A stretch of DNA of 64,000 nt, from the NCBI GenBank assembly GCA_019449635.1, contig JAGRPI010000004.1, forward strand, positions 124,001-188,000, read 5' to 3'. A program made the position numbers and the translations under genes. This document shows positions 1 to 64,000 of the stretch, piece after piece (positions within the stretch are counted from its first letter, which is position 1; the number at the start of each line of letters is the position of its first letter). The notes beneath the pieces were generated by a model, which was not told the DNA's origin, did not search any database, and saw nothing but the letters and a program-made list of their open reading frames with translations. The DNA is from Candidatus Ferrigenium bremense (GTDB lineage Bacteria > Pseudomonadota > Gammaproteobacteria > Burkholderiales > Gallionellaceae).

Positions 1-26
1 GAATAATAAAATTTATGCGGATAAAG

Positions 27-146
27 CATTACCGTAATGCATACGGTAATGGCTGTTGCTGGTGTCTACATGGCGGCAGATGGATTTCTTGTTGTGGCAG
101 GAATGGGGATTTCAGGGGCGTCGGCGTTACAGTAATGTTACTGTAA
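27..146. promoter_or_regulatory. Cluster of TTACNGTAA operator-like palindromes
   Basis: Four close matches to the 9-bp palindrome TTACNGTAA are visible. TTACCGTAA lies at 29-37, ATACGGTAA (one mismatch) at 41-49, TTACAGTAA at 127-135 and TTACTGTAA at 138-146. The last two form a perfect inverted repeat with a 2-bp spacer. This arrangement is typical of binding sites for a dimeric repressor. The controlled gene must lie to the left of the window or be absent, because no convincing gene starts within 1-440. The regulator is unknown. Confidence 0.45.
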
Positions 147-441
147 TGCGTTAGAAATACAGGGAGTTCGTGTATCGGCTCTTAATCTCGCTTCGTCGCC
201 CCAGCGAGGGCGGCGCATGGTTGTGTTTTGCTTTTCCGGTGCCCAGCCTACAGGGGGTGAAAAGGGAGGGGGTATCGTAGGGGAGGGAATGCGGCCGCGA
301 ATGAGGCTGCATGCCTTCCCCTCGGAAGTTGGATGTTGGGGCTGGCTGCCGCCGGGGCGTTTCAAACGCCCCAAGAGGCGAAGTTCAGTAGTTGAGTCGC
401 GAAATCAGGTTTCAAGTAAGCCTCGCTAGTTGCCAATTTGG
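147..441. other. Non-coding stretch left of the integrase
   Basis: No convincing gene is seen. Two overlapping short reading frames on opposite strands have biased, low-complexity composition and no recognisable motif. A perfect 9-bp stem with a 1-nt centre lies at 354-372 (GGGGCGTTT / AAACGCCCC). It could act as a transcription terminator, although no T-run follows it on either strand. Confidence 0.4.
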
Positions 442-1695
442 TCAGGCTGCCTTCGATGGAAGAGGAATAACTTTTGCGCCATGTTGTGCGGCAGCAAGTT
501 GTTTGCCCCACCAGTTGTACAATTTCACGCGTTCGTTGAATCGCTCTCCTCGGTCATAGGCGCGGGCGACCTCGTTGTCGTGGGCATGGTCAAGTGATAG
601 TTCTACTACGTCACGCGCAAAGCCGTGATCGCGTGCCAAAGTTGAGAACGCGCTTCGCCAGCCGTGTGGACAATGCTTGCCATCCAGTTTTAAGGTTACT
701 CGATAAGCTTTTTCGATGGACTCGCACCTGATGTGTTTGCCGCCTTGTGGCGATGGGAATACAAAGCCGCGCCCACCGAACATTTCGCGCCACTGACGTA
801 GCTCGGAGGTAATTTCTGGTGACAGCGGAACACGATGATCTATATCACGCGTTTTGACCTTCATCTTTTTCCTGGGGATGACCCAGACGGGCTGGGCATC
901 ATCAAGGTAAAACTCGCGCCATTCCGCGTCTACCACATTGCCGATGCGCATGGCTGTATAGGCGCAGAGGCGCTGTGCCATACGTACCGAAGGTGATAGG
1001 CGGGAAGCTTCCGCACGGCGCAATACATCTCCCAGTGACGGAAAGTCGAGCAAGGCAGGCATCCGACCGGCGTTTTTCTTGCGCGGGAGCAGCTCGCGGG
1101 CGGGAAGGGCGGGATTGTCGCGGCACAGCCCCTTGGCCTGGGCATAGCGAAAAACGCCGTTCAGGTGCTGGAGGATGCGGGTGGCGGTTTCGAGCACGTC
1201 GCGCTTGTGGATGTCTTCGATGGCTTTTGCCACGATGGCGGGGGTGATGCTGGCGATGGGCAGTTTGCCTAGGGCTGGGTAGATGTCTCGCTCAAATGCC
1301 CGCGCCGACTTGGCATAATGGCCCGCGCTCCATTCTTTCTTTTTCATGGACAACCATTCGGCTGCTACATATATAAAGGTGTTGTCGCTCGCCGCGCTGG
1401 ATTCAGCCCGGCCAATGCGGCGCTGGGTGACAGGATCCTTGTTTTCCCGGAGGAGAGCTTTGACCTCGGTCAGCACAACGCGCGCCGCTGCCAAGGAAAT
1501 GGCAGGATAGGCGCCAATGGAATAGGTCTTTTCCTTGTCTTGGATTCGGTACTTGATCCGCCAACTAGCCGAACCAGCAGGTGTGATAAGGAGATACAGC
1601 CCCCCACCGTCTGAAAGCTTTTTGCCATGCGCCTTTTGAGCCATGAACGCCTTACAAGCCTTATCTGACAAGCGATTAAAAATACCCCCAGACAT
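442..1695 (-). CDS. Tyrosine recombinase / phage-type integrase (DUF4102 family)
   Basis: This is a site-specific recombinase that integrates and excises a mobile element. At 417 aa it has the usual length of P4-type integrases. The N-terminal DUF4102 arm-binding domain spans about residues 5-95 (LSDGGGLYLLI, YSIGAYPAISL). A SAM-like core-binding domain follows at about 105-195, and the catalytic domain covers about 215-395. The catalytic set is visible: Arg250 (AMRIGN), His344 and Arg347 (HGWR), His370/372, and Tyr380 (ARAYDR). The gene starts only about 160 bp from the 3' end of ssrA, which is a classic integration site for this family. The element therefore extends to the left, out of the window. 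I saw no second copy of the ssrA 3' end in 1-441, so the far attachment site is not here. The gene looks intact. Confidence 0.93.
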   Translation of the reverse strand: MSGGIFNRLSDKACKAFMAQKAHGKKLSDGGGLYLLITPAGSASWRIKYRIQDKEKTYSIGAYPAISLAAARVVLTEVKALLRENKDPVTQRRIGRAESSAASDNTFIYVAAEWLSMKKKEWSAGHYAKSARAFERDIYPALGKLPIASITPAIVAKAIEDIHKRDVLETATRILQHLNGVFRYAQAKGLCRDNPALPARELLPRKKNAGRMPALLDFPSLGDVLRRAEASRLSPSVRMAQRLCAYTAMRIGNVVDAEWREFYLDDAQPVWVIPRKKMKVKTRDIDHRVPLSPEITSELRQWREMFGGRGFVFPSPQGGKHIRCESIEKAYRVTLKLDGKHCPHGWRSAFSTLARDHGFARDVVELSLDHAHDNEVARAYDRGERFNERVKLYNWWGKQLAAAQHGAKVIPLPSKAA

Positions 1696-1859
1696 GATTT
1701 TTCTCCAGTTCGATTTTATCGAGATACCCCCAATAATACCCCCATTCTGGCCGGATGCAACTGGATTTTGTGAAACCTTGCTGGACTATGTAATGGCGAA
1801 AAGCCTAAGAAAAACGCCGTCTCTAGGACGGCGTTGGACCCCGTTGGGGGTATTATTGG
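1682..1859. repeat. Repeated ATACCCCC / GGGGGTAT sites flanking the integrase start
   Basis: ATACCCCC occurs at 1682-1689, 1724-1731 and 1736-1743. Its complement is at 1846-1853. The longer 14-bp sequence CCAATAATACCCCC at 1730-1743 is exactly inverted at 1846-1859, where it runs into the encoded CCA end of ssrA. Short iterated sites placed like this are typical of arm-type integrase binding sites around an attachment core. That role is inferred. Confidence 0.5.
1813..1835 (-). terminator. Rho-independent terminator of ssrA
   Basis: A perfect 9-bp stem (AACGCCGTC at 1813-1821 and GACGGCGTT at 1827-1835) encloses a 5-nt loop. On the minus strand it is followed by TTTTTCTT. It lies 21 bp beyond the 3' end of ssrA and would stop its transcription before the integrase. 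Confidence 0.75.
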
Positions 1860-2225
1860 TGGAGACGGCGGGAATTGAACCCGCGTCCGCAAGCACTCTA
1901 CAGGCAGTTCTACATACTTAGCCTGGCTGTTTGATTTGATCCCGGACACGCCAACCGGCGGGCTGGTACGGGACGAGTCACCTTGGTTTTAGCTTCGTGC
2001 AAAGTGACCCTGCACGACACGATTCCATGTAATTTACCTCACTCATCTCAGCCTTGCGGCTTTGAGCCCCTCCATGGACAGCAGGGTGTGAGGTTCAGCC
2101 GACTAAGCGGCTAAAGCGTAGTTTTCGTCGTTTGCGACTAGTTTTTTCCAGCTGATTTACGAGGTGGCGGGTCCTCGGTATGCCCTACACTGCTTTGCAA
2201 CCCACGTCGAAGCCAAGTCGTCCCC
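1857..2225 (-). ncRNA. ssrA: Transfer-messenger RNA (tmRNA)
   Basis: tmRNA rescues stalled ribosomes by acting as both tRNA and mRNA. On the minus strand the RNA starts with GGGGACGA and ends with a T-arm (GGTTCAATTCCCGCC) and an encoded CCA. The tag reading frame at 2103-2135 (minus) reads ANDENYALAA followed by TAG, a standard proteobacterial tag. It is preceded by the usual resume region. The length of 369 nt is normal. The 3' end serves as the attachment site of the neighbouring integrase element. Confidence 0.97.
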
Positions 2226-2232
2226 TGTGGTG

Positions 2233-2238
2233 ATACTA
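2233..2238 (-). promoter_or_regulatory. Likely -10 box of ssrA
   Basis: TAGTAT on the minus strand lies 7 nt upstream of the first G of the tmRNA, the right spacing for a sigma-70 -10 element. The -35 region at the expected distance is poor. Confidence 0.4.
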
Positions 2239-2263
2239 CAAAACGGTACGGATTGTAGCAGAC

Positions 2264-2989
2264 TCAGAGGCCGAGATAGCCGAGAAGTTCCGTTGGCTTG
2301 TCCACGCTGCCGGCGGCGTTCCAGTTTGTTACCGATACGTCACCGCTGACATAGCCGTAGCTGGCGATGATGCCGCCCATGCCGCTGGCGTTGGCGGCCT
2401 GCATGTCGCGCAGGTCGTCGCCGAGATACAGGCATTGCTCCGGCAAGACGCCGAGGAACTCGCAGGCTTTGAGCATCGGCTCGGGATGCGGCTTGGCGTG
2501 CGCGCAGGTGTCGCCGCTGATCAGGCAGGAGGCGCGGGAGGCCATGCCCAGCGCCTGCATCAGCGGCAGGGTGAAACGGTGCGGTTTGTTGGTGACGATG
2601 CCCCACTTGACGTTGCGCCGTTCGAGTTCGGCGACCAGTTCCGCCATGTCGCCGAACAGCCGTGTGTGCACGCAGATGTGGTGTTCGTAGTAGTCGAGGA
2701 AGATGTCGCGTAGCGCGTCGTAGTCCGGCGCGTCCGGCTCGATGCCGAAGCCGAGTTTGAGCAGGCCGCGCGAGCCGTGCGAGGCCTGCGGGCGGATGAC
2801 ATCCAGCGACAGCGGGGGCAGTTGGCGGGCGGCGCGGGTGTGGTTGAGCGCGGCGGCGAGGTCGGGCGCGGTGTCGGCGAAGGTGCCGTCGAGGTCGAAC
2901 AGGACGGCTTTAACATTACCCTCTCCCGCGCTGTCGCGTTCCCCTCTCCCGCTTGCGGGAGAGGGGTTGGGGGAGAGGGTGCTAATCAC
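2264..2989 (-). CDS. gph: Phosphoglycolate phosphatase (HAD family)
   Basis: Gph hydrolyses 2-phosphoglycolate to glycolate. The HAD nucleophile motif DLDGT is at residues 32-36, the cap domain follows, motif II/III (TNKPHRF) is present, and the acidic motif is [13 protein letters not shown]. The first about 25 residues, before [11 protein letters not shown], are encoded by a dispersed palindromic repeat (2920-2981) and are not part of the normal fold. No in-frame ATG, GTG or TTG lies between the repeat and the DLDGT motif. The ATG at 2989, which overlaps the ubiG stop by 8 bp, is therefore the only obvious start. Co-transcription with ubiG fits the ubiG-gph pair common in proteobacteria. Confidence 0.9.
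2920..2981. repeat. Family-1 palindromic repeat (CCCTCTCCC type) at the gph start
   Basis: The core is CCCCTCTCCCGCTTGCGGG followed by AGAGGGG and then TTGGGGGAGAGGG. Related copies lie at 19881, 34072 and 35917, and element-interrupted copies at 11855, 48424 and 50394. Here the repeat supplies the N-terminal codons of gph. Confidence 0.85.
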
Positions 2990-3677
2990 GACGACAGGCG
3001 ATCATGTAGTTCACGTCCGTATCCTTGCCCAAAGAATAAACCTTGCTGAGCGGGTTGTAGCTCATGCCGGTGATGTCTGCCAGGCTCAAGCCTGCATTGC
3101 GGCAGAATTGCGCCAGTTCGGAGGGTTTGATGAACCTGGCGTAGTCATGCGTACCCTGCGGCAGTAGCTTCAGCACATATTCTGCGCCGACGATGGCGAA
3201 CAGATAGGATTTCGGATTGCGGTTGAGTGTGGAGAAAAACACCCAGCCGCCCGGCTTGGCCAGTTTTGCGCAAGCCGCAACCACGCTTTGCGGGTCGGGC
3301 ACATGCTCGAGCATTTCCAGGCAGGTGACGACATCGTAATGGCCGGGGTGCTCGGCGGCGAGGTCTTCCACGGCAATCTTGCGGTAATTGACCCGCTGGC
3401 CGCTTTCCAGCAGATGCAGCTTGGCGATTTGCAGGGCCTTGTCGGAAAGGTCTATGCCGCTGACGTTCGCGTTCAATCCGGCCATGCTTTCGGACAAAAT
3501 GCCGCCGCCGCAGCCGACATCCAGTGCGATCTTTCCGGCCAGGCCGGCGTGGCGGTCGATGTAGCCCAGGCGCAGCGGGTTGATATCGTGCAGCGGCTTG
3601 AACTCGCTGTTCGGGTCCCACCATTTGTGGGCCAGTTGCGAGAATTTTTCCAGTTCGGTGGGGTCGGCGTTGGTCAT
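2982..3677 (-). CDS. ubiG: Ubiquinone biosynthesis O-methyltransferase
   Basis: UbiG performs the two O-methylations in ubiquinone synthesis using S-adenosylmethionine. The 231-aa protein has the characteristic start [20 protein letters not shown]. The SAM-binding loop is [13 protein letters not shown], and later motifs are [14 protein letters not shown] and [14 protein letters not shown] chose the ATG at 3677 because an upstream in-frame extension of 19 residues is not typical of UbiG. The stop overlaps the start of gph, so the two are likely co-transcribed. The divergent neighbour is gyrA. Confidence 0.95.
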
Positions 3678-3831
3678 GGCATGGAGCCTGATGGGTAAGG
3701 GGGCGACTTTAGCAAAACTTGCCGCTTCAGCCAAATGGTATCGCCGTATATGCAGGTGGCTTGGGGTAGCGCCGCTGTGCTAAAATGCGCGCTTTGTTAT
3801 ACGTCGATTGCCTTAGGTCAAAGCAAAATCC

Positions 3832-6393
<2,562 letters not shown>

Positions 6394-6467
6394 GGAGCGA
6401 GGAAAATCCTCTCTGTGCTTTGAGCTCAACTCTCAATCCTGATTGATCAATATTTGAGTTGTCATAA

Positions 6468-7589
6468 ATGACTATCTACAACTTCAGCGCGGGGCCGGCT
6501 GTATTGCCGAAAGAAGTCCTGCTGCAGGCGCAGGCGGAATTGCTCGACTGGCGCGGCAGCGGCATGTCGGTGATGGAAATGTCGCATCGCGGCAAGGAAT
6601 TCACGGGCATCCATGCGCAGGCCGAAGCCGACCTGCGCGAGCTGATGGGCATCCCGGCCAACTACAGGGTGCTGTTCCTGCAAGGCGGCGCACATCTGCA
6701 ATTCTCGATGATCCCGTTGAACCTGTTGTGCGGCAAGGCTTCTGCCGACTATGCGAATACCGGAGAATGGTCGAAGAAGGCGATCGGCGAGGCGAAGAAG
6801 TTTGGCGCGGTCAATGTCGTGGCGGACAATGCCGACAGGAACTGCACTTATGTCCCGGCGTTCGACACCTGGAAATGCGATCCGGACGCGGCCTATCTGC
6901 ATTACACGCCCAATGAGACCATCGGCGGCGTGGAATTCAACTGGATTCCCGACAGCGGCGACGTGCCGCTGGTAGCGGACATGTCCTCCAACATCCTGTC
7001 GCGCCCGATCGACGTATCCAGGTTCGGCCTGATCTATGCCGGCGCGCAGAAGAACATCGGCCCCGCCGGGCTGACGCTGGTCATCGTGCGCGACGACCTG
7101 CTCGGCCAGGCGGCGGCGAACACGCCGACCATGCTGGATTACAAGACCCATGCCGACAACGGCTCGATGTACAACACGCCGCCGACCTACGCCATATACA
7201 TCGCCGGGCTGGTGTTCCAGTGGCTGAAGCGAAATGGTGGCGTCGCCGCGATGGAGAAGGTCAATATCGCCAAGGCCGACCTGCTGTATGCCGCGATCGA
7301 CGCCAGCAGCGGCTTCTACAATTGCCCGGTGGCGAAGAGCGACCGTTCGCGCATGAATGTGCCCTTTACCCTGAAAGACACCCCCACTTCGATAAGCTCA
7401 GGACAGGCTTCGACAGGCTCAGGACTGGACGGCGAATTCCTGAAGCAGGCCGACGCGCGCGGGCTGCTGCAACTCAAGGGGCACCGTTCGGTGGGCGGGA
7501 TGCGCGCCTCGATCTACAATGCCATGCCGCTGGCGGGCGTGCAGGCACTGATGGAATTCATGAATGAGTTTGCCGGGCAGCATGGCTAA
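6468..7589 (+). CDS. serC: Phosphoserine aminotransferase
   Basis: SerC is a PLP enzyme that makes 3-phosphoserine for serine synthesis; it can also act in pyridoxal phosphate synthesis. It starts with the family signature [15 protein letters not shown]. The PLP lysine lies in [14 protein letters not shown]. About residues 306-321 ([14 protein letters not shown]) come from a dispersed TTCGACAGGCTCAGG-type repeat inserted in frame at 7385-7428. The insertion sits between two conserved segments (MNVPFTL and [10 protein letters not shown]) and is probably a surface loop. The gene stands 18 bp before pheA in the aromatic amino-acid run. Confidence 0.96.
7385..7428. repeat. Family-2 repeat (TTCGACAGGCTCAGG) inside serC
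   Basis: Two tandem half-copies are present, CTTCGATAAGCTCAGGACAG followed by GCTTCGACAGGCTCAGGAC. The reading frame is kept open. The same family is seen inside arnT, the gene at 47550, tilS and rlmN. Confidence 0.85.
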
Positions 7590-7607
7590 CCTTGGGGCTG
7601 GGACGGC

Positions 7608-8672
7608 ATGAGCGATAAATTAAAACAGCTCCGCGCACAGATCGATCACCTGGATGACGAGCTGCTGAAGCTCGTCAATCGGCGCGCCGCCCTGGCGGAG
7701 CAGATCGGCCACCTCAAGCAGGATGGCGTGGTGCTGCGCCCGGAGCGCGAGGCGCAGATATTGCGGCGTCTGCAGGGCAGCAACGAGGGGCCGTTGAGCA
7801 ATGCCGCCGTGGCGCAGTTGTTCACCGAAGTGATGTCGCAATGCCGTGCACTGGAAGCGCCGCTGACGGTGGCCTACCTGGGGCCGGAGGGGACCTTTAC
7901 CGAAGCGGCGGCGCGCAAGCGTTTCGGCAGCGCCATCCAGCAGTTGCCGTGTGCGACCATCGACGAGGTGTTCCATGCGACGGAAAGCGGCGCGGCCCAC
8001 TACGGCGTGATCCCGGTGGAGAATTCCACCGAGGGCGCGGTGGGGCGCACGCTGGATATGTTGATGCACAGTCCGCTGCAGATATGCGGCGAAGTGATGC
8101 TGGCCGTGCATCAGTGCCTGCTTGCCCGGCAGTGCGATCTGGCTGCGATCAGGACCGTCTACTCGCATTCGCAGTCATTCGGCCAGTGCCAGAACTGGCT
8201 GAACAGGAATCTGCCGAATGTCGTGCTGGTGCATGTCTCCAGCAACGCCGAGGCGGCGCGGCTGGCCGCGGAGAATCCGGACAGCGCCGCCATCGCCGGC
8301 AGTCAGGCGGCGGCGCTGTTCGGCCTGAACGTCTGCGTGGAAAACATCGAGGACGACCCCAGGAACACCACGCGCTTCCTGGTGCTGGGCAAGCAGCAGG
8401 TCGCGCCCAGCGGCAACGACAAGACCTCGCTGGTACTGTCCGCCGCGAACCGCCCCGGCGCAGTGCATGACCTGCTGGTGCCGCTGGCCAAGCATGGCGT
8501 GAGCATGACCAAGTTCGAGTCGCGCCCGGCGCGTTCCGGATTGTGGGAATACGTGTTCTACATGGACATCGAGGGGCATCAGCATGATGTCAAGGTGGCT
8601 GCCGCACTGGCCGGACTCAAGCAGGTCGCAGCGTTCATGAAAATTTTGGGTTCATACCCGGTTGCCGTGTAG
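7608..8672 (+). CDS. pheA: Bifunctional chorismate mutase / prephenate dehydratase
   Basis: PheA converts chorismate to prephenate and then to phenylpyruvate for phenylalanine synthesis. Residues 1-90 form the AroQ chorismate mutase (LRAQIDHLDDELLKLVNRRAALA). Residues about 95-275 form the dehydratase, with the GPEGTFTEAA start and the VIPVENSTEGAVGRT motif. The C-terminal ACT domain at about 285-350 includes the phenylalanine-sensing ESRPARSGLWEYVF segment, so feedback inhibition is expected. The 354-aa length is normal. It sits 18 bp after serC. Confidence 0.97.
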   Translation: MSDKLKQLRAQIDHLDDELLKLVNRRAALAEQIGHLKQDGVVLRPEREAQILRRLQGSNEGPLSNAAVAQLFTEVMSQCRALEAPLTVAYLGPEGTFTEAAARKRFGSAIQQLPCATIDEVFHATESGAAHYGVIPVENSTEGAVGRTLDMLMHSPLQICGEVMLAVHQCLLARQCDLAAIRTVYSHSQSFGQCQNWLNRNLPNVVLVHVSSNAEAARLAAENPDSAAIAGSQAAALFGLNVCVENIEDDPRNTTRFLVLGKQQVAPSGNDKTSLVLSAANRPGAVHDLLVPLAKHGVSMTKFESRPARSGLWEYVFYMDIEGHQHDVKVAAALAGLKQVAAFMKILGSYPVAV

Positions 8673-8694
8673 GCGGCCGTTCTGGAGTAAATGC

Positions 8695-9462
8695 ATGGCA
8701 ATGCCGCAACTGTGCTGGGATATCGAGTTCCTGAAGGACAATCCGACGCTGAAGGATGAAAACTACGGCATCCCTGCCGAAGTGAAGCGCACCGCCTATC
8801 CGGTGCGCATGGTGCGCTACTGGTTCATGTACCACTTCCTGCGCGAAGACGCGGCGCGCAAGGGGGCGCTGGACGTGTGCGAGATCGGCGTGGATGTCGG
8901 GCAGATGCTAGGCTTCATGCACGCGGCCGCCGAACATGGCGGAGAGAAAGTTCCGCTGGCCAGCTGGGATGCGGTGGATGCGCTGATCCGTCGCGACACT
9001 CTCGAACGCGCCGGCTATGACCATTTTTACGAAGTCGACCTGGAGAGCGCCGAATTCAGGCTCGACAGGCAGTATGACGCGATGATCCTGCTGCATGTGC
9101 TGGAGCACCTGTTCAAGCCGGAAGATCTGATCGCGAAGATCGTGCCGCACCTCAAGCCGGGCGGCATGCTGATCGGCGGCTTCCCGTCCACGCCGGATTC
9201 CCTGGCGCAGTCGCGCGAGGACAAGATCCGCCCCGGCGCCAGGAAATACGGGCATGTCAGCGTGTTCTCGCCGAAGCGCGTGCGCGACATGGCGGCGGCG
9301 AACGGCCTGGAGGTGGAATTCCTGAGCGGCGCGTTCTTCATGCGCAAGAAGGGCTTCTTCCTGGAGAACTGCAAGTGGTGGTTGCGCTTCAACCTGTGGT
9401 TCGGCGCGCTGTTCCCGGGCTGGCCCGGCGAGACGTACTGGATATTGCGCAAGCCCGCATGA
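8695..9462 (+). CDS. SAM-dependent class I methyltransferase, substrate unknown
   Basis: This 255-aa protein has a methyltransferase fold. An acidic N-terminal glycine-rich segment (DVCEIGVDVGQMLGF) stands where the SAM loop should be, followed by DAMILLHVLEHLFKPEDL and LKPGGMLIGGFPSTPD. The C-terminus (NLWFGALFPGWPGETYWI) is aromatic-rich. The start at 8695 has a TGGAGT ribosome site a few bases upstream; an in-frame extension to 8662 would overlap the end of pheA and lacks one. The gene lies between pheA and hisC, which are usually adjacent. Its job in the run is not evident, and a link to aromatic synthesis is not implied. Confidence 0.75.
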   Translation: MAMPQLCWDIEFLKDNPTLKDENYGIPAEVKRTAYPVRMVRYWFMYHFLREDAARKGALDVCEIGVDVGQMLGFMHAAAEHGGEKVPLASWDAVDALIRRDTLERAGYDHFYEVDLESAEFRLDRQYDAMILLHVLEHLFKPEDLIAKIVPHLKPGGMLIGGFPSTPDSLAQSREDKIRPGARKYGHVSVFSPKRVRDMAAANGLEVEFLSGAFFMRKKGFFLENCKWWLRFNLWFGALFPGWPGETYWILRKPA

Positions 9463-9469
9463 GAACCGC

Positions 9470-9612
9470 CAATAACCTACTGCGCGATTCGATAGCAGCG
9501 TTGCGCGGTGCTCGCACCCTCGTCTACCTTACAGGTATGCCTCGGCTGCTGTGCTCCGTGCGCCTTGCTCTCGAACCGCTCGCTACGGTTCTTGGCGGTT
9601 CGCAGAGTTATG
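9470..9612. repeat. Family-4 dispersed repeat (about 140 bp)
   Basis: The stretch contains CTACTGCGCGATTCGATAGC, GCGTTGCGCGG and CGTGCGCCTTG in this order. They match the reverse complement of a repeat at 45970-46065 and more distantly those at 30825, 23925 and 14590. No gene is present. Confidence 0.7.
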
Positions 9613-9639
9613 TAGTAACCAAATGATTGTTGAGTTGAA

Positions 9640-10743
9640 ATGAATTACGCAGAACTGGCACCACCTTACATCCGCGCCATCGCGCCCTACCAGCCCGGCA
9701 AGCCGATCTCCGAGCTCGAGCGCGAACTGGGCATCAGCGGCATCGTCAAGCTGGCGTCGAACGAGAACCCGCTGGGTTGCAGCCCGCTGGCCATGAAAGC
9801 GATGCAGGAAGCGCTCAAGACCATCGCGCTGTACCCGGACGGCAACGGCTTCGAGTTGAAGGAGGCGCTGTTCAAACGCTACGGTGTCGAGCATGCGCGC
9901 ATCGTGCTGGGTAACGGCTCCAACGACATGCTGGAGCTGGCCGCGCGCGCTTTCCTCACGGTGGGCGACAAGGCGGTGTATTCGGACCATGCCTTTGCGG
10001 TGTATCCGCTGGCGACGCAGGCGGTGGGCGCGACCGGCGTCAGCGTGCCCGCCATAAATTTCGGCCACGACCTGAAGGCGATGCTGCAAGCCGCCGTGGC
10101 GCAGCAGGCCAAGCTGGTGTTCATCGCCAACCCGAACAACCCGACCGGCACTTTCCTGAGCGCGGCGGCATTGCTGGATTTCCTGCGCGCGCTGCCGGCG
10201 AATATCCTGGTGGTGCTGGACGAGGCATACAACGAATACCTGCCGCACGAGAACCGCTACGATTCGGTGGCGTGGCTGGAGGAATTCCCCAACCTGATCG
10301 TCTCGCGCACCTTCTCCAAGGCCTACGGCCTGGCCGGCCTGCGCGTGGGCTACGCCTTCGCCCATGCGCAGGTGGCCGATATGCTGAACCGCGTGCGCCA
10401 GCCGTTCAATGTCAACAGCGTGGCGCAGGCCGCCGCCGTGGCGGCGTTGCAGGACGAGGATTTCGTGCGGCGCACCAACGAGCTGAACCGGCGCGGCATG
10501 GAACAGATCACGCAGGGGTTGCGCAGGCTGGGACTGGAATACATCCCGTCGTACGGCAACTTCGTCAGCTTCAGGATCGGCGACGGGACAAGGATGTACC
10601 GCCGCCTGCTGGAACTCGGCGTGATCGTGCGCCCGATCGCCGGCTACGACATGCCGGATCATCTGCGCGTGAGCATCGGCACGGAAAACGAGAACGAAAG
10701 ATTTTTATCCGTATTACAACAGGCGTTAGAGGAATCGAAATGA
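9640..10743 (+). CDS. hisC: Histidinol-phosphate / aromatic aminotransferase
   Basis: This PLP-dependent class I aminotransferase has 367 aa. Family landmarks are [43 protein letters not shown] and the PLP lysine in [19 protein letters not shown]. In betaproteobacteria this second hisC copy sits between pheA and the DAHP-synthase/tyrA genes. It is thought to transaminate phenylpyruvate or hydroxyphenylpyruvate as well as the histidine intermediate. The stop overlaps the next start (ATGA), indicating translational coupling. Confidence 0.95.
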
Positions 10744-11756
10744 TCATCGTAATGGGCAGGGACGTGACCGACGCCGAGATCGGCGCGGTGGTGAAGCGGC
10801 TGGAAACGGCGGGTTTGAAAGCGAACATCTCGCGCGGCATCGAGCGCACGGTGATCGGCGCGATCGGCGACGAACGCCAGCTGACCGAGGAGATGTTCAC
10901 CTCGCTGCCCGGCGTGGAATCGGCGATGCACATCGCCAAGCAATACAAGATCGTGTCGCGCGAATCGCACCGCGCCAACACCGTGATCGATATCGGCGGC
11001 ATCCCGCTCGGCGGCAGGCAGATCCAGGTGATCGCCGGGCCGTGCTCGGTGGAGACGCAGGAGCAGATGGACCTGTCTGCCAGATACGTGCACGAGGCAG
11101 GCTGCCGCATGATGCGCGGCGGCGCGTTCAAGCCGCGCACCAGCCCGTATACCTTCCAGGGCAAGGGCAAGGAGGGCCTGGACATGTTCCGCAAGGCGGC
11201 CGCCCCCTACAAGTTGCCCATCGTCACCGAGCTGATGGACGCACGCCAGATCGACCTTTTCCTCGAATACGACGTGGACGTGATCCAGATCGGCACGCGC
11301 AACATGCAGAACTTCGACCTGCTCAAGGAAGTCGGGCGCATCAACAAGCCGGTGATCCTCAAGCGCGGCATGTCGGCGACCATCTCCGAATGGCTGATGT
11401 CCGCGGAATACATCGCGGCAGGCGGCAACCACAACATCATCTTCTGCGAGCGCGGCATCCGCACCTTCGAGACCGCCTACCGCAACGTGCTGGACGTGAC
11501 CGCGATCCCGGTGCTGAAGAAGGAGACCCACCTGCCGGTGATCGTCGACCCCTCGCATGCGGGCGGCAAGGCGTGGATGGTGCCGGCGCTGTCGCAGGCG
11601 GCGATCGCCGCGGGCGCGGACGCCTTGCTGGTCGAGATGCACCCGAATCCCTGCGAGGCATGGTGCGACGCCGACCAAGCGCTGACCCCGCAGGAACTGA
11701 AGAACCTGATGGGCACGCTGGGCGGCATCGCCAACGCGATCGGGCGCACGCTGTAA
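10740..11756 (+). CDS. aroF: 3-deoxy-7-phosphoheptulonate synthase (DAHP synthase)
   Basis: DAHP synthase joins phosphoenolpyruvate and erythrose-4-phosphate, the first step of the shikimate pathway. The 338-aa protein has an N-terminal ferredoxin-like/ACT-like regulatory domain ([20 protein letters not shown], about residues 1-70), as in Thermotoga-type enzymes. The barrel follows, with [41 protein letters not shown] and DPSHAGGK. The GPCS cysteine, the histidine and the acidic metal ligands are present. The start at 10740 overlaps the hisC stop by 4 bp; a longer in-frame extension upstream is only a shadow of hisC. Confidence 0.95.
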
Positions 11757-11763
11757 TCGAAAA

Positions 11764-11850
11764 TGTAGGGTGGGTTAGCGGTTTCTTCGCGTAACCCGCC
11801 ATTGAATCATGTAAATTCCGGTGGGTTACGCTGTGCTAACCCACCCTACA
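11764..11850. repeat. Family-7 inverted repeat (GTAGGGTGGGTTA...TAACCCACCCTAC)
   Basis: The ends TGTAGGGTGGGTTAGC and GCTAACCCACCCTACA are perfectly inverted across 87 bp between aroF and tyrA. The family is related to the GTAGGGCGCAATA repeats at 16436, 26156 and 53247. Confidence 0.8.
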
Positions 11851-11854
11851 AAAT

Positions 11855-11953
11855 CCCCTCGCCCGGTGGCGGGATAACCAGCGACTTGGCCACAGTTTCT
11901 GGCGGCTTAGTCGAATGGCTGGGGGGTATCAGAGGGGCAGGGGGAGAGGGCTT
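11855..11953. repeat. Family-1 repeat interrupted by the small palindromic element (copy B)
   Basis: The host CCCCTCGCCCGGTGGCGGG ... AGAGGGGCAGGGGGAGAGGG is split by an inserted 57-nt palindrome at 11874-11930. The repeat runs right up to the tyrA start. Confidence 0.8.
11874..11930 (+). mobile_element. Small palindromic element, copy B (57 nt)
   Basis: It begins ATAACCAGCGACTTGGC, has the right arm CTTAGTCGAATGGCT and ends GTATC, directly before AGAGG. It is inserted in the family-1 repeat between GGCGGG and AGAGGGG, the same site as copy A. No target duplication is seen. Confidence 0.8.
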
Positions 11954-11955
11954 TG

Positions 11956-12828
11956 ATGTCCAAACCGCAATTCAAAAAGATCGTCATCTTCGGCGTCGGC
12001 CTGATCGGCGGCTCGTTCGCGCTGGCGTTGCGCAAGGCAGGGGCGGTGCGCGAGGTGGTCGGCTTCGGGCGCAGCGCGGCGACGCTGCAACAGGCCCGGC
12101 AGCTCGGCATCATCGACCGCATCGGGCGGGATGCGGCCGCCGAAGTCGGCAACGCGGATCTGATACTGCTGGCCACCCCGGTCGGGCAGATGGCGGAACT
12201 GATGGCGCTTATCGCGCCGCATCTCGGCGCGCACACCCTGGTCACCGATGGCGGCAGCACCAAGAGCGACGTGGTCGCCGCGGCGCGCGCGAACCTGGGC
12301 GGCAGGGTCGCGCAGTTCGTCCCAGCGCACCCCATCGCGGGTGCGGAGAAGAGCGGGGCGGGCGCGGCACTGGCCGATCTGTATGTCGGCAAGAAGGTGG
12401 TGCTGACCCCTCTGCCGGAAAACAGTGCCGAGTCGGTGGCGCGCATACGCCACGCATGGCAACTGTGCGGCGCGGTGGTGAGCGAACTGACCCCGCAACA
12501 GCACGACGCCGTGTTCGCGGCGGTGAGCCATCTGCCGCACCTGCTGTCGTTCGCGCTGGTGCACGACCTCGCGCAGCGCGGCGACCGCGACCTGCTGCTG
12601 TCCTTCGCCGCGAGCGGCTTCCGCGACTTCACGCGCATCGCCGCGAGCTCTCCGGAGATGTGGCGCGACATCTGCCTCGCGAACCGCGAGGCGCTGCTGG
12701 TCGAGCTGCATCGCTACGCCGACGAGCTGTATGCCCTCTATCAGGCGCTGGAGCAGTACGATGCCGCGAAGCTCGAAGAGGTGTTCAGCGAGGCGCGCAA
12801 GGTGCGCGGCAACTGGACGGGGCAATAG
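11956..12828 (+). CDS. tyrA: Prephenate dehydrogenase
   Basis: TyrA oxidatively decarboxylates prephenate (or arogenate) on the way to tyrosine. The NAD(P)-binding motif is IVIFGVGLIGGSFALAL near the N-terminus. Other landmarks are VTDGGSTKSDVV, FVPAHPIAGAEKSG and AVSHLPHLLSFAL. I used the ATG at 11956; a TTG one codon earlier is possible. The gene is preceded by an interrupted family-1 repeat, so a promoter or coupling to aroF is disturbed. In many betaproteobacteria tyrA is followed by aroA, cmk and rpsA. Here arnT follows after 6 bp instead. Confidence 0.95.
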   Translation: MSKPQFKKIVIFGVGLIGGSFALALRKAGAVREVVGFGRSAATLQQARQLGIIDRIGRDAAAEVGNADLILLATPVGQMAELMALIAPHLGAHTLVTDGGSTKSDVVAAARANLGGRVAQFVPAHPIAGAEKSGAGAALADLYVGKKVVLTPLPENSAESVARIRHAWQLCGAVVSELTPQQHDAVFAAVSHLPHLLSFALVHDLAQRGDRDLLLSFAASGFRDFTRIAASSPEMWRDICLANREALLVELHRYADELYALYQALEQYDAAKLEEVFSEARKVRGNWTGQ

Positions 12829-12834
12829 GAAATA

Positions 12835-14583
12835 ATGAACGCCCTCACGATCAGGCAGGTAGGGTGGCTGCTTGCCGCCATTGCGGTCATCTGGTTCGCC
12901 AACCTCGAATACCGCACGCTGGTCAAGCCGGACGAAGGGCGCTACGCCGAGATTCCGCGCGAGATGGTGGCGAGCGGCGACTGGGTGACGCCGCGCCTCA
13001 ACGAACTCAAGTATTTCGAGAAACCGCCGCTGCAATACTGGGCGACGGCCACCGCCTACACGCTGTTCGGCGAGCACCAATGGACCTCGCGGCTGTGGAC
13101 CGGGCTGACCGGTTTTGCCGGCATCCTGCTGGTGTGGTTCGCCGGGTTGCGCCTGTTCGGGCGCGAGGCGGCGTGCTATGCCGCGCTGCTGCTGTCCAGC
13201 AGCCTGCTGTACGTGCTGATGGGGCACATCAACACGCTGGACATGGGTGTGACGTTCTTCATCACACTGGGCATCCTCGGCCTGCTGCTCGCGCAGGCGC
13301 AGGCTGACGTCAAGAAACGGCGCAACTGGATGCTGGTCGCCTGGGCAGCCATGGCCTTGGCGGTGCTGAGTAAAGGCCTGATGGGTATCATCCTGCCGGG
13401 CGCTGCCTTGTTCATCTATTGTCTGGTACAGCGCGACTTCGGCGTGCTGAAGCGCATGCATTGGCTGCCCGGCCTCGCGGTATTTTTCGCCATCACGGTG
13501 CCGTGGTTCGTGCTGGTGATGAAAGCCAACCCGGAATTCTTCGAGCGCTTCTTCATCTACGAGCACTACACGCGCTTCACCACCAGGGTGCATGGGCGCT
13601 ATCAGCCCTGGTATTACTTCATCCCGATCCTGCTGGCCGGGGCGTTGCCGTGGACGGTGCTGATGTTCGATACCATGCTGCGCACTGTTGTCGGAAGCAG
13701 GAGAGGGAACAGTAACAAACAATTTCCCGGGTCTAAGCGAAGTGATATAAATTCCGTTCGGGCTGAGCTTGTCGAAGCCTTTTCATGTCCTTCGACAAGC
13801 TCAGGACGAACGGCGGGGGTATTCAATACCGAGCGTTTCCTGCTGATCTGGGCGGTGTTCATCTACGTGTTCTTCTCCATTTCCAGCTCCAAGCTGCCGT
13901 CCTACCTGCTGCCGATGTTCCCGGTGCTGGCGTTGCTGATGGGCAAGCGCATCGCCGAAATGCGCGGGCGCGTGCTGCTCTGGCAGGTCGCCCCGGCGAT
14001 CCCGGTCGCGCTGCTGTTGCTGGGGCTGGCGCTGAATGTGGACAAGTTCGCCGACACGCCGAACCAGGCCGAGCTGTATCCGCATTACGGCCCGTGGCTG
14101 GTTGCTGCTGCGCTGGTCTCGCTGGCCGGCCTGCTGGCGGGGATGGGGCTGCTGTGGCGCGAAAGAAAATCCGCTGCTGTAGCGGTGCTGGCGCTGGGCG
14201 CCCTGCTGTCCGTGCAGATCGGCCTGTCCGGTTATGAGACCGTGGCGCGCGAGCGTTCCGCCAAACATGTCGCCGAGGCGATACACGCCGAGGTAAAAGC
14301 GGATGTGCCGTTCTATTCGGTGCTGACCTACGAACAGACGCTGCCGTTCTATCTCAAGCGCACCTTCACGCTGGTGCAGTATCAGGATGAAATGGCCTAC
14401 GGCATCCAGCAGGAGCCGCGACGCTGGATCCCCACCATCGAGGAATTCGCCAGGGTCTGGGCCTCACAGCCCGAAGCATTGGCCATCTTGCCGGTGTATG
14501 CTTATGCGCAGTTGCAACAACAAGGGTTGGCGATGAAGATCATTTTTGAAGATGCGCAACATATAGTGGTGAAGAAACCATGA
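12835..14583 (+). CDS. arnT: 4-amino-4-deoxy-L-arabinose (Ara4N) lipid A transferase, ArnT-type glycosyltransferase
   Basis: ArnT is an inner-membrane enzyme that moves Ara4N from undecaprenyl phosphate to lipid A on the periplasmic side, lowering the negative charge. The 582-aa protein has the family start with an early periplasmic loop (LVKPDEGRYAEIPREM, NELKYFEKPPLQYW), many membrane helices and a soluble C-terminal domain. About residues 284-326 carry an unusual hydrophilic insertion. Part of it (306-326, 13754-13813) is a family-2 inverted repeat in frame. The neighbours confirm an Ara4N locus. General PMT-family mannosyltransferase is the alternative call. Confidence 0.88.
   Translation: MNALTIRQVGWLLAAIAVIWFANLEYRTLVKPDEGRYAEIPREMVASGDWVTPRLNELKYFEKPPLQYWATATAYTLFGEHQWTSRLWTGLTGFAGILLVWFAGLRLFGREAACYAALLLSSSLLYVLMGHINTLDMGVTFFITLGILGLLLAQAQADVKKRRNWMLVAWAAMALAVLSKGLMGIILPGAALFIYCLVQRDFGVLKRMHWLPGLAVFFAITVPWFVLVMKANPEFFERFFIYEHYTRFTTRVHGRYQPWYYFIPILLAGALPWTVLMFDTMLRTVVGSRRGNSNKQFPGSKRSDINSVRAELVEAFSCPSTSSGRTAGVFNTERFLLIWAVFIYVFFSISSSKLPSYLLPMFPVLALLMGKRIAEMRGRVLLWQVAPAIPVALLLLGLALNVDKFADTPNQAELYPHYGPWLVAAALVSLAGLLAGMGLLWRERKSAAVAVLALGALLSVQIGLSGYETVARERSAKHVAEAIHAEVKADVPFYSVLTYEQTLPFYLKRTFTLVQYQDEMAYGIQQEPRRWIPTIEEFARVWASQPEALAILPVYAYAQLQQQGLAMKIIFEDAQHIVVKKP
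13754..13813. repeat. Family-2 inverted repeat inside arnT
   Basis: Arms CCGTTCGGGCTGAGCTTGTC and GACAAGCTCAGGACGAACGG pair with two mismatches around the centre AAGCCTTTTCATGTCCTTC. The arnT frame stays open through all 60 nt. Confidence 0.9.
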
Positions 14584-14589
14584 AACCTC

Positions 14590-14780
14590 TGAATAACCTG
14601 CTGCGCGGCCAATCTGATGGAACCACTAGCCATTCCACTAGGTCGCCAAAAAACGGCAACCAAGTGGCTGGTTATGCTGCGTTGCGTGCTCACTCGCGCC
14701 TCGTCTATCTACCAGACATGTCTCGTTGCTCGTTGCGCGGCGTCTTGCATATTGGCCTGCTCGCGACGGTTCTCAGAGGT
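14590..14780. repeat. Family-4 repeat interrupted by the small palindromic element (copy H)
   Basis: The 200-bp space between arnT and the next gene is filled by a family-4-like repeat (ACCTGCTGCGCGG, then GCTGCGTTGCGTGCTC) split by a 60-nt insertion. Short open frames here only read through the repeat and are not genes. Confidence 0.7.
14616..14675 (-). mobile_element. Small palindromic element, copy H (60 nt)
   Basis: Read on the minus strand it starts ATAACCAGCCACTTGG, has the right arm CCTAGTGGAATGGCTAG, and ends GGTTCCATC before AGATT. The stem pair CCACT/AGTGG replaces the CGACT/AGTCG seen in most copies, a compensatory change shared with copy G. Confidence 0.85.
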
Positions 14781-14785
14781 TTCAA

Positions 14786-15157
14786 ATGAGCCTGGTCAGT
14801 TTTATCCTGATCTTCGTCGGCGTGATGCTTAACGCTGCCGCGCAGATACTGATGAAGGCAGGCACCAACGCCGTCGGACATTTTGAATTCAGCATGGAGA
14901 ACGTCCTGCCTATCGGTCTGAAGCTGGCCACCGAGTGGCACATCGTCACCGCGCTGTTCTGTTATGCGTTCAGCGTGATCGTCTGGATCCTCGCGCTGTC
15001 GCGCGTGCCGGTCAGCATCGCTTTTCCGATGCTGTCCATGGCTTATGTGGTGAATGCGGTAGCGGCCTGGTATCTGCTCGGCGAAGCCTTCAATCCGACC
15101 AAGCTGGTCGGCATGGGCGTGATCATCCTGGGTGTGATCATCATTTCGCGGGCTTAA
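14786..15157 (+). CDS. Small multidrug-resistance-type membrane protein, ArnE/ArnF-like flippase subunit
   Basis: This 123-aa protein has four predicted membrane helices: SFILIFVGVMLNAAAQILM, a second at about 45-65, one at about 70-90, and GMGVIILGVIIIS. The pattern is that of the EamA/SMR superfamily. In the arn operons of enterics, ArnE and ArnF form a pair that flips undecaprenyl-phosphate-Ara4N to the periplasmic face. Only one such gene is present here, so it may work as a homodimer. The start at 14786 places it just after the repeat; an upstream in-frame extension is repeat sequence. Confidence 0.8.
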   Translation: MSLVSFILIFVGVMLNAAAQILMKAGTNAVGHFEFSMENVLPIGLKLATEWHIVTALFCYAFSVIVWILALSRVPVSIAFPMLSMAYVVNAVAAWYLLGEAFNPTKLVGMGVIILGVIIISRA

Positions 15158-15165
15158 CCGTTGAC

Positions 15166-15281
15166 TGACATTCCCGCGCAGGCGGGAATCCAGTCGGAAA
15201 ATATTTCTCCGCAACGCGGAGACAAAACCTTGAAGGCATTTTGAATAAAACCGCTGGATTCCGGCTTGCGCCAGAATGACA
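15166..15281. repeat. Inverted repeat of the GACATTCCCGCGCAGGCGGG type
   Basis: Ends ATTCCCGCGCAGGCGGGAAT and CTGGATTCCGGCTTGCGCCA are hairpin-forming and oriented face to face between two arn genes. Related copies lie at 18741-18808, 27059-27126 and 36104-36229. Confidence 0.75.
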
Positions 15282-15300
15282 AACTTTTCGAGACACTTTT

Positions 15301-16449
15301 ATGGGCACTTTCCTTCCTTTCTCCCGTCCGACCATAGACGAAGCGACCATCGCCGCAGTCGCCGAGGTGCTGCGTTCCGGCTGGATCACCAGCGGCCCGA
15401 AGGTGCAGGAATTCGAGAAACAGTTGTCCGCCTATTTCGGTGGGCGTCCGGTGCGCACCTTCAATTCCGGCACCTGCACCATGGAGATCGCGCTGCGCAT
15501 CGCGGGCATCGGGCCGGGCGACGAGGTCATCACCTCTCCGATCTCCTGGGTGGCCACCGCCAACGTGATCCTCGAAGTGGGTGCTGTTCCGGTGTTCGCC
15601 GACATCGACCCGGTCACGCGCAACATCGACCTGGACAAGGTCGAGGCGGCGATCACGCCGCGTACGAAAGCGATCATCCCGGTCTATCTCGCGGGCAAGC
15701 CGGTGGACATGGACCGGCTGTATGCAATAGCCAACAAATACAAGCTGCGCGTGATCGAGGATGCCGCGCAGGCCATCGGCTCGAGCTGGCGGGGCAAGCC
15801 CATTGGTTCATTTGGCGGCTCGTCCGGCGACTTCGTCTCGTTCAGCTTCCAGGCCAACAAGAACATCACTACCTCCGAGGGCGGCTGCCTGGTGCTGAAC
15901 AACGAGGACGAGGCGAAGCTCGCGGAAAAATACCGCCTGCAGGGCGTGACGCGCAGCGGCTGGGACGGCATCGAGGTGGACGTGCTGGGCGGCAAGTACA
16001 ACATGACCGACGTCGCCGCCGCGATCGGCCTGGGGCAATTCGCCCAACTGGACGCCATCACCGCGCAGCGGCGCAAACTGGCAAAACATTATTTTGCGAC
16101 GCTCGGCAGAGACTTCGAGAAGCAGACCGGCGCGCAACTGCCGCCAGAGGATTATGAGTCGACCAACTGGCACCTGTTCCAGGTCGTGCTGCCGGAGCGC
16201 ATCACGCGCGCCGACTTCATGTCGCAGATGAAGGAGCACAACATCGGCGTCGGCTACCACTACGCGCCCATCCACCTGTTCAAGCTGTACCGCGCGCTGG
16301 GCTTCAGGGAAGGCATGTTCCCGATCGCCGAGCGCGTCGGCAAACAGATCGTCTCGCTGCCGATGTTCTACGCGATGAACGAGGCGGATGTGGAGCGGGC
16401 CTGTGAGGCGATGTGGGAAGTGCTGGCAAGCCAGCGTAGGGCGCAATAA
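15301..16449 (+). CDS. arnB: UDP-Ara4O aminotransferase, DegT/DnrJ/EryC1 family
   Basis: ArnB is a PLP enzyme that transfers the amino group from glutamate to UDP-4-keto-pentose, giving UDP-Ara4N. The 382-aa protein starts FLPFSRPTIDEATIAAVAEV. It shows ITSGPKVQEFEKQ, FNSGTCTMEIALR, VIEDAAQAIGSSW and the PLP-lysine region FSFQANKNITTSEGG, close to the FHAIKNIT pattern of the family. It also has GVGYHYAPIHLFKLYR. The position between arnE/F-like and arnC genes supports the specific call over a generic sugar aminotransferase. Confidence 0.92.
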   Translation: MGTFLPFSRPTIDEATIAAVAEVLRSGWITSGPKVQEFEKQLSAYFGGRPVRTFNSGTCTMEIALRIAGIGPGDEVITSPISWVATANVILEVGAVPVFADIDPVTRNIDLDKVEAAITPRTKAIIPVYLAGKPVDMDRLYAIANKYKLRVIEDAAQAIGSSWRGKPIGSFGGSSGDFVSFSFQANKNITTSEGGCLVLNNEDEAKLAEKYRLQGVTRSGWDGIEVDVLGGKYNMTDVAAAIGLGQFAQLDAITAQRRKLAKHYFATLGRDFEKQTGAQLPPEDYESTNWHLFQVVLPERITRADFMSQMKEHNIGVGYHYAPIHLFKLYRALGFREGMFPIAERVGKQIVSLPMFYAMNEADVERACEAMWEVLASQRRAQ

Positions 16450-16543
16450 CCAACGGGCATTGCGCCGTATGGTTGCTACTAAACATCCGGTGCAATGCGC
16501 TACGCCCTTCGACTGCGCTCAGGACATGCTTATTGCACCCTAC
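16436..16543. repeat. Family-7 repeat (GTAGGGCGCAATAACC...TTATTGCACCCTAC)
   Basis: This inverted repeat lies between arnB and arnC. It overlaps the arnB stop codon and carries a family-2 half-copy (CTTCGACTGCGCTCAGGACA) inside it near 16508-16527. Confidence 0.8.
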
Positions 16544-16594
16544 GATATTCCGGATTTCGCTAAACTCCGCCCCATGCGGTAAAATGCTGCCCTT

Positions 16595-17674
16595 ATGAGC
16601 AATCCCCAACTTTCCGTTGTCATCCCCGTCTATAACGAAGAGCAGGGCCTGCAGACCCTGTTCGACCGGCTGTATCCGGCATTGGACAGGCTCGGCATCA
16701 CGTATGAGGTCGTGTTCATCAACGACGGCAGCCGCGACCGCTCCGCTGCGATCCTGCGCGAACAGTTCCAGAAACGTCCCGATGTGACGCGGGTGATCCT
16801 GTTCAACGGCAACTTCGGCCAGCACATGGCGATCATGGCCGGCTTCGAGCATAGCCGTGGGCAGCGTGTGGTGACGCTGGACGCCGACCTGCAGAACCCG
16901 CCGGAGGACACCGGCCTGCTGCTGGCGAAGATGGACGAAGGCTACGATTATGTCGGATCGATCCGCCGGCAGCGCAGCGACAGCTGGTGGCGGCATGCCG
17001 CGTCGCGCGCGATGAACGGGCTGCGCGAACGCATCACGCGCATCAAGATGACCGACCAGGGCTGCATGTTCCGCGCCTACGACCGCCACATCGTCGATGC
17101 GGTCAACAGTTGCAAGGAAGTGAGCACCTTCATCCCGGCGCTGGCCTATACCTTCGCGCGCAACCCCGCCGAGGTGGTGGTCGGGCACGAGGAGCGCACG
17201 GCGGGCGAATCGAAGTATTCACTGTACAGCCTGATCCGCCTGAATTTCGACCTGATGACCGGCTTCTCGCTGGTGCCGCTGCAATGGTTCTCGATGGTGG
17301 GCATGCTGATCTCGGTGTTCTCCGGCCTGTTCTTCGTATTCCTCGCGATACGCCGCCTGGTGGTCGGCCCCGAGGCGGAAGGGCTGTTCACGCTGTTCGC
17401 GCTGATGTTCTTCCTGATCGGCATCGCGCTGTTCGGCATCGGCCTGCTGGGCGAATACATCGGGCGCATCTACCAGCAGGTGCGCCACCGGCCGCGCTAT
17501 CTGGTGGAGGCGGTTTTAGAGAACAGCGGGAAGGGAGAAGAGGGAAGGGGGAAGGGCAGGCGCGCGGCAAAGGTTGCAGGGGAGCCGGATCCTTTTGCCG
17601 GTGAAGCCCGGAAGAAAAAAGCCAAGCCGCTCGACGAGGAGCACCCCTCATTGTTTTCGGATGGTCAAGAATGA
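16595..17674 (+). CDS. arnC: Undecaprenyl-phosphate 4-deoxy-4-formamido-L-arabinose transferase
   Basis: ArnC loads formylated Ara4N onto undecaprenyl phosphate at the inner membrane. The 359-aa protein starts with a GT-A domain (LSVVIPVYNEEQGL, FINDGSRD, TLDADLQNPPED). Two membrane helices follow near residues 230-295 (MLISVFSGLFFVFLAI and LMFFLIGIALFGIGLLGEYI). The last about 50 residues form a charged tail with GKGEEGRGKGRRAAK that is longer than in typical ArnC and close to a repeat-rich stretch. Generic GtrB/DPM1-type glycosyltransferase is the alternative. Confidence 0.9.
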   Translation: MSNPQLSVVIPVYNEEQGLQTLFDRLYPALDRLGITYEVVFINDGSRDRSAAILREQFQKRPDVTRVILFNGNFGQHMAIMAGFEHSRGQRVVTLDADLQNPPEDTGLLLAKMDEGYDYVGSIRRQRSDSWWRHAASRAMNGLRERITRIKMTDQGCMFRAYDRHIVDAVNSCKEVSTFIPALAYTFARNPAEVVVGHEERTAGESKYSLYSLIRLNFDLMTGFSLVPLQWFSMVGMLISVFSGLFFVFLAIRRLVVGPEAEGLFTLFALMFFLIGIALFGIGLLGEYIGRIYQQVRHRPRYLVEAVLENSGKGEEGRGKGRRAAKVAGEPDPFAGEARKKKAKPLDEEHPSLFSDGQE

Positions 17675-17679
17675 GTAAA

Positions 17680-17795
17680 ACCCCCTCTAACTCCCCCCTG
17701 TGCGAGCATCCGCTGCGCGGATTGCCTGCTTGCCCCACTTCAGGGGGAGAACAATGCCCCTCCCCTGTCAAGGGGAGGCTGGGAGGGGTTTTGGG
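17680..17795. repeat. Family-10 repeat (CCCCTCTAACTCCCCC...GGGAGGGG) with an inserted 39-nt palindrome
   Basis: Host CTCCCCCCTGT ... CAGGGGGAGA and CCCCTGTCAAGGGGAGG blocks surround an insert at 17702-17740. The repeat ends just before the formyltransferase start. Related copies lie in mutL at 26894-26966 and 27545-27634. Confidence 0.8.
17702..17740 (+). mobile_element. Second small palindrome, 39 nt, copy 1
   Basis: It contains AGCATCCGCTGCGCGGATTG followed by CCTGCTTGCCCCACTT. It interrupts a host CCCC(C)TGT^CAGGGG. The same 39 nt, with paired changes GCGC to ACAC in the loop, lie at 27571-27609 in mutL in the opposite orientation. Confidence 0.7.
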
Positions 17796-17807
17796 TTCAC
17801 TTTCCGT

Positions 17808-18725
17808 ATGAGTCGCGCAGTCGTTTTTGCTTATCACAACGTAGGCTATCGATGTCTAAGCGTATTGCTCGCGCACGGCGTGGAGGTCGCGCTGGTGGTC
17901 ACGCACCGCGACAGCCAGAAAGAGACCATCTGGTTCGACAGCGTGGCGGATCTGGCGGCGCTGCACGGCATTCCGGTGATCACTCCGGACAACCCGAATA
18001 CGCCGGAAGTGGTCGGGCAGATCCGCGCGTTGCAGCCGGATTTCTTCTTCTCCTTCTATTACCGCGAGATGCTCAGGCGCGAGTTGCTGGACATCCCGAA
18101 ACGCGGCGCGCTGAACATGCACGGCTCGCTGCTGCCGAAATACCGCGGCCGCGTGCCGGTGAACTGGGCGATCATCCACGGCGAGACGGAAACCGGCGCG
18201 ACATTGCATTACATGACCGAGAAGCCGGACAACGGCGATATCGTGGTGCAGCAGGCGGTGCCGATCCTGCCGAATGACACTGCCTTGGAGGTGTTCCAGA
18301 AGGTGACGGTGGCGGCGGAGATCGCGCTGCATGGCGTACTTCCCGCGTTGCTGGCAGGCAAGGCGCAGGCGGTGAAGCAGGACTTGAACAAGGGTGCGTA
18401 TTTCGGCGGGCGCAAGGCGGAGGATGGTGTCATCGACTGGTCGCAGTCATCGCAGGCCATCCACAATCTGGTGCGCGCCGTCGCGCCGCCGTATCCGGGC
18501 GCAACCACGCAGTTGCTGGGCAGACCGATGCGTATTCTGCAAACGCTGGTGACGGCTTGCACTGTTGCAGGTGAGAAACCCGCCTTTTATGCGAAGGAAG
18601 GCAAGGCGTATGCGATTTGCGGCAGCGGGGTGCTGCGCGTGGTGTGCTTCGAACTGGATGGTATCGGGATGAGCGCGGCAGAGTTCGCGGCGCAATATGG
18701 TACGGAGAAAATCGAATTTGTATAA
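17808..18725 (+). CDS. UDP-Ara4N formyltransferase (ArnA N-terminal domain as a separate gene)
   Basis: The protein uses 10-formyl-tetrahydrofolate to formylate UDP-Ara4N, the step before ArnC. The 305-aa protein starts SRAVVFAYHNVGYRCL, as in the ArnA transformylase domain. It shows the catalytic segment NMHGSLLPKYRGRVPVNWA (Asn and His) and the aspartate in KPDNGDIVVQQ. The C-terminal OB-like region is present. In E. coli this domain is fused to the UDP-glucuronate decarboxylase; here it ends with its own stop and the decarboxylase is the next gene. I chose 17808 because the upstream in-frame residues are repeat-encoded. Confidence 0.88.
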   Translation: MSRAVVFAYHNVGYRCLSVLLAHGVEVALVVTHRDSQKETIWFDSVADLAALHGIPVITPDNPNTPEVVGQIRALQPDFFFSFYYREMLRRELLDIPKRGALNMHGSLLPKYRGRVPVNWAIIHGETETGATLHYMTEKPDNGDIVVQQAVPILPNDTALEVFQKVTVAAEIALHGVLPALLAGKAQAVKQDLNKGAYFGGRKAEDGVIDWSQSSQAIHNLVRAVAPPYPGATTQLLGRPMRILQTLVTACTVAGEKPAFYAKEGKAYAICGSGVLRVVCFELDGIGMSAAEFAAQYGTEKIEFV

Positions 18726-18740
18726 GCGCTGTTAGGGTTT

Positions 18741-18808
18741 TGTCATTCCGGCGAAAGCCGGAATCCAGTATATGACAGACTGGACAACGGCCTTCGCCGG
18801 TGTGACGA
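18741..18808. repeat. Inverted repeat of the TCATTCCGGCGAAAGCCGGA type
   Basis: This short palindromic repeat lies between the two arnA-like genes, with an outward half ACGGCCTTCGCCGGTGTGAC. It belongs to the same family as the copies at 15166, 27059 and 36104. Confidence 0.75.
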
Positions 18809-18835
18809 GTGAATTTAATTATCAAAGGAACAGCA

Positions 18836-19876
18836 ATGAAAAAAGTATTGATCCTTGGTGTGAACGGCTTCATCGGCCATCACCTGTCCAACCGCATCCT
18901 CGCTACCACCGACTGGGAAGTGTACGGCATGGACATGAGCGCAGACCGCATCTCCGACCTGATCGGCAAGCCGCGCTTCCACTTCTTCGAAGGCGACATC
19001 ACCATCAACAAGGAATGGGTCGAGTACCATGTGCGCAAGTGCGACGTGATCCTGCCGCTGGTGGCGATCGCCACGCCATCCACCTACGTCAAGCAGCCGC
19101 TGCGCGTATTCGAACTGGACTTCGAGGCCAACCTGCCGATCGTGCGCGCGGCGGTGAAATACAACAAGCATCTGGTGTTCCCGTCCACCTCCGAAGTGTA
19201 CGGCATGTGCCATGACGAGGAATTCGACCCGGAAAATTCCGAACTGGTCTGCGGCCCGATCAACAAGCCGCGCTGGATCTATTCCTGCTCCAAGCAGCTC
19301 ATGGATCGCGTGATCTGGGGCTACGGCATGGAAGGCCTGAACTTCACGCTGTTCCGCCCGTTCAACTGGATCGGCGCCGGGCTGGATTCGATCCACACGC
19401 CGAAGGAAGGCAGCTCGCGCGTGGTCACGCAGTTCCTCGGGCATATCGTGCGCGGCGAGAACATCAGCCTGGTGGACGGCGGTCACCAGAAACGCGCATT
19501 CACCTACATCGACGACGGCATCGCCGCGCTGATGAAGATCATCGAGAACAAGGATGGCGTGGCGACCGGCAAGATCTACAACATTGGCAATCCATCCAAC
19601 AACTACGCGATCCGAGACCTCGCCGACATGATGCTCAAGCTGGCGAAAGAATACGCCGAATACCGCGATCCGGCCGCCAAGGTGAAGATCGTCGAGACCA
19701 CCTCCGCGGCGTATTACGGCAAGGGCTACCAGGACGTGCAGAACCGCGTGCCGAAGATCACCAATACCTGCGAAGAACTGAACTGGAAGCCGACCGTCAA
19801 CATGGCCGACACGCTGCGCAATATCTTCGATGCGTATCGCGGCCAAGTGGCGGAAGCGCGCGGTCTGGTGGATTAA
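18836..19876 (+). CDS. UDP-glucuronate decarboxylase (ArnA C-terminal domain as a separate gene)
   Basis: The protein oxidises and decarboxylates UDP-glucuronate to UDP-4-keto-pentose, the substrate of ArnB. The 346-aa short-chain dehydrogenase-type protein has the NAD motif LGVNGFIGHHL, a Tyr/Lys pair in WIYSCSKQLMDR, and the ArnA-specific FRPFNWIGAGLDSIHTP and GENISLVDGGHQKRAFTYID. An AAAGGAAC ribosome site precedes ATG 18836. UDP-glucuronate would come from the nucleotide-sugar dehydrogenase at 21954-23120. Confidence 0.92.
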   Translation: MKKVLILGVNGFIGHHLSNRILATTDWEVYGMDMSADRISDLIGKPRFHFFEGDITINKEWVEYHVRKCDVILPLVAIATPSTYVKQPLRVFELDFEANLPIVRAAVKYNKHLVFPSTSEVYGMCHDEEFDPENSELVCGPINKPRWIYSCSKQLMDRVIWGYGMEGLNFTLFRPFNWIGAGLDSIHTPKEGSSRVVTQFLGHIVRGENISLVDGGHQKRAFTYIDDGIAALMKIIENKDGVATGKIYNIGNPSNNYAIRDLADMMLKLAKEYAEYRDPAAKVKIVETTSAAYYGKGYQDVQNRVPKITNTCEELNWKPTVNMADTLRNIFDAYRGQVAEARGLVD

Positions 19877-19880
19877 ATAT

Positions 19881-19962
19881 CACCCTTTCCCCGACCCTCC
19901 CCCATCAAGGGGGAGGGGGTAAGTTCCCTCTCCCCTCGCGGGAGAGGGTTAGGGAGAGGGGG
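19881..19962. repeat. Family-1/10 repeat upstream of arnD
   Basis: CCCCATCAAGGGGGAGGGGG is followed by CCCTCTCCCCTCGCGGGAGA and GGGTTAGGGAGAGGG. It fills the whole space between the decarboxylase gene and arnD. Confidence 0.8.
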
Positions 19963-19973
19963 CGAAAAAAATA

Positions 19974-20882
19974 ATGACCCGACAACTTGCCCTCAAAATT
20001 GACGTCGACACCTATCGTGGTACGCGCGAAGGCGTGCCGCGTCTGGTGGAAGCGCTGCAACGCCACAATGCACAGGCCACCTTTTTCTTCTCGCTCGGCC
20101 CGGACCACACCGGGCGCGCCATCAAGCGCGTATTCCGCCCCGGTTTCATCGGCAAGGTGTCGCGCACCTCGGTGGTGGAGCACTACGGCATCAAGACCCT
20201 GCTGTATGGCACCTTGCTGCCCGGCCCAGACATCGGCAGGAAGTGCGCCGACATCATGCGCGGCGTGCGCGATGCGGGCTTCGAGACCGGCATCCATTGC
20301 TACGACCATATCCGCTGGCAGGATCATGTGACGGGCAAGGATGCCGAGTGGACGCGGTGCGAGCTGCAGCGCGCGGTGGATCGTTATACGGAAATCTTCG
20401 GCGAAGCGCCGCATGCCCATGCCGCCGCCGGCTGGCAGACGAACCGCCACGCATTGCGCCTGACGCAGCGCATGGGATTCGACTACAGCTCCGACACGCG
20501 CGGCACCCATCCCTTCATTCCGACATGGCAGGCCGAGATCATCGCCTGTCCGCAACTGCCCACCACCCTGCCGACACTGGACGAGCTGCTGAACCGCGAC
20601 GGCATCACGCCGGACAACATCGCGCAGCACATCCTGCAGCTCACCGAAAAACCGCCAGCCACCGGCCATGTCTTTACCTTGCACGCCGAACTGGAAGGGG
20701 GCAAGCTGCTGCCGATATTCGAGCAATTGCTGGGAGGCTGGCAGGCGCAGGGCTATGAACTGGTGTCGCTGCGGCAATATCTGCAAAATCTGGATGCAGG
20801 TGCGTTGCCGCGCCACGAAGTGGTGATGCGCGAAGTGGAAGGGCGGGTCGGCAAGCTGGCGGTGGCGGCCGAGGCATTGTAG
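19974..20882 (+). CDS. arnD: 4-deoxy-4-formamido-L-arabinose-phosphoundecaprenol deformylase
   Basis: ArnD removes the formyl group from undecaprenyl-phosphate-Ara4FN, making the step irreversible before transfer by ArnT. The 302-aa polysaccharide-deacetylase-type protein has the DVDTYRG motif (metal/catalytic Asp) near the N-terminus, ATFFFSLGPDHTGRAIKRVF (an ArnD hallmark), ETGIHCYDHIRWQD (His metal ligand) and HAAAGWQTN. It closes the arn block. The start follows a family-1 repeat directly. Confidence 0.93.
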   Translation: MTRQLALKIDVDTYRGTREGVPRLVEALQRHNAQATFFFSLGPDHTGRAIKRVFRPGFIGKVSRTSVVEHYGIKTLLYGTLLPGPDIGRKCADIMRGVRDAGFETGIHCYDHIRWQDHVTGKDAEWTRCELQRAVDRYTEIFGEAPHAHAAAGWQTNRHALRLTQRMGFDYSSDTRGTHPFIPTWQAEIIACPQLPTTLPTLDELLNRDGITPDNIAQHILQLTEKPPATGHVFTLHAELEGGKLLPIFEQLLGGWQAQGYELVSLRQYLQNLDAGALPRHEVVMREVEGRVGKLAVAAEAL

Positions 20883-21003
20883 GAGAGGGCCATGCGTGCG
20901 ATGGCTCTTTTCATTCGCGGGCATGGCCCGCTCCTACACAACCGCCTGTGCAACCCCGCAAATTGCTAGTATATTTGCCGGCAAAATAAAAATCGGGAGG
21001 GAT

Positions 21004-21846
21004 ATGCCGGAAAGCGGGAGGCTGGAGCATTGGGTTGCGGTACTCACTCGTGCGGATCTGCCTGTTCTGAAACAGACCGCACGCGATCTGTCCGCACTGC
21101 GTGAGGATGACAGGATGCTGAATACATCTTCAATCGCCGAGGTCATCGCGCGCGACCCCATCATGACCGTCAAGTTGCTGCGCTATCTCCAGCAGCACAA
21201 GCACAAGAAACAGACCGCCGAAGTCGTCCAGGTCGAGCAGGCATTGCTGATGCTGGGCATCGAACCTTTCTTCAGCAAGGTGCCGCCTGAGCCAGTGGTG
21301 GAGAATATGCTGAAACCGCATATCGCGGCGCTTCCTGCCGCGCTGCGCGCCGTGCACCGCTCGTTGCGTGCCTCCGAATATGCCAGGGACTGGGCGGTGC
21401 AACTGCGCGACCTGCGTTATGAGGAAGTGCGCATTGCCGCGCTGTTGCATGACATCGCCGAAATCCTGATGTGGTGTTTTGCCCCGGGACCGATGCTGGA
21501 AATTCGCGGCATCCAGCAGAAGGACAAAACGCTGCGCAGTCGTGATGTCCAGCAACAGCTGCTGGGATTCACGCTGCTCGAATTGCAAAGGGAACTCGCG
21601 GCGCAATGGGGACTGCCGCAATTGCTGTCGACCCTGATGGACGATTCCTGCGCGAACCAGCCGCGCGTGCGCAATGTGGTCCTGGCGGTCAACCTGGCGC
21701 GTCATTCCGCCAACGGCTGGGACGATGCCGCATTGCCGGATGATTTCAAGGAGATCGGCGAGTTGCTGCGCATGCCGGCGGAGCAGGTGATGATCATGCT
21801 GGAAGCGGATGAAGGCATCGTGTGCGATCTCAGCAAGCCGCATTGA
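21004..21846 (+). CDS. HDOD-domain protein
   Basis: HDOD proteins are regulatory HD-like proteins often tied to cyclic-di-GMP or stress signalling. The 280-aa protein shows NTSSIAEVIARDPIMTVKLLRY, VEQALLMLGI and a degenerate HD segment EEVRIAALLHDIAEILMW. It starts at ATG 21004 after a GGGAGGGA ribosome site. An in-frame upstream extension is non-coding. No output domain is visible. The position after arnD and convergent to the UDP-sugar dehydrogenase says little about its function. Confidence 0.8.
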   Translation: MPESGRLEHWVAVLTRADLPVLKQTARDLSALREDDRMLNTSSIAEVIARDPIMTVKLLRYLQQHKHKKQTAEVVQVEQALLMLGIEPFFSKVPPEPVVENMLKPHIAALPAALRAVHRSLRASEYARDWAVQLRDLRYEEVRIAALLHDIAEILMWCFAPGPMLEIRGIQQKDKTLRSRDVQQQLLGFTLLELQRELAAQWGLPQLLSTLMDDSCANQPRVRNVVLAVNLARHSANGWDDAALPDDFKEIGELLRMPAEQVMIMLEADEGIVCDLSKPH

Positions 21847-21953
21847 AAATGGGCGGATGAATCCGTCCTGACCCTAACTCCCGCGTCCGTTGTATATGTG
21901 TTGCGTTTCCTTCATGCCTCGGGTCGTAGGCGGCAACCGTCGCATTTGTCTGT

Positions 21954-23120
21954 CTAGTCCTTGCCAAACAAATCACGACTGTAAACCTTGTCGGCCACGT
22001 CCCGGATGTCGTCAGTGATGCGGTTGGCAACGATGACATCGGACTCTTTTTTGAATTGCGCCAGATCATTCACCACTCTGGAGCGGAAAAACTCCGGCTC
22101 CTTGAGCGCAGGCTCATAAACAATGACCTCGATACCCCTGGCCTTGATGCGTTTCATGATGCCCTGGATGCTGGATGAGCGGAAGTTGTCAGACCCGCTC
22201 TTCATGACCAGACGGTGGATGCCGACTATCCTCGGGTTGCGTTTGGCGATGCTTTCCGCGATGAAATCCTTGCGCGTGGTGTTGGACTCGACGATGGCAT
22301 GGATCAGGTTCTGCGGGACGTCCTGGTAGTTGGCGAGCATTTGTTTCGTGTCTTTGGGCAGGCAATAGCCGCCGTAACCAAATGAAGGGTTGTTGTAGTG
22401 ATCTCCGATGCGCGGGTCGAGGCTTACTCCCTGGATGATCTGCTTCGTATCGAGCCCGTGGGTGGCCGCATAAGTGTCGAGTTCGTTGAAGTAGGCCACG
22501 CGCATGGCAAGGTAGGTGTTGGCGAAGAGCTTGATCGCCTCGGCCTCGGTCGCGTCGGTAAACAGCGTGGGGATGTCCCGCTTGATCGCACCTTGCTGGA
22601 GCAGGGCAGCAAAGGCTTCGGCACGCCTGGAGCGTTCGCCGACGACGATACGCGAGGGGTGCAGGTTGTCATACAGCGCACGGCCTTCGCGCAAAAATTC
22701 CGGCGAGAAGATCAGATTGCCGCAATTGAATTTGGCTCGGGTTTTGACGGTGTATCCCACCGGAATGGTGGATTTGATGACCATCACGGCCTGCGGGTTG
22801 ATGCTCAGGACATCCTGAATGACCGACTCGATCGAGCCGGTGTTGAAGTAGTTGGTCTCCGGGTCATAGTCTGTCGGGGTCGCGATGATGACATAGTCCG
22901 CCCCGCTGTAGGCTTCGCGCTTGTCCAGGGTGGCCCTGAAGTTGAGCGCCTTGTGCCTCAGGTAATCCTCGATCTCGGCGTCTTCGATGGGTGACTGCTT
23001 GCGGTTGAGCATCTCGACCTTTTCGGAGACGATGTCGATTGCAACCACTTCATTGTGCTGGGCAAGCAGGACGGCGTTGGAAAGGCCTACGTAACCGGTA
23101 CCGGCGATGGCAATTTTCAT
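21954..23120 (-). CDS. ugd: UDP-glucose 6-dehydrogenase
   Basis: Ugd oxidises UDP-glucose to UDP-glucuronate, the entry to Ara4N and acidic sugar synthesis. At 388 aa it is of the short bacterial class. Landmarks are the NAD motif [57 protein letters not shown] and the catalytic cysteine in [14 protein letters not shown]. Although on the opposite strand from the arn block, it provides the missing precursor step, so the region can run from UDP-glucose to modified lipid A. Confidence 0.95.
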
Positions 23121-23192
23121 GGATTGAACGTTAGCGTGCTGTAAAAATCATGGCGCGCATTATGCCGCAGAATGAGCAGCGCCGTCAGCCGT

Positions 23193-23582
23193 CTATGCGT
23201 TGGCCAGTGCCCGCTCGATCTTCGCATCAGCCTCGCGCGCCAGTTCCGCGAGCCGGGTATCGCCGAGGATCTGCATCATCGCGGTCGGCTTGGCGAGTTC
23301 CAGCGAAATCCGCCCCGGCGCGACCTCGCGCACTACCGCGTTGCACGGCAGCAGGCTCGCCACATCGCTGTTCGCGGTGTAGGCCTCGTATGCCAGCATC
23401 GGGTTGCATGCGCCGAGGATCACCGTGGGGATGATCTCCTTGCCGGTCTTATCCTTGATCTTGCTGTGCATGTCGATGCGCGTGAGGATGCCGAAGCCCT
23501 CGGCGCCCAGCGCCTTGGTGATGCGTTCGATGGCATGGTCGACGGTATCGGCGATTTCGCGCTTGAAATTGATGGTGGTCAT
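23193..23582 (-). CDS. DUF302 family protein
   Basis: A small soluble protein of 129 aa with the DUF302 pattern: EGFGILTRIDMHSKIKDKTG, VILGACNPMLAYEAYTA, LLPCNAVVRE. The family is widespread and its function is unknown; single cysteines in GACNP and LPCN are conserved in it. I used ATG 23582, which has a GGAGACC ribosome site, instead of the longer in-frame start. A short gap containing repeats follows upstream. Confidence 0.88.
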   Translation of the reverse strand: MTTINFKREIADTVDHAIERITKALGAEGFGILTRIDMHSKIKDKTGKEIIPTVILGACNPMLAYEAYTANSDVASLLPCNAVVREVAPGRISLELAKPTAMMQILGDTRLAELAREADAKIERALANA

Positions 23583-23776
23583 GGTTGGTCTCCTTGTGAT
23601 GTTATGTAATCGAACAGGGTGCATCATGCGCACCTGTGGGCTAACTCATAGGTATTAGAGTATTATCAAATGCTAACACACCAATTTGCCGAATAATAGC
23701 GGGGTCGTTGAAATATCCAGAGCCGGGGGCGATCCTGTATGAAGCTGTCTTAAAATTTCGTGGGGATGGATGCAGG

Positions 23777-23800
23777 CCTGTCCTGAGCGGGGTCGAAGGG
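23777..23800. repeat. Family-2 half-repeat (CCTGTCCTGAGCGGGGTCGA)
   Basis: Single half-copy of the CTTCGACAGGCTCAGGACAGG family, in the reverse orientation. Confidence 0.75.
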
Positions 23801-23817
23801 GTGCACGGAGCTTTGCA

Positions 23818-23923
23818 TGGCCATTCGACTAAGCTGGCAACAAGCTATGCATAGCCATCTGACCAAGTTGGCAAACTACGCCAACCAAGTCATTGGTTAA
23901 CGCCAGCCAAGTCGCTGGTCAAC
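23818..23923 (-). mobile_element. Degenerate nested pair of small palindromic elements
   Basis: On the minus strand, an outer copy with arms GACCAGCGACTTGGCTGGCG and GCCAGCTTAGTCGAATGGCC contains an inner copy starting TTAACCAATGACTTGG, with the right arm CCAACTTGGTCAGATGGC. Neither ends in the usual CATC, so this looks like an older or divergent nested insertion. Confidence 0.5.
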
Positions 23924-23982
23924 GCAGCAACCGGAATGTACACAGGAAGTGCATGAGGGTTTTGAGTGCTGCACAACGCCGC

Positions 23983-24042
23983 ATAACCAGCCACTTGGCT
24001 GCTGTATTTTGGCAGCCTAGTGGAATGGCTAGTAGTTCCATC
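23983..24042 (+). mobile_element. Small palindromic element, copy G (60 nt)
   Basis: It starts ATAACCAGCCACTTGGC, has the loop stem GGCTGCTGTATTTTGGCAGC, and ends GTTCCATC before AGACG. It splits a family-4 repeat after CAACGCCGC. The uninterrupted form CAACGCCGC^AGATGG is visible at 30930-30940. The stem pair is CCACT/AGTGG. Confidence 0.88.
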
Positions 24043-24081
24043 AGACGCTCTCCACAGCAATTTTTAAGGCAGCTTCCATAA

Positions 24082-25041
24082 CTATATGGCAAGCCTGCGG
24101 TAGGCCTTGTCCAGTCTTGTGGAAAACGATTCGCTTTGCATGTTGCTGCAATGCACCATGGCCACTGTCCAGTTGCGGCGGTCAAACCCGATCAGCTCGT
24201 TGAATACTACCGCCTCTTCCCGGTCTGCATCGCCGTTTTCACGCCTGATGCCCATGCTGTCCAGGACTATCGGTACCCGGTCCAGCCGGAGATGCTGTCC
24301 GGGGTTCAGCAGTACCGCTTCGAAATCTTCCAGGTAGTTGTGCAATTCCAGTGAGCGGGTAGTGGTCTGGAGGGCAGCCATCATTCTGGACAACTCTTCT
24401 TCCAGGGCGGGCCGCCCCCCGGCATCTGTGCTGCGTAGACGGGCCATCAGCACATCCTTCTCCTGCAACAGTGACTGCTTGTCCTGCTTGCGTGCCTCGA
24501 TCCGCTTTTTCACCTTGCGTGCCAAGCAGTCGAAAAAACTCCATGCCGCGCTATCTCTGGCCTGCTCCTCGCTCGGCGCGGGATCTTCGATGGTGTGGCT
24601 GGTGAAGTAGACCGCTTTCTGAACCACGTCGCGCTGTATCATCTCGCCGGACAGCTCCATTCCCATCATGGTCTTTTCGTAACGCCGCATGCCCATTAGC
24701 GCATACAGCTCATCTGTGGCGGGAAATTCGCGGTGGTAGTCCTGCAAGGCGCAACTGGTGCAGAGCGCTTCCACAACGAAATCCACAGACGGGAACAGGG
24801 CATGGACAAGGGCATCCCTGGCATAGGACTTCCGGTTGACCGCCACCGGGCCGGGAATGCTGGCTGCGAGGTTACGGGAATATTCCAGTGCGGTGCTGAC
24901 GGGTTTGCGGTAACTTCCGGGATACCCACTAGTCTGCATGAGCCGGGGTTCGACTGCGGAGACGGCACGTTCGATTGCTGGCAGTAATTCGGGCACAACC
25001 TTCTCCCGATCTTGACCAAACAATTGCCCAAACAGTCCCAT
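24082..25041 (-). CDS. Conserved-looking hypothetical protein
   Basis: I do not recognise this 319-aa protein. It is soluble and has no signal peptide or membrane helix. It starts MGLFGQLFGQDREKVVPELL, has a helical N-terminal half with a CTSCALQDY segment, a probable coiled coil at about residues 175-240 (KVKKRIEARKQDKQSLLQEK...), and a C-terminal segment rich in acidic and hydrophobic residues (NYLEDFEAVLLNPGQHLRL). Codon use resembles its neighbours and the frame is long and clean, so it is a real gene. It reads in the same direction as miaA downstream, about 100 bp away. No function can be inferred. Confidence 0.75.
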   Translation of the reverse strand: MGLFGQLFGQDREKVVPELLPAIERAVSAVEPRLMQTSGYPGSYRKPVSTALEYSRNLAASIPGPVAVNRKSYARDALVHALFPSVDFVVEALCTSCALQDYHREFPATDELYALMGMRRYEKTMMGMELSGEMIQRDVVQKAVYFTSHTIEDPAPSEEQARDSAAWSFFDCLARKVKKRIEARKQDKQSLLQEKDVLMARLRSTDAGGRPALEEELSRMMAALQTTTRSLELHNYLEDFEAVLLNPGQHLRLDRVPIVLDSMGIRRENGDADREEAVVFNELIGFDRRNWTVAMVHCSNMQSESFSTRLDKAYRRLAI

Positions 25042-25140
25042 TATGTCTCTCCTAAGCGTGCCAATACATTACTTTGCGCGTTCTGCATCCATCCCTGCGG
25101 CAAGAGAGCATATTGCGGTGCAGGAACTGGGAATGGCGTG

Positions 25141-26091
25141 CTACAGCGCCTTGCGCATTATGGCAGATTGCCCGATCTTATCGAATATCGTCTGCGCAAG
25201 CTCGGGCGCAAGACAATCCTGCTCGAGATTGTCCGGCATGGAGCGCAACCAGGTGAGCTGGCGCTTCGCCAACTGGCGCGTGGCGGCGATGCCTTTGTCG
25301 AGCAGCTCGGCCGCGTTGATCTCGCCTTCGATATATTGCCAGGCCTGGCGGTAGCCGACGCAGCGCATCGAGGGCAGGTCGGGGTGCAGCGGATATTTTG
25401 CGCGCAGCGCGCTCAGTTCTTCCACCAGGCCGAGTTCGAGCATGGCCTTGAAACGCGTGGCGATGCGCGCATGTAATGCGGATCGATCCGATGGGACAAG
25501 GGCGATGGGGAGGATGCGGTAGGGCAGCTCCTGCCGTGTCTGCAGCCTGAGCAACGCCGACATCGGTTGCCCGGTAAGACGGTAGATCTCCATGGCGCGC
25601 TGGATGCGCTGCGTGTCGGCCGGTTTCAGGCGCGCGGCGGTCTCGGCATCCACTTCGGCGAGCCGGCGATGCAGCTGTGCTATGCCGTGCTGCGCGATCT
25701 CGGCATCGAGTGCGGCGCGCACTTCGGGGTCGGCCTCCGGCAATGCGCTGAGTCCTTCGCGCAGCGCCTTGAAGTACAGCATGGTACCGCCGACCAGCAG
25801 CGGGATCTTTCCCCTTGCGGTGATGTCCGCCATCAGGCGCAGCGCGTCGTGGCAGAACGCGGCGGCGGAATAAGCCTCGGTCGGAGCGATGATGTCGATC
25901 AGGTGGTGCGGCGCGCGGGCGAGGGTGGCGGCATCCGGCTTGGCAGTGCCGATGTCCATGCAGCGGTACACCAGCGCAGAATCCACGCTGATGAGTTCCA
26001 CCGGCAGGCGTTGCGCCAGTTCCACCGCGACATTGGTCTTGCCGCTCGCGGTGGGGCCCATCAGGAAAATGGCGGGAGGCAGTGTATTCAT
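25141..26091 (-). CDS. miaA: tRNA dimethylallyltransferase
   Basis: MiaA adds the isopentenyl group to adenosine 37 of tRNAs that read codons starting with U. The 316-aa protein has the P-loop [18 protein letters not shown], the tRNA-binding [36 protein letters not shown] and the C-terminal [11 protein letters not shown] and [15 protein letters not shown]. It lies downstream of mutL on the same strand, a common proteobacterial pairing. The two genes are here separated by 196 bp of repeats. Confidence 0.96.
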
Positions 26092-26102
26092 CGCGGGGAA
26101 AA

Positions 26103-26140
26103 TTTAGCCACGGATGGACGCGGATTAACACTGATAAAAA
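26103..26140. repeat. Family-8 half-repeat (TAGCCACGGATGGACGCGGA)
   Basis: This matches the TTAGCCACGGATATACACGG repeat at 61109-61243. It lies just upstream of the miaA start. Confidence 0.65.
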
Positions 26141-26155
26141 CAAGGCACGTAGCAT

Positions 26156-26273
26156 GTAGGGTGCAATAAGCGTAGCGCATTGCACCGGATGTTTTGCGAG
26201 TTGGGCGACAAGTCGCCCATCCCTGCGAACCCCATTTCATTCGGCGCAATGCCCGTTGGTTATTGCGCCCTAC
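26156..26273. repeat. Family-7 repeat between mutL and miaA
   Basis: Ends GTAGGGTGCAATAAGCGTAG and GTTGGTTATTGCGCCCTAC are inverted. Compare 16436-16543 and 53247-53325. Confidence 0.8.
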
Positions 26274-26287
26274 GCTATAGCTGCGGT

Positions 26288-28234
26288 TCATTTGCCGCGC
26301 ATGAACATCTTGTCCAGATCGCCCAGCGAAAGTTGGAACCAGGTCGGCCTGCCGTGGTTGCACTGGCCGGAGCGTTCGGTCTGTTCCATCTCGCGCAGCA
26401 GTGCGTTCATTTCGGTGATGCTCAGGATGCGATTGGCGCGCACAGCGCCGTGGCAGGCGAGGGTGGCAAGCAGCTCGTTGCGGCGTTCGGTCAATACACG
26501 GCTTGCGCCGAATTCGCGCAGTTCGTCGACCACATCGCGCGCGGCGGCCTCCGCTTCGGATTGCTTGAGCATCACCGGCATCGCGCGCACCGCCAGCGTG
26601 TTGGGCGATAGCTGGGCGATGTCGAAGCCCAGTGTATGGAGCGCATCTTGTTCGGCATCGACGGTGGCGACTTCGAGCGCGCTGGCGTGGAAGCTTACCG
26701 GGATCAGCAGCGGCTGGGTGGCGAGCTGTTCGGTGTCCAGTGAGGTCTTGAGTCTTTCGTAGACGATGCGTTCGTGCGCGGCGTGCATGTCTACAACGAT
26801 CAGGCCTTGGGTGTTTTGCGCGAGGATGTAGATGCCGGAGAGTTGCGCGAGGGCGAAGCCCAGGGGGTGTTCGTCTTGTGAAGCGTGAAAAGCAACCCCC
26901 CTCGATCCCCCCTTGTCAGGGGGGAAGATAGCTCCTCCACTGACAAGGGGAGGTTGGGAGGGGTTTGCGTTTTCCGTTTGCACTTCCCACAGGCGATATG
27001 CCGCCTGCTGTTGCGCGGCACTCAGCGGCATGTTTTGTTGCTGAAAGCTGGGTGTGCCGTCGTTCCGGCGCAGGCCGGAATACAGTTGATTAAAAGCGCT
27101 GGGTTCCGGCCTGCGCCGGAATGACGAATCTGATTTTGAGGTTTCCTTCACTTCTGTTCCCGCAATCGGTGAACTCAGCGCCTGTTGCAGCGTATGAAAA
27201 ATGAATTGATGGATCCCCTGGCTCTCGCGGAAGCGCACCTCGCTCTTGGCCGGATGCACGTTCACATCCACCTGTTCCGGCGGCAGGTCGAGGAACAGCA
27301 CGAAGGCCGGATGGCGCTGATGGTGCAGGATGTCCTGGTAGGCCTGCCTTAGCGCATGGCTGGCGACCTTGTCGCGCACGAAGCGGCCATTGACGAAGAA
27401 ATATTGCGCATCGCGCGAACTGTGCGAATAGGCGGGCAGCGCGGCCAGCCCCTTCAGTGACAGGTTTGCCGCCTGGCGTTCCACTCCCACGGCGGCATGG
27501 CCGAATTCCTCGCCGAGGATCGCGGAGATGCGATTCAGTGCGCCTGCCCTCACTCCTGTCTCCTCCCCTGAAGTGGGGTAAGCAGGCAATCCGTGTAGCG
27601 GATGCTCGTACAAGGGGAGGCCGGGAGGGGTTGCGGGCAATTGCCAGATGGTCTTGCCGTTGTGTTGCAGCGAGAACGCGACATCGGGGCGCGACAGGGC
27701 GATGCGCTTGAAGGCCTCCTCGCACCAGGCGAATTCGGTGGCTTCGGATTTCAGGAACTTGCGCCGCGCCGGCGTATTGAAATACAACTCGCGCAGTTCC
27801 ACGGTGGTGCCTGGTGTGTGGCTGGCCGGCGCGGGTTCGCCGACGAGCCCGTTGATCGCATCGACCTTCCAGCCGTGCGTCTCATGCGCGGTGCGGCTAA
27901 TCAGGGTCAGATGCGCCACAGCCGCCATGCTGGCCAGCGCCTCGCCGCGAAAGCCCATGCTGGCGACCTTCTGCAGGTCATTCAGCGAGGCGATCTTGCT
28001 GGTGGCGTGGCGCATCAGCGCCAGCGGAAGCTCGTCCTTGGCGATGCCTCTGCCGTTGTCGCGCACGCGTAATAATTTGATGCCGCCGCCTTCCAGTTGC
28101 ACCGCGATGTCGGTCGCACCCGCGTCGAGGCTGTTCTCCAGCAGTTCCTTGAGCGCCGCGGCAGGGCGCTCGATCACCTCGCCGGCGGCGATTTGATTGA
28201 TGAGCAGGTCGGGCAACAGGTGGATGGCAGGCAT
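26288..28234 (-). CDS. mutL: DNA mismatch repair protein MutL
   Basis: MutL is the ATPase that couples mismatch recognition to strand incision. The N-terminal GHKL ATPase is clear: INQIAAGEVIERPAAALKEL, DNGRGI, TSKI, GFRGEAL. The C-terminal region has an endonuclease-type motif DMHAAHERIVYE and the terminal CNHGRP, so it should nick DNA itself, as in organisms lacking MutH. At 648 aa it contains three in-frame repeat insertions: residues about 200-229 (a family-10 repeat with a 39-nt palindrome), 370-391 (an attcc-type repeat) and 422-446 (family 10). The first lies within the N-terminal domain, between PATPPG and ALNRISAILG. I chose ATG 28234 at MPAIHLLPDLLINQIAAG. Confidence 0.96.
   Translation of the reverse strand: MPAIHLLPDLLINQIAAGEVIERPAAALKELLENSLDAGATDIAVQLEGGGIKLLRVRDNGRGIAKDELPLALMRHATSKIASLNDLQKVASMGFRGEALASMAAVAHLTLISRTAHETHGWKVDAINGLVGEPAPASHTPGTTVELRELYFNTPARRKFLKSEATEFAWCEEAFKRIALSRPDVAFSLQHNGKTIWQLPATPPGLPLYEHPLHGLPAYPTSGEETGVRAGALNRISAILGEEFGHAAVGVERQAANLSLKGLAALPAYSHSSRDAQYFFVNGRFVRDKVASHALRQAYQDILHHQRHPAFVLFLDLPPEQVDVNVHPAKSEVRFRESQGIHQFIFHTLQQALSSPIAGTEVKETSKSDSSFRRRPEPSAFNQLYSGLRRNDGTPSFQQQNMPLSAAQQQAAYRLWEVQTENANPSQPPLVSGGAIFPPDKGGSRGVAFHASQDEHPLGFALAQLSGIYILAQNTQGLIVVDMHAAHERIVYERLKTSLDTEQLATQPLLIPVSFHASALEVATVDAEQDALHTLGFDIAQLSPNTLAVRAMPVMLKQSEAEAAARDVVDELREFGASRVLTERRNELLATLACHGAVRANRILSITEMNALLREMEQTERSGQCNHGRPTWFQLSLGDLDKMFMRGK
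26894..26966. repeat. Family-10 repeat inside mutL
   Basis: AACCCCCCTCGATCCCCCCT, the hairpin centre CCCCTTGTCAGGGGG, and ACAAGGGGAGGTTGGGAGGG. It is read through in frame (residues about 422-446). It also gives the uninterrupted form of the host of the 39-nt palindrome. Confidence 0.85.
27059..27126. repeat. Inverted repeat (GTTCCGGCGCAGGCCGGAAT) inside mutL
   Basis: Two facing halves around CAGTTGATTAAAAGC encode part of the MutL linker (residues about 370-391). Confidence 0.85.
27545..27634. repeat. Family-10 repeat with inserted 39-nt palindrome, inside mutL
   Basis: The host TCTCCTCCCCTG ... ACAAGGGGAGGCCGGGAGGG is split by the 39-nt insert at 27571-27609. The frame stays open across host and insert. 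Confidence 0.8.
27571..27609 (-). mobile_element. Second small palindrome, 39 nt, copy 2
   Basis: Reverse complement of copy 1 (17702-17740), with differences confined to four positions. Being 39 nt long, it adds 13 codons to mutL without a frameshift. Confidence 0.7.
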
Positions 28235-28303
28235 GTCGGCGGACGAGTATAGTGACGGTGCGCTGCGGATTATAGCGGATGGGTCATCCGGCGACTGCCG
28301 GGC

Positions 28304-28309
28304 TATAAT
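28304..28309 (+). promoter_or_regulatory. Likely -10 box of the nor operon
   Basis: A perfect TATAAT lies 31 bp before the first gene of the norCB group. No FNR-type TTGAT-N4-ATCAA box is visible in the short gap to mutL. Confidence 0.4.
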
Positions 28310-28339
28310 TTCTGCCACAAATTCAAGTGGGGGAAGTCG

Positions 28340-28738
28340 ATGATTGAACCCGTAAAGATGGCTGATTTCTTCGCGACCTTTTTTTCAGCCGCTGCCGTCA
28401 TCCTGTTTGGAGCGTTGTACGCTCTGCTTTTTGCCTATTCCCGGATAAGAAATGTACCGCGCCTGATGCCGCTGGCCTATGCGGCTTATGCCGTATTGTT
28501 CGCTTCGGTCATCCTGTTGGCCACAGTAGCGAACCTGTTCGGCAGCCTGTTCTGGATGTCCGTCGTGATGCTGATGCTGGCGGGTTATCTGGCCGCGCCG
28601 CATGCTGTCTGGCATTTGTGCGTGCATACCCATGCGGCAGCGCACAACGACGGTTCTGACGGCCATCAGCCGTCCACGCTTTTGGATGGCAGCGCTGCGG
28701 AAACTTTTCAACGACCCTGCAAGGAGAAAACGTCATGA
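28340..28738 (+). CDS. Small membrane protein encoded upstream of norC
   Basis: I do not recognise this 132-aa protein. Three hydrophobic helices are visible: FFATFFSAAAVILFGALYALLF, LAYAAYAVLFASVILLATVA and SLFWMSVVMLMLAGYLAA. A short His-rich tail follows (HLCVHTHAAAHN). Its stop overlaps the norC start (ATGA), so it is translationally coupled to nitric oxide reductase. A role in assembly or stability of NorCB is plausible from position only. The His-rich tail could bind metal; this is a guess. Confidence 0.75.
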   Translation: MIEPVKMADFFATFFSAAAVILFGALYALLFAYSRIRNVPRLMPLAYAAYAVLFASVILLATVANLFGSLFWMSVVMLMLAGYLAAPHAVWHLCVHTHAAAHNDGSDGHQPSTLLDGSAAETFQRPCKEKTS

Positions 28739-29328
28739 TTACCGACATCTGGTGGGCGTCCGGGACCTTTTGGCGGAAAACCGCCATCTGGGTGACGGCC
28801 GGCTCGTTTGTGGTGCTTGTTTTTCTGACCTTAGACAGCATGTCGCAAATCACGGCGGGCACCAAACGGGTGCCGGCCTACTCGGCGATCAACCATCGCA
28901 TCGAATACCGGTTCGACGAGAAGCGCCATGTGCAGGCGCCGGTTATCGGCGCCGAGGAACCGCTGTTCGGCAGGAAGCTCACCGAGCAGGAAGCGGAGGC
29001 GCTGGTGGGGAAAGGCAAGCTGACCATGCAGGCAAAAAACTGCATGTCCTGCCACACGCTGTTGGGCAATGGCGCGTATTACGCACCCGATCTGACCAAG
29101 GCATGGCTGGACCCGTTCTGGGGTTCGCGGGAGGTGCGCGAGGAACTGATGGTCGAGTTCATCAAGGATCCTTCCGACAAGGTGCATAACAGCCTGGGCA
29201 GGCGCATGCCAAAGCTGGGGGTGACCGATGAAGAGGCGCACGCGATAGTGGCGTTCCTGAAGTGGATGTCCAGCATCGATACCAATGGCTTCCCGTACAA
29301 CTTCAAACCACTTGACCAGGGGAATTGA
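28735..29328 (+). CDS. norC: Nitric oxide reductase subunit C (cytochrome c)
   Basis: NorC is the membrane-anchored cytochrome c that passes electrons to NorB for NO reduction to N2O. The 197-aa protein has one N-terminal helix (KTAIWVTAGSFVVLVFL) and a single heme site, CMSCH, in AKNCMSCHTLLGNGAYYAPDL. A distal Met ligand is probable in LGRRMPKLGVTDEE. It overlaps the upstream small gene by 4 bp, and norB starts 1 bp after its stop region, so the three genes form one operon. Confidence 0.95.
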   Translation: MITDIWWASGTFWRKTAIWVTAGSFVVLVFLTLDSMSQITAGTKRVPAYSAINHRIEYRFDEKRHVQAPVIGAEEPLFGRKLTEQEAEALVGKGKLTMQAKNCMSCHTLLGNGAYYAPDLTKAWLDPFWGSREVREELMVEFIKDPSDKVHNSLGRRMPKLGVTDEEAHAIVAFLKWMSSIDTNGFPYNFKPLDQGN

Positions 29329-29329
29329 C

Positions 29330-30772
29330 ATGACTGCGCTCGGGACTATCGATAGTACCAACCTGAATGGCGGCCAGAAGCTGGCAGTGAAGTATTTTTC
29401 CGTTGCTGCGATCCTGTTCGGCGCCCAGATCGCGTTCGGCCTGCTGGCCGGACTGCAATACCTGATACCGGATTTCCTTTACGGCGTGCTGGATTTTTCG
29501 ATCAACCGCATGGTGCACATCAATGCGATGGTGGTGTGGATGCTGTTCGGCTTTATCGGATCGGTCTATTGGCTGCTGGAGGACGAGTCCGGCATTCCGG
29601 TGGTCGGGCTGAAGCTGGGGAACCTGGTCTTCTGGATATTTACCCTGGCGGTGGCCGTGGTGGTGGCGGTTTACCTGCTGGTGCAGGTGGGGCCGGGTGA
29701 GCAGAGCACGATCTGGCTGATCACCGAAGGTCGCGAGTATATCGAAGCCCCGCGCTGGGCGGATATCGGCATTGTGGTTTGCCTGCTGGTATTTTTCTTC
29801 AATGCGGCCGCCACTTTCAGCAAAGGGAAATGGACCGGTATCGGCGGTGTACTGGTGCTGGATCTGATCGCCCTGTTCGGCATCTATATGGCGGGCATGT
29901 TCTACACCACCAATATTTCCGTGGATCAATACTGGTGGTGGTGGGTGATCCACCTGTGGGTGGAAGCGACCTGGGAAGTGCTGGTGGGCGGCCTCATGGC
30001 CTACGGACTGATGACCGTGCTGGGGGCGCGCCGCAAGATCGTGGAGACCTGGCTGTATATCGAAGTGGCGCTGATGTTCGGCTCCGGCATCCTCGGCCTG
30101 GGGCACCATTACTTCTGGATCGGCACGCCGGAATACTGGCTGACCATCGGCGGCTTCTTCTCGGCGCTGGAACCGGTTCCGCTGGTCGCTATGGTGGTAC
30201 ATGCGGTGTTTGATTCCGGGGTAAAGCACATGCGCAGCATCAACCACCCCGCGATGGGCTGGCTGATCGCCCATGCCTTCGGCAATTTCTTCGGTGCCGG
30301 CGTGTGGGGCTTCATGCATACCCTGCCGCAGATCAATCTGTTCACCCATGGTACACAGTGGTCGGCCTCGCATGGCCATCTGGCATTTTTCGGCGCCTAC
30401 GCCACCATCAATATCGCGTTCTTCTACATCGCCCTGCAGAAATGGCGCGGCAATGTCTGGATGAGCGGCGGCCTGATCGGCGGCTGGAAGTGGAAATGGT
30501 CCATGGTGCTGCTGAACCTCGGCATGGTCGGCATGACCATGGGTCTGCTGGTTGCCGGTTATGAGCAATCCCAGATCGAACGCGCGATCGAAGGCTCCAG
30601 CTGGGCCGGCTACTTCGCGGCGCAGTCGCATCCGTGGTTCCAGCAGGGCATGTTCTGGCGGATGATTTTCGGCGGGATGTTCGCGGCGGGCTATGCGCTG
30701 CTGATTCTGGACTTGGTGACCATCGGCAGGCGTGAAACAAGGCCCGCGTTGAGACCCTCGGCAGGCGGTTAA
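29330..30772 (+). CDS. norB: Nitric oxide reductase subunit B (cytochrome b, cNOR)
   Basis: NorB is the catalytic heme-copper-oxidase-like subunit with hemes b and b3 and a non-heme iron. The 480-aa length with about 12 helices fits the cNOR type; a quinol-dependent qNOR would carry an extra N-terminal domain. Metal-ligand regions are visible: MVHINAMVVWMLFG (His), HLWVEATWEVLVGG (His and the FeB glutamate), LGLGHHYFWIG (two His) and ASHGHLAFFGAYATINIAFF. ATG 29330 follows AGGGGAATTG. The usual helper genes norQ and norD are not downstream; a repeat and a convergent gene follow. Confidence 0.96.
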   Translation: MTALGTIDSTNLNGGQKLAVKYFSVAAILFGAQIAFGLLAGLQYLIPDFLYGVLDFSINRMVHINAMVVWMLFGFIGSVYWLLEDESGIPVVGLKLGNLVFWIFTLAVAVVVAVYLLVQVGPGEQSTIWLITEGREYIEAPRWADIGIVVCLLVFFFNAAATFSKGKWTGIGGVLVLDLIALFGIYMAGMFYTTNISVDQYWWWWVIHLWVEATWEVLVGGLMAYGLMTVLGARRKIVETWLYIEVALMFGSGILGLGHHYFWIGTPEYWLTIGGFFSALEPVPLVAMVVHAVFDSGVKHMRSINHPAMGWLIAHAFGNFFGAGVWGFMHTLPQINLFTHGTQWSASHGHLAFFGAYATINIAFFYIALQKWRGNVWMSGGLIGGWKWKWSMVLLNLGMVGMTMGLLVAGYEQSQIERAIEGSSWAGYFAAQSHPWFQQGMFWRMIFGGMFAAGYALLILDLVTIGRRETRPALRPSAGG

Positions 30773-30824
30773 TCCATGCGCAGGTTGATGTGCTGGGAAG
30801 ATGGAGAAGCCACGGCGGCGCGCT

Positions 30825-30968
30825 GGCAGGCTGTTGAAAAACGTAGCGAGGATAGCCAGATGCAAGGCGCACGGAACGCAGAAACCGGAATGTACAAATA
30901 GTACATGAGGATTTCGAGTACCGCGCAACGCCGCAGATGGCTACCGCAGTAGTTTTTCATAGCCTGCT
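30825..30968. repeat. Family-4 dispersed repeat, uninterrupted
   Basis: It runs GGCTGTTGAAAAACGTAGCG ... GGCGCACGGAACGCAG ... AACCGGAATGTACA ... GTACCGCGCAACGCCGCAGA ... GCAGTAGTTTTTCATAGCC. The ends are roughly inverted. It gives the empty-site form for copy G of the small element. Confidence 0.8.
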
Positions 30969-31626
30969 AGGCGATCCATATTCCTTCCACCCGCACCCGC
31001 ATGCCGTTCTCCCGTTTGGCAAGCGCATTGACCAGGCCCGAGTGGCGCGACTGCAGCATGCACATGCGCGGAAAGAAAAAATAGCGCTGGCCGATCTGCA
31101 GCTCCCGGCGCGCATGCCTGACGATCCCCTCGTAGGCGATGATATGGTAGTGGCCGATCTCCCGGCCTCGCTCCCGCGCCGCCATCGGGCCGACGATGCA
31201 CCAGACGATGACGCCGTTCAGGTAGTCAGGATCTTCCACCACCACCCCGACATGCGTCACGGGGCAGCCGGTCATCACCGGGCGCCCGTACAGCACATCG
31301 CCCTTCCTGACGGCGAGCCGCTCGACGTTCAGCGGGTTGAGCGGCACGATGGTCTCGCGCGGTCCGGGATCCTCGGGGAATGGCTCCAGCACGAAGTCGT
31401 ACTCCCTGCCCAGCATGTCCTTCCAGGTGATGTCCTCGTCCGCAGGGAGCAGGGTGGCCGGCATGGCGGCCGGCATGGCGGCCGGCTGGCCAAGGTAGAT
31501 GCAGCGTTTGAGCGCATCCGGATGGATGGCGGCGAATTCGGCCAGGCCCGCGCAGGTCTTGAAACCGCATTGCCCGCAGTCCTTGCCGGGGAGCCTTTCC
31601 AGGATTTCGTGCACACTCTCCGCCAT
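30967..31626 (-). CDS. Fe-S cluster domain protein of the ABC/GTPase module
   Basis: This 219-aa protein carries an N-terminal four-cysteine motif, DCGQCGFKTCAGLAEF...KRC (residues about 16-42). It resembles the [4Fe-4S] domain found in RnfB and in corrinoid Fe-S proteins. A short AAMPAAMPA stretch from a 12-bp tandem repeat follows. A C-terminal domain of about 150 residues (REYDFVLEPFPEDPGPRETI..., CIVGPMAARERGREIGHYHI) is unfamiliar to me. The start overlaps the stop of the upstream GTPase gene (TGATG). The three genes at 30967-33427 appear to be one functional unit; function unknown. Confidence 0.8.
   Translation of the reverse strand: MAESVHEILERLPGKDCGQCGFKTCAGLAEFAAIHPDALKRCIYLGQPAAMPAAMPATLLPADEDITWKDMLGREYDFVLEPFPEDPGPRETIVPLNPLNVERLAVRKGDVLYGRPVMTGCPVTHVGVVVEDPDYLNGVIVWCIVGPMAARERGREIGHYHIIAYEGIVRHARRELQIGQRYFFFPRMCMLQSRHSGLVNALAKRENGMRVRVEGIWIA
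31455..31488. repeat. 12-bp tandem repeat in the Fe-S protein gene
   Basis: GGCCGGCATGGC is repeated nearly three times and encodes the AAMPAAMPA linker just after the Fe-S motif. Slippage could change linker length in 4-codon steps. Confidence 0.7.
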
Positions 31627-32324
31627 CACTGCCCCCGGTAAAACAAGTCCGAATCCAGCGTGCGCAGCACGCCGAAATGGTGTTCCGAGCCGATCTGTCT
31701 TTTCCCGGCGCAGATAGTGCATACCGCCATCGGGGGGCTGCCCCTGAGTATCATCGGTTCCACAACCTCCTGCGCCCGTTCGACCCTCGCGGCGATGCGG
31801 TCGATGCCGATACCGTGCAACGCGTCGGTTTCCAGCACATCGATGCCGGCCGCATCGATGATATTGGCGCGGAACACTTCCTTCTCCGCCTGGGAGACCA
31901 GATCGATCTTGGTGACCACCGCGATATCCGCCAGCGTCAGCATCGCGCCGATCTTGCGCGGCAGGTTCATGCCGCTGGTCGCCTCCAGCACCACGATGCC
32001 GAGCGACCCTTCGATATACGGCGCGCAGCGCAGACACAGCCCGGCAGTTTCCACGAACAGCGTATCCACCCCTTCCTTGATAGCCCATTTCACCGCGTCG
32101 CCCAGCACCAGCACCCCCGCATGGTCCGGACACAGTTCGCCGGAATATACCTTGCGTGCCGGAATGCCGAATTCGGTTTTGAACAGATCGTCCTCGTCCG
32201 CGAACTGCACGTCGATCTTGAGGTAGGCGATCCGGCACCCCTTTGCCAGCAGCCTTCGGGTCACCTGGCGCAGCACCATCGTCTTGCCGCTGGTGGGCGG
32301 CCCGGCACACATGATGAGTTTCAT
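31626..32324 (-). CDS. P-loop GTPase of the HypB/UreG/CobW type
   Basis: This 232-aa SIMIBI-class GTPase has the P-loop CAGPPTSGKTMVLRQV, switch/G3 motif FVETAGLCLRCAP and G4 motif VVTKIDL. Relatives of this type deliver nickel or cobalamin or act as metallochaperones. Two CxxC motifs (CLRC next to the G3 motif and CTIC near the C-terminus) could bind metal or a cluster, and the latter is an unusual addition. The stop overlaps the start of the Fe-S protein gene. The exact substrate cannot be told from sequence. Confidence 0.82.
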   Translation of the reverse strand: MKLIMCAGPPTSGKTMVLRQVTRRLLAKGCRIAYLKIDVQFADEDDLFKTEFGIPARKVYSGELCPDHAGVLVLGDAVKWAIKEGVDTLFVETAGLCLRCAPYIEGSLGIVVLEATSGMNLPRKIGAMLTLADIAVVTKIDLVSQAEKEVFRANIIDAAGIDVLETDALHGIGIDRIAARVERAQEVVEPMILRGSPPMAVCTICAGKRQIGSEHHFGVLRTLDSDLFYRGQ

Positions 32325-32466
32325 TCCCCGCTCCTCATATCGGACATCCTTATATTATCCTCTAGGGAACCTCTGATTAAGTCCAAAACTGTGGTTCGAT
32401 ACATTTCCCGTCCGCCCCGAGTGCCGCGCCAACGCGGTGTATCGAGGGGTGAGAACGGAAAATACT

Positions 32467-32586
32467 GATGAAACTACTGGTGAAACAACTAGCCATCTGA
32501 CTAGGCTGTCCAACGACGACAGCCTAGTCATTGGTTATAGCCATTCGACTAGGCTGCCAAAAAACGTCAGCCAAGTCGCTGGTTAT
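32467..32586 (-). mobile_element. Small palindromic element, outer copy (60 nt) interrupted by an inner copy
   Basis: On the minus strand the outer copy starts ATAACCAGCGACTTGGCTGA and runs to GAATGGCT. After the inner copy it continues AGTAGTTTCATC, directly before AGTATTTT. The two outer parts are 48 and 12 nt, exactly 60 in total. Confidence 0.9.
32479..32538 (-). mobile_element. Small palindromic element, inner copy (60 nt) inserted in another copy
   Basis: It starts ATAACCAATGACTAGGCTGT, has a perfect 7-bp loop stem GGCTGTC/GACAGCC, and ends GTTTCACC before AGTAGTTTC of the outer copy. The stem pair is TGACT/AGTCA, another compensatory version. Confidence 0.9.
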
Positions 32587-32620
32587 CACCACGAACGGAC
32601 TTAATCAGAGGTTCCCTAGC

Positions 32621-33427
32621 TTATATCGATTTCAGGTTCGCAAGCTCCATGATCACCCGGAGTTCCTCTTCGATCAGCAGCTCCCCGCCGCGAATCTTGT
32701 CGCGCAGATCGTCCATGACCTTGCCCATCTGGTCGATTTTTCCGGCGACCCGCTTCTCTTCGGCGCCGGTGGTGATGACATCCTGCATCGCGCCGCCCTT
32801 CATCACGATGCGGTAGTTCGAGAGCAGCGCGATGTGCGGGTCGTGGGTGACGAAGATGAAGATCTTTTCGTATTTGCGCAGCAGTTCGAGCGCCTTGGTG
32901 CGGTCGATGCCGGCGTTTTCGATCTCATCCAGCAGGATGATCGGGGAGTTCCCGATGATCACGGCATCCGCGATCAGCAGCGCACGACTCTGGCCGCCGG
33001 AAAGCTCGGTCATCGCGCTGTCGACAATGATCGGTTCGCCGGTCAACTGGTTGGCAAATTCGAGGGTATCATCGACCACCGTTCCGGTACGACCGCTGTG
33101 CCTGATGCGCGCGTGAATATCGAGGAATCTATGGACCGGCAGGTCGGAAAGAAAGCTGGTGTGCTGCGTGATCAGCGCAATCGGATTCTTGGAGGGGTCA
33201 TCCAGGAATTCAGTGGAAGGGACCGTGTCATTGATCAGAACGCGCCTTCTGGACGGCGTATTTTCGCTGGCGAACAGGCCGATGTCGTTGATCAGGGCGG
33301 TCTTGCCGGAGCCGGTCGGGCCGACGATGCTGAGCACATCGCCCATGGCAAGATCGACCCGGTCGACCGGATCCCGGTTTCCGGCCCTGCCATAACCGCC
33401 CAGAATGGAAATCTTCCTGATCGTCAT
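32621..33427 (-). CDS. ABC-type ATPase of the GTPase/Fe-S module
   Basis: This 268-aa ATP-binding cassette has the Walker A GPTGSGKTALIND, the Q-loop area ALITQHTSFL, the signature ELSGGQSRALLIADA and the Walker B SPIILLDEIENAGID, then an H-loop FVTHDPH. After the ATPase core an acidic/helical tail of about 50 residues follows (KIDQMGKVMDDLRDKIRGGE). No membrane partner gene is nearby, so it may not be a transporter. It reads towards the GTPase and Fe-S genes, separated from them by the MITE-like element. Confidence 0.85.
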   Translation of the reverse strand: MTIRKISILGGYGRAGNRDPVDRVDLAMGDVLSIVGPTGSGKTALINDIGLFASENTPSRRRVLINDTVPSTEFLDDPSKNPIALITQHTSFLSDLPVHRFLDIHARIRHSGRTGTVVDDTLEFANQLTGEPIIVDSAMTELSGGQSRALLIADAVIIGNSPIILLDEIENAGIDRTKALELLRKYEKIFIFVTHDPHIALLSNYRIVMKGGAMQDVITTGAEEKRVAGKIDQMGKVMDDLRDKIRGGELLIEEELRVIMELANLKSI

Positions 33428-33456
33428 CGCCGCTACCTTTCCATCAACCCAGCATC

Positions 33457-33495
33457 AGTTAGCCAGGGATTTGCACGGATGAATACGGATAAAAC
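33457..33495. repeat. Family-8 half-repeat upstream of the ABC ATPase
   Basis: AGCCAGGGATTTGCACGGAT GAATACGGATAAAAC, related to the repeats at 26103 and 61109. Confidence 0.55.
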
Positions 33496-33560
33496 AGCAC
33501 CTCCCGCCTGACAATCCACCGCGCCGGTACGATTGTTTTCAGTATAGGCTCAATACCATG

Positions 33561-36056
33561 TCAGCGCAAAACTGTATTGTCGTGCGTCCAGTAGCGGCGA
33601 TGCGTCTTGCGGTAGCGCTCCACCTGGATGTCCTGCGCGTCCATTTCGACCAGGATTGCGCCGTCCTCGTCCGAGCGCAACAGTTCCGCACCGCTGTCGG
33701 CGTAGCGTTGCAGCACTTCTTCCCTAGGATGGCCGAAACGGTTGCGGTAGCCGGCGGTGAACACCGCATAGTCCGGCAGTGTGGCGGAGACGAATTCGTA
33801 GCCCGATGAACTCTTGCTGCCGTGATGCGGCACGACCAGCAGGCTGGTGGATAGTTTATCGGCGTGCTGCCTGAGCAGGCGTATTTCGGAATTCTTCTCG
33901 ATGTCCCCCGCCAGCAATACGCTGTGTTTGCCGACGCTGATGCGCAGCACGCAGCTCTGGTCGTTGTCGTGCGGCCTAGTGGTATTGGTGCCATCGCTGC
34001 GTGCGGGATGCAATATCTCGAACTGCACGCCGTCCCAGTTCCAGCTTTCGCCATCGTGACAGCGCCTTGACTCCCCTCTCCCGCTTGCGGGAGAGGGGCT
34101 GGGGGAGAGGGGTACCTGTTGCAGCAGCGGATGCGCGTCAGGCAGCGAAGACATGATCCAGCCGGCCGGCATGGCCTGCATGAGCGAGGCGGTACCGCCG
34201 GTGTGATCGGTGTCGTCGTGGCTGAGGATCAGACCGTCCAGCTCGGCGATGCCGAGCGCGCGCAACGTGGGGGCCAGGATGCGGTTGCCGCTGTCGGCCT
34301 CGCCGGAAAAATCCGGACCGGTGTCATAGAGCAGCGCGTGCTGCCGGGTCTGTGCGGCGACGGCCAGACCCTGTCCGACATCGAAAACGATCAGGCGCAA
34401 CGCGGCTTGCGCGGGAGGTTCCGGTTTGTTCAGGAACATCGGCAGCAGCAACAGTAAGCCCAGCCAGCGTGCCGGGAAGCCGCGCGGCAGCAGGATCCAC
34501 AACACGCCCAGCATCGCGGCGGCGATGCTCCAGGCGGGCGGCGCGTGCTGTGTCCACACCGCTTGCGGCAAGGCGTTCAGCCATTCGAGGAAATGCATCG
34601 CGCCATCCATCGCGATATGCGCCAGCCACAGCGGCGCACCCCCATAGCTGAAATCGGGCGGCAATGCCGCGCCGAGCAGGGCGAGCGGCACGACGACCAG
34701 GCTCACCAGCGGAATCGCGATGGCGTTGGCGAGCGGCGAGACCAGCGAGACTTGCTGGAACAGCCCGAGCAGCAGCGGTGTCAGGCCGATAGCCATCGCC
34801 CATTGCACGTTGGCGTATTCCCTCAACCAGTGACTGGAGCCGATGCGCTGTGCCGTGACATACAGGATGAGTGCCACCGCGCCGAACGACAGCCAGAAGC
34901 CCGCCGAGATCACCGCCCACGGGTCGGGGATCAATACGCCGAGCAGCGCGATGCTCAGGATTTGCCCGGGCGAAAAATTGCGGTTCAGCCACAAGGCGGC
35001 GGCGACCGCACCGACCATGTACACGGTGCGTTGCGCGGGTACGGCGAAGCCGGACAGCAGTGCATAGCCGAGGGCCGTCAGCAACGCGGCCAGTGCGGCG
35101 GCCTTGCGTGCGGGCAGGCGTAGCGTCAGGCGAGCACTGCGCCGCCACAGCCAGTAGGCGATGGCAAAGGCAAGGCTGGCGAGCATGGTGATATGCAGGC
35201 CGGAAATGCTCATCAGGTGATTTACGCCGGTGCGCGTGAAGATCTGCCACTGCGGCGGCGGGATACTGCTCTGGTCGCCGATCGCCAGCGCGCTCAATAC
35301 ACCGGCATAAGGCGCGCCGCCGAGCGTGGCATCGAACTTGTCGCGCACCGCCTCGCGCCAGGTCTCGATGCGGTAGCCGAAACCGTCTGCCAGCTCGTCG
35401 ATGCGCCGGTTATCGCCCTTCGGGTGCCCGGCCAAAAGTTTTTCGGAGTTGTGCACATAACCTATGGCGCGGATGTTGCGCTCCAGTGCCCATGCTTCGA
35501 AATCAAAGCCGTGCGGGTTTGCCGTGCCGTGCGGCTGCTTGAGGCGCAATGTGAGTTGCCAGCGTTCCCCGGCCTTGAGCGCTAGCGGTTCTGCCTTGTC
35601 GTCGAAGTAGGTGCTGAGATAGATGTGCTGCGGCACGCTGGCTTGCGGTACGAAAAACTTTTGTCCGGGCACCCGCGTGACGGTCTGTTCCACATCGAAA
35701 TTGAAGCGCAAGCCGCGCTCGTAATGGCGCGGCAGTTCCGCAACCACGCCGACCGCCTCGATGTCGCGCCCCTGCCATTCATCCGCAAGGTTCACGGCAA
35801 GGCGCTGTTCGGCCTGCCATGCGGCGTGATAGAAACCCGCCCCGCAGGCCAGGGCAGCGAGCAGTAAGAAGCGGAGGGAACGAATGATGAAATACCGAAA
35901 GCTGCGCTCTCTTTCAATGCCCCTCTCCCGCCAGCGGGAGAGGGGATAGAGTAGCGGAAAGCCGAGTAGCAGCCACGCCCACGCAAGATCAGGCAAAGCA
36001 GCCTGCTGTTGCAGCAGCCACACGCCCAGCGCGAAGAAGATGGCGAAGATGACCAT
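33561..36056 (-). CDS. comEC: DNA internalisation / competence protein ComEC
   Basis: ComEC is the inner-membrane channel for single-stranded DNA uptake in natural transformation. The 831-aa protein has the N-terminal DUF4131 domain, the Competence domain with many helices (HLMSISGLHITMLASLAFAIAYW, RTVYMVGAVAAALWLNRNF), and a C-terminal metallo-beta-lactamase domain (LIVFDVGQGLAVAA, LILSHDDTDHTGG, VVPHHGSKSSSG). Family-1 repeats are inserted in frame at residues about 37-46 (35917-35946) and 648-661 (34072-34111), the latter within the beta-lactamase domain. The gene otherwise looks intact. Confidence 0.95.
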   Translation of the reverse strand: MVIFAIFFALGVWLLQQQAALPDLAWAWLLLGFPLLYPLSRWRERGIERERSFRYFIIRSLRFLLLAALACGAGFYHAAWQAEQRLAVNLADEWQGRDIEAVGVVAELPRHYERGLRFNFDVEQTVTRVPGQKFFVPQASVPQHIYLSTYFDDKAEPLALKAGERWQLTLRLKQPHGTANPHGFDFEAWALERNIRAIGYVHNSEKLLAGHPKGDNRRIDELADGFGYRIETWREAVRDKFDATLGGAPYAGVLSALAIGDQSSIPPPQWQIFTRTGVNHLMSISGLHITMLASLAFAIAYWLWRRSARLTLRLPARKAAALAALLTALGYALLSGFAVPAQRTVYMVGAVAAALWLNRNFSPGQILSIALLGVLIPDPWAVISAGFWLSFGAVALILYVTAQRIGSSHWLREYANVQWAMAIGLTPLLLGLFQQVSLVSPLANAIAIPLVSLVVVPLALLGAALPPDFSYGGAPLWLAHIAMDGAMHFLEWLNALPQAVWTQHAPPAWSIAAAMLGVLWILLPRGFPARWLGLLLLLPMFLNKPEPPAQAALRLIVFDVGQGLAVAAQTRQHALLYDTGPDFSGEADSGNRILAPTLRALGIAELDGLILSHDDTDHTGGTASLMQAMPAGWIMSSLPDAHPLLQQVPLSPSPSPASGRGESRRCHDGESWNWDGVQFEILHPARSDGTNTTRPHDNDQSCVLRISVGKHSVLLAGDIEKNSEIRLLRQHADKLSTSLLVVPHHGSKSSSGYEFVSATLPDYAVFTAGYRNRFGHPREEVLQRYADSGAELLRSDEDGAILVEMDAQDIQVERYRKTHRRYWTHDNTVLR
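34072..34111. repeat. Family-1 repeat inside comEC
   Basis: CTCCCCTCTCCCGCTTGCGG followed by GAGAGGGGCTGGGGGAGAGG; encodes [15 protein letters not shown] in the ComEC frame. Nearly the same peptide ([13 protein letters not shown]) begins gph. Confidence 0.9.
35917..35946. repeat. Family-1 repeat core inside comEC
   Basis: GCCCCTCTCCCGCCAGCGGG followed by AGAGGGGATA, in frame near the N-terminus of ComEC. Confidence 0.8.
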
Positions 36057-36103
36057 GCGCTAAATTATCGGTCCGGCAAATAAACCCAAATAATCCATTA
36101 GGC

Positions 36104-36229
36104 CGTCATACCGGCGAAGTCCGGTATCCAGCAATAAAAGATAGGCCGCGAAGCGGACAAAAACATGAAGTCGCCCCACTTCGTGGGGATTTATTAAACA
36201 ACTGGATACCGGCCTTCGCCGGTATGACG
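36104..36229. repeat. Inverted repeat (GTCATACCGGCGAAGTCCGG ... CGCCGGTATGAC)
   Basis: About 125 bp with facing ends CGTCATACCGGCGAAG and CTTCGCCGGTATGACG. The inner part holds GGCCGCGAAGCGG and CCCCACTTCGTGGGG hairpins. It fills the gap between comEC and the cation efflux gene and may stop transcription. Confidence 0.8.
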
Positions 36230-36269
36230 GTGATGCTGTTTGCTGGCTGGATCAATAGCCAGAATTCTT

Positions 36270-37175
36270 TCAGGCGATGCGGTCCAGATTCTGATCGAAC
36301 AGGGATACGGGGTCTTCCTTGGGTTCGAGATGAGTGGTCACATGGGCGCGGGGTACTGCATGGATGATATCGGTCTCTATCCTTTCCAGCCAGTCGTGGC
36401 CCTGCTGCACCGTCCAGGCGCCGGGCACCAGCACATGCAATGTGACGAAGGCGCGCATGCCGGCCTGCCGGGTACGCAGGGCATGGAAATCCAGCCCCTG
36501 CCGGCGGTAGTCTTCCAGCACGGCTTCAACCGCCTTGATCTGTTCCTCGGGAATCGACTCGTCCATCAGACCCGAAGCGGAGCGGTGCAGCAATTGCCAG
36601 CCGGTCCAGACGATGTTCGCCGCCACCAGGAGCGCAATCACCGGGTCGAGCCAGAGCCAGCCGGTCAGCCAGACCAGTCCGACGCCGAGAATCACGCCCG
36701 CCGAAGTCCACACGTCGGTCAGCAGGTGGTGGGCATCCGCTTCCAGGGTGATGGAGTTGTGCTGGCGCCCCACCTTCATCAGGATGCGCGCGGTCGCGAG
36801 ATTGATCAGCGAAGCCGCCACCGAGACGACCAAGCCGATGCCGACCGACTCGAGCGCCTGCGGATGGAACAGGCGATCCGCCGCCGCATAGCCGATGCTG
36901 GCGGCGGCGACCAGGATGAGAAACCCTTCGAAGGCGCTGGAGAAATACTCCGCCTTGCCGTGCCCGTGCGCATGGGTGTCGTCCGCCGGCCTTTCCGCCA
37001 GCGACAGCATCGCCAGCGCCATCAGCGCCCCGGCCAGGTTGACGAAGGATTCGAGCGCATCGGACAGCAACCCGACCGAACCGGTCAGCCACCAGGCCAC
37101 GCCCTTGAGCAGGATGGTGGAGAGCGCGGCGGCAATGGAAAGGTAAGCGTAGCGTTTCAGTGAGGTGGAAAGCAT
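36270..37175 (-). CDS. Cation diffusion facilitator (CDF) family efflux protein
   Basis: CDF proteins export divalent metals such as zinc, iron or cobalt by proton exchange. The 301-aa protein has about six helices. The metal-site segments are [15 protein letters not shown] in helix II and [16 protein letters not shown] in helix V. A His-rich loop ([13 protein letters not shown]) is present, and a C-terminal cytoplasmic domain ([25 protein letters not shown]) completes the fold. The metal specificity is not determined by sequence reading. Confidence 0.92.
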
Positions 37176-37278
37176 GTTGGGCTATAGATGAGGCGGATGG
37201 TCTGCGTATTATTCCACATTTAACGAGGCAACCGCTTTTATGGAATTATGCAGCCGGAGCGGCTGGTAGAATGAAGCC

Positions 37279-37827
37279 ATGCGCAAATTCTTCCGTCGCT
37301 TCCTGCCGCACCACGAAACGGTGAAAAGCCATCGCTGGCTCAAGCCGTTCGGCGGATTGTTGCATCATCCCAACCTGTGGCATCTGCATCGCCGTTCGGT
37401 GGCAGGCGGGGTGGCGATCGGCCTGTTTTGCGGCCTGATCCCCGGGCCGTTGCAGATGATTTCCGCCGCACTGCTGGCGGTGCTGTTGCGTGTCAACTTG
37501 CCGGTGGCGGCATTCACCACGCTTTATACCAACCCGTTGACCATCGTGCCGCTGTATGTACTGGCCTATGAGATCGGCGCATGGGTGAGCGGCACGCACA
37601 ACGGTGCGCCGATAGCGCAACTGTCATTTTCTGAACTGCATTGGCATGACTGGCTAAGCGAGTTGTGGGGCTGGCTGACGATGCTCGGCAAACCGTTCCT
37701 GATCGGTTTGCCGCTGCTCGCCTTTGGCTTGGCGATCGCTGGATATTTCGCAGTGCGCGTGGCGTGGCGCGTGGCTGTAATATGGAAGTGGCGCGCCAGA
37801 AAGCAGCGGCGGATGCACAGAGAGTAG
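37279..37827 (+). CDS. DUF2062 family membrane protein
   Basis: The 182-aa protein matches the DUF2062 pattern: a basic start (MRKFFRRFLPHHETVKSHRW), LWHLHRRSVAGGVAIGLFCGLIPGPLQM, a hydrophobic stretch, TTLYTNPLTIVPLYVLAYEIG, and a further helix near the C-terminus ending in a basic tail. The family is widespread in proteobacteria and of unknown function. It reads away from the CDF gene and towards the pyruvate-kinase-like gene 46 bp downstream. Confidence 0.85.
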   Translation: MRKFFRRFLPHHETVKSHRWLKPFGGLLHHPNLWHLHRRSVAGGVAIGLFCGLIPGPLQMISAALLAVLLRVNLPVAAFTTLYTNPLTIVPLYVLAYEIGAWVSGTHNGAPIAQLSFSELHWHDWLSELWGWLTMLGKPFLIGLPLLAFGLAIAGYFAVRVAWRVAVIWKWRARKQRRMHRE

Positions 37828-37873
37828 CGTTTCGGGATATACAAGGCGATACTTGGTTGCGAGAGGCATAGAT

Positions 37874-39751
37874 ATGGCTTACACAAGAGCGACATTCGAT
37901 TTGCAGGAACTGCTGGAAGAGGTGCAGACGCTGCGCGCCGCGGTGGAAGAAACCCAGCAGGACTTGCTGCGCAAGTGGCGACCGCATCTGAAAAACCGCA
38001 CCTTCATTCCCAGCGCGACCAATCTGGCCGCGTATGTCGGCCTGCGCCGCCATGACCTGCGCGCCTTGCAGCAACAGCTCGCCGCGCTCGGTCTGTCATC
38101 GTTGGGGCGTTGCGAGGCGCATGTTCTGCTGACGCTGGATTCGGTGATCCATGTGCTGCAGCACATGGTCGGCGATGTGTCCCCGGCGCGGCATATTCCC
38201 GATTCGGCGCGCGCCATCGGGCGCGACCAGGCATTGTTGAAACGGCACACCAGCCTGTTGCTGGGCGATGCGCCGCAGAAACGCTGGACGCGCTTCATGG
38301 TGACGCTGCCGAGCGAGGCAGCCGCGGAATACCTGTATGTGCGCGACCTGCTGGTGCGCGGCATGGATTGCGCGCGCATCAACTGCGCCCACGATAACGA
38401 TGCGGCGTGGCGCAGCATGGCCGCGCATGTGCGCCGCGCGGGACAGGAAACCGGGCGGCCGTGCAAGATCCTGATGGACCTGGCCGGGCCCAAGATGCGC
38501 ACGGCATTCATGACTACCGGTCCGGCCGTGCTGCACCTCGGGGTCAAACGCGACGAACGCGGACGGATGGTGCAGCCCGGCCAGGTGATCCTCGATGCGT
38601 CCGGCGCACCCGGCTGCGGTGCGGCGGTCAACAAGATCGGCCAGCGCGTCCCGGCGCGTTTGAGCGTTCCTGCCGCGTGGCTGGACAGAGTCAAGGCGGG
38701 CGACAGCATCCTGTTCGAGGATCTGCGCAAGCGCGAGCGCCGCCTGCGGGTTGCGCAGCGGCTGTCGCCCATCGAAGTGCTGGCTGTCTGCGAGGCGGGC
38801 GCGTATATCGGCATCGGCACGACCTTGCAGCATCAATCCAAACGCAACAAGGGCGCCGCTGCCGCTGCAGCGAGCGGTGATTTCATCCCGCAGGCGGCGA
38901 AGATACGCGTGTTCCAGGATGACCTGTTGCTGTTGACGCGCGAGGACAACGCGGGCAAGCCGGAAAAGCGCGATGCCGCCGGCAAGGTGGTCAGGGCGGC
39001 GCACATCGCGTGCAGCGAGCCCGGGGTGTTCGATTTTCTCAAGGTCGGACACAAGGTGTGGATCGACGATGGGCGCATCGGCGCGTTCATCGAAAAGCTG
39101 GACAAGCAGGGCGCATGGCTGCGCATCACGCGTGCGCGCCAGCAGGGCGAGATCATCGGTGCGGAGAAAGGGCTCAATTTCCCCGACAGCAGGATCGTGC
39201 TGCCGATCCTGAATGACGACGACCTGAACGCGCTGGATTGCGCCGTGGAGATCGCCGATATCGTCGGGCTTTCCTTCGTGCAAAGCGCGGAGGACATGGA
39301 TAAACTGAGCACCGAACTGCAGGCGCGCGGTAAACTGGACATGGGCATCGTCGCCAAGATCGAAACGCCCGCCGGAGTAAGAAACCTGCCGGAGATCATC
39401 GCTCACGGCGCCGGGCGGCATCCGTTCGGCGTGATGATCGCGCGCGGCGACCTCGCGGTGGAGATCGGCTACGACCGGCTCGCGGAGATCCAGGAAGAGA
39501 TCCTGTGGCTTTGCGAAGCGGCGCATGTGCCGGTGATCTGGGCGACGCAGGTGCTGGAGAGCATGGTCAAACAGGACATCCCGTCGCGCGCCGAGATCAC
39601 CGATGCCGCGATGGCTGAGCGCGCCGAGTGCGTGATGCTCAACAAGGGGCCGTATCTCTTTAACGCACTGGATATACTGGACAGCGTGGTGAGCCGCATG
39701 CAGCATCATCAACTGAAAAAGACCGCGCAGTTCCGCGCGCTGCATTGGTGA
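37874..39751 (+). CDS. Pyruvate-kinase-like protein with N-terminal extension
   Basis: Pyruvate kinase motifs are clear in the second half: KILMDLAGPKMRT, GLSFVQSAEDM, VAKIETPAGVRNLPEI, MIARGDLAVEIG, and WATQVLESMVKQDIPSRAE. At 625 aa it is much longer than usual (about 470). It has an extra N-terminal helical domain of about 140 residues, a long B-domain (about residues 230-400), and no C-terminal regulatory domain; it ends soon after the barrel. I used ATG 37874 in place of the TTG at 37853. It may be a normal enzyme with altered regulation or a paralogue with another substrate. Confidence 0.82.
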   Translation: MAYTRATFDLQELLEEVQTLRAAVEETQQDLLRKWRPHLKNRTFIPSATNLAAYVGLRRHDLRALQQQLAALGLSSLGRCEAHVLLTLDSVIHVLQHMVGDVSPARHIPDSARAIGRDQALLKRHTSLLLGDAPQKRWTRFMVTLPSEAAAEYLYVRDLLVRGMDCARINCAHDNDAAWRSMAAHVRRAGQETGRPCKILMDLAGPKMRTAFMTTGPAVLHLGVKRDERGRMVQPGQVILDASGAPGCGAAVNKIGQRVPARLSVPAAWLDRVKAGDSILFEDLRKRERRLRVAQRLSPIEVLAVCEAGAYIGIGTTLQHQSKRNKGAAAAAASGDFIPQAAKIRVFQDDLLLLTREDNAGKPEKRDAAGKVVRAAHIACSEPGVFDFLKVGHKVWIDDGRIGAFIEKLDKQGAWLRITRARQQGEIIGAEKGLNFPDSRIVLPILNDDDLNALDCAVEIADIVGLSFVQSAEDMDKLSTELQARGKLDMGIVAKIETPAGVRNLPEIIAHGAGRHPFGVMIARGDLAVEIGYDRLAEIQEEILWLCEAAHVPVIWATQVLESMVKQDIPSRAEITDAAMAERAECVMLNKGPYLFNALDILDSVVSRMQHHQLKKTAQFRALHW

Positions 39752-39777
39752 TATAGTTGTTACGAAGGGGGGGTGTT

Positions 39778-40140
39778 ATGGGTCTGATCGAAAAAATACT
39801 GGGTCCGAAATCAAAGTACGACAAGAGCCTGCCCTATACCTATGAAGCCAGGGTGCGCCTGTTCGAAGGGAGCGAGGAATACAATTCCTACTTGGCTGAC
39901 ACGATCTGCGGCCTGGTGGAATACCTGCACCAGAAGGGTATAAAACCCGACGAGGTGCAGATCGTCGAGGTTTACCAGGATCAGGAATTCCCGATAGACT
40001 CGAAGCGTTTCACCACGCCCGACCAGCAGTGGCTCTTCAAGCCGTACATCTGCCGCGCGTTCGAGGATCATTACAAGGGGCACATCCAGGCCGACTCCTG
40101 TTCGTTCAACGACCGGGATCGCAAAGGCAGCGGCCCTTGA
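39778..40140 (+). CDS. Small hypothetical protein
   Basis: I do not recognise this 120-aa protein. It is soluble, acidic and aromatic, without signal or membrane segment (RVRLFEGSEEYNSYLADTIC, PDEVQIVEVYQDQEFPID, ICRAFEDHYKGHI). ATG 39778 has a GAAGGGGGGG ribosome site. It follows the pyruvate-kinase-like gene by 26 bp and may be co-transcribed. Base use matches its neighbours, so I take it as a real gene. Confidence 0.7.
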   Translation: MGLIEKILGPKSKYDKSLPYTYEARVRLFEGSEEYNSYLADTICGLVEYLHQKGIKPDEVQIVEVYQDQEFPIDSKRFTTPDQQWLFKPYICRAFEDHYKGHIQADSCSFNDRDRKGSGP

Positions 40141-40210
40141 AGGGCACAGGTACGGGATCGCCTTGAAGTATTACTCTGAACCCCATTCAACCTTTGCATT
40201 CCGGCGCCCC

Positions 40211-40756
40211 ATGGACATGGATACTCAAAATAATTATCTGGTGATCACCGCTTCAGGAGAAGACAAGATCGGTCTCGTCGACCGGCTTTCGAGCAAGATC
40301 GCCGAGAGCGGATGCAATATCGAAGAAAGCCGCATGGCCGTGCTGGGCGGGCAGTTCGCCCTGATCATGCTGCTTTCCGGGCCATGGCACGCGCTTTCCA
40401 AGCTCGAGGGGCAAATGGGGCTGCTGGGCGATCAACTGGGGCTCACCATCATCCACAAACGGACCCAGAAACGGGAACGCGCGCAAGCGGTGGTTCCCTA
40501 TAGCGTGGAAGTGGTGGCCATGGACCATCCCGGCATCGTGCGCAATCTGTCTGCATTCTTTTCCAGGAACGGCATCAACATCGAGGAACTCCAGACCGAC
40601 ACCTACCCGGCGCCGCACACCGGCACGACCATGTTCTCCGTCAGGATGACGGTGGGCATCCATGCCGATGTCCACATTTCCACCTTGCGCGGGAATTTCC
40701 TCGATTACTGCGACGACCTGAATCTGGACGCGACTTTCGAGCCCGCACGGGTGTGA
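40211..40756 (+). CDS. ACT-domain regulator similar to glycine cleavage repressor GcvR
   Basis: The 181-aa protein is made of two ACT domains: one at about residues 8-80 (YLVITASGEDKIGLVDRLSS, CNIEESRMAVLGGQFALIML) and one at about 100-175 (YSVEVVAMDHPGIVRNLSAF, NIEELQTDTYPAPHTG). GcvR proteins bind glycine and block the activator GcvA. No gcvA or gcv gene is nearby, so a general amino-acid sensor role is possible. I used ATG 40211 over a TTG at 40163. Confidence 0.82.
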   Translation: MDMDTQNNYLVITASGEDKIGLVDRLSSKIAESGCNIEESRMAVLGGQFALIMLLSGPWHALSKLEGQMGLLGDQLGLTIIHKRTQKRERAQAVVPYSVEVVAMDHPGIVRNLSAFFSRNGINIEELQTDTYPAPHTGTTMFSVRMTVGIHADVHISTLRGNFLDYCDDLNLDATFEPARV

Positions 40757-40887
40757 TGTCCGGTCAGGCACGCTGAGCCTCAGGAAAAGCCGCAATTCTG
40801 TGCCCCTGCCGACTCTTCCGGGGAGGTGTAAACTCTTCTTCGAATCGTTTCGGTCAGCAGTATTGTTGTTCCAGACAGGAGGGCAAT

Positions 40888-42090
40888 ATGAAACACGTTT
40901 ACGATTATGCGATTGTGGGCGGGGGGCTGGCGGGTGCATCGGCTATTGAGGGCATACGCGAGCTGGATGCGGCGGGGAAGGTACTGCTGGTCAGCGAGGA
41001 AAATCACTTGCCCTATGACCGTCCGCCATTATCCAAGAAGCTGTGGTTCGGCAATAAGAAGGTGGAGGACATCTTCCTCCATGACCGCACGTTCTACGAC
41101 CAGCATGCCGTTACTCTGGCGCTCGGTGCAAAGGCGGCGCGGCTCGATCCCGATGCAAGGACGCTGACCACCACCCAGGGCGAGACTTACGGCTACGGCA
41201 AGCTGCTGCTGGCGACGGGCTGCAAGCCGCGGACGCTGACCATCCCCGGCGGCGATCTCGACGGCATCTGCTATTTCCGCAACCTCGACGATTATCTGCG
41301 CACCTGGAAAGTGGCCGCGGAGGGCAAGTCCGCAGTGGTGATCGGCGGCGGCTTCATCGGTTCCGAGCTGGCCGCCGCGCTGAACATCTGCAAGCTGCAT
41401 GTCACCATGATCTTCCCCGGCGCGCTGCTGTGCGACCGCGTGCTTCCGGACTACCTGGGGCGGGCCGTACAGCAGCGTTTCATCGAGAAGGGCGTCAGGA
41501 TACTGGCGTCGGACAAGCCCGTTTCTTTCAGCAGGAATGGCGGCAAATTCATCACCCGCACCGAGAAGGGCGAGGCGGTCGAATCGGATATCGTGATCGT
41601 CGGCGTGGGCGTCATCCCGGAGATGGAGCTGGCGAAGAGCGGCGGCCTGGAGGTGGGCAACGGCATCGTGGTGAATGAATATCTCCAGACCTCCCGTCCG
41701 GAGATCTATGCCGCCGGCGACAATGCCTTCTTCCCTTACCGGGCGCTGGGGCAGCCGATGCGCATCGAGCACTGGGATCATGCCCTCAACCAGGGGAAGT
41801 GGGCGGGGCGCAACATGGCAGGTGCGCATGAGCCTTTTACCCATCAGCCGTATTTCTTCTCGGACCTGTTCGAGCTCGGCTACGAGGCGACCGGCGAGGT
41901 CGATTCGCGGCTGGAGACCTTTGCGGACTGGCAGAAGGAAAACGACACCGGGGTCATCTACTATCTGCGCGAGGGCAAGGTCAGGGGCGTGATGATGTGC
42001 AACGTGTGGGACAAGGTCGAGGCGGCGCGCGAACTGATCCGTAAAGGAGAGATGATGTCGCCCGATAAACTGCGCGGCCTGATCCGCTAG
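40888..42090 (+). CDS. FAD-dependent NAD(P)H oxidoreductase, ferredoxin/rubredoxin reductase type
   Basis: The 400-aa flavoprotein has an FAD motif at the start (DYAIVGGGLAGASAIEGI) and a second dinucleotide motif (AVVIGGGFIGSELAAAL). The late FAD-binding segment is IYAAGDNAFFPY. The pattern is that of AIF-like and oxygenase-type ferredoxin reductases. A GACAGGAGGGCAAT ribosome site precedes the ATG. No partner ferredoxin gene is adjacent. It is 42 bp before folB and may be transcribed with it. Confidence 0.85.
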   Translation: MKHVYDYAIVGGGLAGASAIEGIRELDAAGKVLLVSEENHLPYDRPPLSKKLWFGNKKVEDIFLHDRTFYDQHAVTLALGAKAARLDPDARTLTTTQGETYGYGKLLLATGCKPRTLTIPGGDLDGICYFRNLDDYLRTWKVAAEGKSAVVIGGGFIGSELAAALNICKLHVTMIFPGALLCDRVLPDYLGRAVQQRFIEKGVRILASDKPVSFSRNGGKFITRTEKGEAVESDIVIVGVGVIPEMELAKSGGLEVGNGIVVNEYLQTSRPEIYAAGDNAFFPYRALGQPMRIEHWDHALNQGKWAGRNMAGAHEPFTHQPYFFSDLFELGYEATGEVDSRLETFADWQKENDTGVIYYLREGKVRGVMMCNVWDKVEAARELIRKGEMMSPDKLRGLIR

Positions 42091-42132
42091 TCCGCGTTTC
42101 AAATAATTCAGAAAAAATCTGGAAAGGGCGTT

Positions 42133-42483
42133 ATGGACCGCATCCGTATCTCTGACCTTCTGGTCCGCTGCATTCTGGGCATCAACGAGAGCGAGCGCCA
42201 CGAAAAGCAGGATGTGGTGATCAACCTGACCCTCCACACCGATCTGCACAAGGCAGGCAAGAGCGACCGCATCGAGGATACCGTCGATTACCGCGCGCTC
42301 AAGAAACGCGTCCTCGCTATGGTGGAAGGCTCCCGATATCTATTGCTGGAGGCGCTGGCGGAAGCCGTCGCGGAATTGTGCCTCGATCAGCATGGGGTGC
42401 GGCAGGTCGACGTGTGCGTGGAAAAGCCGCATGCGCTGCGCTTTGCCAGAAGCGTGGCGGTGGAAATCACGCGGAAGCGTTGA
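42133..42483 (+). CDS. folB: Dihydroneopterin aldolase
   Basis: FolB cleaves 7,8-dihydroneopterin in folate synthesis. The 116-aa protein shows the family start MDRIRISDLLVRCILGINESE, the VDYRALKKRV segment and the catalytic-region lysine in CVEKPHALRFARSVAVEI. It is directly followed by folK (6 bp), the next enzyme. Confidence 0.94.
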   Translation: MDRIRISDLLVRCILGINESERHEKQDVVINLTLHTDLHKAGKSDRIEDTVDYRALKKRVLAMVEGSRYLLLEALAEAVAELCLDQHGVRQVDVCVEKPHALRFARSVAVEITRKR

Positions 42484-42489
42484 GAGGCC

Positions 42490-43014
42490 ATGGCGCGCGC
42501 CTTCATCGGCATCGGCTCGAACATCGAACCGGAGAGAAATGTCAGGGCCGCGGTCCGCAGCCTGGCACAACAAGCGCGCGTGGTCGGCATATCCACGGTC
42601 TACTGCACCGCTGCGCTCGACCGCCCGGAGCAGCCGCATTATTTCAACTGTGTGGTGGAGATCGAAACGGAAGCGCCACCCGCGGAAGTGAAGCACGGCA
42701 TATTGCGCCCCATCGAGAACGGCCTCGGGCGCAAGCGCAGCGGGGACAAACATGCGCCACGGACGATCGACCTCGATCTGATCCTTTACGGCGACCTGGC
42801 GATGGATGCAGAAGATATCAGACTGCCCGACCCGGAAATCCTGGAACGCCCGTTTCTTGCCATCCCGCTCTTCGAACTGGCGCCCGACCTGGTGCTGGCA
42901 GGATATGACTTGCCGATCGGCGAAATTGCGGCAAGGCTGCCGCAAGACGGAATGAGGGCGCTGGAGGATTACACCAGGCTGCTGAGAGAAGAAGCGGGCC
43001 GTGTTCGGTGCTAA
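42490..43014 (+). CDS. folK: 2-amino-4-hydroxy-6-hydroxymethyldihydropteridine pyrophosphokinase
   Basis: FolK transfers pyrophosphate to the pterin, preparing it for joining to p-aminobenzoate. The 174-aa protein has FIGIGSNIEPERNVRAA, VEIETEAPPAEVKHGIL and the signature APRTIDLDLILYGD. Its proximity to folB supports a folate pair. Confidence 0.95.
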   Translation: MARAFIGIGSNIEPERNVRAAVRSLAQQARVVGISTVYCTAALDRPEQPHYFNCVVEIETEAPPAEVKHGILRPIENGLGRKRSGDKHAPRTIDLDLILYGDLAMDAEDIRLPDPEILERPFLAIPLFELAPDLVLAGYDLPIGEIAARLPQDGMRALEDYTRLLREEAGRVRC

Positions 43015-43060
43015 AAGTCGTAACATGAGGGAAATATTTCACTCGTTGCGGAGGTGATCC

Positions 43061-44434
43061 ATGCGTGTCGCAATCATCGGTTCCGGGCCTGCCGGCTTTT
43101 ACGCCGCGGAGGCATTGCTCAGGCGCACGGATACGGTCGTCCATGTAGACATGTTCGACCGTCTGCCCACCCCGTACGGTCTGGTGCGCGGTGGCGTCGC
43201 GCCGGACCACCAGAGCATCAAGACCGTCACCCGCGTTTACGAAAAGACCGCCGCGCGCCCCACGTTCAGGTTCCTGGGCAACGTGTGTCTCGGGCGCGAC
43301 GTGACGGTGGAGGAGCTGCGCCGCCACTACCACCAGATCGTCTACGCGGTGGGCAACGAGGACGACCGTCGCCTCGGCATCCCGGGAGAAGGCATCGCGC
43401 GCTGCACGCCGGTGGCAGTGTTCATCGGCTGGTACAACGGGCATCCCGACTACCGCCATGCAAGGATCGACCTGTCGGTGTCCCGCGTCGCGGTGGTGGG
43501 CAACGGCAACACCGCCATCGACGCCGCCCGGATCCTGCTGCGCACTCCCGCCGAACTCGAAAAGACCGACGTAGCCGCACACGCGCTGGAGGCTCTGCGC
43601 AACAGCCGGGTGCGCGAGGTGTTCATCCTCGGGCGGCGCGGGCCGGAACAGGCCGCGTTCACGCCGCCCGAACTCAAGGAATTCGGCGAGATGGAAGATG
43701 TCGACCCGATCGTCGCCCCGGAAGAGCTGGCGGGCTGCGTCATTCCGGAAACCGCGGGCGGTTCGCAGCAGGAGAAGAACCTGAAGATACTCCAGTCCTT
43801 CGCCGCACGGCAGCCCGGTGCGAAAGCCCAGTTTAGCGAAAAAACAAAGAAACTCCACCTGCGCTTCCTCGTCTCGCCGACCGAGATAATGGCCGACGCT
43901 GCCGGCAAGGTGGCCGGCCTGGTGCTCGAGAAGAACCGCCTCGAGGTCCAGCCGGACGGCTCGCTCAGCGCACGCGGCACCGGAGAGACCGAAGTGCTCG
44001 ATGTCGGGATGGTGCTGACCGCGATCGGTTTTGCCGCCAAGCGGATCGCCGGTGTCCCCTACGACGAGACAGCGCGGGTCATCGCCAACGAAGACGGGCG
44101 GGTCGTCGACCCCGTCAGCCGCAGCGTGATCGCCAACGAATACGTGGTCGGCTGGGCGCGTAGCGGGCCGCAGGGGCTCATCGGGGCACACAAGGGCGCA
44201 TCCGCCCACGTGGTCGAGCACATGATGGCCGACGGCGCGGGACTCGCGGCGCGTGAGCTGCCGGACCACAAGGCCATCGATTCCCTGTTGCGCCAGCGCG
44301 GTGTGCAGATCGTCTCCTTCGACGACTGGAAGCGGCTCGATGACGTGGAGGTGGCGCGCGGCGAACGGCGCGGTGCGCCGCGCGACAAGATAGCCGACGT
44401 CGAGGCGATGCTCGAGGTGCTCGCCCAGCGTTGA
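43061..44434 (+). CDS. Ferredoxin-NADP+ reductase, adrenodoxin-reductase (FprA) type
   Basis: The 457-aa flavoprotein has the FAD motif VAIIGSGPAGFYAAEALL, the adrenodoxin reductase hallmark FDRLPTPYGLVRGGVAPDH, the NADP motif VAVVGNGNTAIDAARIL, and GWARSGPQGLIGAHK near the C-terminus. It would exchange electrons between NADPH and ferredoxin. It is the second reductase within 4 kb (compare 40888-42090). An AGGTG ribosome site precedes the ATG. Confidence 0.92.
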   Translation: MRVAIIGSGPAGFYAAEALLRRTDTVVHVDMFDRLPTPYGLVRGGVAPDHQSIKTVTRVYEKTAARPTFRFLGNVCLGRDVTVEELRRHYHQIVYAVGNEDDRRLGIPGEGIARCTPVAVFIGWYNGHPDYRHARIDLSVSRVAVVGNGNTAIDAARILLRTPAELEKTDVAAHALEALRNSRVREVFILGRRGPEQAAFTPPELKEFGEMEDVDPIVAPEELAGCVIPETAGGSQQEKNLKILQSFAARQPGAKAQFSEKTKKLHLRFLVSPTEIMADAAGKVAGLVLEKNRLEVQPDGSLSARGTGETEVLDVGMVLTAIGFAAKRIAGVPYDETARVIANEDGRVVDPVSRSVIANEYVVGWARSGPQGLIGAHKGASAHVVEHMMADGAGLAARELPDHKAIDSLLRQRGVQIVSFDDWKRLDDVEVARGERRGAPRDKIADVEAMLEVLAQR

Positions 44435-44735
44435 GCCGTGGCAGTCGACGCCCGGATAGGCAAGCTGCCGGTCTTGCAGGCGCTTCGACAAAAGCAGATG
44501 CGTAGAAAATTGACAGTATCACCACTGTGCGGGGCTATCCTTGCCACGCACTTGGTGTATCCTTTCACATGAGCACATGCATCCAATGATGGAGCCACTC
44601 GTGGCAACCCACCTTGGACGGTCTGCTGGAGCTTCTGGCGGAGGAGTGGCTCGCGCTCTCCGAGCCGGTGGAATGTGAACAGAAAAAGAAACGATGAACT
44701 GCCGGTAGTGCGGTTCGAATATCAAGGAGAAATTT
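44435..44735. other. Gene-free stretch upstream of hpf
   Basis: About 300 bp without a credible gene. It holds TGGCAACCCACCTTGG near 44600, which faintly recalls a sigma-54 site but with wrong spacing, and a GGCTCGCGCTCTCCGAGCC stem near 44651. The hpf promoter is presumably here but not clear. Confidence 0.4.
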
Positions 44736-45092
44736 ATGCAGACCCCATTGCAAATCACCATTCGTGATGTTGACCAATCAGAGGCGCTGGAAGCGCGTAT
44801 CCGCAGCAAGGTGGAGAAACTCGAAGAGTTTTTCAAACATATCACGTCCTGCCGTGTGGTGGTCGAGGTACCGCACAAGCACCATCATCAGGGCAAGCAG
44901 TTCAATGTGCGCATCGACATCGGCGTGCCGGGCAGCGAGATCGTGGTTAACCGCGACCATGCCGAAGATGTCTATGTGGCTTTGCGCGATGCCTTCGAAG
45001 CAAGCAAACGCCAGCTTGAGGACTACGCGCGCAAGATCCGCGGCGACATCAAGAAGCACGAGCCGAGGCGCGCTAACGAAAGCGAAGGTTAA
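44736..45092 (+). CDS. hpf: Ribosome hibernation promoting factor (HPF/YfiA family)
   Basis: HPF binds the decoding region of resting ribosomes and blocks translation. The 118-aa protein has the S30AE pattern: LQITIRDVDQSEALEARIRS, KVEKLEEFF, the beta strand FNVRIDIGVPGSEIVV and VYVALRDAFEASKRQLEDYA. It lacks the long C-terminal domain of long HPF, so it is of the short type. In many proteobacteria this gene is near rpoN; here it is convergent with lolD. Confidence 0.9.
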   Translation: MQTPLQITIRDVDQSEALEARIRSKVEKLEEFFKHITSCRVVVEVPHKHHHQGKQFNVRIDIGVPGSEIVVNRDHAEDVYVALRDAFEASKRQLEDYARKIRGDIKKHEPRRANESEG

Positions 45093-45156
45093 ACGCCGGG
45101 CAAGAGTCCCTTCAGCGGATTCCATGCCCCGCGCGCCGGGGCTGAGCGGTTTCCGC

Positions 45157-45831
<675 letters not shown>

Positions 45832-45864
45832 AAAACATTCCTATAAATCGTAGCGGGGTTGCCC

Positions 45865-46065
45865 TGACACGGTGTTGCGAAGCATCCGGTGCGGGAGGGG
45901 CAACTGGCGGCTGTTCCCGCAATCGGCTGGCTTTGCCAGTAACGTGTCACAGCCGCCGCTTCGAGAGCAAGGCGCACGGAACGCAGCGAACGAGACACAC
46001 CGAAGGGGTAGGCGAGGAGCGAGTACCGCGCAACGCCGCTATCGAATCGCGCAGTAGATTTATTC
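45865..46065. repeat. Family-3 repeat followed by a family-4 repeat, between lolC/E and lolD
   Basis: The family-3 part (45865-45975) reads GACACGGTGTTGCGAAGCAT ... CCGCAATCGGCTGGCTTTGC then CAGTAACGTGTCAC. The family-4 part continues with GGCGCACGGAACGCAG and ACCGCGCAACGCCGCTATCG. The family-3 copy is the uninterrupted counterpart of the one hit by copy F at 47433. Confidence 0.85.
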
Positions 46066-47304
46066 ATAGCGCAGCGCCTCCGCCGGTTGGGTCTGCGAGG
46101 CCCGGTAGCTCGGATAGAGCGTCGCCAGCAGGCTGATCAGGAAGGACATCGATGCGACCAGCGCGACCTCGCGATAGCGCAGATCGGACGGCAGTTCGGT
46201 GATGTAGTACACGTCCTTGGCGAGGAACTGCACGCCGAACAGGCGTTCGATGAACGGCACGACCACATCCAGGTTGAGCGCCAGCACGATACCGCCGAGG
46301 CTGCCGAGCAGTGTGCCGATGATGCCGATCACCACCCCCTGTACGATGAAGATTTTCATGATGCTGCGCGGCGATGCGCCGAGGGTGCGCAGGATGGCGA
46401 TGTCGGCCTGCTTGTCGGTGACCGCCATCACCAGCGTGGAGACGATGTTGAACGCGGCCACCGCGACGATCAGCGACAGGATGATGAACATCATCTTCTT
46501 TTCCATCTGCACCGCGCGGAAATAGTTGCTGTTCTGGTGCGTCCAGTCGTTGGCGTACAGGTCGGGCGGCAACAGCCCCTGTAGTTCACTCGCCACGCGC
46601 GGCGCAAGGTCGATGTCGTGCAGCTTCGCGCTGATGCCGCTCACCGCGTCGCCGAGCTGGAACAGCTTCTGCGCGTCGTTGAGGTGGATCAGCGCGAGGC
46701 TGTTGTCATAGGGCGCCATGCCGATCTCGAAGATGCCCGCCACGCGGAACTGCTTGAGGCGCGGCATCATGCCGGCGGGCGTGATCTGGCCCTGCGGGGC
46801 GATCAGCATGATCTTGTCGTTGACCTTCACGCCGAGCGCGCGCGCCAGATCGGAACCGATCACGATGGTGAATTCCCCGCCGCGCAGATCGTTCAATGCG
46901 CCGACCTTCATCTTGCCGGAAAGGCCGGTAATGGCGGTTTCCTGCTGCGGGTCGATGCCGCGCACCATCACGCCCTGCACGCTCTGGCCGAACGACAGCA
47001 TGCCTTGTCCGGCGACATACGGCGCGGCGGCGGCGACCTGCGGATGCTGCGCGACCTTATCAAGAACGGCCTGCCAGTCATGCAGCCGCCCGCCGTCCGC
47101 CACCACTTCCAGATGCGGCGACGCCCCCAGCATGCGCGCGCGGATCTCCTTCTGGAAACCGTTCATCACCGACAGCACCACGATCAGCGCCATCACGCCC
47201 AGCCCCATGCCCAGCATGGAGATCAGCGAGATGAACGAGATGAAATGGTTGCGCCGCTTGGCTCGGGTATAGCGCAGGCCGATGAACAGTTCGTAGGGTT
47301 GCAA
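46060..47304 (-). CDS. Lipoprotein-releasing system permease (LolC/LolE)
   Basis: This is the inner-membrane partner of LolD. About 414 aa with the family start PYELFIGLRYTRAKRRNHFISFISLISMLGM, a large periplasmic domain, three C-terminal helix regions, and the final LLATLYPSYRASQTQPAEALRYE. No good ATG lies near the expected start; the TTG at 47304, giving MQPYELFIG, fits the family best. The longer in-frame ATG at 47403 would add about 33 residues encoded by a family-3 repeat. A single permease gene suggests a homodimer, as is common in betaproteobacteria. Confidence 0.88.
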   Translation of the reverse strand: MQPYELFIGLRYTRAKRRNHFISFISLISMLGMGLGVMALIVVLSVMNGFQKEIRARMLGASPHLEVVADGGRLHDWQAVLDKVAQHPQVAAAAPYVAGQGMLSFGQSVQGVMVRGIDPQQETAITGLSGKMKVGALNDLRGGEFTIVIGSDLARALGVKVNDKIMLIAPQGQITPAGMMPRLKQFRVAGIFEIGMAPYDNSLALIHLNDAQKLFQLGDAVSGISAKLHDIDLAPRVASELQGLLPPDLYANDWTHQNSNYFRAVQMEKKMMFIILSLIVAVAAFNIVSTLVMAVTDKQADIAILRTLGASPRSIMKIFIVQGVVIGIIGTLLGSLGGIVLALNLDVVVPFIERLFGVQFLAKDVYYITELPSDLRYREVALVASMSFLISLLATLYPSYRASQTQPAEALRYE

Positions 47305-47351
47305 GATGGGGCTGTCGATGGTTGGAACGGGCGTAAGTGTGCCACAAGGCG

Positions 47352-47508
47352 GTGGTTTTGACACGGTGTTGCGAAGCATCCGGTGCGGGAAAAGCCACCT
47401 CATACCCGCTCCCGCAATCGGCTGGCTGCGCTATAACCAGCGACTTGGCGAGCGCAGTTGGCTTGCCTAGTCGAATGGCTAATGGTTTCATCAGTAACGT
47501 GTCGCGGG
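47352..47508. repeat. Family-3 repeat interrupted by copy F of the small element
   Basis: GACACGGTGTTGCGAAGCAT ... CCCGCAATCGGCTGGCTGCG then the insert, then AGTAACGTGTCGCGGG. Compare the uninterrupted copy at 45865. Confidence 0.88.
47433..47492 (+). mobile_element. Small palindromic element, copy F (60 nt)
   Basis: It starts ATAACCAGCGACTTGGC and ends GGTTTCATC directly before AGTAACGTG. Comparison with 45923-45945 (CAATCGGCTGGCTTTGCC^AGTAACGTGTC) defines both ends and shows that no target bases were duplicated. Confidence 0.93.
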
Positions 47509-47549
47509 ATGTGCGGGTGATGACAGCGATGGATGATAAACTCGCCGCC

Positions 47550-48791
47550 ATGAGAAAAGTTCATCTGGTGGTTTGCGATTTATTCCTGCCGGCGGATTTT
47601 GCCGCCGAAGTTTGCGCGGATTTGCGTCTGCCGGCATTGGAAAAGATGCTGGCGCGCGGTGCTTCGACAGGGCAGGGCCCTTCGGCAGGCTCAGGGCGAA
47701 CGGGTGGGGTTGGTGCTTCGCTGGAAAATCATTTGTGCGAATTGTTCAGCGTGCCGTGCGAGGCGGATGCGCCGATTGCACCCATTTCCGCCGCGTTCGA
47801 CGGGTTGGGTGGCGGCTGCGACACGTTACAGGCGCAGCCGGCCGATTGCGGGAGCAGCCGCCAAGCCGCCCTTCCCGCGCCAGAAGGCTCCGCCTCTCCG
47901 TGTCAGGGCGGCTGTTGCTGGCTGCGCGCCGATCCGGTGCATCTGCGGTTGCAACGCCATCAATTGGTGTTGCTGCCGGAGGTGGAGGTCAGCGCAGACG
48001 AGGCGGAGCAATTGTGCGCCGCGCTGAACGAGCACTTCGCCGGGCAGGGCATGGAGTTCTTCGCGCCGCACCCGCAGCGCTGGTATGTGCGGCTCGACCG
48101 GTTGCCGGATATCGAAACCGTGACGTTGTCGCAGGCTGCCGGACGCAATGTGCGCGACCTGCTGCCCGAAGGCGCTGAGTCGGCGCACTGGCATCGGGTA
48201 TTCAACGATATCCAGATGCTGCTGTTCGCGCACCCGGTGAATGAAGCCCGCGAGGCGCGCGGCGCATTGCCGGTCAACAGCCTGTGGCTGTGGGGGGGCG
48301 GCTGCGGGGTGGATGTGCCATTGCAAAAGGCTTACGACTGCGTCAGTTCGGATGAGGTGCTGGCCGAGATGTTTGCCGCGGCTGCGGGGATCCCGTTTGC
48401 GCGGTGGCCGGTGCAATGGAATGACTCCCTCACCCTAGCCCTGATGGAACGACTAGCCATTCGACTAGGCTGCCAAAATACGGCAGCCAAGTCGCTGGTT
48501 ATCTCCCAGAGGGAGAGGGGATTTCCTTCGAACGGCAGGCAATTGCTGGTCTGGACAGGTTTGCGTTCAGCCTTGCGGCGCGGCGATCTGGATGCATGGC
48601 GTGCCGCCTTGCAGGATTTTGAAACAGGTTATGCGCAACCGTTATGGCAGGCGTTGCGCACCGGGAAAATCTCGCAACTGCAGATGGATATCCTGGGCGG
48701 GGATCGCGTCCGGCATCTGCTGTTGAGCCGTGCCGATGCCTGGGCCTTCTGGCGGCGCGCCAGGCCGCTTGCAAAATATTCGATGGTGTAG
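47550..48791 (+). CDS. Conserved hypothetical protein carrying three repeat insertions
   Basis: I cannot name this 413-aa protein with certainty. The start MRKVHLVVCDLFLPADFAAEV, followed by LPALEKMLARG, and later RWYVRLDRLPDIET, HRVFNDIQMLLFAHPVNEAR and LPVNSLWLWGGG resemble an uncharacterised betaproteobacterial family, sometimes labelled phosphoglycerate-mutase-like. Three dispersed repeats lie in frame: residues about 38-51 (family 2), 89-122 (family 3), and 292-324 (family 1 with copy E of the small element). The conserved blocks between them are intact and no stop interrupts the frame. An in-frame extension upstream of 47550 is repeat sequence. Confidence 0.7.
   Translation: MRKVHLVVCDLFLPADFAAEVCADLRLPALEKMLARGASTGQGPSAGSGRTGGVGASLENHLCELFSVPCEADAPIAPISAAFDGLGGGCDTLQAQPADCGSSRQAALPAPEGSASPCQGGCCWLRADPVHLRLQRHQLVLLPEVEVSADEAEQLCAALNEHFAGQGMEFFAPHPQRWYVRLDRLPDIETVTLSQAAGRNVRDLLPEGAESAHWHRVFNDIQMLLFAHPVNEAREARGALPVNSLWLWGGGCGVDVPLQKAYDCVSSDEVLAEMFAAAAGIPFARWPVQWNDSLTLALMERLAIRLGCQNTAAKSLVISQRERGFPSNGRQLLVWTGLRSALRRGDLDAWRAALQDFETGYAQPLWQALRTGKISQLQMDILGGDRVRHLLLSRADAWAFWRRARPLAKYSMV
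47661..47703. repeat. Family-2 repeat in the gene at 47550
   Basis: GCTTCGACAGGGCAGGGCCC followed by TTCGGCAGGCTCAGGGCGAA; encodes STGQGPSAGSGRT. Confidence 0.85.
47815..47930. repeat. Family-3 repeat in the gene at 47550 (reverse orientation)
   Basis: GCGACACGTTACAGGCGCAG, GATTGCGGGAGCAGCCGCC and CTCCGTGTCAGGGCGGCTG match the reverse complement of family 3 without the small element. Confidence 0.75.
48424..48521. repeat. Family-1 repeat interrupted by copy E, inside the gene at 47550
   Basis: Host ACTCCCTCACCCTAGCCCT ... CTCCCAGAGGGAGAGGGGA with the element at 48443-48502. Host and insert are both read through in frame. Confidence 0.82.
48443..48502 (-). mobile_element. Small palindromic element, copy E (60 nt)
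   Basis: On the minus strand it starts ATAACCAGCGACTTGGCTGC, has the loop TATTTT between GGCTGCC and GGCAGCC, and ends CGTTCCATC before AGGGC. Inside the coding frame it reads MERLAIRLGCQNTAAKSLVI. Confidence 0.9.
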
Positions 48792-48821
48792 AATGTCAAT
48801 GTTCGAGCATAAGGAATGAGC

Positions 48822-50354
48822 ATGTCTTTCTGGAATACCGCAATACAGTTTTTCTGGCGCGAGGAGTCGCTGCCGGTGCTGGTGATGACGCTGTGCGTGG
48901 CGTTCCTGCTGTTCCATTTCCTGAAGGAAGAGCGCAAGAGCGTCCTGAACACGCTGACTTTCTTCTTCGCCTGCCTGGCGCTGCAATTTATCAGCAGCCT
49001 GATCCATGCGCTGCAATTTGCCTCCATCGCCGCGGTACTCCGCGAAACCGGATTGATCGGTGCCGGCATTGCGGTGATCCGCCTGTGGGGGTTGTTGGTA
49101 TTTCGCATCGTTTTGCCGTCGATACGCATCATGCCGTTGCGCATCGCCGAGGATATCTTCGTCATCATCGGCTACATCGCCTGGGGTCTGGTGCGGCTGC
49201 GCTATGCCGGGCTGGACTTGGGCAGTATCGTCGCGACCTCTGCGATGATCACTGCCGTGGTGGCGTTCGCCATGCAGGATACGCTGGGCAACATCCTCGG
49301 TGGCCTGGCTTTGCAACTGGACAATTCCATCGAGATCGGCGACTGGATCAAGGTGGACGACGTCTCCGGTCGCGTCGTGGACATCCGCTGGCGCTCCACG
49401 CTGGTCGAGACGCGCAACTGGGAGACCGTGGTGTTCCCCAACAGCCAGTTGATGAAGAACAAATTCCTGGTGCTGGGGCGGCGCACCGACCATCCGGTGC
49501 AGTGGCGGCGCTGGGTGTGGTTCAACGTCAATCTCGGCGTGACGCCGACCCGGGTGGTGAGCGCGGTGGAAAATGCCATCCTGCAGGCGGAAATCGATAA
49601 CGTGTCCAAGACTCCCCAGCCCAGTTGCGTGCTGATGGAGATGGACAAGGGCTGCGCGCGCTATGCGCTGCGTTATTGGCTGACCGACCTGGCGGCGGAC
49701 GATACCACCGATGCGGCGGTGCGCTGGCATGTCTATACCGCGCTGGAGCGCGCCGGCATCAGGCTCACCGTGGAAGAGCAGAATGTCCATTACATCAAGG
49801 AAAGCGAAAAATACGAGGAGGCGATGCGCCAGCGCGAATTGCTGCGCCGCATCAAGACCCTCAAGCGCGTCGAGTTGTTTGCGCAGATGACGGATGACGA
49901 GTTGCGCAAGCTGGCCGAGCGTCTCAAGTATGCGCCGTTTGCCAAGGGCAACATCATCGCCAAGCAGGGCACGCCCGCGCAGCACTGGCTGTTCATCATC
50001 ATCAGCGGCGAGGCGGAGGTGTATCTGGAGGGGGGTAGCGGCGAGAAGCGCAGCCTGAACGTGCTTTCCAACGGGGCTTTCTTCGGCGAGATGAGCCTGA
50101 TGACCGGTTCGCCGCGCGTCGCGACGGTCATCGCCAGGACCGATGTGGAATGCTACCGCCTCGACAAGGAGGCTTTTGAGGAAATCCTGTTGGCGCGCCC
50201 CGGCATCGCCGAGGAAGTGTCGCACGTATTGGTGGGGCGCCGCATGGAACTGGACAGCGCGCTGCAAAATCTGGACGAGGAAGCGAAGCATAAAGTAATC
50301 CATCACCAGCACAACGAGGTGCTGGCGACCGTCAAGCGATTCTTCGGTTTGTAG
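48822..50354 (+). CDS. Mechanosensitive channel (MscS family) with cyclic-nucleotide-binding domain
   Basis: MscS channels open under membrane tension. The 510-aa protein has about four N-terminal helices, the pore-helix/beta domain (VATSAMITAVVAFAMQDTLGNILGGLALQLDNSIEIGDWI, VVDIRWRSTLVETRNWETVVFPNS), an alpha/beta vestibule, and then a C-terminal cNMP-binding domain at about residues 370-490 (FAKGNIIAKQGTPAQHWLFIIISGEAEV, GAFFGEMSLMTGSPRVATVIA). The GEMSLMTGSPRVATV segment fits the phosphate-binding cassette. Start 48822 has AAGGA six bases upstream; the ATG two codons earlier is too close to it. The fusion suggests ligand control of the channel. Confidence 0.92.
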   Translation: MSFWNTAIQFFWREESLPVLVMTLCVAFLLFHFLKEERKSVLNTLTFFFACLALQFISSLIHALQFASIAAVLRETGLIGAGIAVIRLWGLLVFRIVLPSIRIMPLRIAEDIFVIIGYIAWGLVRLRYAGLDLGSIVATSAMITAVVAFAMQDTLGNILGGLALQLDNSIEIGDWIKVDDVSGRVVDIRWRSTLVETRNWETVVFPNSQLMKNKFLVLGRRTDHPVQWRRWVWFNVNLGVTPTRVVSAVENAILQAEIDNVSKTPQPSCVLMEMDKGCARYALRYWLTDLAADDTTDAAVRWHVYTALERAGIRLTVEEQNVHYIKESEKYEEAMRQRELLRRIKTLKRVELFAQMTDDELRKLAERLKYAPFAKGNIIAKQGTPAQHWLFIIISGEAEVYLEGGSGEKRSLNVLSNGAFFGEMSLMTGSPRVATVIARTDVECYRLDKEAFEEILLARPGIAEEVSHVLVGRRMELDSALQNLDEEAKHKVIHHQHNEVLATVKRFFGL

Positions 50355-50393
50355 TATCATCGCCGGGATTGAAAATAGCCTTTCTCGATAGCT

Positions 50394-50491
50394 CCCTCGC
50401 CCGCAGGCGGGATAACCAGCGACTTGGCGGCTTCACCGCCTAGTCGAATGGCTAGAGGTTTCATCAGAGGGTTGGGGAGAGGGGGCGGTAG
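50394..50491. repeat. Family-1 repeat interrupted by copy A
   Basis: CTCCCTCGCCCGCAGGCGGG ... AGAGGGTTGGGGAGAGGG with the insert at 50412-50465; fills most of the gap before accA. Confidence 0.85.
50412..50465 (+). mobile_element. Small palindromic element, copy A (54 nt)
   Basis: ATAACCAGCGACTTGGCGGC ... ACCGCCTAGTCGAATGGCTA ... GGTTTCATC before AGAGG. The apical stem is GGCGG/CCGCC, different from the GGCTGCC/GGCAGCC of the 60-nt copies. Confidence 0.9.
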
Positions 50492-50525
50492 AATGACTAC
50501 CGCCATGACAGTTAGGGAATAAAAC

Positions 50526-51491
50526 ATGAAAGTATCATTTCTGGATTTTGAAAGCCCCATCGCCGAACTGGAAGACAAGATCGAGCAACTGCGCTATATG
50601 CAGGACGATTCGGCGCTGGACATCGCGGACGAGATCTCGCGCCTGTCGAAGAAGAGCGAAGCGCTGACCAAGGACATTTATGCCAAGCTCTCGCCCTGGC
50701 AGATATCGCAGGTATCGCGCCACCCGCAACGTCCCTATACGCTGGACTACGTCGAGCACCTGTTCACCGATTTCGAGGAACTGCACGGCGACCGCGCGTT
50801 TGCCGACGACAAGGCCATCGTGGGCGGTCTGGCGCGATTCAACGGCCAGAGCGTGATGGTGATCGGCCACCAGAAGGGCCGCGACACCAGGGAAAAGATC
50901 GCGCGCAACTTCGGCATGCCGCGCCCCGAGGGTTACCGCAAGGCGTTGCGCCTGATGCGCCTGGCGGAAAAGTTCGGCATTCCCATCATGACCTTCATCG
51001 ACACCCCCGGCGCCTACCCCGGCGTGGGCGCGGAAGAACGCGGCCAATCCGAGGCGATCGGGCGCAACCTGTACGAGATGACCGAATTGCGCGTGCCGAT
51101 CATCTGTACCGTGATCGGCGAGGGCGGCTCCGGCGGCGCGCTGGCGATCGCGGTGGGCGATGCGTTGCTGATGCTGCAATACAGCACTTACTCGGTGATC
51201 TCGCCGGAAGGCTGCGCCTCGATTCTGTGGAAGAGCGCAGAAAAAGCGCCGGACGCCGCGGAGACGCTGGGCATCACCGCGACGCGCCTGAAGACGCTGG
51301 GGCTGGTGGACAAGATCATCAGCGAGCCGCTGGGCGGCGCGCACCGAGATTACGCGGTGACCATGCAGAACGTGAAGAAGGCGTTGCAGGACGCGCTCAA
51401 ACAAGTGCAAAACAAGCCGACGGCCAGCTTGCTGCAAGACCGCTTCAACCGCCTGATGAGTTATGGCAAGTTCAAGGAAGTCACGCTGTAA
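50526..51491 (+). CDS. accA: Acetyl-CoA carboxylase carboxyltransferase subunit alpha
   Basis: AccA works with AccD to carboxylate acetyl-CoA for fatty acid synthesis. The 321-aa protein has the family start [42 protein letters not shown], the crotonase-like core [26 protein letters not shown] and [21 protein letters not shown]. tilS follows on the same strand, as in many betaproteobacteria. Confidence 0.97.
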
Positions 51492-51561
51492 GGGCGTATG
51501 GCAATACGCCCTCGTTGAGGCCGTAAGAGCGATGCCATAGGCGTATTGCCATACGCCCCTA
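51490..51561. repeat. Palindromic repeat (AGGGCGTATGGCAATACGCC)
   Basis: The accA-tilS space holds AGGGCGTATGGCAATACGCC and, inverted, GGCGTATTGCCATACGCCC, around CTCGTTGAGGCC. The first in-frame ATG of the tilS frame lies inside it, which argues for a later start. Confidence 0.8.
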
Positions 51562-51590
51562 CGCCAACAAATGTTTGCAAGGGTTGTTTT

Positions 51591-53261
51591 TTGACAAACT
51601 GTGATCTCACTGAACGACTTGCGGCGCGTCTCGCGCCGCTGCTCCCCGCGCACAGCTCCATCCTGATCGGCCTGAGCGGCGGGGTCGATTCCGTCGTGCT
51701 GCTGCACCTGCTGCATCAACTTGCGCCGTGTTTTTCCTGGCGACTTTCCGCATTGCACGTCCATCACGGGATCAGCCCCAACGCCGATGCCTGGGCGGAC
51801 TTCTGCACCGGGCTTTGCGCAACTCTTGCCGTTCCGCTGCATATCGAATATGTGGACATCGCCCCGTTGCGCGAACACGGCATCGAAGCGGCGGCGCGCA
51901 AACTGCGCCATGCGGCATTCGCCAGGCAGGAGGCGGATTTCGTCGCGCTCGCGCACCACGCCGACGACCAGGCCGAGACCCTGCTGCTGCAACTGCTGCG
52001 CGGCGCGGGCGTCAAGGGCGTGGCCGCCATGCCTGTCCTGAGCCGGGTCGAAGGGCCTGTCCTGATAACCAGCGACTTGCCCGCTTGCGGGCTAAGTCGA
52101 ATGGCTAGTAGTTCCGTCAGCCTGTCGAAGCGGCCTTTATTTGCCGAGCGCGCAGATTCAGAGGAGGCTCCTTTTGCCGTTCGCCCTGAGCCTGATGGAA
52201 CTATTAGCCATCCGACTAGGCTGTCAAAAGACACCAGCCAAGTCGTTGGTTATGTCGAAGGGCGCAGGATTGCAGGCTCAGAGCGGGCTTCGACAGGCTC
52301 AGCCCGAACGGAATCGAAAAATATTCGCGCGAGGTCGATCGTGCGTCCGTTGCTGCACTGCTCGCGCCGGGAGATCCTCGACTATGCCACTGCTGAAAAT
52401 CTGCAATGGATCGAAGACGAGAGCAACGCCGACGACAGCTACCCGCGCAACTTCCTGCGCCACCGTGCGCTGCCGCTGCTGGAGCAGAGATTCCCCGCCT
52501 GCCGCGACACCCTGGCGCGCAGCGCGCGGCATTTCGCCGAGGCGAGCGAACTGCTCGATGATCTGGCGCGGCTGGACGCACAACAACCCCCCCCTCCTCT
52601 CAAGGGAGAGGCTTGGCCTGCCCTGAACCTGTCGAAGGGGGGAGAGGGTGCTCTCGAAATATCCCGCCTGAAATCCCTTTCCCAACCGCGTGCCAAAAAT
52701 CTGCTGCGCTGGTTCCTGCACGGCATCGGCGCGCCGATGCCGCAAGCCGTGCAACTCGACGATATGCTGCACCAACTGTGCGATGCGCGGCAGGATGCGG
52801 CGGTGTGTATCGCCTACGGAGATTACGAGGTGCATCGCTATCAGGGCAGGGTGTATGCGCTGCGTGCGCTGGGCGAATTCGACCGAAGTCTGGTGTTGCC
52901 GTGGCAAGGTGAAGCCGAACTGGATTGGCCTGCACTGGGCGCACGCCTGATCTTCGAGCATACGCAGGGCAGGGGCATCAGTCTGACGAAACTGCAGAAC
53001 GCACGCGTGACGCTGCGCCTGCGGCAAGGCGGCGAAACCCTGCGCCCCCACCCGAATGCCGCGACGCGCACCCTGAAGAACCTGCTGCAGGAGCACCATG
53101 TCCCGCCCTGGCGGCGCGAGCGCCTGCCGCTGCTGTATTGCGATGATGATCTGGTAAACATGGCCGGTGTGGCGATTGCTGCGGAGTATCAGGCGAGCGC
53201 TGACGAGGCGGGTATTTCGGTGGGCCTGTTGCCCTGGGCTGCGAACGTAGGGCGTCAATAA
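51591..53261 (+). CDS. tilS: tRNA(Ile)-lysidine synthase with repeat-derived insertions
   Basis: TilS attaches lysine to C34 of tRNA-Ile(CAU) so it reads AUA; it is normally essential. The PP-loop ILIGLSGGVDSVVLLHLLHQ is intact, as are ALHVHHGISPNAD, LAHHADDQAETLLLQLLRGAGVKG and RPLLHCSRREI. The TilS C-terminal domain (GGETLRPHPNAATRTLKNLLQEHHVPPWRR) is present. Between VAAMP and IVRPLL about 100 residues (52034-52336) are built from family-2 repeats carrying copies C and D of the small element. A further insert is at 52588-52650. The stop codon lies in a family-7 repeat. I chose TTG 51591 with AAGGG upstream; 556 aa. Confidence 0.9.
   Translation: MTNCDLTERLAARLAPLLPAHSSILIGLSGGVDSVVLLHLLHQLAPCFSWRLSALHVHHGISPNADAWADFCTGLCATLAVPLHIEYVDIAPLREHGIEAAARKLRHAAFARQEADFVALAHHADDQAETLLLQLLRGAGVKGVAAMPVLSRVEGPVLITSDLPACGLSRMASSSVSLSKRPLFAERADSEEAPFAVRPEPDGTISHPTRLSKDTSQVVGYVEGRRIAGSERASTGSARTESKNIRARSIVRPLLHCSRREILDYATAENLQWIEDESNADDSYPRNFLRHRALPLLEQRFPACRDTLARSARHFAEASELLDDLARLDAQQPPPPLKGEAWPALNLSKGGEGALEISRLKSLSQPRAKNLLRWFLHGIGAPMPQAVQLDDMLHQLCDARQDAAVCIAYGDYEVHRYQGRVYALRALGEFDRSLVLPWQGEAELDWPALGARLIFEHTQGRGISLTKLQNARVTLRLRQGGETLRPHPNAATRTLKNLLQEHHVPPWRRERLPLLYCDDDLVNMAGVAIAAEYQASADEAGISVGLLPWAANVGRQ
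52065..52118 (+). mobile_element. Small palindromic element, copy C (54 nt)
   Basis: ATAACCAGCGACTTGCCCGC / GCGGGCTAAGTCGAATGGCT, ending GTTCCGTC before AGCCTGTCG. It splits a family-2 sequence CCTGTCCTG^AGCCTGTCGAAG and is read through by the tilS frame. Confidence 0.88.
52194..52253 (-). mobile_element. Small palindromic element, copy D (60 nt)
   Basis: On the minus strand ATAACCAACGACTTGGCTGG ... CAGCCTAGTCGGATGGC ... TAGTTCCATC before AGGCTCAGG. It splits a family-2 sequence TTCGAC^AGGCTCAGGGCG and is read through by the tilS frame. Confidence 0.88.
52588..52650. repeat. Hybrid family-1/family-2 repeat inside tilS
   Basis: CCCCCCTCCTCTCAAGGGAG, CCTGCCCTGAACCTGTCGAA then GGGGGGAGAGGG: a family-2 half-copy seems to sit inside a family-1 copy. 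It encodes PPPLKGEAWPALNLSKGGEG. Confidence 0.75.
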
Positions 53262-53325
53262 GCGAAGCGCATTGCGCCGGATGGCAGATGCATACGGCAC
53301 AATACCCGTTGGTTATTGCGCCCTA
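53247..53325. repeat. Family-7 repeat overlapping the 3' end of tilS
   Basis: GTAGGGCGTCAATAAGCGAA ... CGTTGGTTATTGCGCCCTA. The tilS TAA stop is part of this repeat. Confidence 0.8.
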
Positions 53326-53483
53326 AACTGGTTATCGGTGTATTTATTTCGCTGAATAAGACAGTTCAAGTACAGCACATCCCCCGCATCGCACGGCTTG
53401 CCGGCTGCGACACGGCGGGCAAAGCCTGATAGAATTGCGAGTTCGGAATTCCTGATTAACTTTAACTGTTTGGAGAGAAAAGC

Positions 53484-53909
53484 ATGGCTGTTGAACGTAC
53501 CCTGTCGATTATCAAACCCGATGCCGTAGCCAAGAATGTCATCGGCCAGATTTACACCCGCTTCGAGAACGCCGGCCTGAAGATCGTGGCGGCGCGCATG
53601 ATGCAGTTGTCCCGCGCCGAAGCGGAAGGCTTCTATGCCGTGCACCGTGCCCGTCCGTTCTTCAACGACCTGGTCAATTTCATGATTTCCGGCCCGGTGA
53701 TAGTACAGGCGCTGGAAGGCGAGGGCGCGATCCTGAAGCACCGTGACCTGATGGGAGCGACCGACCCGAAGAAGGCCGATAAGGGCACGATCCGCGCCGA
53801 TTTCGCCGACAGCATCGATGCGAATGCGGTGCACGGTTCCGACGCGGCAGAGACCGCTGCGGTGGAGATCGCCTATTTCTTCCCGGCGCTGAACGTCTAC
53901 TCGCGCTAA
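53484..53909 (+). CDS. ndk: Nucleoside diphosphate kinase
   Basis: Ndk balances nucleoside triphosphates by phosphate transfer through an active-site histidine. The 141-aa protein starts [20 protein letters not shown]. The segment after [15 protein letters not shown] ends normally. The His lies in [12 protein letters not shown]. It opens the conserved cluster running to der. GGAGAGAAAAGC precedes the ATG. Confidence 0.97.
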
Positions 53910-53919
53910 GCGATAGCTG

Positions 53920-55029
53920 ATGAAGCAAAACCTCCTCGACTTTGATGTTCAGCAATTGACTGCCTGGTTTGCGGAGCACGGCGAGAAGCCGTTCCGCGCC
54001 AAACAGGTGCTGCGCTGGATATACAAGGCCGGGGAGTCCGATTTCGATGCGATGAGCGACCTTGCGGTATCGCTCCGCGAAAAATTGAAGCAGATCGCAT
54101 GCGTGCAGGCGCCCAAGGTGATGCGCGAGGAGCTGTCCGATGACGGCACGCGCAAATGGCTGCTGGATATGGGCACCGGCAACGCGGTGGAGACCGTGTT
54201 CATTCCCGAGGAGGGCAGGGGCACGCTGTGCGTCTCGACGCAGGCGGGCTGCGCGCTGGACTGCGCGTTCTGTTCGACCGGCAAGCAGGGCTTCAGCCGC
54301 AACCTTTCGACCGCCGAGATCATCGGCCAGTTGTGGTGGGCGAACCATCAGCTCGGCAAGGATGCCCCTTCGGCAGGCTCAGGGCAGGCTCAGGGCAACT
54401 GGCAGATCAGCAACGTGGTACTGATGGGCATGGGGGAACCGTTGCTGAATTTCGACCATACCGTGAGCGCGCTGCGCCTGATGCTGGACGACCATGCCTA
54501 CGGCCTGTCGCGTCGCCGCGTGACGGTGTCCACTTCGGGCATCGTGCCGGCGATGGACCGGCTGCGCGATGAATGCCCGGTCGCGCTGGCGGTGTCGCTG
54601 CATGCGCCGAACGACAAGCTGCGCGACGAGCTGGTGCCGGTCAACCAGAAATATCCGCTCAAGGAGCTGCTGGCGGCCTGCAAGCGTTATCTGGAAAAGG
54701 CGCCGCGCGACTTCATCACTTTCGAATATGTGCTGCTGGACGGCGTGAACGACAGCGTGCAACAGGCGCATGAACTGGTGCGGCTGGTGAGCGACGTACC
54801 GTGCAAGTTCAACCTGATCCCGTTCAACCCGTTCCCGCAGGCGCATTACCGGCGCTCCAAACCGGAGGCGATCCGCCGTTTCCGCGATGTGCTGATGGAG
54901 GCGGATATCGTGGTCACCACGCGCAAGACGCGCGGCGACGACATTGCCGCGGCATGCGGCCAATTGGCCGGGTTGGTGCAGGATAAAACCAAACGAACCA
55001 TGCAACGCCCGGTGGCACTGCATGATTAA
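53920..55029 (+). CDS. rlmN: 23S rRNA / tRNA adenine-C2 methyltransferase (radical SAM)
   Basis: RlmN methylates A2503 of 23S rRNA and A37 of some tRNAs. The 369-aa protein has [20 protein letters not shown], the radical-SAM cluster motif [14 protein letters not shown] (CxxxCxxC), [15 protein letters not shown] and [18 protein letters not shown] family-2 repeat (54366-54397) adds about ten residues ([10 protein letters not shown]) in a variable loop between LWWANHQLG and WQISNVV. It is 10 bp after ndk. Confidence 0.96.
54366..54397. repeat. Family-2 repeat inside rlmN
   Basis: CCCTTCGGCAGGCTCAGGGC followed by AGGCTCAGGGCAAC; in frame. Confidence 0.85.
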
Positions 55030-55047
55030 AACAGCTGAGGTAAGCCG

Positions 55048-55827
55048 ATGAAAAAATTGATTGTGCTATCGTTCCCATGGGTGTTTTCATTGGCCATTCT
55101 GGCGGGCTGCGGCACGCCGTCCGGCGGGGGACAGGCTGCCCCGGACCAGCTCAAGTCGCGCGCCAGCGCCAGTGCGAAGGTGCATACCGAACTGGCGGGC
55201 ATGTATTACGAGCGCGCGCAGATGGGTGTTGCGCTGGGCGAAATAGATGCGGCCTTGTCGGCCGATCAGAACTATGCGCCGGCCTATAGCGTGCGCGGCC
55301 TGATCCATATGGCGTTGCGCGAATACAAGGAAGCCGATGAGGATTTCCAGCAAAGCCTGCGCCTCGACAAGAACGATTCCGAAACGCACAATAACTATGG
55401 CTGGTTCCTGTGCCAGCAAGGCAAGGAGAAAGACTCGATCCCGCATTTCATGGCGGCATTGAAAAATCCTCTATACGGAACACCGGAGCGCGCTTACCTG
55501 AATGCCGGGCTGTGCTCCAAAAAAGCGGGCAACATCAAGGATGCAGAGGAGTTCCTGCAGCGCGCGCTGCAGGTGCAGCCCGGTTTGCCGCAGGCGCTGC
55601 TGGCGATGGCGGAGCTGAGTTTCGATAATGGCGATTACGCCGCCGCCAAGAAATACTTCGCGGGATTCTCGGAAAAAACCGACAGCCTGACGGCGGAACA
55701 ACTCTGGCTGGCAGTGCGTATCGAGCGCAAGGCTGGCGACCGCAATGCCGAGGCCAGCTATGGCATGCAGTTGCGCAAGCGTTTTCCCGATGCGCGTGAA
55801 ACCCAATTGCTGATGGGCAGGGATTGA
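55048..55827 (+). CDS. pilW: Type IV pilus biogenesis/stability lipoprotein PilW (TPR)
   Basis: PilW (PilF) is an outer-membrane lipoprotein that helps assemble the pilus secretin. The 259-aa protein has a lipoprotein signal MKKLIVLSFPWVF...LAGC (Cys about residue 21), then several tetratricopeptide repeats (ALREYKEADEDFQQSLRLDKNDSETHNNYG and similar). Its place between rlmN and rodZ is the usual one. The stop overlaps the rodZ start (TGATG). Confidence 0.92.
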   Translation: MKKLIVLSFPWVFSLAILAGCGTPSGGGQAAPDQLKSRASASAKVHTELAGMYYERAQMGVALGEIDAALSADQNYAPAYSVRGLIHMALREYKEADEDFQQSLRLDKNDSETHNNYGWFLCQQGKEKDSIPHFMAALKNPLYGTPERAYLNAGLCSKKAGNIKDAEEFLQRALQVQPGLPQALLAMAELSFDNGDYAAAKKYFAGFSEKTDSLTAEQLWLAVRIERKAGDRNAEASYGMQLRKRFPDARETQLLMGRD

Positions 55828-56744
55828 TGGAACAGTTTCCCGAAAACAACGCCGGGCAAGGCGATAACCCTGTCCAGATACCTGCGGTTTCGCTGGGAAA
55901 GGCGCTGCGCGAGGCGCGCGAGCGCCTCGGCCTGAGCGTCGCGGATGTGGCCAACCAGATCAAGCTTGCACCACGCCAGATCGAGGCGCTGGAAGCCGAG
56001 GAATTCCGGCATCTGCCCGAGATGCCGTTTGTGCGCGGCTTTGTGCGCGGTTACGCCAAGCTGTTGCAGCTGGATGCGCAGCCATTATTGGCATCCCTGC
56101 CGCAGGCGAGTGCCGATCTGGTACAACTGGTGCCGGCCTCCGTTGAAGCGCCATTCCCCAGCGCGCATTCGCCGCAACGGCAAAACCTGATGTGGCTGGG
56201 CGCGGCGTTGCTGCTGTCGGTGCTGGTGGTCGCACTCGCGGTGTGGCATTTCACGGTGCCGCCTGCGAAACCCGAAGCGGCGCAGGTCGAAACGCCGGTT
56301 TCCCTGCCTGATAAAATGCAGGTCATCCCGGCATCGCCGGTTGCCGAAGCGGGCACGATGGCGCCGCCTGCCGCAAAGATGGCGCGATCTTCGACGGAGG
56401 CGGCGCAACCCCCTGTTACGGTTGCGAAGCCCCCGATTCCCCAGGCTGCACCGCAAACCCAATCGGCAAAACCGGCAGTTCAGCCTGAGGTGCTGCTGCA
56501 AGCCGCCACACTGCGCTTGGCGTTCGATGATGATTCCTGGGCGGAAATCAAGGGCAAGGACGACAAGATACTGTCGTCGCAGATCAATCCGCGCGGCAGC
56601 GAGCTGCGCCTGAAGAGCCAGGGTCCATATTCGCTGGTGATCGCCCGTGCCGCATCGGTGCGGCTCTATTATCGCGGCAAACAGATCGACCTGACGCCTT
56701 ATATCAACTCTTCGAGCGAAGTGGCGCGGCTGACGCTGGAATAG
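55827..56744 (+). CDS. rodZ: Cytoskeleton protein RodZ-like
   Basis: RodZ links MreB to the cell wall machinery and helps rod shape. The 305-aa protein has an N-terminal helix-turn-helix domain ([33 protein letters not shown]), one membrane helix ([21 protein letters not shown], about residues 112-132), a proline/alanine-rich periplasmic linker, and a C-terminal DUF4115 domain ([17 protein letters not shown]). The ATG at 55827 shares bases with the pilW stop. Confidence 0.92.
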
Positions 56745-56746
56745 GC

Positions 56747-57976
<1,230 letters not shown>

Positions 57977-58016
57977 GAAGTTAGGAAAACCACTTCCCAC
58001 TCACCGGGGTTATTTT

Positions 58017-59285
58017 ATGAGCAAAGAAACACTACAAGCCGTAAAAGGCATGAACGACATTCTGCCGGACGAGGCGGAGCTGTGGCTGTGGTTCGAGGAG
58101 GAGGTGCGCGACTGGCTGCACGGCTACGGCTACCGCAACATCCGCATGCCGCTGGTCGAGCCGACCGCGCTGTTCAAGCGCGCGATCGGCGAGGTGACCG
58201 ACATCGTCGAGAAGGAGATGTACAGCTTCGCGGATGCGCTCAACGGCGACCACCTGACGCTGCGCCCGGAAGGCACGGCTTCCTGCGTGCGTGCGGTGCT
58301 GCAGCACAATCTGCTGTATAACGCGCCGCAACGCCTGTATTACAGCGGGCCGATGTTCCGCCACGAGCGCCCGCAGAAGGGGCGCTACCGGCAGTTCCAC
58401 CAGGTCGGCGTGGAGGCGCTGGGCTTTGCCGGGCCGGACATCGACGCCGAGCAGATCCTGATGTGCGCGCGGCTGTGGCGCAAATTCGGGCTGCGCGATG
58501 TCGCGCTGCAACTGAACACGTTGGGCGATAGCGCCTCGCGGCACCGCCACCGCGTCAGGCTGATCGCCTGGTTCGAACAGCATCTGGACATGCTGGATGC
58601 CGATGCCACGCGCCGCCTGCACAGCAACCCGCTGCGCATCCTGGACAGCAAGAATCCGGCGATGCAGGAGCTGATCGCCGCCGCACCCATGCTGGCGGAC
58701 GAACTGGAAGAAGACGCGCTCAGGCATTTCGACGAGGTGCAGGGGGTACTGAAACGCCACGACGTGGCGTTCGAGATCAACCCGCGCCTGGTGCGCGGGC
58801 TGGACTATTACAACCGCACGGTGTTCGAGTGGGTGACCACGCGCCTCGGCGCGCAGGGCACCATCTGCGCCGGCGGCCGCTATGACGGGCTGGTCGAACA
58901 AATTGGCGGCAAGCCGGTCCCGGCGACCGGCTTTGCGATGGGCGTGGAGCGGCTGCTGGCGCTGTTGCAGGAAGACGGCATGGCGCTGCCCAGGGCGGAG
59001 GTGGACGTGTATGTGGTGCACCAGGGCGAACAGGCCAGCCGTCTGGCCAGCCGGGTGGCGGAGCAGTTGCGCGACGACCGGCTGCGCGTGCTGTTGCACT
59101 GCGGCGGCGGCAGCTTCAAGTCGCAGATGAAAAAGGCCGACGCCAGCGGCGCGGCGGTGGCGGTGGTGATCGGCGACGACGAGGCGCAGGCCGACGAGGT
59201 CAGCGTGAAGCCGATGCAGGGCGGTGAGCAGCAGCGGGTGAGCGTGCAGAATCTTGCCGCAACAGTTAACGGGATTATCAAGTAG
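58017..59285 (+). CDS. hisS: Histidine-tRNA ligase
   Basis: HisS charges tRNA-His. The 422-aa class II synthetase has [14 protein letters not shown], motif 2 ([23 protein letters not shown]), the histidine A motif [15 protein letters not shown], motif 3 ([13 protein letters not shown]), and a C-terminal anticodon-binding domain ([23 protein letters not shown]). It is in the usual place between ispG and the yfgM-like gene. Confidence 0.97.
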
Positions 59286-59294
59286 GAGTGGATC

Positions 59295-59933
59295 ATGGCA
59301 GCATTGGACTTGCAGGAACAGGAACAACTCGACGCGCTCAAGGCGTGGTGGAAAGAAAACGGCAACAAGGTGCTGGGAGTGCTGTTGGCCGTAGTCGTCG
59401 TAATGGGCGGCTGGCGCGGCTGGCAGTATTACCAGAACAGGCAGTCCGTGGAGGCGGCGACCCTGTTCGCCGAGTTCATCAAGCAACTGGAAAGCGGTGA
59501 TGCCAAGCGCGTCAACGATGCCGCAGCCATGGTGATGGAAAAATATGCCGCCAGCGGATACGCTCCGCGTGCCGCCTTATGGGCGGCGCAGGTGAACGAA
59601 CAGGGCAAGGAGACGGCGCGCGCCAGGACGCAATTGCAATGGGTCATCGACCATGCCGGGGAAGCCGGCCTGAAAGACGTGGCGCGCCTGCGCCTGGCCG
59701 CGGTACTGCTGGACGAGAAAAATTATGCAGATGCCATGAAGCTGCTGGAGGCCAGGCATCCGGCCTCATTTGATGGCTTGTATGCCGACCTGCGGGGCGA
59801 TGTGTTGAGTGCCCAGGGCAAGAAGGATGAGGCCAGGTCTGCCTACAAGCTGGCCTACGAAAAGACCGATGCCAAGAGCATGTACCGCAACCTGATCCAG
59901 ATGAAGATGGATGATCTCGGGGAAGCGAAATGA
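59295..59933 (+). CDS. yfgM: YfgM/ancillary SecYEG translocon subunit (TPR-like)
   Basis: YfgM is an inner-membrane protein with a periplasmic tetratricopeptide-like domain, connected with the Sec translocon and chaperone network. The 212-aa protein has the typical acidic start ALDLQEQEQLDALKAWWKEN, one helix (VLGVLLAVVVVMGGWRGW), and helical repeats. It overlaps bamB by 4 bp. Confidence 0.9.
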   Translation: MAALDLQEQEQLDALKAWWKENGNKVLGVLLAVVVVMGGWRGWQYYQNRQSVEAATLFAEFIKQLESGDAKRVNDAAAMVMEKYAASGYAPRAALWAAQVNEQGKETARARTQLQWVIDHAGEAGLKDVARLRLAAVLLDEKNYADAMKLLEARHPASFDGLYADLRGDVLSAQGKKDEARSAYKLAYEKTDAKSMYRNLIQMKMDDLGEAK

Positions 59934-61087
59934 AGCTGGCGCATGTGTGGCTGCTGTCTGCCTTGCTCGCGCTGAGCGGCTGCTCGTCCGTGCAATCGAC
60001 CATGAACAACTGGTTCGGCGACAAGGATACTGCGACGGAGCCTGCCAGGCTGGTAGAGTTCGGCGAGACCGCCAGATTCGAGGTGCGCTGGCATACCGAT
60101 CTTGGCGATTCCGGCGCAAGCCTGCTGCAGCCCGCACTGGTCAATGACGCGATCTATGGCGCATCCGGCAAGGGCACATTGACGCGTGTGGATCGCGCCA
60201 CCGGCAAGGCGGTGTGGAGCGTCGAGAGCGGCATTACGGTCAGCGGCGGCGTGGGCAGCGGCGAGGGGCTGGTGCTCATCGGCAGCGACAAGGGCGATGT
60301 GCTGGCCTATGGCGAAGACGGCAAGCTGCGCTGGAAAAGCCGGGTATCCAGCGAAGTGCTGAGCGCGCCGCAAGCGGCGGAAGGCGTGGTGATCGTGCGC
60401 AGCGGCGACGGGCGCATCGCCGGGCTGAATGCGGCGGATGGCAAGCGCGTGTGGTTGTACGAACGCAGCACGCCGGCTCTGGTGGTGCGCAGCCATGCCG
60501 GGGTGACGCTGCAGCGCAATGTGGCCTTCGCCGGATTTGCCGGCGGCAAGCTGGTTGCCATGAAGATCAAGGATGGCTCGGTACTGTGGGAAGTCTCGGT
60601 GTCGCAACCGCGCGGCAGCACCGAACTGGAGCGCATCAGCGACATCACCAGCAATCCGGTGGCGGATGACGAGCAGGTTTGCGCCATCGCTTTCCAAGGT
60701 CGCGTGGCGTGTTATGACGCGGTACAAGGCAGCCCGTTGTGGAACCGCGACATCTCCAGCGACAAGGGCATGATGCTGTTGCGCAAATATCTCTATCTCA
60801 GCGATGCGAATGGATCGGTGATTGCGCTGGACAAGGTCAGCGGCAGCACGGTATGGAAGAACGACAAACTGTTTTTGCGCGATACCGCCGCGCCCTACGC
60901 CTTGGGTAATTTCGTGGTGGCGGGCGATCACGAAGGCTACCTGCACGGATTGAGCCGCGAAGACGGCAACTTTGCCGCGCGCATCAAACTGGATGGCAGC
61001 GCAATTCAAACCGCACCGGTCGGGCTCGACGACGGGCTGCTGGTGCAAACGCGCGGCGGCGAACTGTATTCGCTGGTCATCCGCTAA
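59930..61087 (+). CDS. bamB: Outer membrane protein assembly factor BamB
   Basis: BamB is a lipoprotein of the BAM complex that inserts beta-barrel proteins. The 385-aa protein has a lipoprotein signal MKLAHVWLLSALLALSGC (Cys18) and an eight-blade beta-propeller with repeated VYGASGKGTLTRVDRATGK-like blades (GDGRIAGLNAADGKRVW, CYDAVQGSPLWNRD). It is coupled to yfgM by overlap and followed, after a repeat-filled gap, by der. Confidence 0.96.
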   Translation: MKLAHVWLLSALLALSGCSSVQSTMNNWFGDKDTATEPARLVEFGETARFEVRWHTDLGDSGASLLQPALVNDAIYGASGKGTLTRVDRATGKAVWSVESGITVSGGVGSGEGLVLIGSDKGDVLAYGEDGKLRWKSRVSSEVLSAPQAAEGVVIVRSGDGRIAGLNAADGKRVWLYERSTPALVVRSHAGVTLQRNVAFAGFAGGKLVAMKIKDGSVLWEVSVSQPRGSTELERISDITSNPVADDEQVCAIAFQGRVACYDAVQGSPLWNRDISSDKGMMLLRKYLYLSDANGSVIALDKVSGSTVWKNDKLFLRDTAAPYALGNFVVAGDHEGYLHGLSREDGNFAARIKLDGSAIQTAPVGLDDGLLVQTRGGELYSLVIR

Positions 61088-61108
61088 TCACTAAACCTGG
61101 AAAAAGCA

Positions 61109-61243
61109 ATTAGCCACGGATATACACGGATTAACACTGATCAAACCACTGCTTGCTCTCCCGATAATTCATGAAAGGTAAGCGGCACGATTTTGCCAGC
61201 CCGTTGATAAATCCGTGTACATCCGTGTTCATCCGTGGCTATA
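61109..61243. repeat. Family-8 inverted repeat between bamB and der
   Basis: ATTAGCCACGGATATACACG and, inverted, CATCCGTGTTCATCCGTGGC lie about 90 bp apart. A family-10 fragment (CCTCCCCTTTTTACAAAGGG) follows at about 61266. Confidence 0.75.
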
Positions 61244-61317
61244 TGCCGTTTTTAGGTAAACCGCCTCCCCTTTTTACAAAGGGGAAAGACTTGATGAGCT
61301 ACATATTGAAAGCCTGA

Positions 61318-62718
61318 ATGCTGCCTACACTTGTTTTAGTCGGACGTCCGAACGTGGGCAAGTCCACCCTGTTCAACCGCCTCACGCGCAGCCGCGATGC
61401 GCTGGTCGCCGACCTGCCCGGCCTGACCCGCGACCGCCATTACGGACGCGGCAGGGTGGGCGACCGTCCTTACCTGGTGGTGGATACCGGCGGTCTGGAG
61501 CCGGTTGCCAAGGAAGGCATCCTGTACGAGATGGCCAAGCAGAGCCGCCAGGCGGTGGACGAGGCCGACATGGTGCTGTTCCTGGTCGACGGCCGCGCGG
61601 GATGCACGCCGCAGGATGCCCTCATCGCCGGACAATTGCGCAAGACCGGCAAGCCGATCCTGCTGCTGGTCAACAAGGCGGAGGGCATGCAGCGCGCCAA
61701 GGTGACTGCCGATTTTTTCGAATTGGGGCTGGGTGAACCGCTGCCGATCTCCTCGGCGCACGGCGACAACGTGAACGAAGTGGTCGAGATCGCGCTGGAG
61801 AATTTTCCTGATGTGGTCGAGGAAGAGCCCACCAGGGATCAGCCTCCGAAACTCGCCATCGTCGGGCGACCCAATGTCGGAAAGTCCACCCTGGTGAACG
61901 CCATCCTCGGCGAGCAGCGCGTGATCGCGTTTGACCAGCCGGGCACCACGCGCGATTCCATTTACATCGATTTCGAACGCGACGGCAGGCAATACACCAT
62001 CATCGACACCGCCGGGGTGCGCAGGCGCGGCAAGGTGGACGAGGCGGTGGAAAAATTCTCCGTGATCAAGACCATGCAGGCCATCGAGGACGCCAACGTG
62101 GTGGTGCTGGTGGTGGACGCGCGCGACCAGATCACCGAGCAGGACGCGCATGTCGCCGATTTCGTGTTGCAGGCGGGGCGCGCGCTGGTGCTGGCGGTCA
62201 ACAAGTGGGACGGGCTGGACGAGTACCAGCGCGGTCAGGTCAAGAGCGACATCGAGCGCAAGCTGCATTTCCTGAGCTTTGCCAAGCTGCACTACATTTC
62301 CGCGCTGAATGGCACCGGTGTGGACAAGGTGCTGAAGTCCGTGGATGAAGCCTATGCGGCGGCGATGGCGAAACTGTCGACGCCGAAACTCACCCGCGTC
62401 CTGATCGCAGCACTGGGGAAACAACAGCCGCCCAAAGGGGGGCGCTTCACCCCCAAGATGCGCTACGCCCATCAGGGCGGAAGCAACCCGCCGCTGATCG
62501 TGATCCACGGCAGCGGCCTGGACGACGTGCCGGCCAGCTATACGCGCTACCTGGAGCGCACCTTTTGCGAAGCCTTCAAGCTGCAAGGCACGCCGCTCAG
62601 GATCCAATTCAATTCCAGCAAAAACCCGTTCGAAGGCAAAAAGCCCAGGCCGCTCACCGAAGCCGAACAACGCAAGGCGCACCGGGCACGGATACGCGGA
62701 CGCAAGCTGTATGGATAA
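61318..62718 (+). CDS. der: GTPase Der (EngA), ribosome assembly
   Basis: Der is a double-GTPase factor for 50S maturation. The 466-aa protein has two G domains: G1 motifs [12 protein letters not shown] (near residue 8) and [12 protein letters not shown] (near residue 182), with [15 protein letters not shown] switches and NKAE/NKWD specificity motifs. A C-terminal KH-like domain ([22 protein letters not shown]) follows. It closes the conserved ndk-to-der cluster. Confidence 0.98.
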
Positions 62719-62732
62719 CAACAGCCTGACCA

Positions 62733-62855
62733 CGAATGACACGAAGCACGCGAAGAGAACGGAAGACCGCTTCGGGAGTTTGGCTACCTTCTCATGACTA
62801 TCCGTAAAAATCTTTGTGCCCTTCGTGTCCTTTGTGGTGAAGTCTTTTACGCACA
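62733..62855. repeat. Family-9 inverted repeat (ACCACGAATGACACGAAGCA...CTTTGTGGTGA)
   Basis: Facing ends with ACCACGAATGACACGAAG and CTTCGTGTCCTTTGTGGT fill the gap between der and the next gene. Confidence 0.75.
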
Positions 62856-62867
62856 GCCATTTTAGCC

Positions 62868-64000
62868 ATGTCACTTTCGCAGTCCTACAGCGTCAAGGAT
62901 GTCATCCGCTGGTACGACCAGGGCGAGATCCAGAAAGCCAAGGCTTACCTGAATTCGATCAGCCATCTGGAGGTCCGTCCCGACAAGATCATCGCGCAGG
63001 TCAAGGGCAGCGCGTCCCATCCTTATCAGGTGGACATCTCCTTCAGTGCCGGCAAGGCAGGCGAATTGCATATCGATCCGGCATGCAGTTGCCCGGTCGG
63101 ACGGAAATGCAAGCATAGCGCGGCAGTGCTGCTGTCGGCCCTGTCCTTGCCGCGCCCGCCCGCCATCAACCATGCCGTGCTGGAGTGGGTCGAATCCTTC
63201 CGGCGCACGGCAAAAGCGGCGCCGAAGAAAACCGCGAAGTCTGCGCCAAGACCCGAGAGGCTGTGCTATGTGCTTACCCGGTCCGCCTACACGGGCGCTT
63301 ATGTCTTCGGCACTTACAAAGGCAAGCTGGATGCCGATGGGCGGCTGACGGGCAGGCTCGAGGAATGGGGCAACGTCGAGCGCGCACTGATAAAACCGCC
63401 GCAGTTCGTCACCGAAGAAGACCTGCCCATCCTGCGCCTGTTATGGCAGCAGCGCGACAGGTATGGTTTTTTTCCCGTCAAGGGCGCGCTGGGCAACGAG
63501 ATCATGGTGCGCCTGCTGGCGAGCGCAAGGTTGTTCTTCATGGAAGCCGTCGCGGGCAACCGTTACCTGAGATCGGAGCCGGTCCACCTCAAGCAGGGCA
63601 AGGCGCGCAAGGCGCGTCTGGAATGGGGCGTCGATGAGTCAGGCCGAATGGTTCCCAGGGTAGTCAGCAGCGCGGCGCTGGAAGTGTTCCCGTTCAACGA
63701 GGCGACCTGGTATATCGATGTCGGCACAGGCGAGATCGGCCAGTTGCAGACCGAGCAGACACCCGCGCAGGTTGCGCAGTTGCTCGACATGCCGCCGCTC
63801 GCCGAAATCGACGTACCGGTCGTGTCCGAGGTGCTGCGCGAACTGGTTCCCGACCTGCCGCCGCCCAGCACCGAACGGTTGCGCACGATCGCGAGCCAGC
63901 TGACGCCGATGCTGCTGCTGGCTACTTCGGAACCGTCATGGATGGGCAGCTTCCGCGGCTATCGCTATGGCACGCAGAAACTGGATTTTGCGCGCGCCAG
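62868..64000 (+). CDS. SWIM zinc-finger protein, likely SNF2-type helicase (partial, runs off the window)
   Basis: The frame is open from ATG 62868 to the window edge (at least 377 aa). It starts SLSQSYSVKDVIRWYDQGEI and contains a SWIM-type motif, CSCPVGRKCKHSAAVLLSAL (CxC then CxH), near residues 69-85. Large SWIM proteins with this start usually carry an SNF2 helicase in the missing C-terminal half. The helicase part is not visible here, so that part of the call is inferred from family architecture. Confidence 0.75.
   Translation, partial: MSLSQSYSVKDVIRWYDQGEIQKAKAYLNSISHLEVRPDKIIAQVKGSASHPYQVDISFSAGKAGELHIDPACSCPVGRKCKHSAAVLLSALSLPRPPAINHAVLEWVESFRRTAKAAPKKTAKSAPRPERLCYVLTRSAYTGAYVFGTYKGKLDADGRLTGRLEEWGNVERALIKPPQFVTEEDLPILRLLWQQRDRYGFFPVKGALGNEIMVRLLASARLFFMEAVAGNRYLRSEPVHLKQGKARKARLEWGVDESGRMVPRVVSSAALEVFPFNEATWYIDVGTGEIGQLQTEQTPAQVAQLLDMPPLAEIDVPVVSEVLRELVPDLPPPSTERLRTIASQLTPMLLLATSEPSWMGSFRGYRYGTQKLDFARA

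Follow-up and report, generated by a model that had tools for sequence, protein, structure and literature searches.

Introduction

The GTAG-type REP elements, which occur together with TnpAREP (RAYT) transposases of the E. coli type, are bulged hairpins of high copy number that join their host DNA at CT, do not duplicate the target and in some copies lie within genes. For the E. coli enzyme, the available part of PMC8266576 reports cleavage at the dinucleotide CT. Elements of the IS200/IS605 group and their derivatives enter 3' of a short fixed sequence, again without duplication, and carry two subterminal hairpins. The CGTC-tagged REPs are described in the accessible passages of PMC3733652 as palindromes for which no dedicated transposase is known and which partly lie within genes. 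The Rickettsia palindromic elements (RPEs), with a length of 100-150 bp according to the accessible part of PMC3767692, are in-frame palindromes in many housekeeping genes with a recurring peptide, and the available portion of a R. japonica paper places RPE inserts at the same locus in every rickettsial orthologue. In the available passages on the Rickettsia elements, the question of how protein-coding palindromes enter genes is left open.

The repeat analysed here, R1, resembles the GTAG REPs as a bulged hairpin of high copy number with some genic copies and no target duplication, and it has the same CT sequence at its junction; it differs from them by a 12-nt leader, the lack of a GTAG foot, a single hairpin as the mobile unit and the lack of a RAYT with R1 on both sides. 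With IS200/IS605 elements it shares entry 3' of a short fixed sequence and perhaps a weak bias towards the lagging-strand template, but it has one hairpin instead of two. Like the CGTC REPs, as far as they are described in the accessible text, it has no known dedicated transposase and some genic copies, whereas it lacks the CGTC foot and has a longer, interrupted stem compared to the definition in that text. R1 has in common with RPEs the in-frame copies in many housekeeping genes and the recurring peptide, and is set apart from them, by description, through its length (54-60 nt versus about 100-150 bp) and its hosts. With its exact junction, its nesting, sites known both filled and empty, and roughly two dozen environmental host genes in which an in-frame copy is supported, R1 is a case where both the mechanism of insertion and the tolerance of proteins towards it can be tested.

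R1 copies in the analysed window

The window, i.e. the whole analysed stretch of 64,000 nt, had been predicted to contain ten R1 copies. Re-reading these intervals in the sequence, we found nine complete copies of 57, 60 or 54 nt and, at 32467-32586, a 60-nt copy split by another complete copy (32479-32538); all ten were re-found with exact ends beside CT/AG. The start with ATAACC in one orientation and the AG directly after the copy (CT before it on the other strand), which the original prediction had proposed as a rule, hold for 10/10 copies. A profile built from the nine complete copies recovered all ten at E <= 7e-14 and, in addition, a divergent nested pair absent from the earlier list, of the sister form R2 (GCATRGCCATTC..GGTYAACG), at about 23815-23920 (+ strand, limits approximate).

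The first copy (11874-11930, - strand, 57 nt) lies within a CCCTCGCCCG..CGGG/AGAGGG repeat (slashes mark junctions), and the 54-nt copy at 50412-50465 (- strand) within a CCCGCCTGCGGGCGAGGG repeat. Further 60-nt copies are located at 14616-14675 (+ strand) and 23983-24042 (- strand). The interrupted copy on the + strand consists of its initial 12 nt (32467-32478), whose site has an uninterrupted twin, and the other 48 nt (32539-32586); the 60-nt copy between them, also on the + strand, is inserted at NACT/AG. Two 60-nt copies are associated with the ORF 47337-48791, for which a Pfam scan gave no match: the one at 47433-47492 (- strand) is close to the N-terminal end, possibly upstream of the true start, and the one at 48443-48502 (+ strand) is in frame, using the second open frame. 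The last two copies, of 54 nt (52065-52118, - strand) and 60 nt (52194-52253, + strand), are in frame in the linker of tilS (tRNA lysidine synthetase), a 571-codon ORF at 51546-53261 (+ strand).

At least 144 R1 matches were obtained in the 2.4-Mb genome of this iron-oxidising member of the Gallionellaceae, and 24/25 genomes of the same genus were positive, as were 13 of the 120 genera sampled within the order. Searches of plasmids and phages with the R1 consensus gave no match, and no literature on such repeats in Gallionella was found among the matches listed.

Insertion rule and target sites

R1 inserts directly 3' of CT, or rarely TT, on the strand of its leader. In the own genome, CT stands precisely at the model start in 88/113 near-full copies and at most 3 bases away in 102/113, compared to a background CT frequency of 5.0%, which bears out the anticipated excess over chance at the junction; at GTDB loci, CT is found at the junction of 128/135 near-full copies. 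The proposal that each copy lies 3' of CT stands for the ten window copies; genome-wide it needs a correction, as 7/113 near-full copies have TT in place of CT at the start.

Insertion neither duplicates nor loses target bases. For 67 of 102 joined sites, an ungapped, uninterrupted twin was found elsewhere in the fetched genome DNA; after trimming 1 base, twins were found for 15 or 9 sites, and after trimming 3, 4, 5, 6 or 8 bases for 0-4. This set comprises those 102 of the 113 near-full copies that were picked by CT/TT near the start and a TAT/CAT end, so that the base counts at -2 and -1 are fixed by construction. Both tilS sites are empty in relatives with an identical junction (L374 for 52065-52118 and L380 for 52194-52253; the comparison covers 26/30 tilS loci). 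These filled and empty sites agree with the predicted mobility without target duplication, and the empty alleles and the exact CT rule contrast with the RPEs, whose inserts, according to the available text, share one locus among all rickettsial orthologues.

R1 enters mostly other dispersed repeats and sometimes itself. Such repeats were the target at 67/102 joined sites (66%) versus 132 of 1500 random CT sites (9%); R1 was inserted into R1 at 7/102 joined sites and is also found in CGTC-like repeats (e.g. L222:2221). This strong preference and the nested arrays would fit a spread without a dedicated enzyme, in which other palindromes are the places where hairpins get copied, by template switching or by repair. 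We consider this most improbable, as ragged ends would then be expected, whereas R1 has constant ends, a CT rule that holds over many genomes and a conserved unpaired leader. Neither the preference for repeats nor the in-frame genic copies described below had been part of the original prediction.

Structure and strand of R1

R1 is one bulged hairpin of about 60 bases with the conserved leader GATGRAACNACT and the 3' end ..TTAT. In an alignment of 56 copies, the whole leader reads GATGRAACNAC, with C-N-A-C in columns 8-11 ahead of the stem, and this unpaired leader is also conserved in distant genera. The YATC-type tail described earlier is correct as an end sequence but not as a tail: because the conserved leader sits at that end, we write the element as CT/GATGRAACNACT-hairpin-GGTTAT/. 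Covariation in the hairpin exceeded all 500 shuffles in four of five measures, in an alignment that had been fitted to the structure; in the same structure-fitted alignment, further pair types showed no excess (20 observed versus 20.5 shuffled).

The stated lack of resemblance to familiar REP families was confirmed. GTAG (or GTRG) is absent from the 5' foot of the hairpin in the 56-copy alignment, R1 does not combine a CGTC-like foot with a stem of 8-9 bp, and a comparison with Rfam gave no match. With one hairpin per unit, R1 also differs from REPINs, in which two inverted REPs form the mobile unit.

R1 seems to have a weak tilt towards the lagging-strand template, i.e. the G-rich strand, with 170/290 copies overall (p = 0.004). 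On the complete chromosome G056, 18 of 23 copies are on this strand (23 of 25 matches, two partial ones being dropped), while G043 shows no bias with 15/29 (29 of 30 full matches, the other being on a contig outside the sample; 13 partial matches were not counted). The counts for the own genome (62/107, or 52/92 by contig) and for the GTDB loci (75/131) are not significant alone.

Search for the enzyme

We consider it fairly probable that R1 is a non-autonomous mobile palindrome moved as a folded single strand by a Y1 HUH nuclease acting in trans. The nuclease would cut the folded strand at its ends, and the cut strand would then be joined to CT in the manner of TnpAREP or of an IS200/IS605 transposase. 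The CT junction, the bulged hairpin and the weak lagging-strand bias are compatible with the RAYT/HUH mechanism suggested originally; the lack of a Y1 locus with R1 on both sides among those scanned, and the R1-rich genome G022 (108 R1 matches, no Y1 match; 83% complete), speak against it.

In agreement with the original prediction, the window is free of Y1 gene matches; those of the own genome are on contigs C3, C8, C33 and C42. A Y1 gene flanked by R1 was found in none of the loci scanned (mostly about 1.5 kb either side), and a cognate transposase adjoining R1 was rejected, being absent from all Y1 loci read. A scan of 34 Y1 loci revealed R1 in two, in both cases beside RAYTs and on one side only, and no IS200-type tnpA with R1-like ends (both among the matches listed). 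Scans of 35 and 20 loci gave five one-sided cases each, with two sites of the former shared with the 34-locus scan and one of the latter with the 35-locus scan. Other repeats adjoin the Y1 gene at L005 and L198 of the own genome, as well as at L208 (G020), L184 (G043), L187 and L282 (both G050), L280 (G007), L284 (G012) and L286 (G009), and the loci L001-L004 have terminal inverted repeats as in descriptions of TIRYTs. In G023, Y1 genes are present and an R1 match is absent.

Alternatively, R1 could be moved by a recombinase other than Y1. This might be a tyrosine recombinase that acts on folded single strands, as in integrons, or some unknown enzyme. The absence of a linked Y1 gene, the case of G022 and the weakness of the strand bias would fit such an enzyme, but a fixed dinucleotide on one side only and unlike ends (CT/ and TTAT/) are not what exchange at identical cores would be expected to leave, and no integron-type core sites are seen by eye at the ends of R1. 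We regard this alternative as rather unlikely.

It is also conceivable, if doubtful, that a known RAYT of these genomes spread R1 as a repeat other than its main substrate. Besides the CT rule and the bulged hairpin, this is favoured by the occurrence of RAYTs in 10/20 R1-positive versus 43/230 R1-negative genomes of the order (p = 0.003, ancestry ignored), a figure that hinges on the E-value limit because the R1-positive genomes G111 and G239 just miss the cut-off. Within the genus (25 genomes), p was 0.07 for the link of R1 to RAYTs and 0.20 for that to TIRYT-type genes, the classes being assigned by hand and uncertain for G008 and G017. Apart from this genus-level value for RAYTs, several points speak against the RAYT reading: R1 has no GTAG foot, every tnpAREP is reported with its own repeat family in the available part of PMC6006769, and RAYTs are all that G064 and G020 have over or near the cut-off, while G193 has only weaker TIRYT-like matches. 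The RAYTs whose flanks were read carry repeats of their own, and the RAYT of G102 lies between two R2-type copies, each within a repeat of that locus.

R1 copies within genes

R1 sits in frame in housekeeping genes. Among 142 distinct copies, 55 are within long open frames; the hosts include valS, sucA, mfd, lysA, kdsB, lpxK, tsaD and tilS. The usual lengths of 60 and 54 nt are multiples of three, three of the six reading frames are open, and in most cases the peptide encoded by a genic copy resembles D-E/G-TTSHSTRLPKDDSQVAGY, so that the in-frame copies should, as predicted from sequence, add 18-20 amino acids per protein. That these copies are mostly pseudogenes or miscalled ORFs instead of translated inserts is very unlikely: some of the 55 long-ORF copies are in doubtful frames and 6/30 scanned ORFs are unsupported, but in 22/30 scanned host proteins the family match continues on either side of R1 without a stop, the genome's only full-length valS bears R1, and tilS carries R1 inserts in several species.

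Under the Y1 HUH mechanism preferred above, gene-breaking insertions would be purged by selection, and in-frame copies in tolerant loops would survive and supply fresh CT targets for the next insertion. We also entertain, as a tentative and on balance unlikely reading, that R1 represents a case, outside Rickettsia, of a protein-coding palindromic transposon with a defined insertion rule, whose enzyme would be none of the examined Y1 proteins. On this reading, its length divisible by three and its open frames would let essential genes serve as its habitat, and it would move into loops that earlier in-frame repeats had already opened, whereby linkers like the one in TilS would lengthen through stacked insertions. 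R1 shows a route for new loops into essential enzymes, namely repeats entering repeats already present.

Lengths that are not a multiple of three occur in 2/84 genic versus 20/141 other copies (p = 0.004), which we rejected as a sign of selection, since a frame-shifting copy breaks its ORF and gets counted as non-genic, making the comparison biased. Of the two frames that are open on the R1 strand, genic copies use one 56 times and the other 14 times, a skew that may arise if insertions recur at one phase of a repeat. Sense-strand copies account for 70/104 genic copies, an excess that we set aside because two open frames versus one would already give this 2:1 ratio.

Spread of R1 and precision of its insertion

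All ten copies of R1, the mobile palindrome of about 60 nt (57, 60 or 54 nt), that the original prediction had listed in the window turned out to be genuine and exactly placed when their intervals were printed, and all were found again at E <= 7e-14 in the window with a profile made from the nine complete copies. On the reference strand, intact R1 reads CT/GATGRAACNACT-AGCCATTCGACTAGGC..loop..GCAGCCAAGTCGCTGGTTAT/ (slashes mark junctions), and copy 32467-32586 is interrupted by copy 32479-32538 at the junction NACT/AG. An Rfam scan of the window returned a tmRNA as sole match and none for R1. The own assembly comprises 2.41 Mb in 42 contigs, with the window at positions 124001-188000 of contig C23. 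A covariance-model search of this genome and its relatives, proposed as a check with the original prediction, gave at least 144 own-genome matches at E <= 0.01, a lower bound with 150 of 470 candidates scored; same-genus genomes had 0-132 matches each, and 24 of 25 were positive, own genome included. The model had no match in 16 other genomes of the order, and of 250 genomes sampled from the order, 20 carried R1, representing 13 of the 120 genera. Scanning GTDB contigs for 18 bases of the repeat gave at least 116 matching stretches, and by hand count 103 of the 116 listed were titled Gallionella, Gallionellaceae, Gallionellales, Sideroxydans, Ferrigenium or Nitrosomonadales, the remaining listed ones being Sulfuricella, Thiobacillus, Accumulibacter, Sulfuricaulis or unplaced Proteobacteria.

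In the own genome, CT lay exactly at the model start in 88 of 113 near-full copies and at most 3 bases away in 102, and TT was found there instead in 7 of the 113. The corresponding counts for GTDB loci, whose copies were picked via an exact repeat pattern, were 89 and 128 of 135, the background of CT being 5.0% of dinucleotides. The distance from this CT to the 3' end was divisible by three in 86/97 own copies and 105/118 copies of GTDB loci. For 102 own-genome sites, we joined 18 + 18 flanking bases and sought an ungapped, uninterrupted match, or twin, in the fetched own-genome DNA. Such twins were found for 67 of the 102 sites, compared to 15 or 9 after trimming of the join by 1 base, 3 or 2 after 2 bases and 0-4 after 3, 4, 5, 6 or 8 bases, which bears out the predicted insertion without target duplication. 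Among 1500 random CT sites, 132 had a non-self match. Insertion of R1 is thus clean and favours dispersed repeats. Many target repeats are palindromic (CCCTCT/CCCGC..GCGGGAGAGGG; CCTGAGCCT/GTCGAAGG; CCTCCCCT/GACAAGGGGAGG), and at 7/102 sites, two of these in a duplicated segment, R1 lay inside R1. As a separate observation, the nested R1 pairs at 7358-7465 and 12791-12898 of locus L222 are identical, 5,433 bases apart and close to a contig end, and contigs C9, C11 and C29 likewise start inside nested R1 copies (L027-L029).

Both R1 copies of the window tilS (51546-53261) are located in the linker that follows the N-terminal domain. The own TilS protein was matched in 41/41 genomes, of which G015 and G046 match the repeat only, leaving 39/41 for tilS itself. 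We fetched 30 tilS loci, in 26 of which the linker was readable; R1 was present in four (own, L377, L391 and L392) and lacking in 22, and the measured span ranged from 27 to 120 codons. The proposed comparison of filled and empty sites showed both tilS sites of the window to be empty in relatives: at site 1, own GGGCCTGTCCTG/R1/AGCCTGTCGAAGCGGCC corresponds to GGGCCTGTCCTGAGCCCGTCGAAGCGGCC in L374, and at site 2, own CGCCCTGAGCCT/R1/GTCGAAGGG to CGCCCTGAGCTTGTCGAAGGG in L380. In a third pair (L377 filled, L381 empty), the flanks are near-identical and the junction is imprecise.

R1 within reading frames

Read from the sequence, frame 0 of the R1 strand would give approximately a D-E/G-TTSHSTRLPKDDSQVAGY peptide; the second frame is also open, the third gives TGA at CT/GA, and the opposite strand has one open frame (approximately ITSDLA..SRMASSSI). 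A copy was taken as genic if its ORF had 150 codons or more and stayed open for at least 30 codons on either side, a definition that admits some spurious ORFs. On this basis, 55 of the 142 distinct copies in the own genome and 49 of the 154 in GTDB loci are genic (the ORF listing has 59 entries, since at four copies both strands carry an ORF). By longest ORF, frame 0, the second frame and the other strand were used by 32, 6 and 17 of the 55 own copies and by 24, 8 and 15 of the 49 others, with 2 in another frame.

Thirty host ORFs, picked mainly by length, were scanned for protein families, and in 22 the family match spanned R1, had at least two stretches, or domains lay on both sides; for two-stretch matches, coordinates are those of the best stretch, except in the structure-compared kdsB, lysA and sucA. 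These hosts are mfd, sucA, valS, aroA-cmk, recJ, tilS, pgm, cobQ, lysA, lpxK (two copies), kdsB, tsaD, rluA, mobA, rlmN-like, cusA-like, glnD and murD as well as genes for an acyl-CoA ligase, an MgtC/DUF4010 protein, an APH-fold protein and an HD-GYP protein. Judged by eye, coaX and lpxH are probable further hosts. We did not count coaE, mnmA and a DLH protein, where R1 precedes the domain, nor three scanned ORFs with a weak CptA match (one) or without family (two). For kdsB, lysA and sucA, solved structures aligned on both sides of an insert missing from the chain; in lysA, query residues 327 and 363 correspond to chain residues 352 and 355. The single full-length valS match of the own genome carries R1, the other matches to the model being partial with far lower scores. 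An uninterrupted repeat twin was found for 32 of 39 genic sites compared to 35 of 63 other sites, and R1 thus usually entered a repeat already present in the gene. A further in-frame repeat adjoins R1 in mfd, sucA and an HD-GYP gene (L271, L022, L260), reading as PxLPLSGEE..PPDKGG-like peptides.

Rickettsia elements and certain GTAG and CGTC REPs have been described as palindromes lying in frame within genes (PMC10969869, PMC3767692 and PMC3733652). We regard R1 as a variant of this kind; it differs from them in tag, size and hosts, and in possessing an insertion rule that the empty alleles support.

Fold, sister form and candidate enzymes

R1 folds as a single bulged hairpin with a conserved leader. 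In a 56-copy alignment drawn from the window and 38 selected loci, fitted to the tested structure and thus favouring it, standard pairs made up 94.8% of paired cells. Both sides had changed in 9 of 17 pairs (89 cells compared to a shuffle mean of 22.2, sd 3.7), further pair types gave no excess over shuffles, and sliding the structure along the alignment lowered pairing to 10-43%. The unpaired leader was kept even where the stem had shifted from AGCC/GGTT to AAGC/GCTT. A constrained leader with a covarying stem would be expected if leader plus fold were recognised.

Units of the sister form R2, such as CTTTGCATGGCCATTCGACTAAGC...GTCGCTGGTCAACG, have the hairpin core in common with R1 and different ends. 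They nest in one another's loops, with tandem or nested arrays at window positions of about 23815-23920 (a divergent nested pair, detected with the same nine-copy profile), L269:4630-4783, L247:1455-1556 and L260:2931-3008. In G102, R2-type hairpins (L368:2050-2110 and L368:5732-5793) flank a RAYT gene on either side, each inserted into a loop of the repeat associated with it (GCCCGATG/../AATCGGGC). One fold with differing ends would fit a guide-type choice of target.

The fixed dinucleotide on one side, the lack of duplication and the bulged hairpin with leader suggest that R1 would transpose as a single strand via an enzyme of the Y1 HUH type. TnpAREP of E. coli cleaves at CT beside its own hairpin, with GTAG as presumed guide (PMC8266576). 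R1 lay on the G-rich strand in 18/23 full copies of the complete G056 chromosome (p = 0.011; sampled GC skew turning from positive to negative between 1.32 and 1.43 Mb), 15/29 in G043, 62/107 by local skew or 52/92 by contig in the own genome, 75/131 in GTDB loci and 170/290 all together (p = 0.004). This bias is weak and uneven among genomes, and its direction is the one that insertion into the lagging-strand template would produce. Two RAYTs of the own genome exceed the NF047646 cut-off (L198, L005), and four further genes are weaker and TIRYT-like. Repeats of the GTAGGTCGGGTTAGCG type flank the RAYT of L005, GTAGGGCGCAATAACC type that of L198 and GTAGCCCGCATGAAGCG type that of L208 from G020; as each tnpAREP is reported with its own repeat family (PMC6006769), these three are disfavoured as R1 enzymes. 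RAYTs were present in 10/20 R1-positive compared to 43/230 R1-negative genomes of the order sample (p = 0.003, ignoring ancestry), and there are R1-rich genomes that have no Y1 match, e.g. G022 (83% complete). The predicted RAYT/HUH mechanism is compatible with the CT side, absent duplication and bulged hairpin, but the own RAYTs are flanked by other repeats; an HUH mechanism for R1 is likely, with no particular enzyme favoured. Four TIRYT-like Y1 genes of one genome (L001-L004) each have their own long terminal inverted repeats starting with GGGG-type motifs.

The window also carries other repeats. GTAG-type repeats (GTAGGGCGCAATAACC..GGGCATTGCGCC) at 16435-16469, 26238-26272 and 53291-53325 also flank the C42 RAYT (L198). 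Repeats resembling CGTC-tagged REPs (CGTCATACCGGCGAAGGCCGGTATCCAGT) lie at 18779-18807, 27098-27126 and 36201-36229, and elsewhere serve as R1 targets (L222:2221). Palindromes of the form CCCTCTCCCGC..GCGGGAGAGGG, a frequent R1 target, occur at 2940-2979, 19923-19962, 34072-34111 and 35919-35958, and similar repeats are also read in frame in genes, e.g. in valS, L260. A dispersed repeat, TTAGCCACGGATNNACRCGGATTAACACTGAT, is located at 26104-26142, 33459-33497 and 61110-61148.
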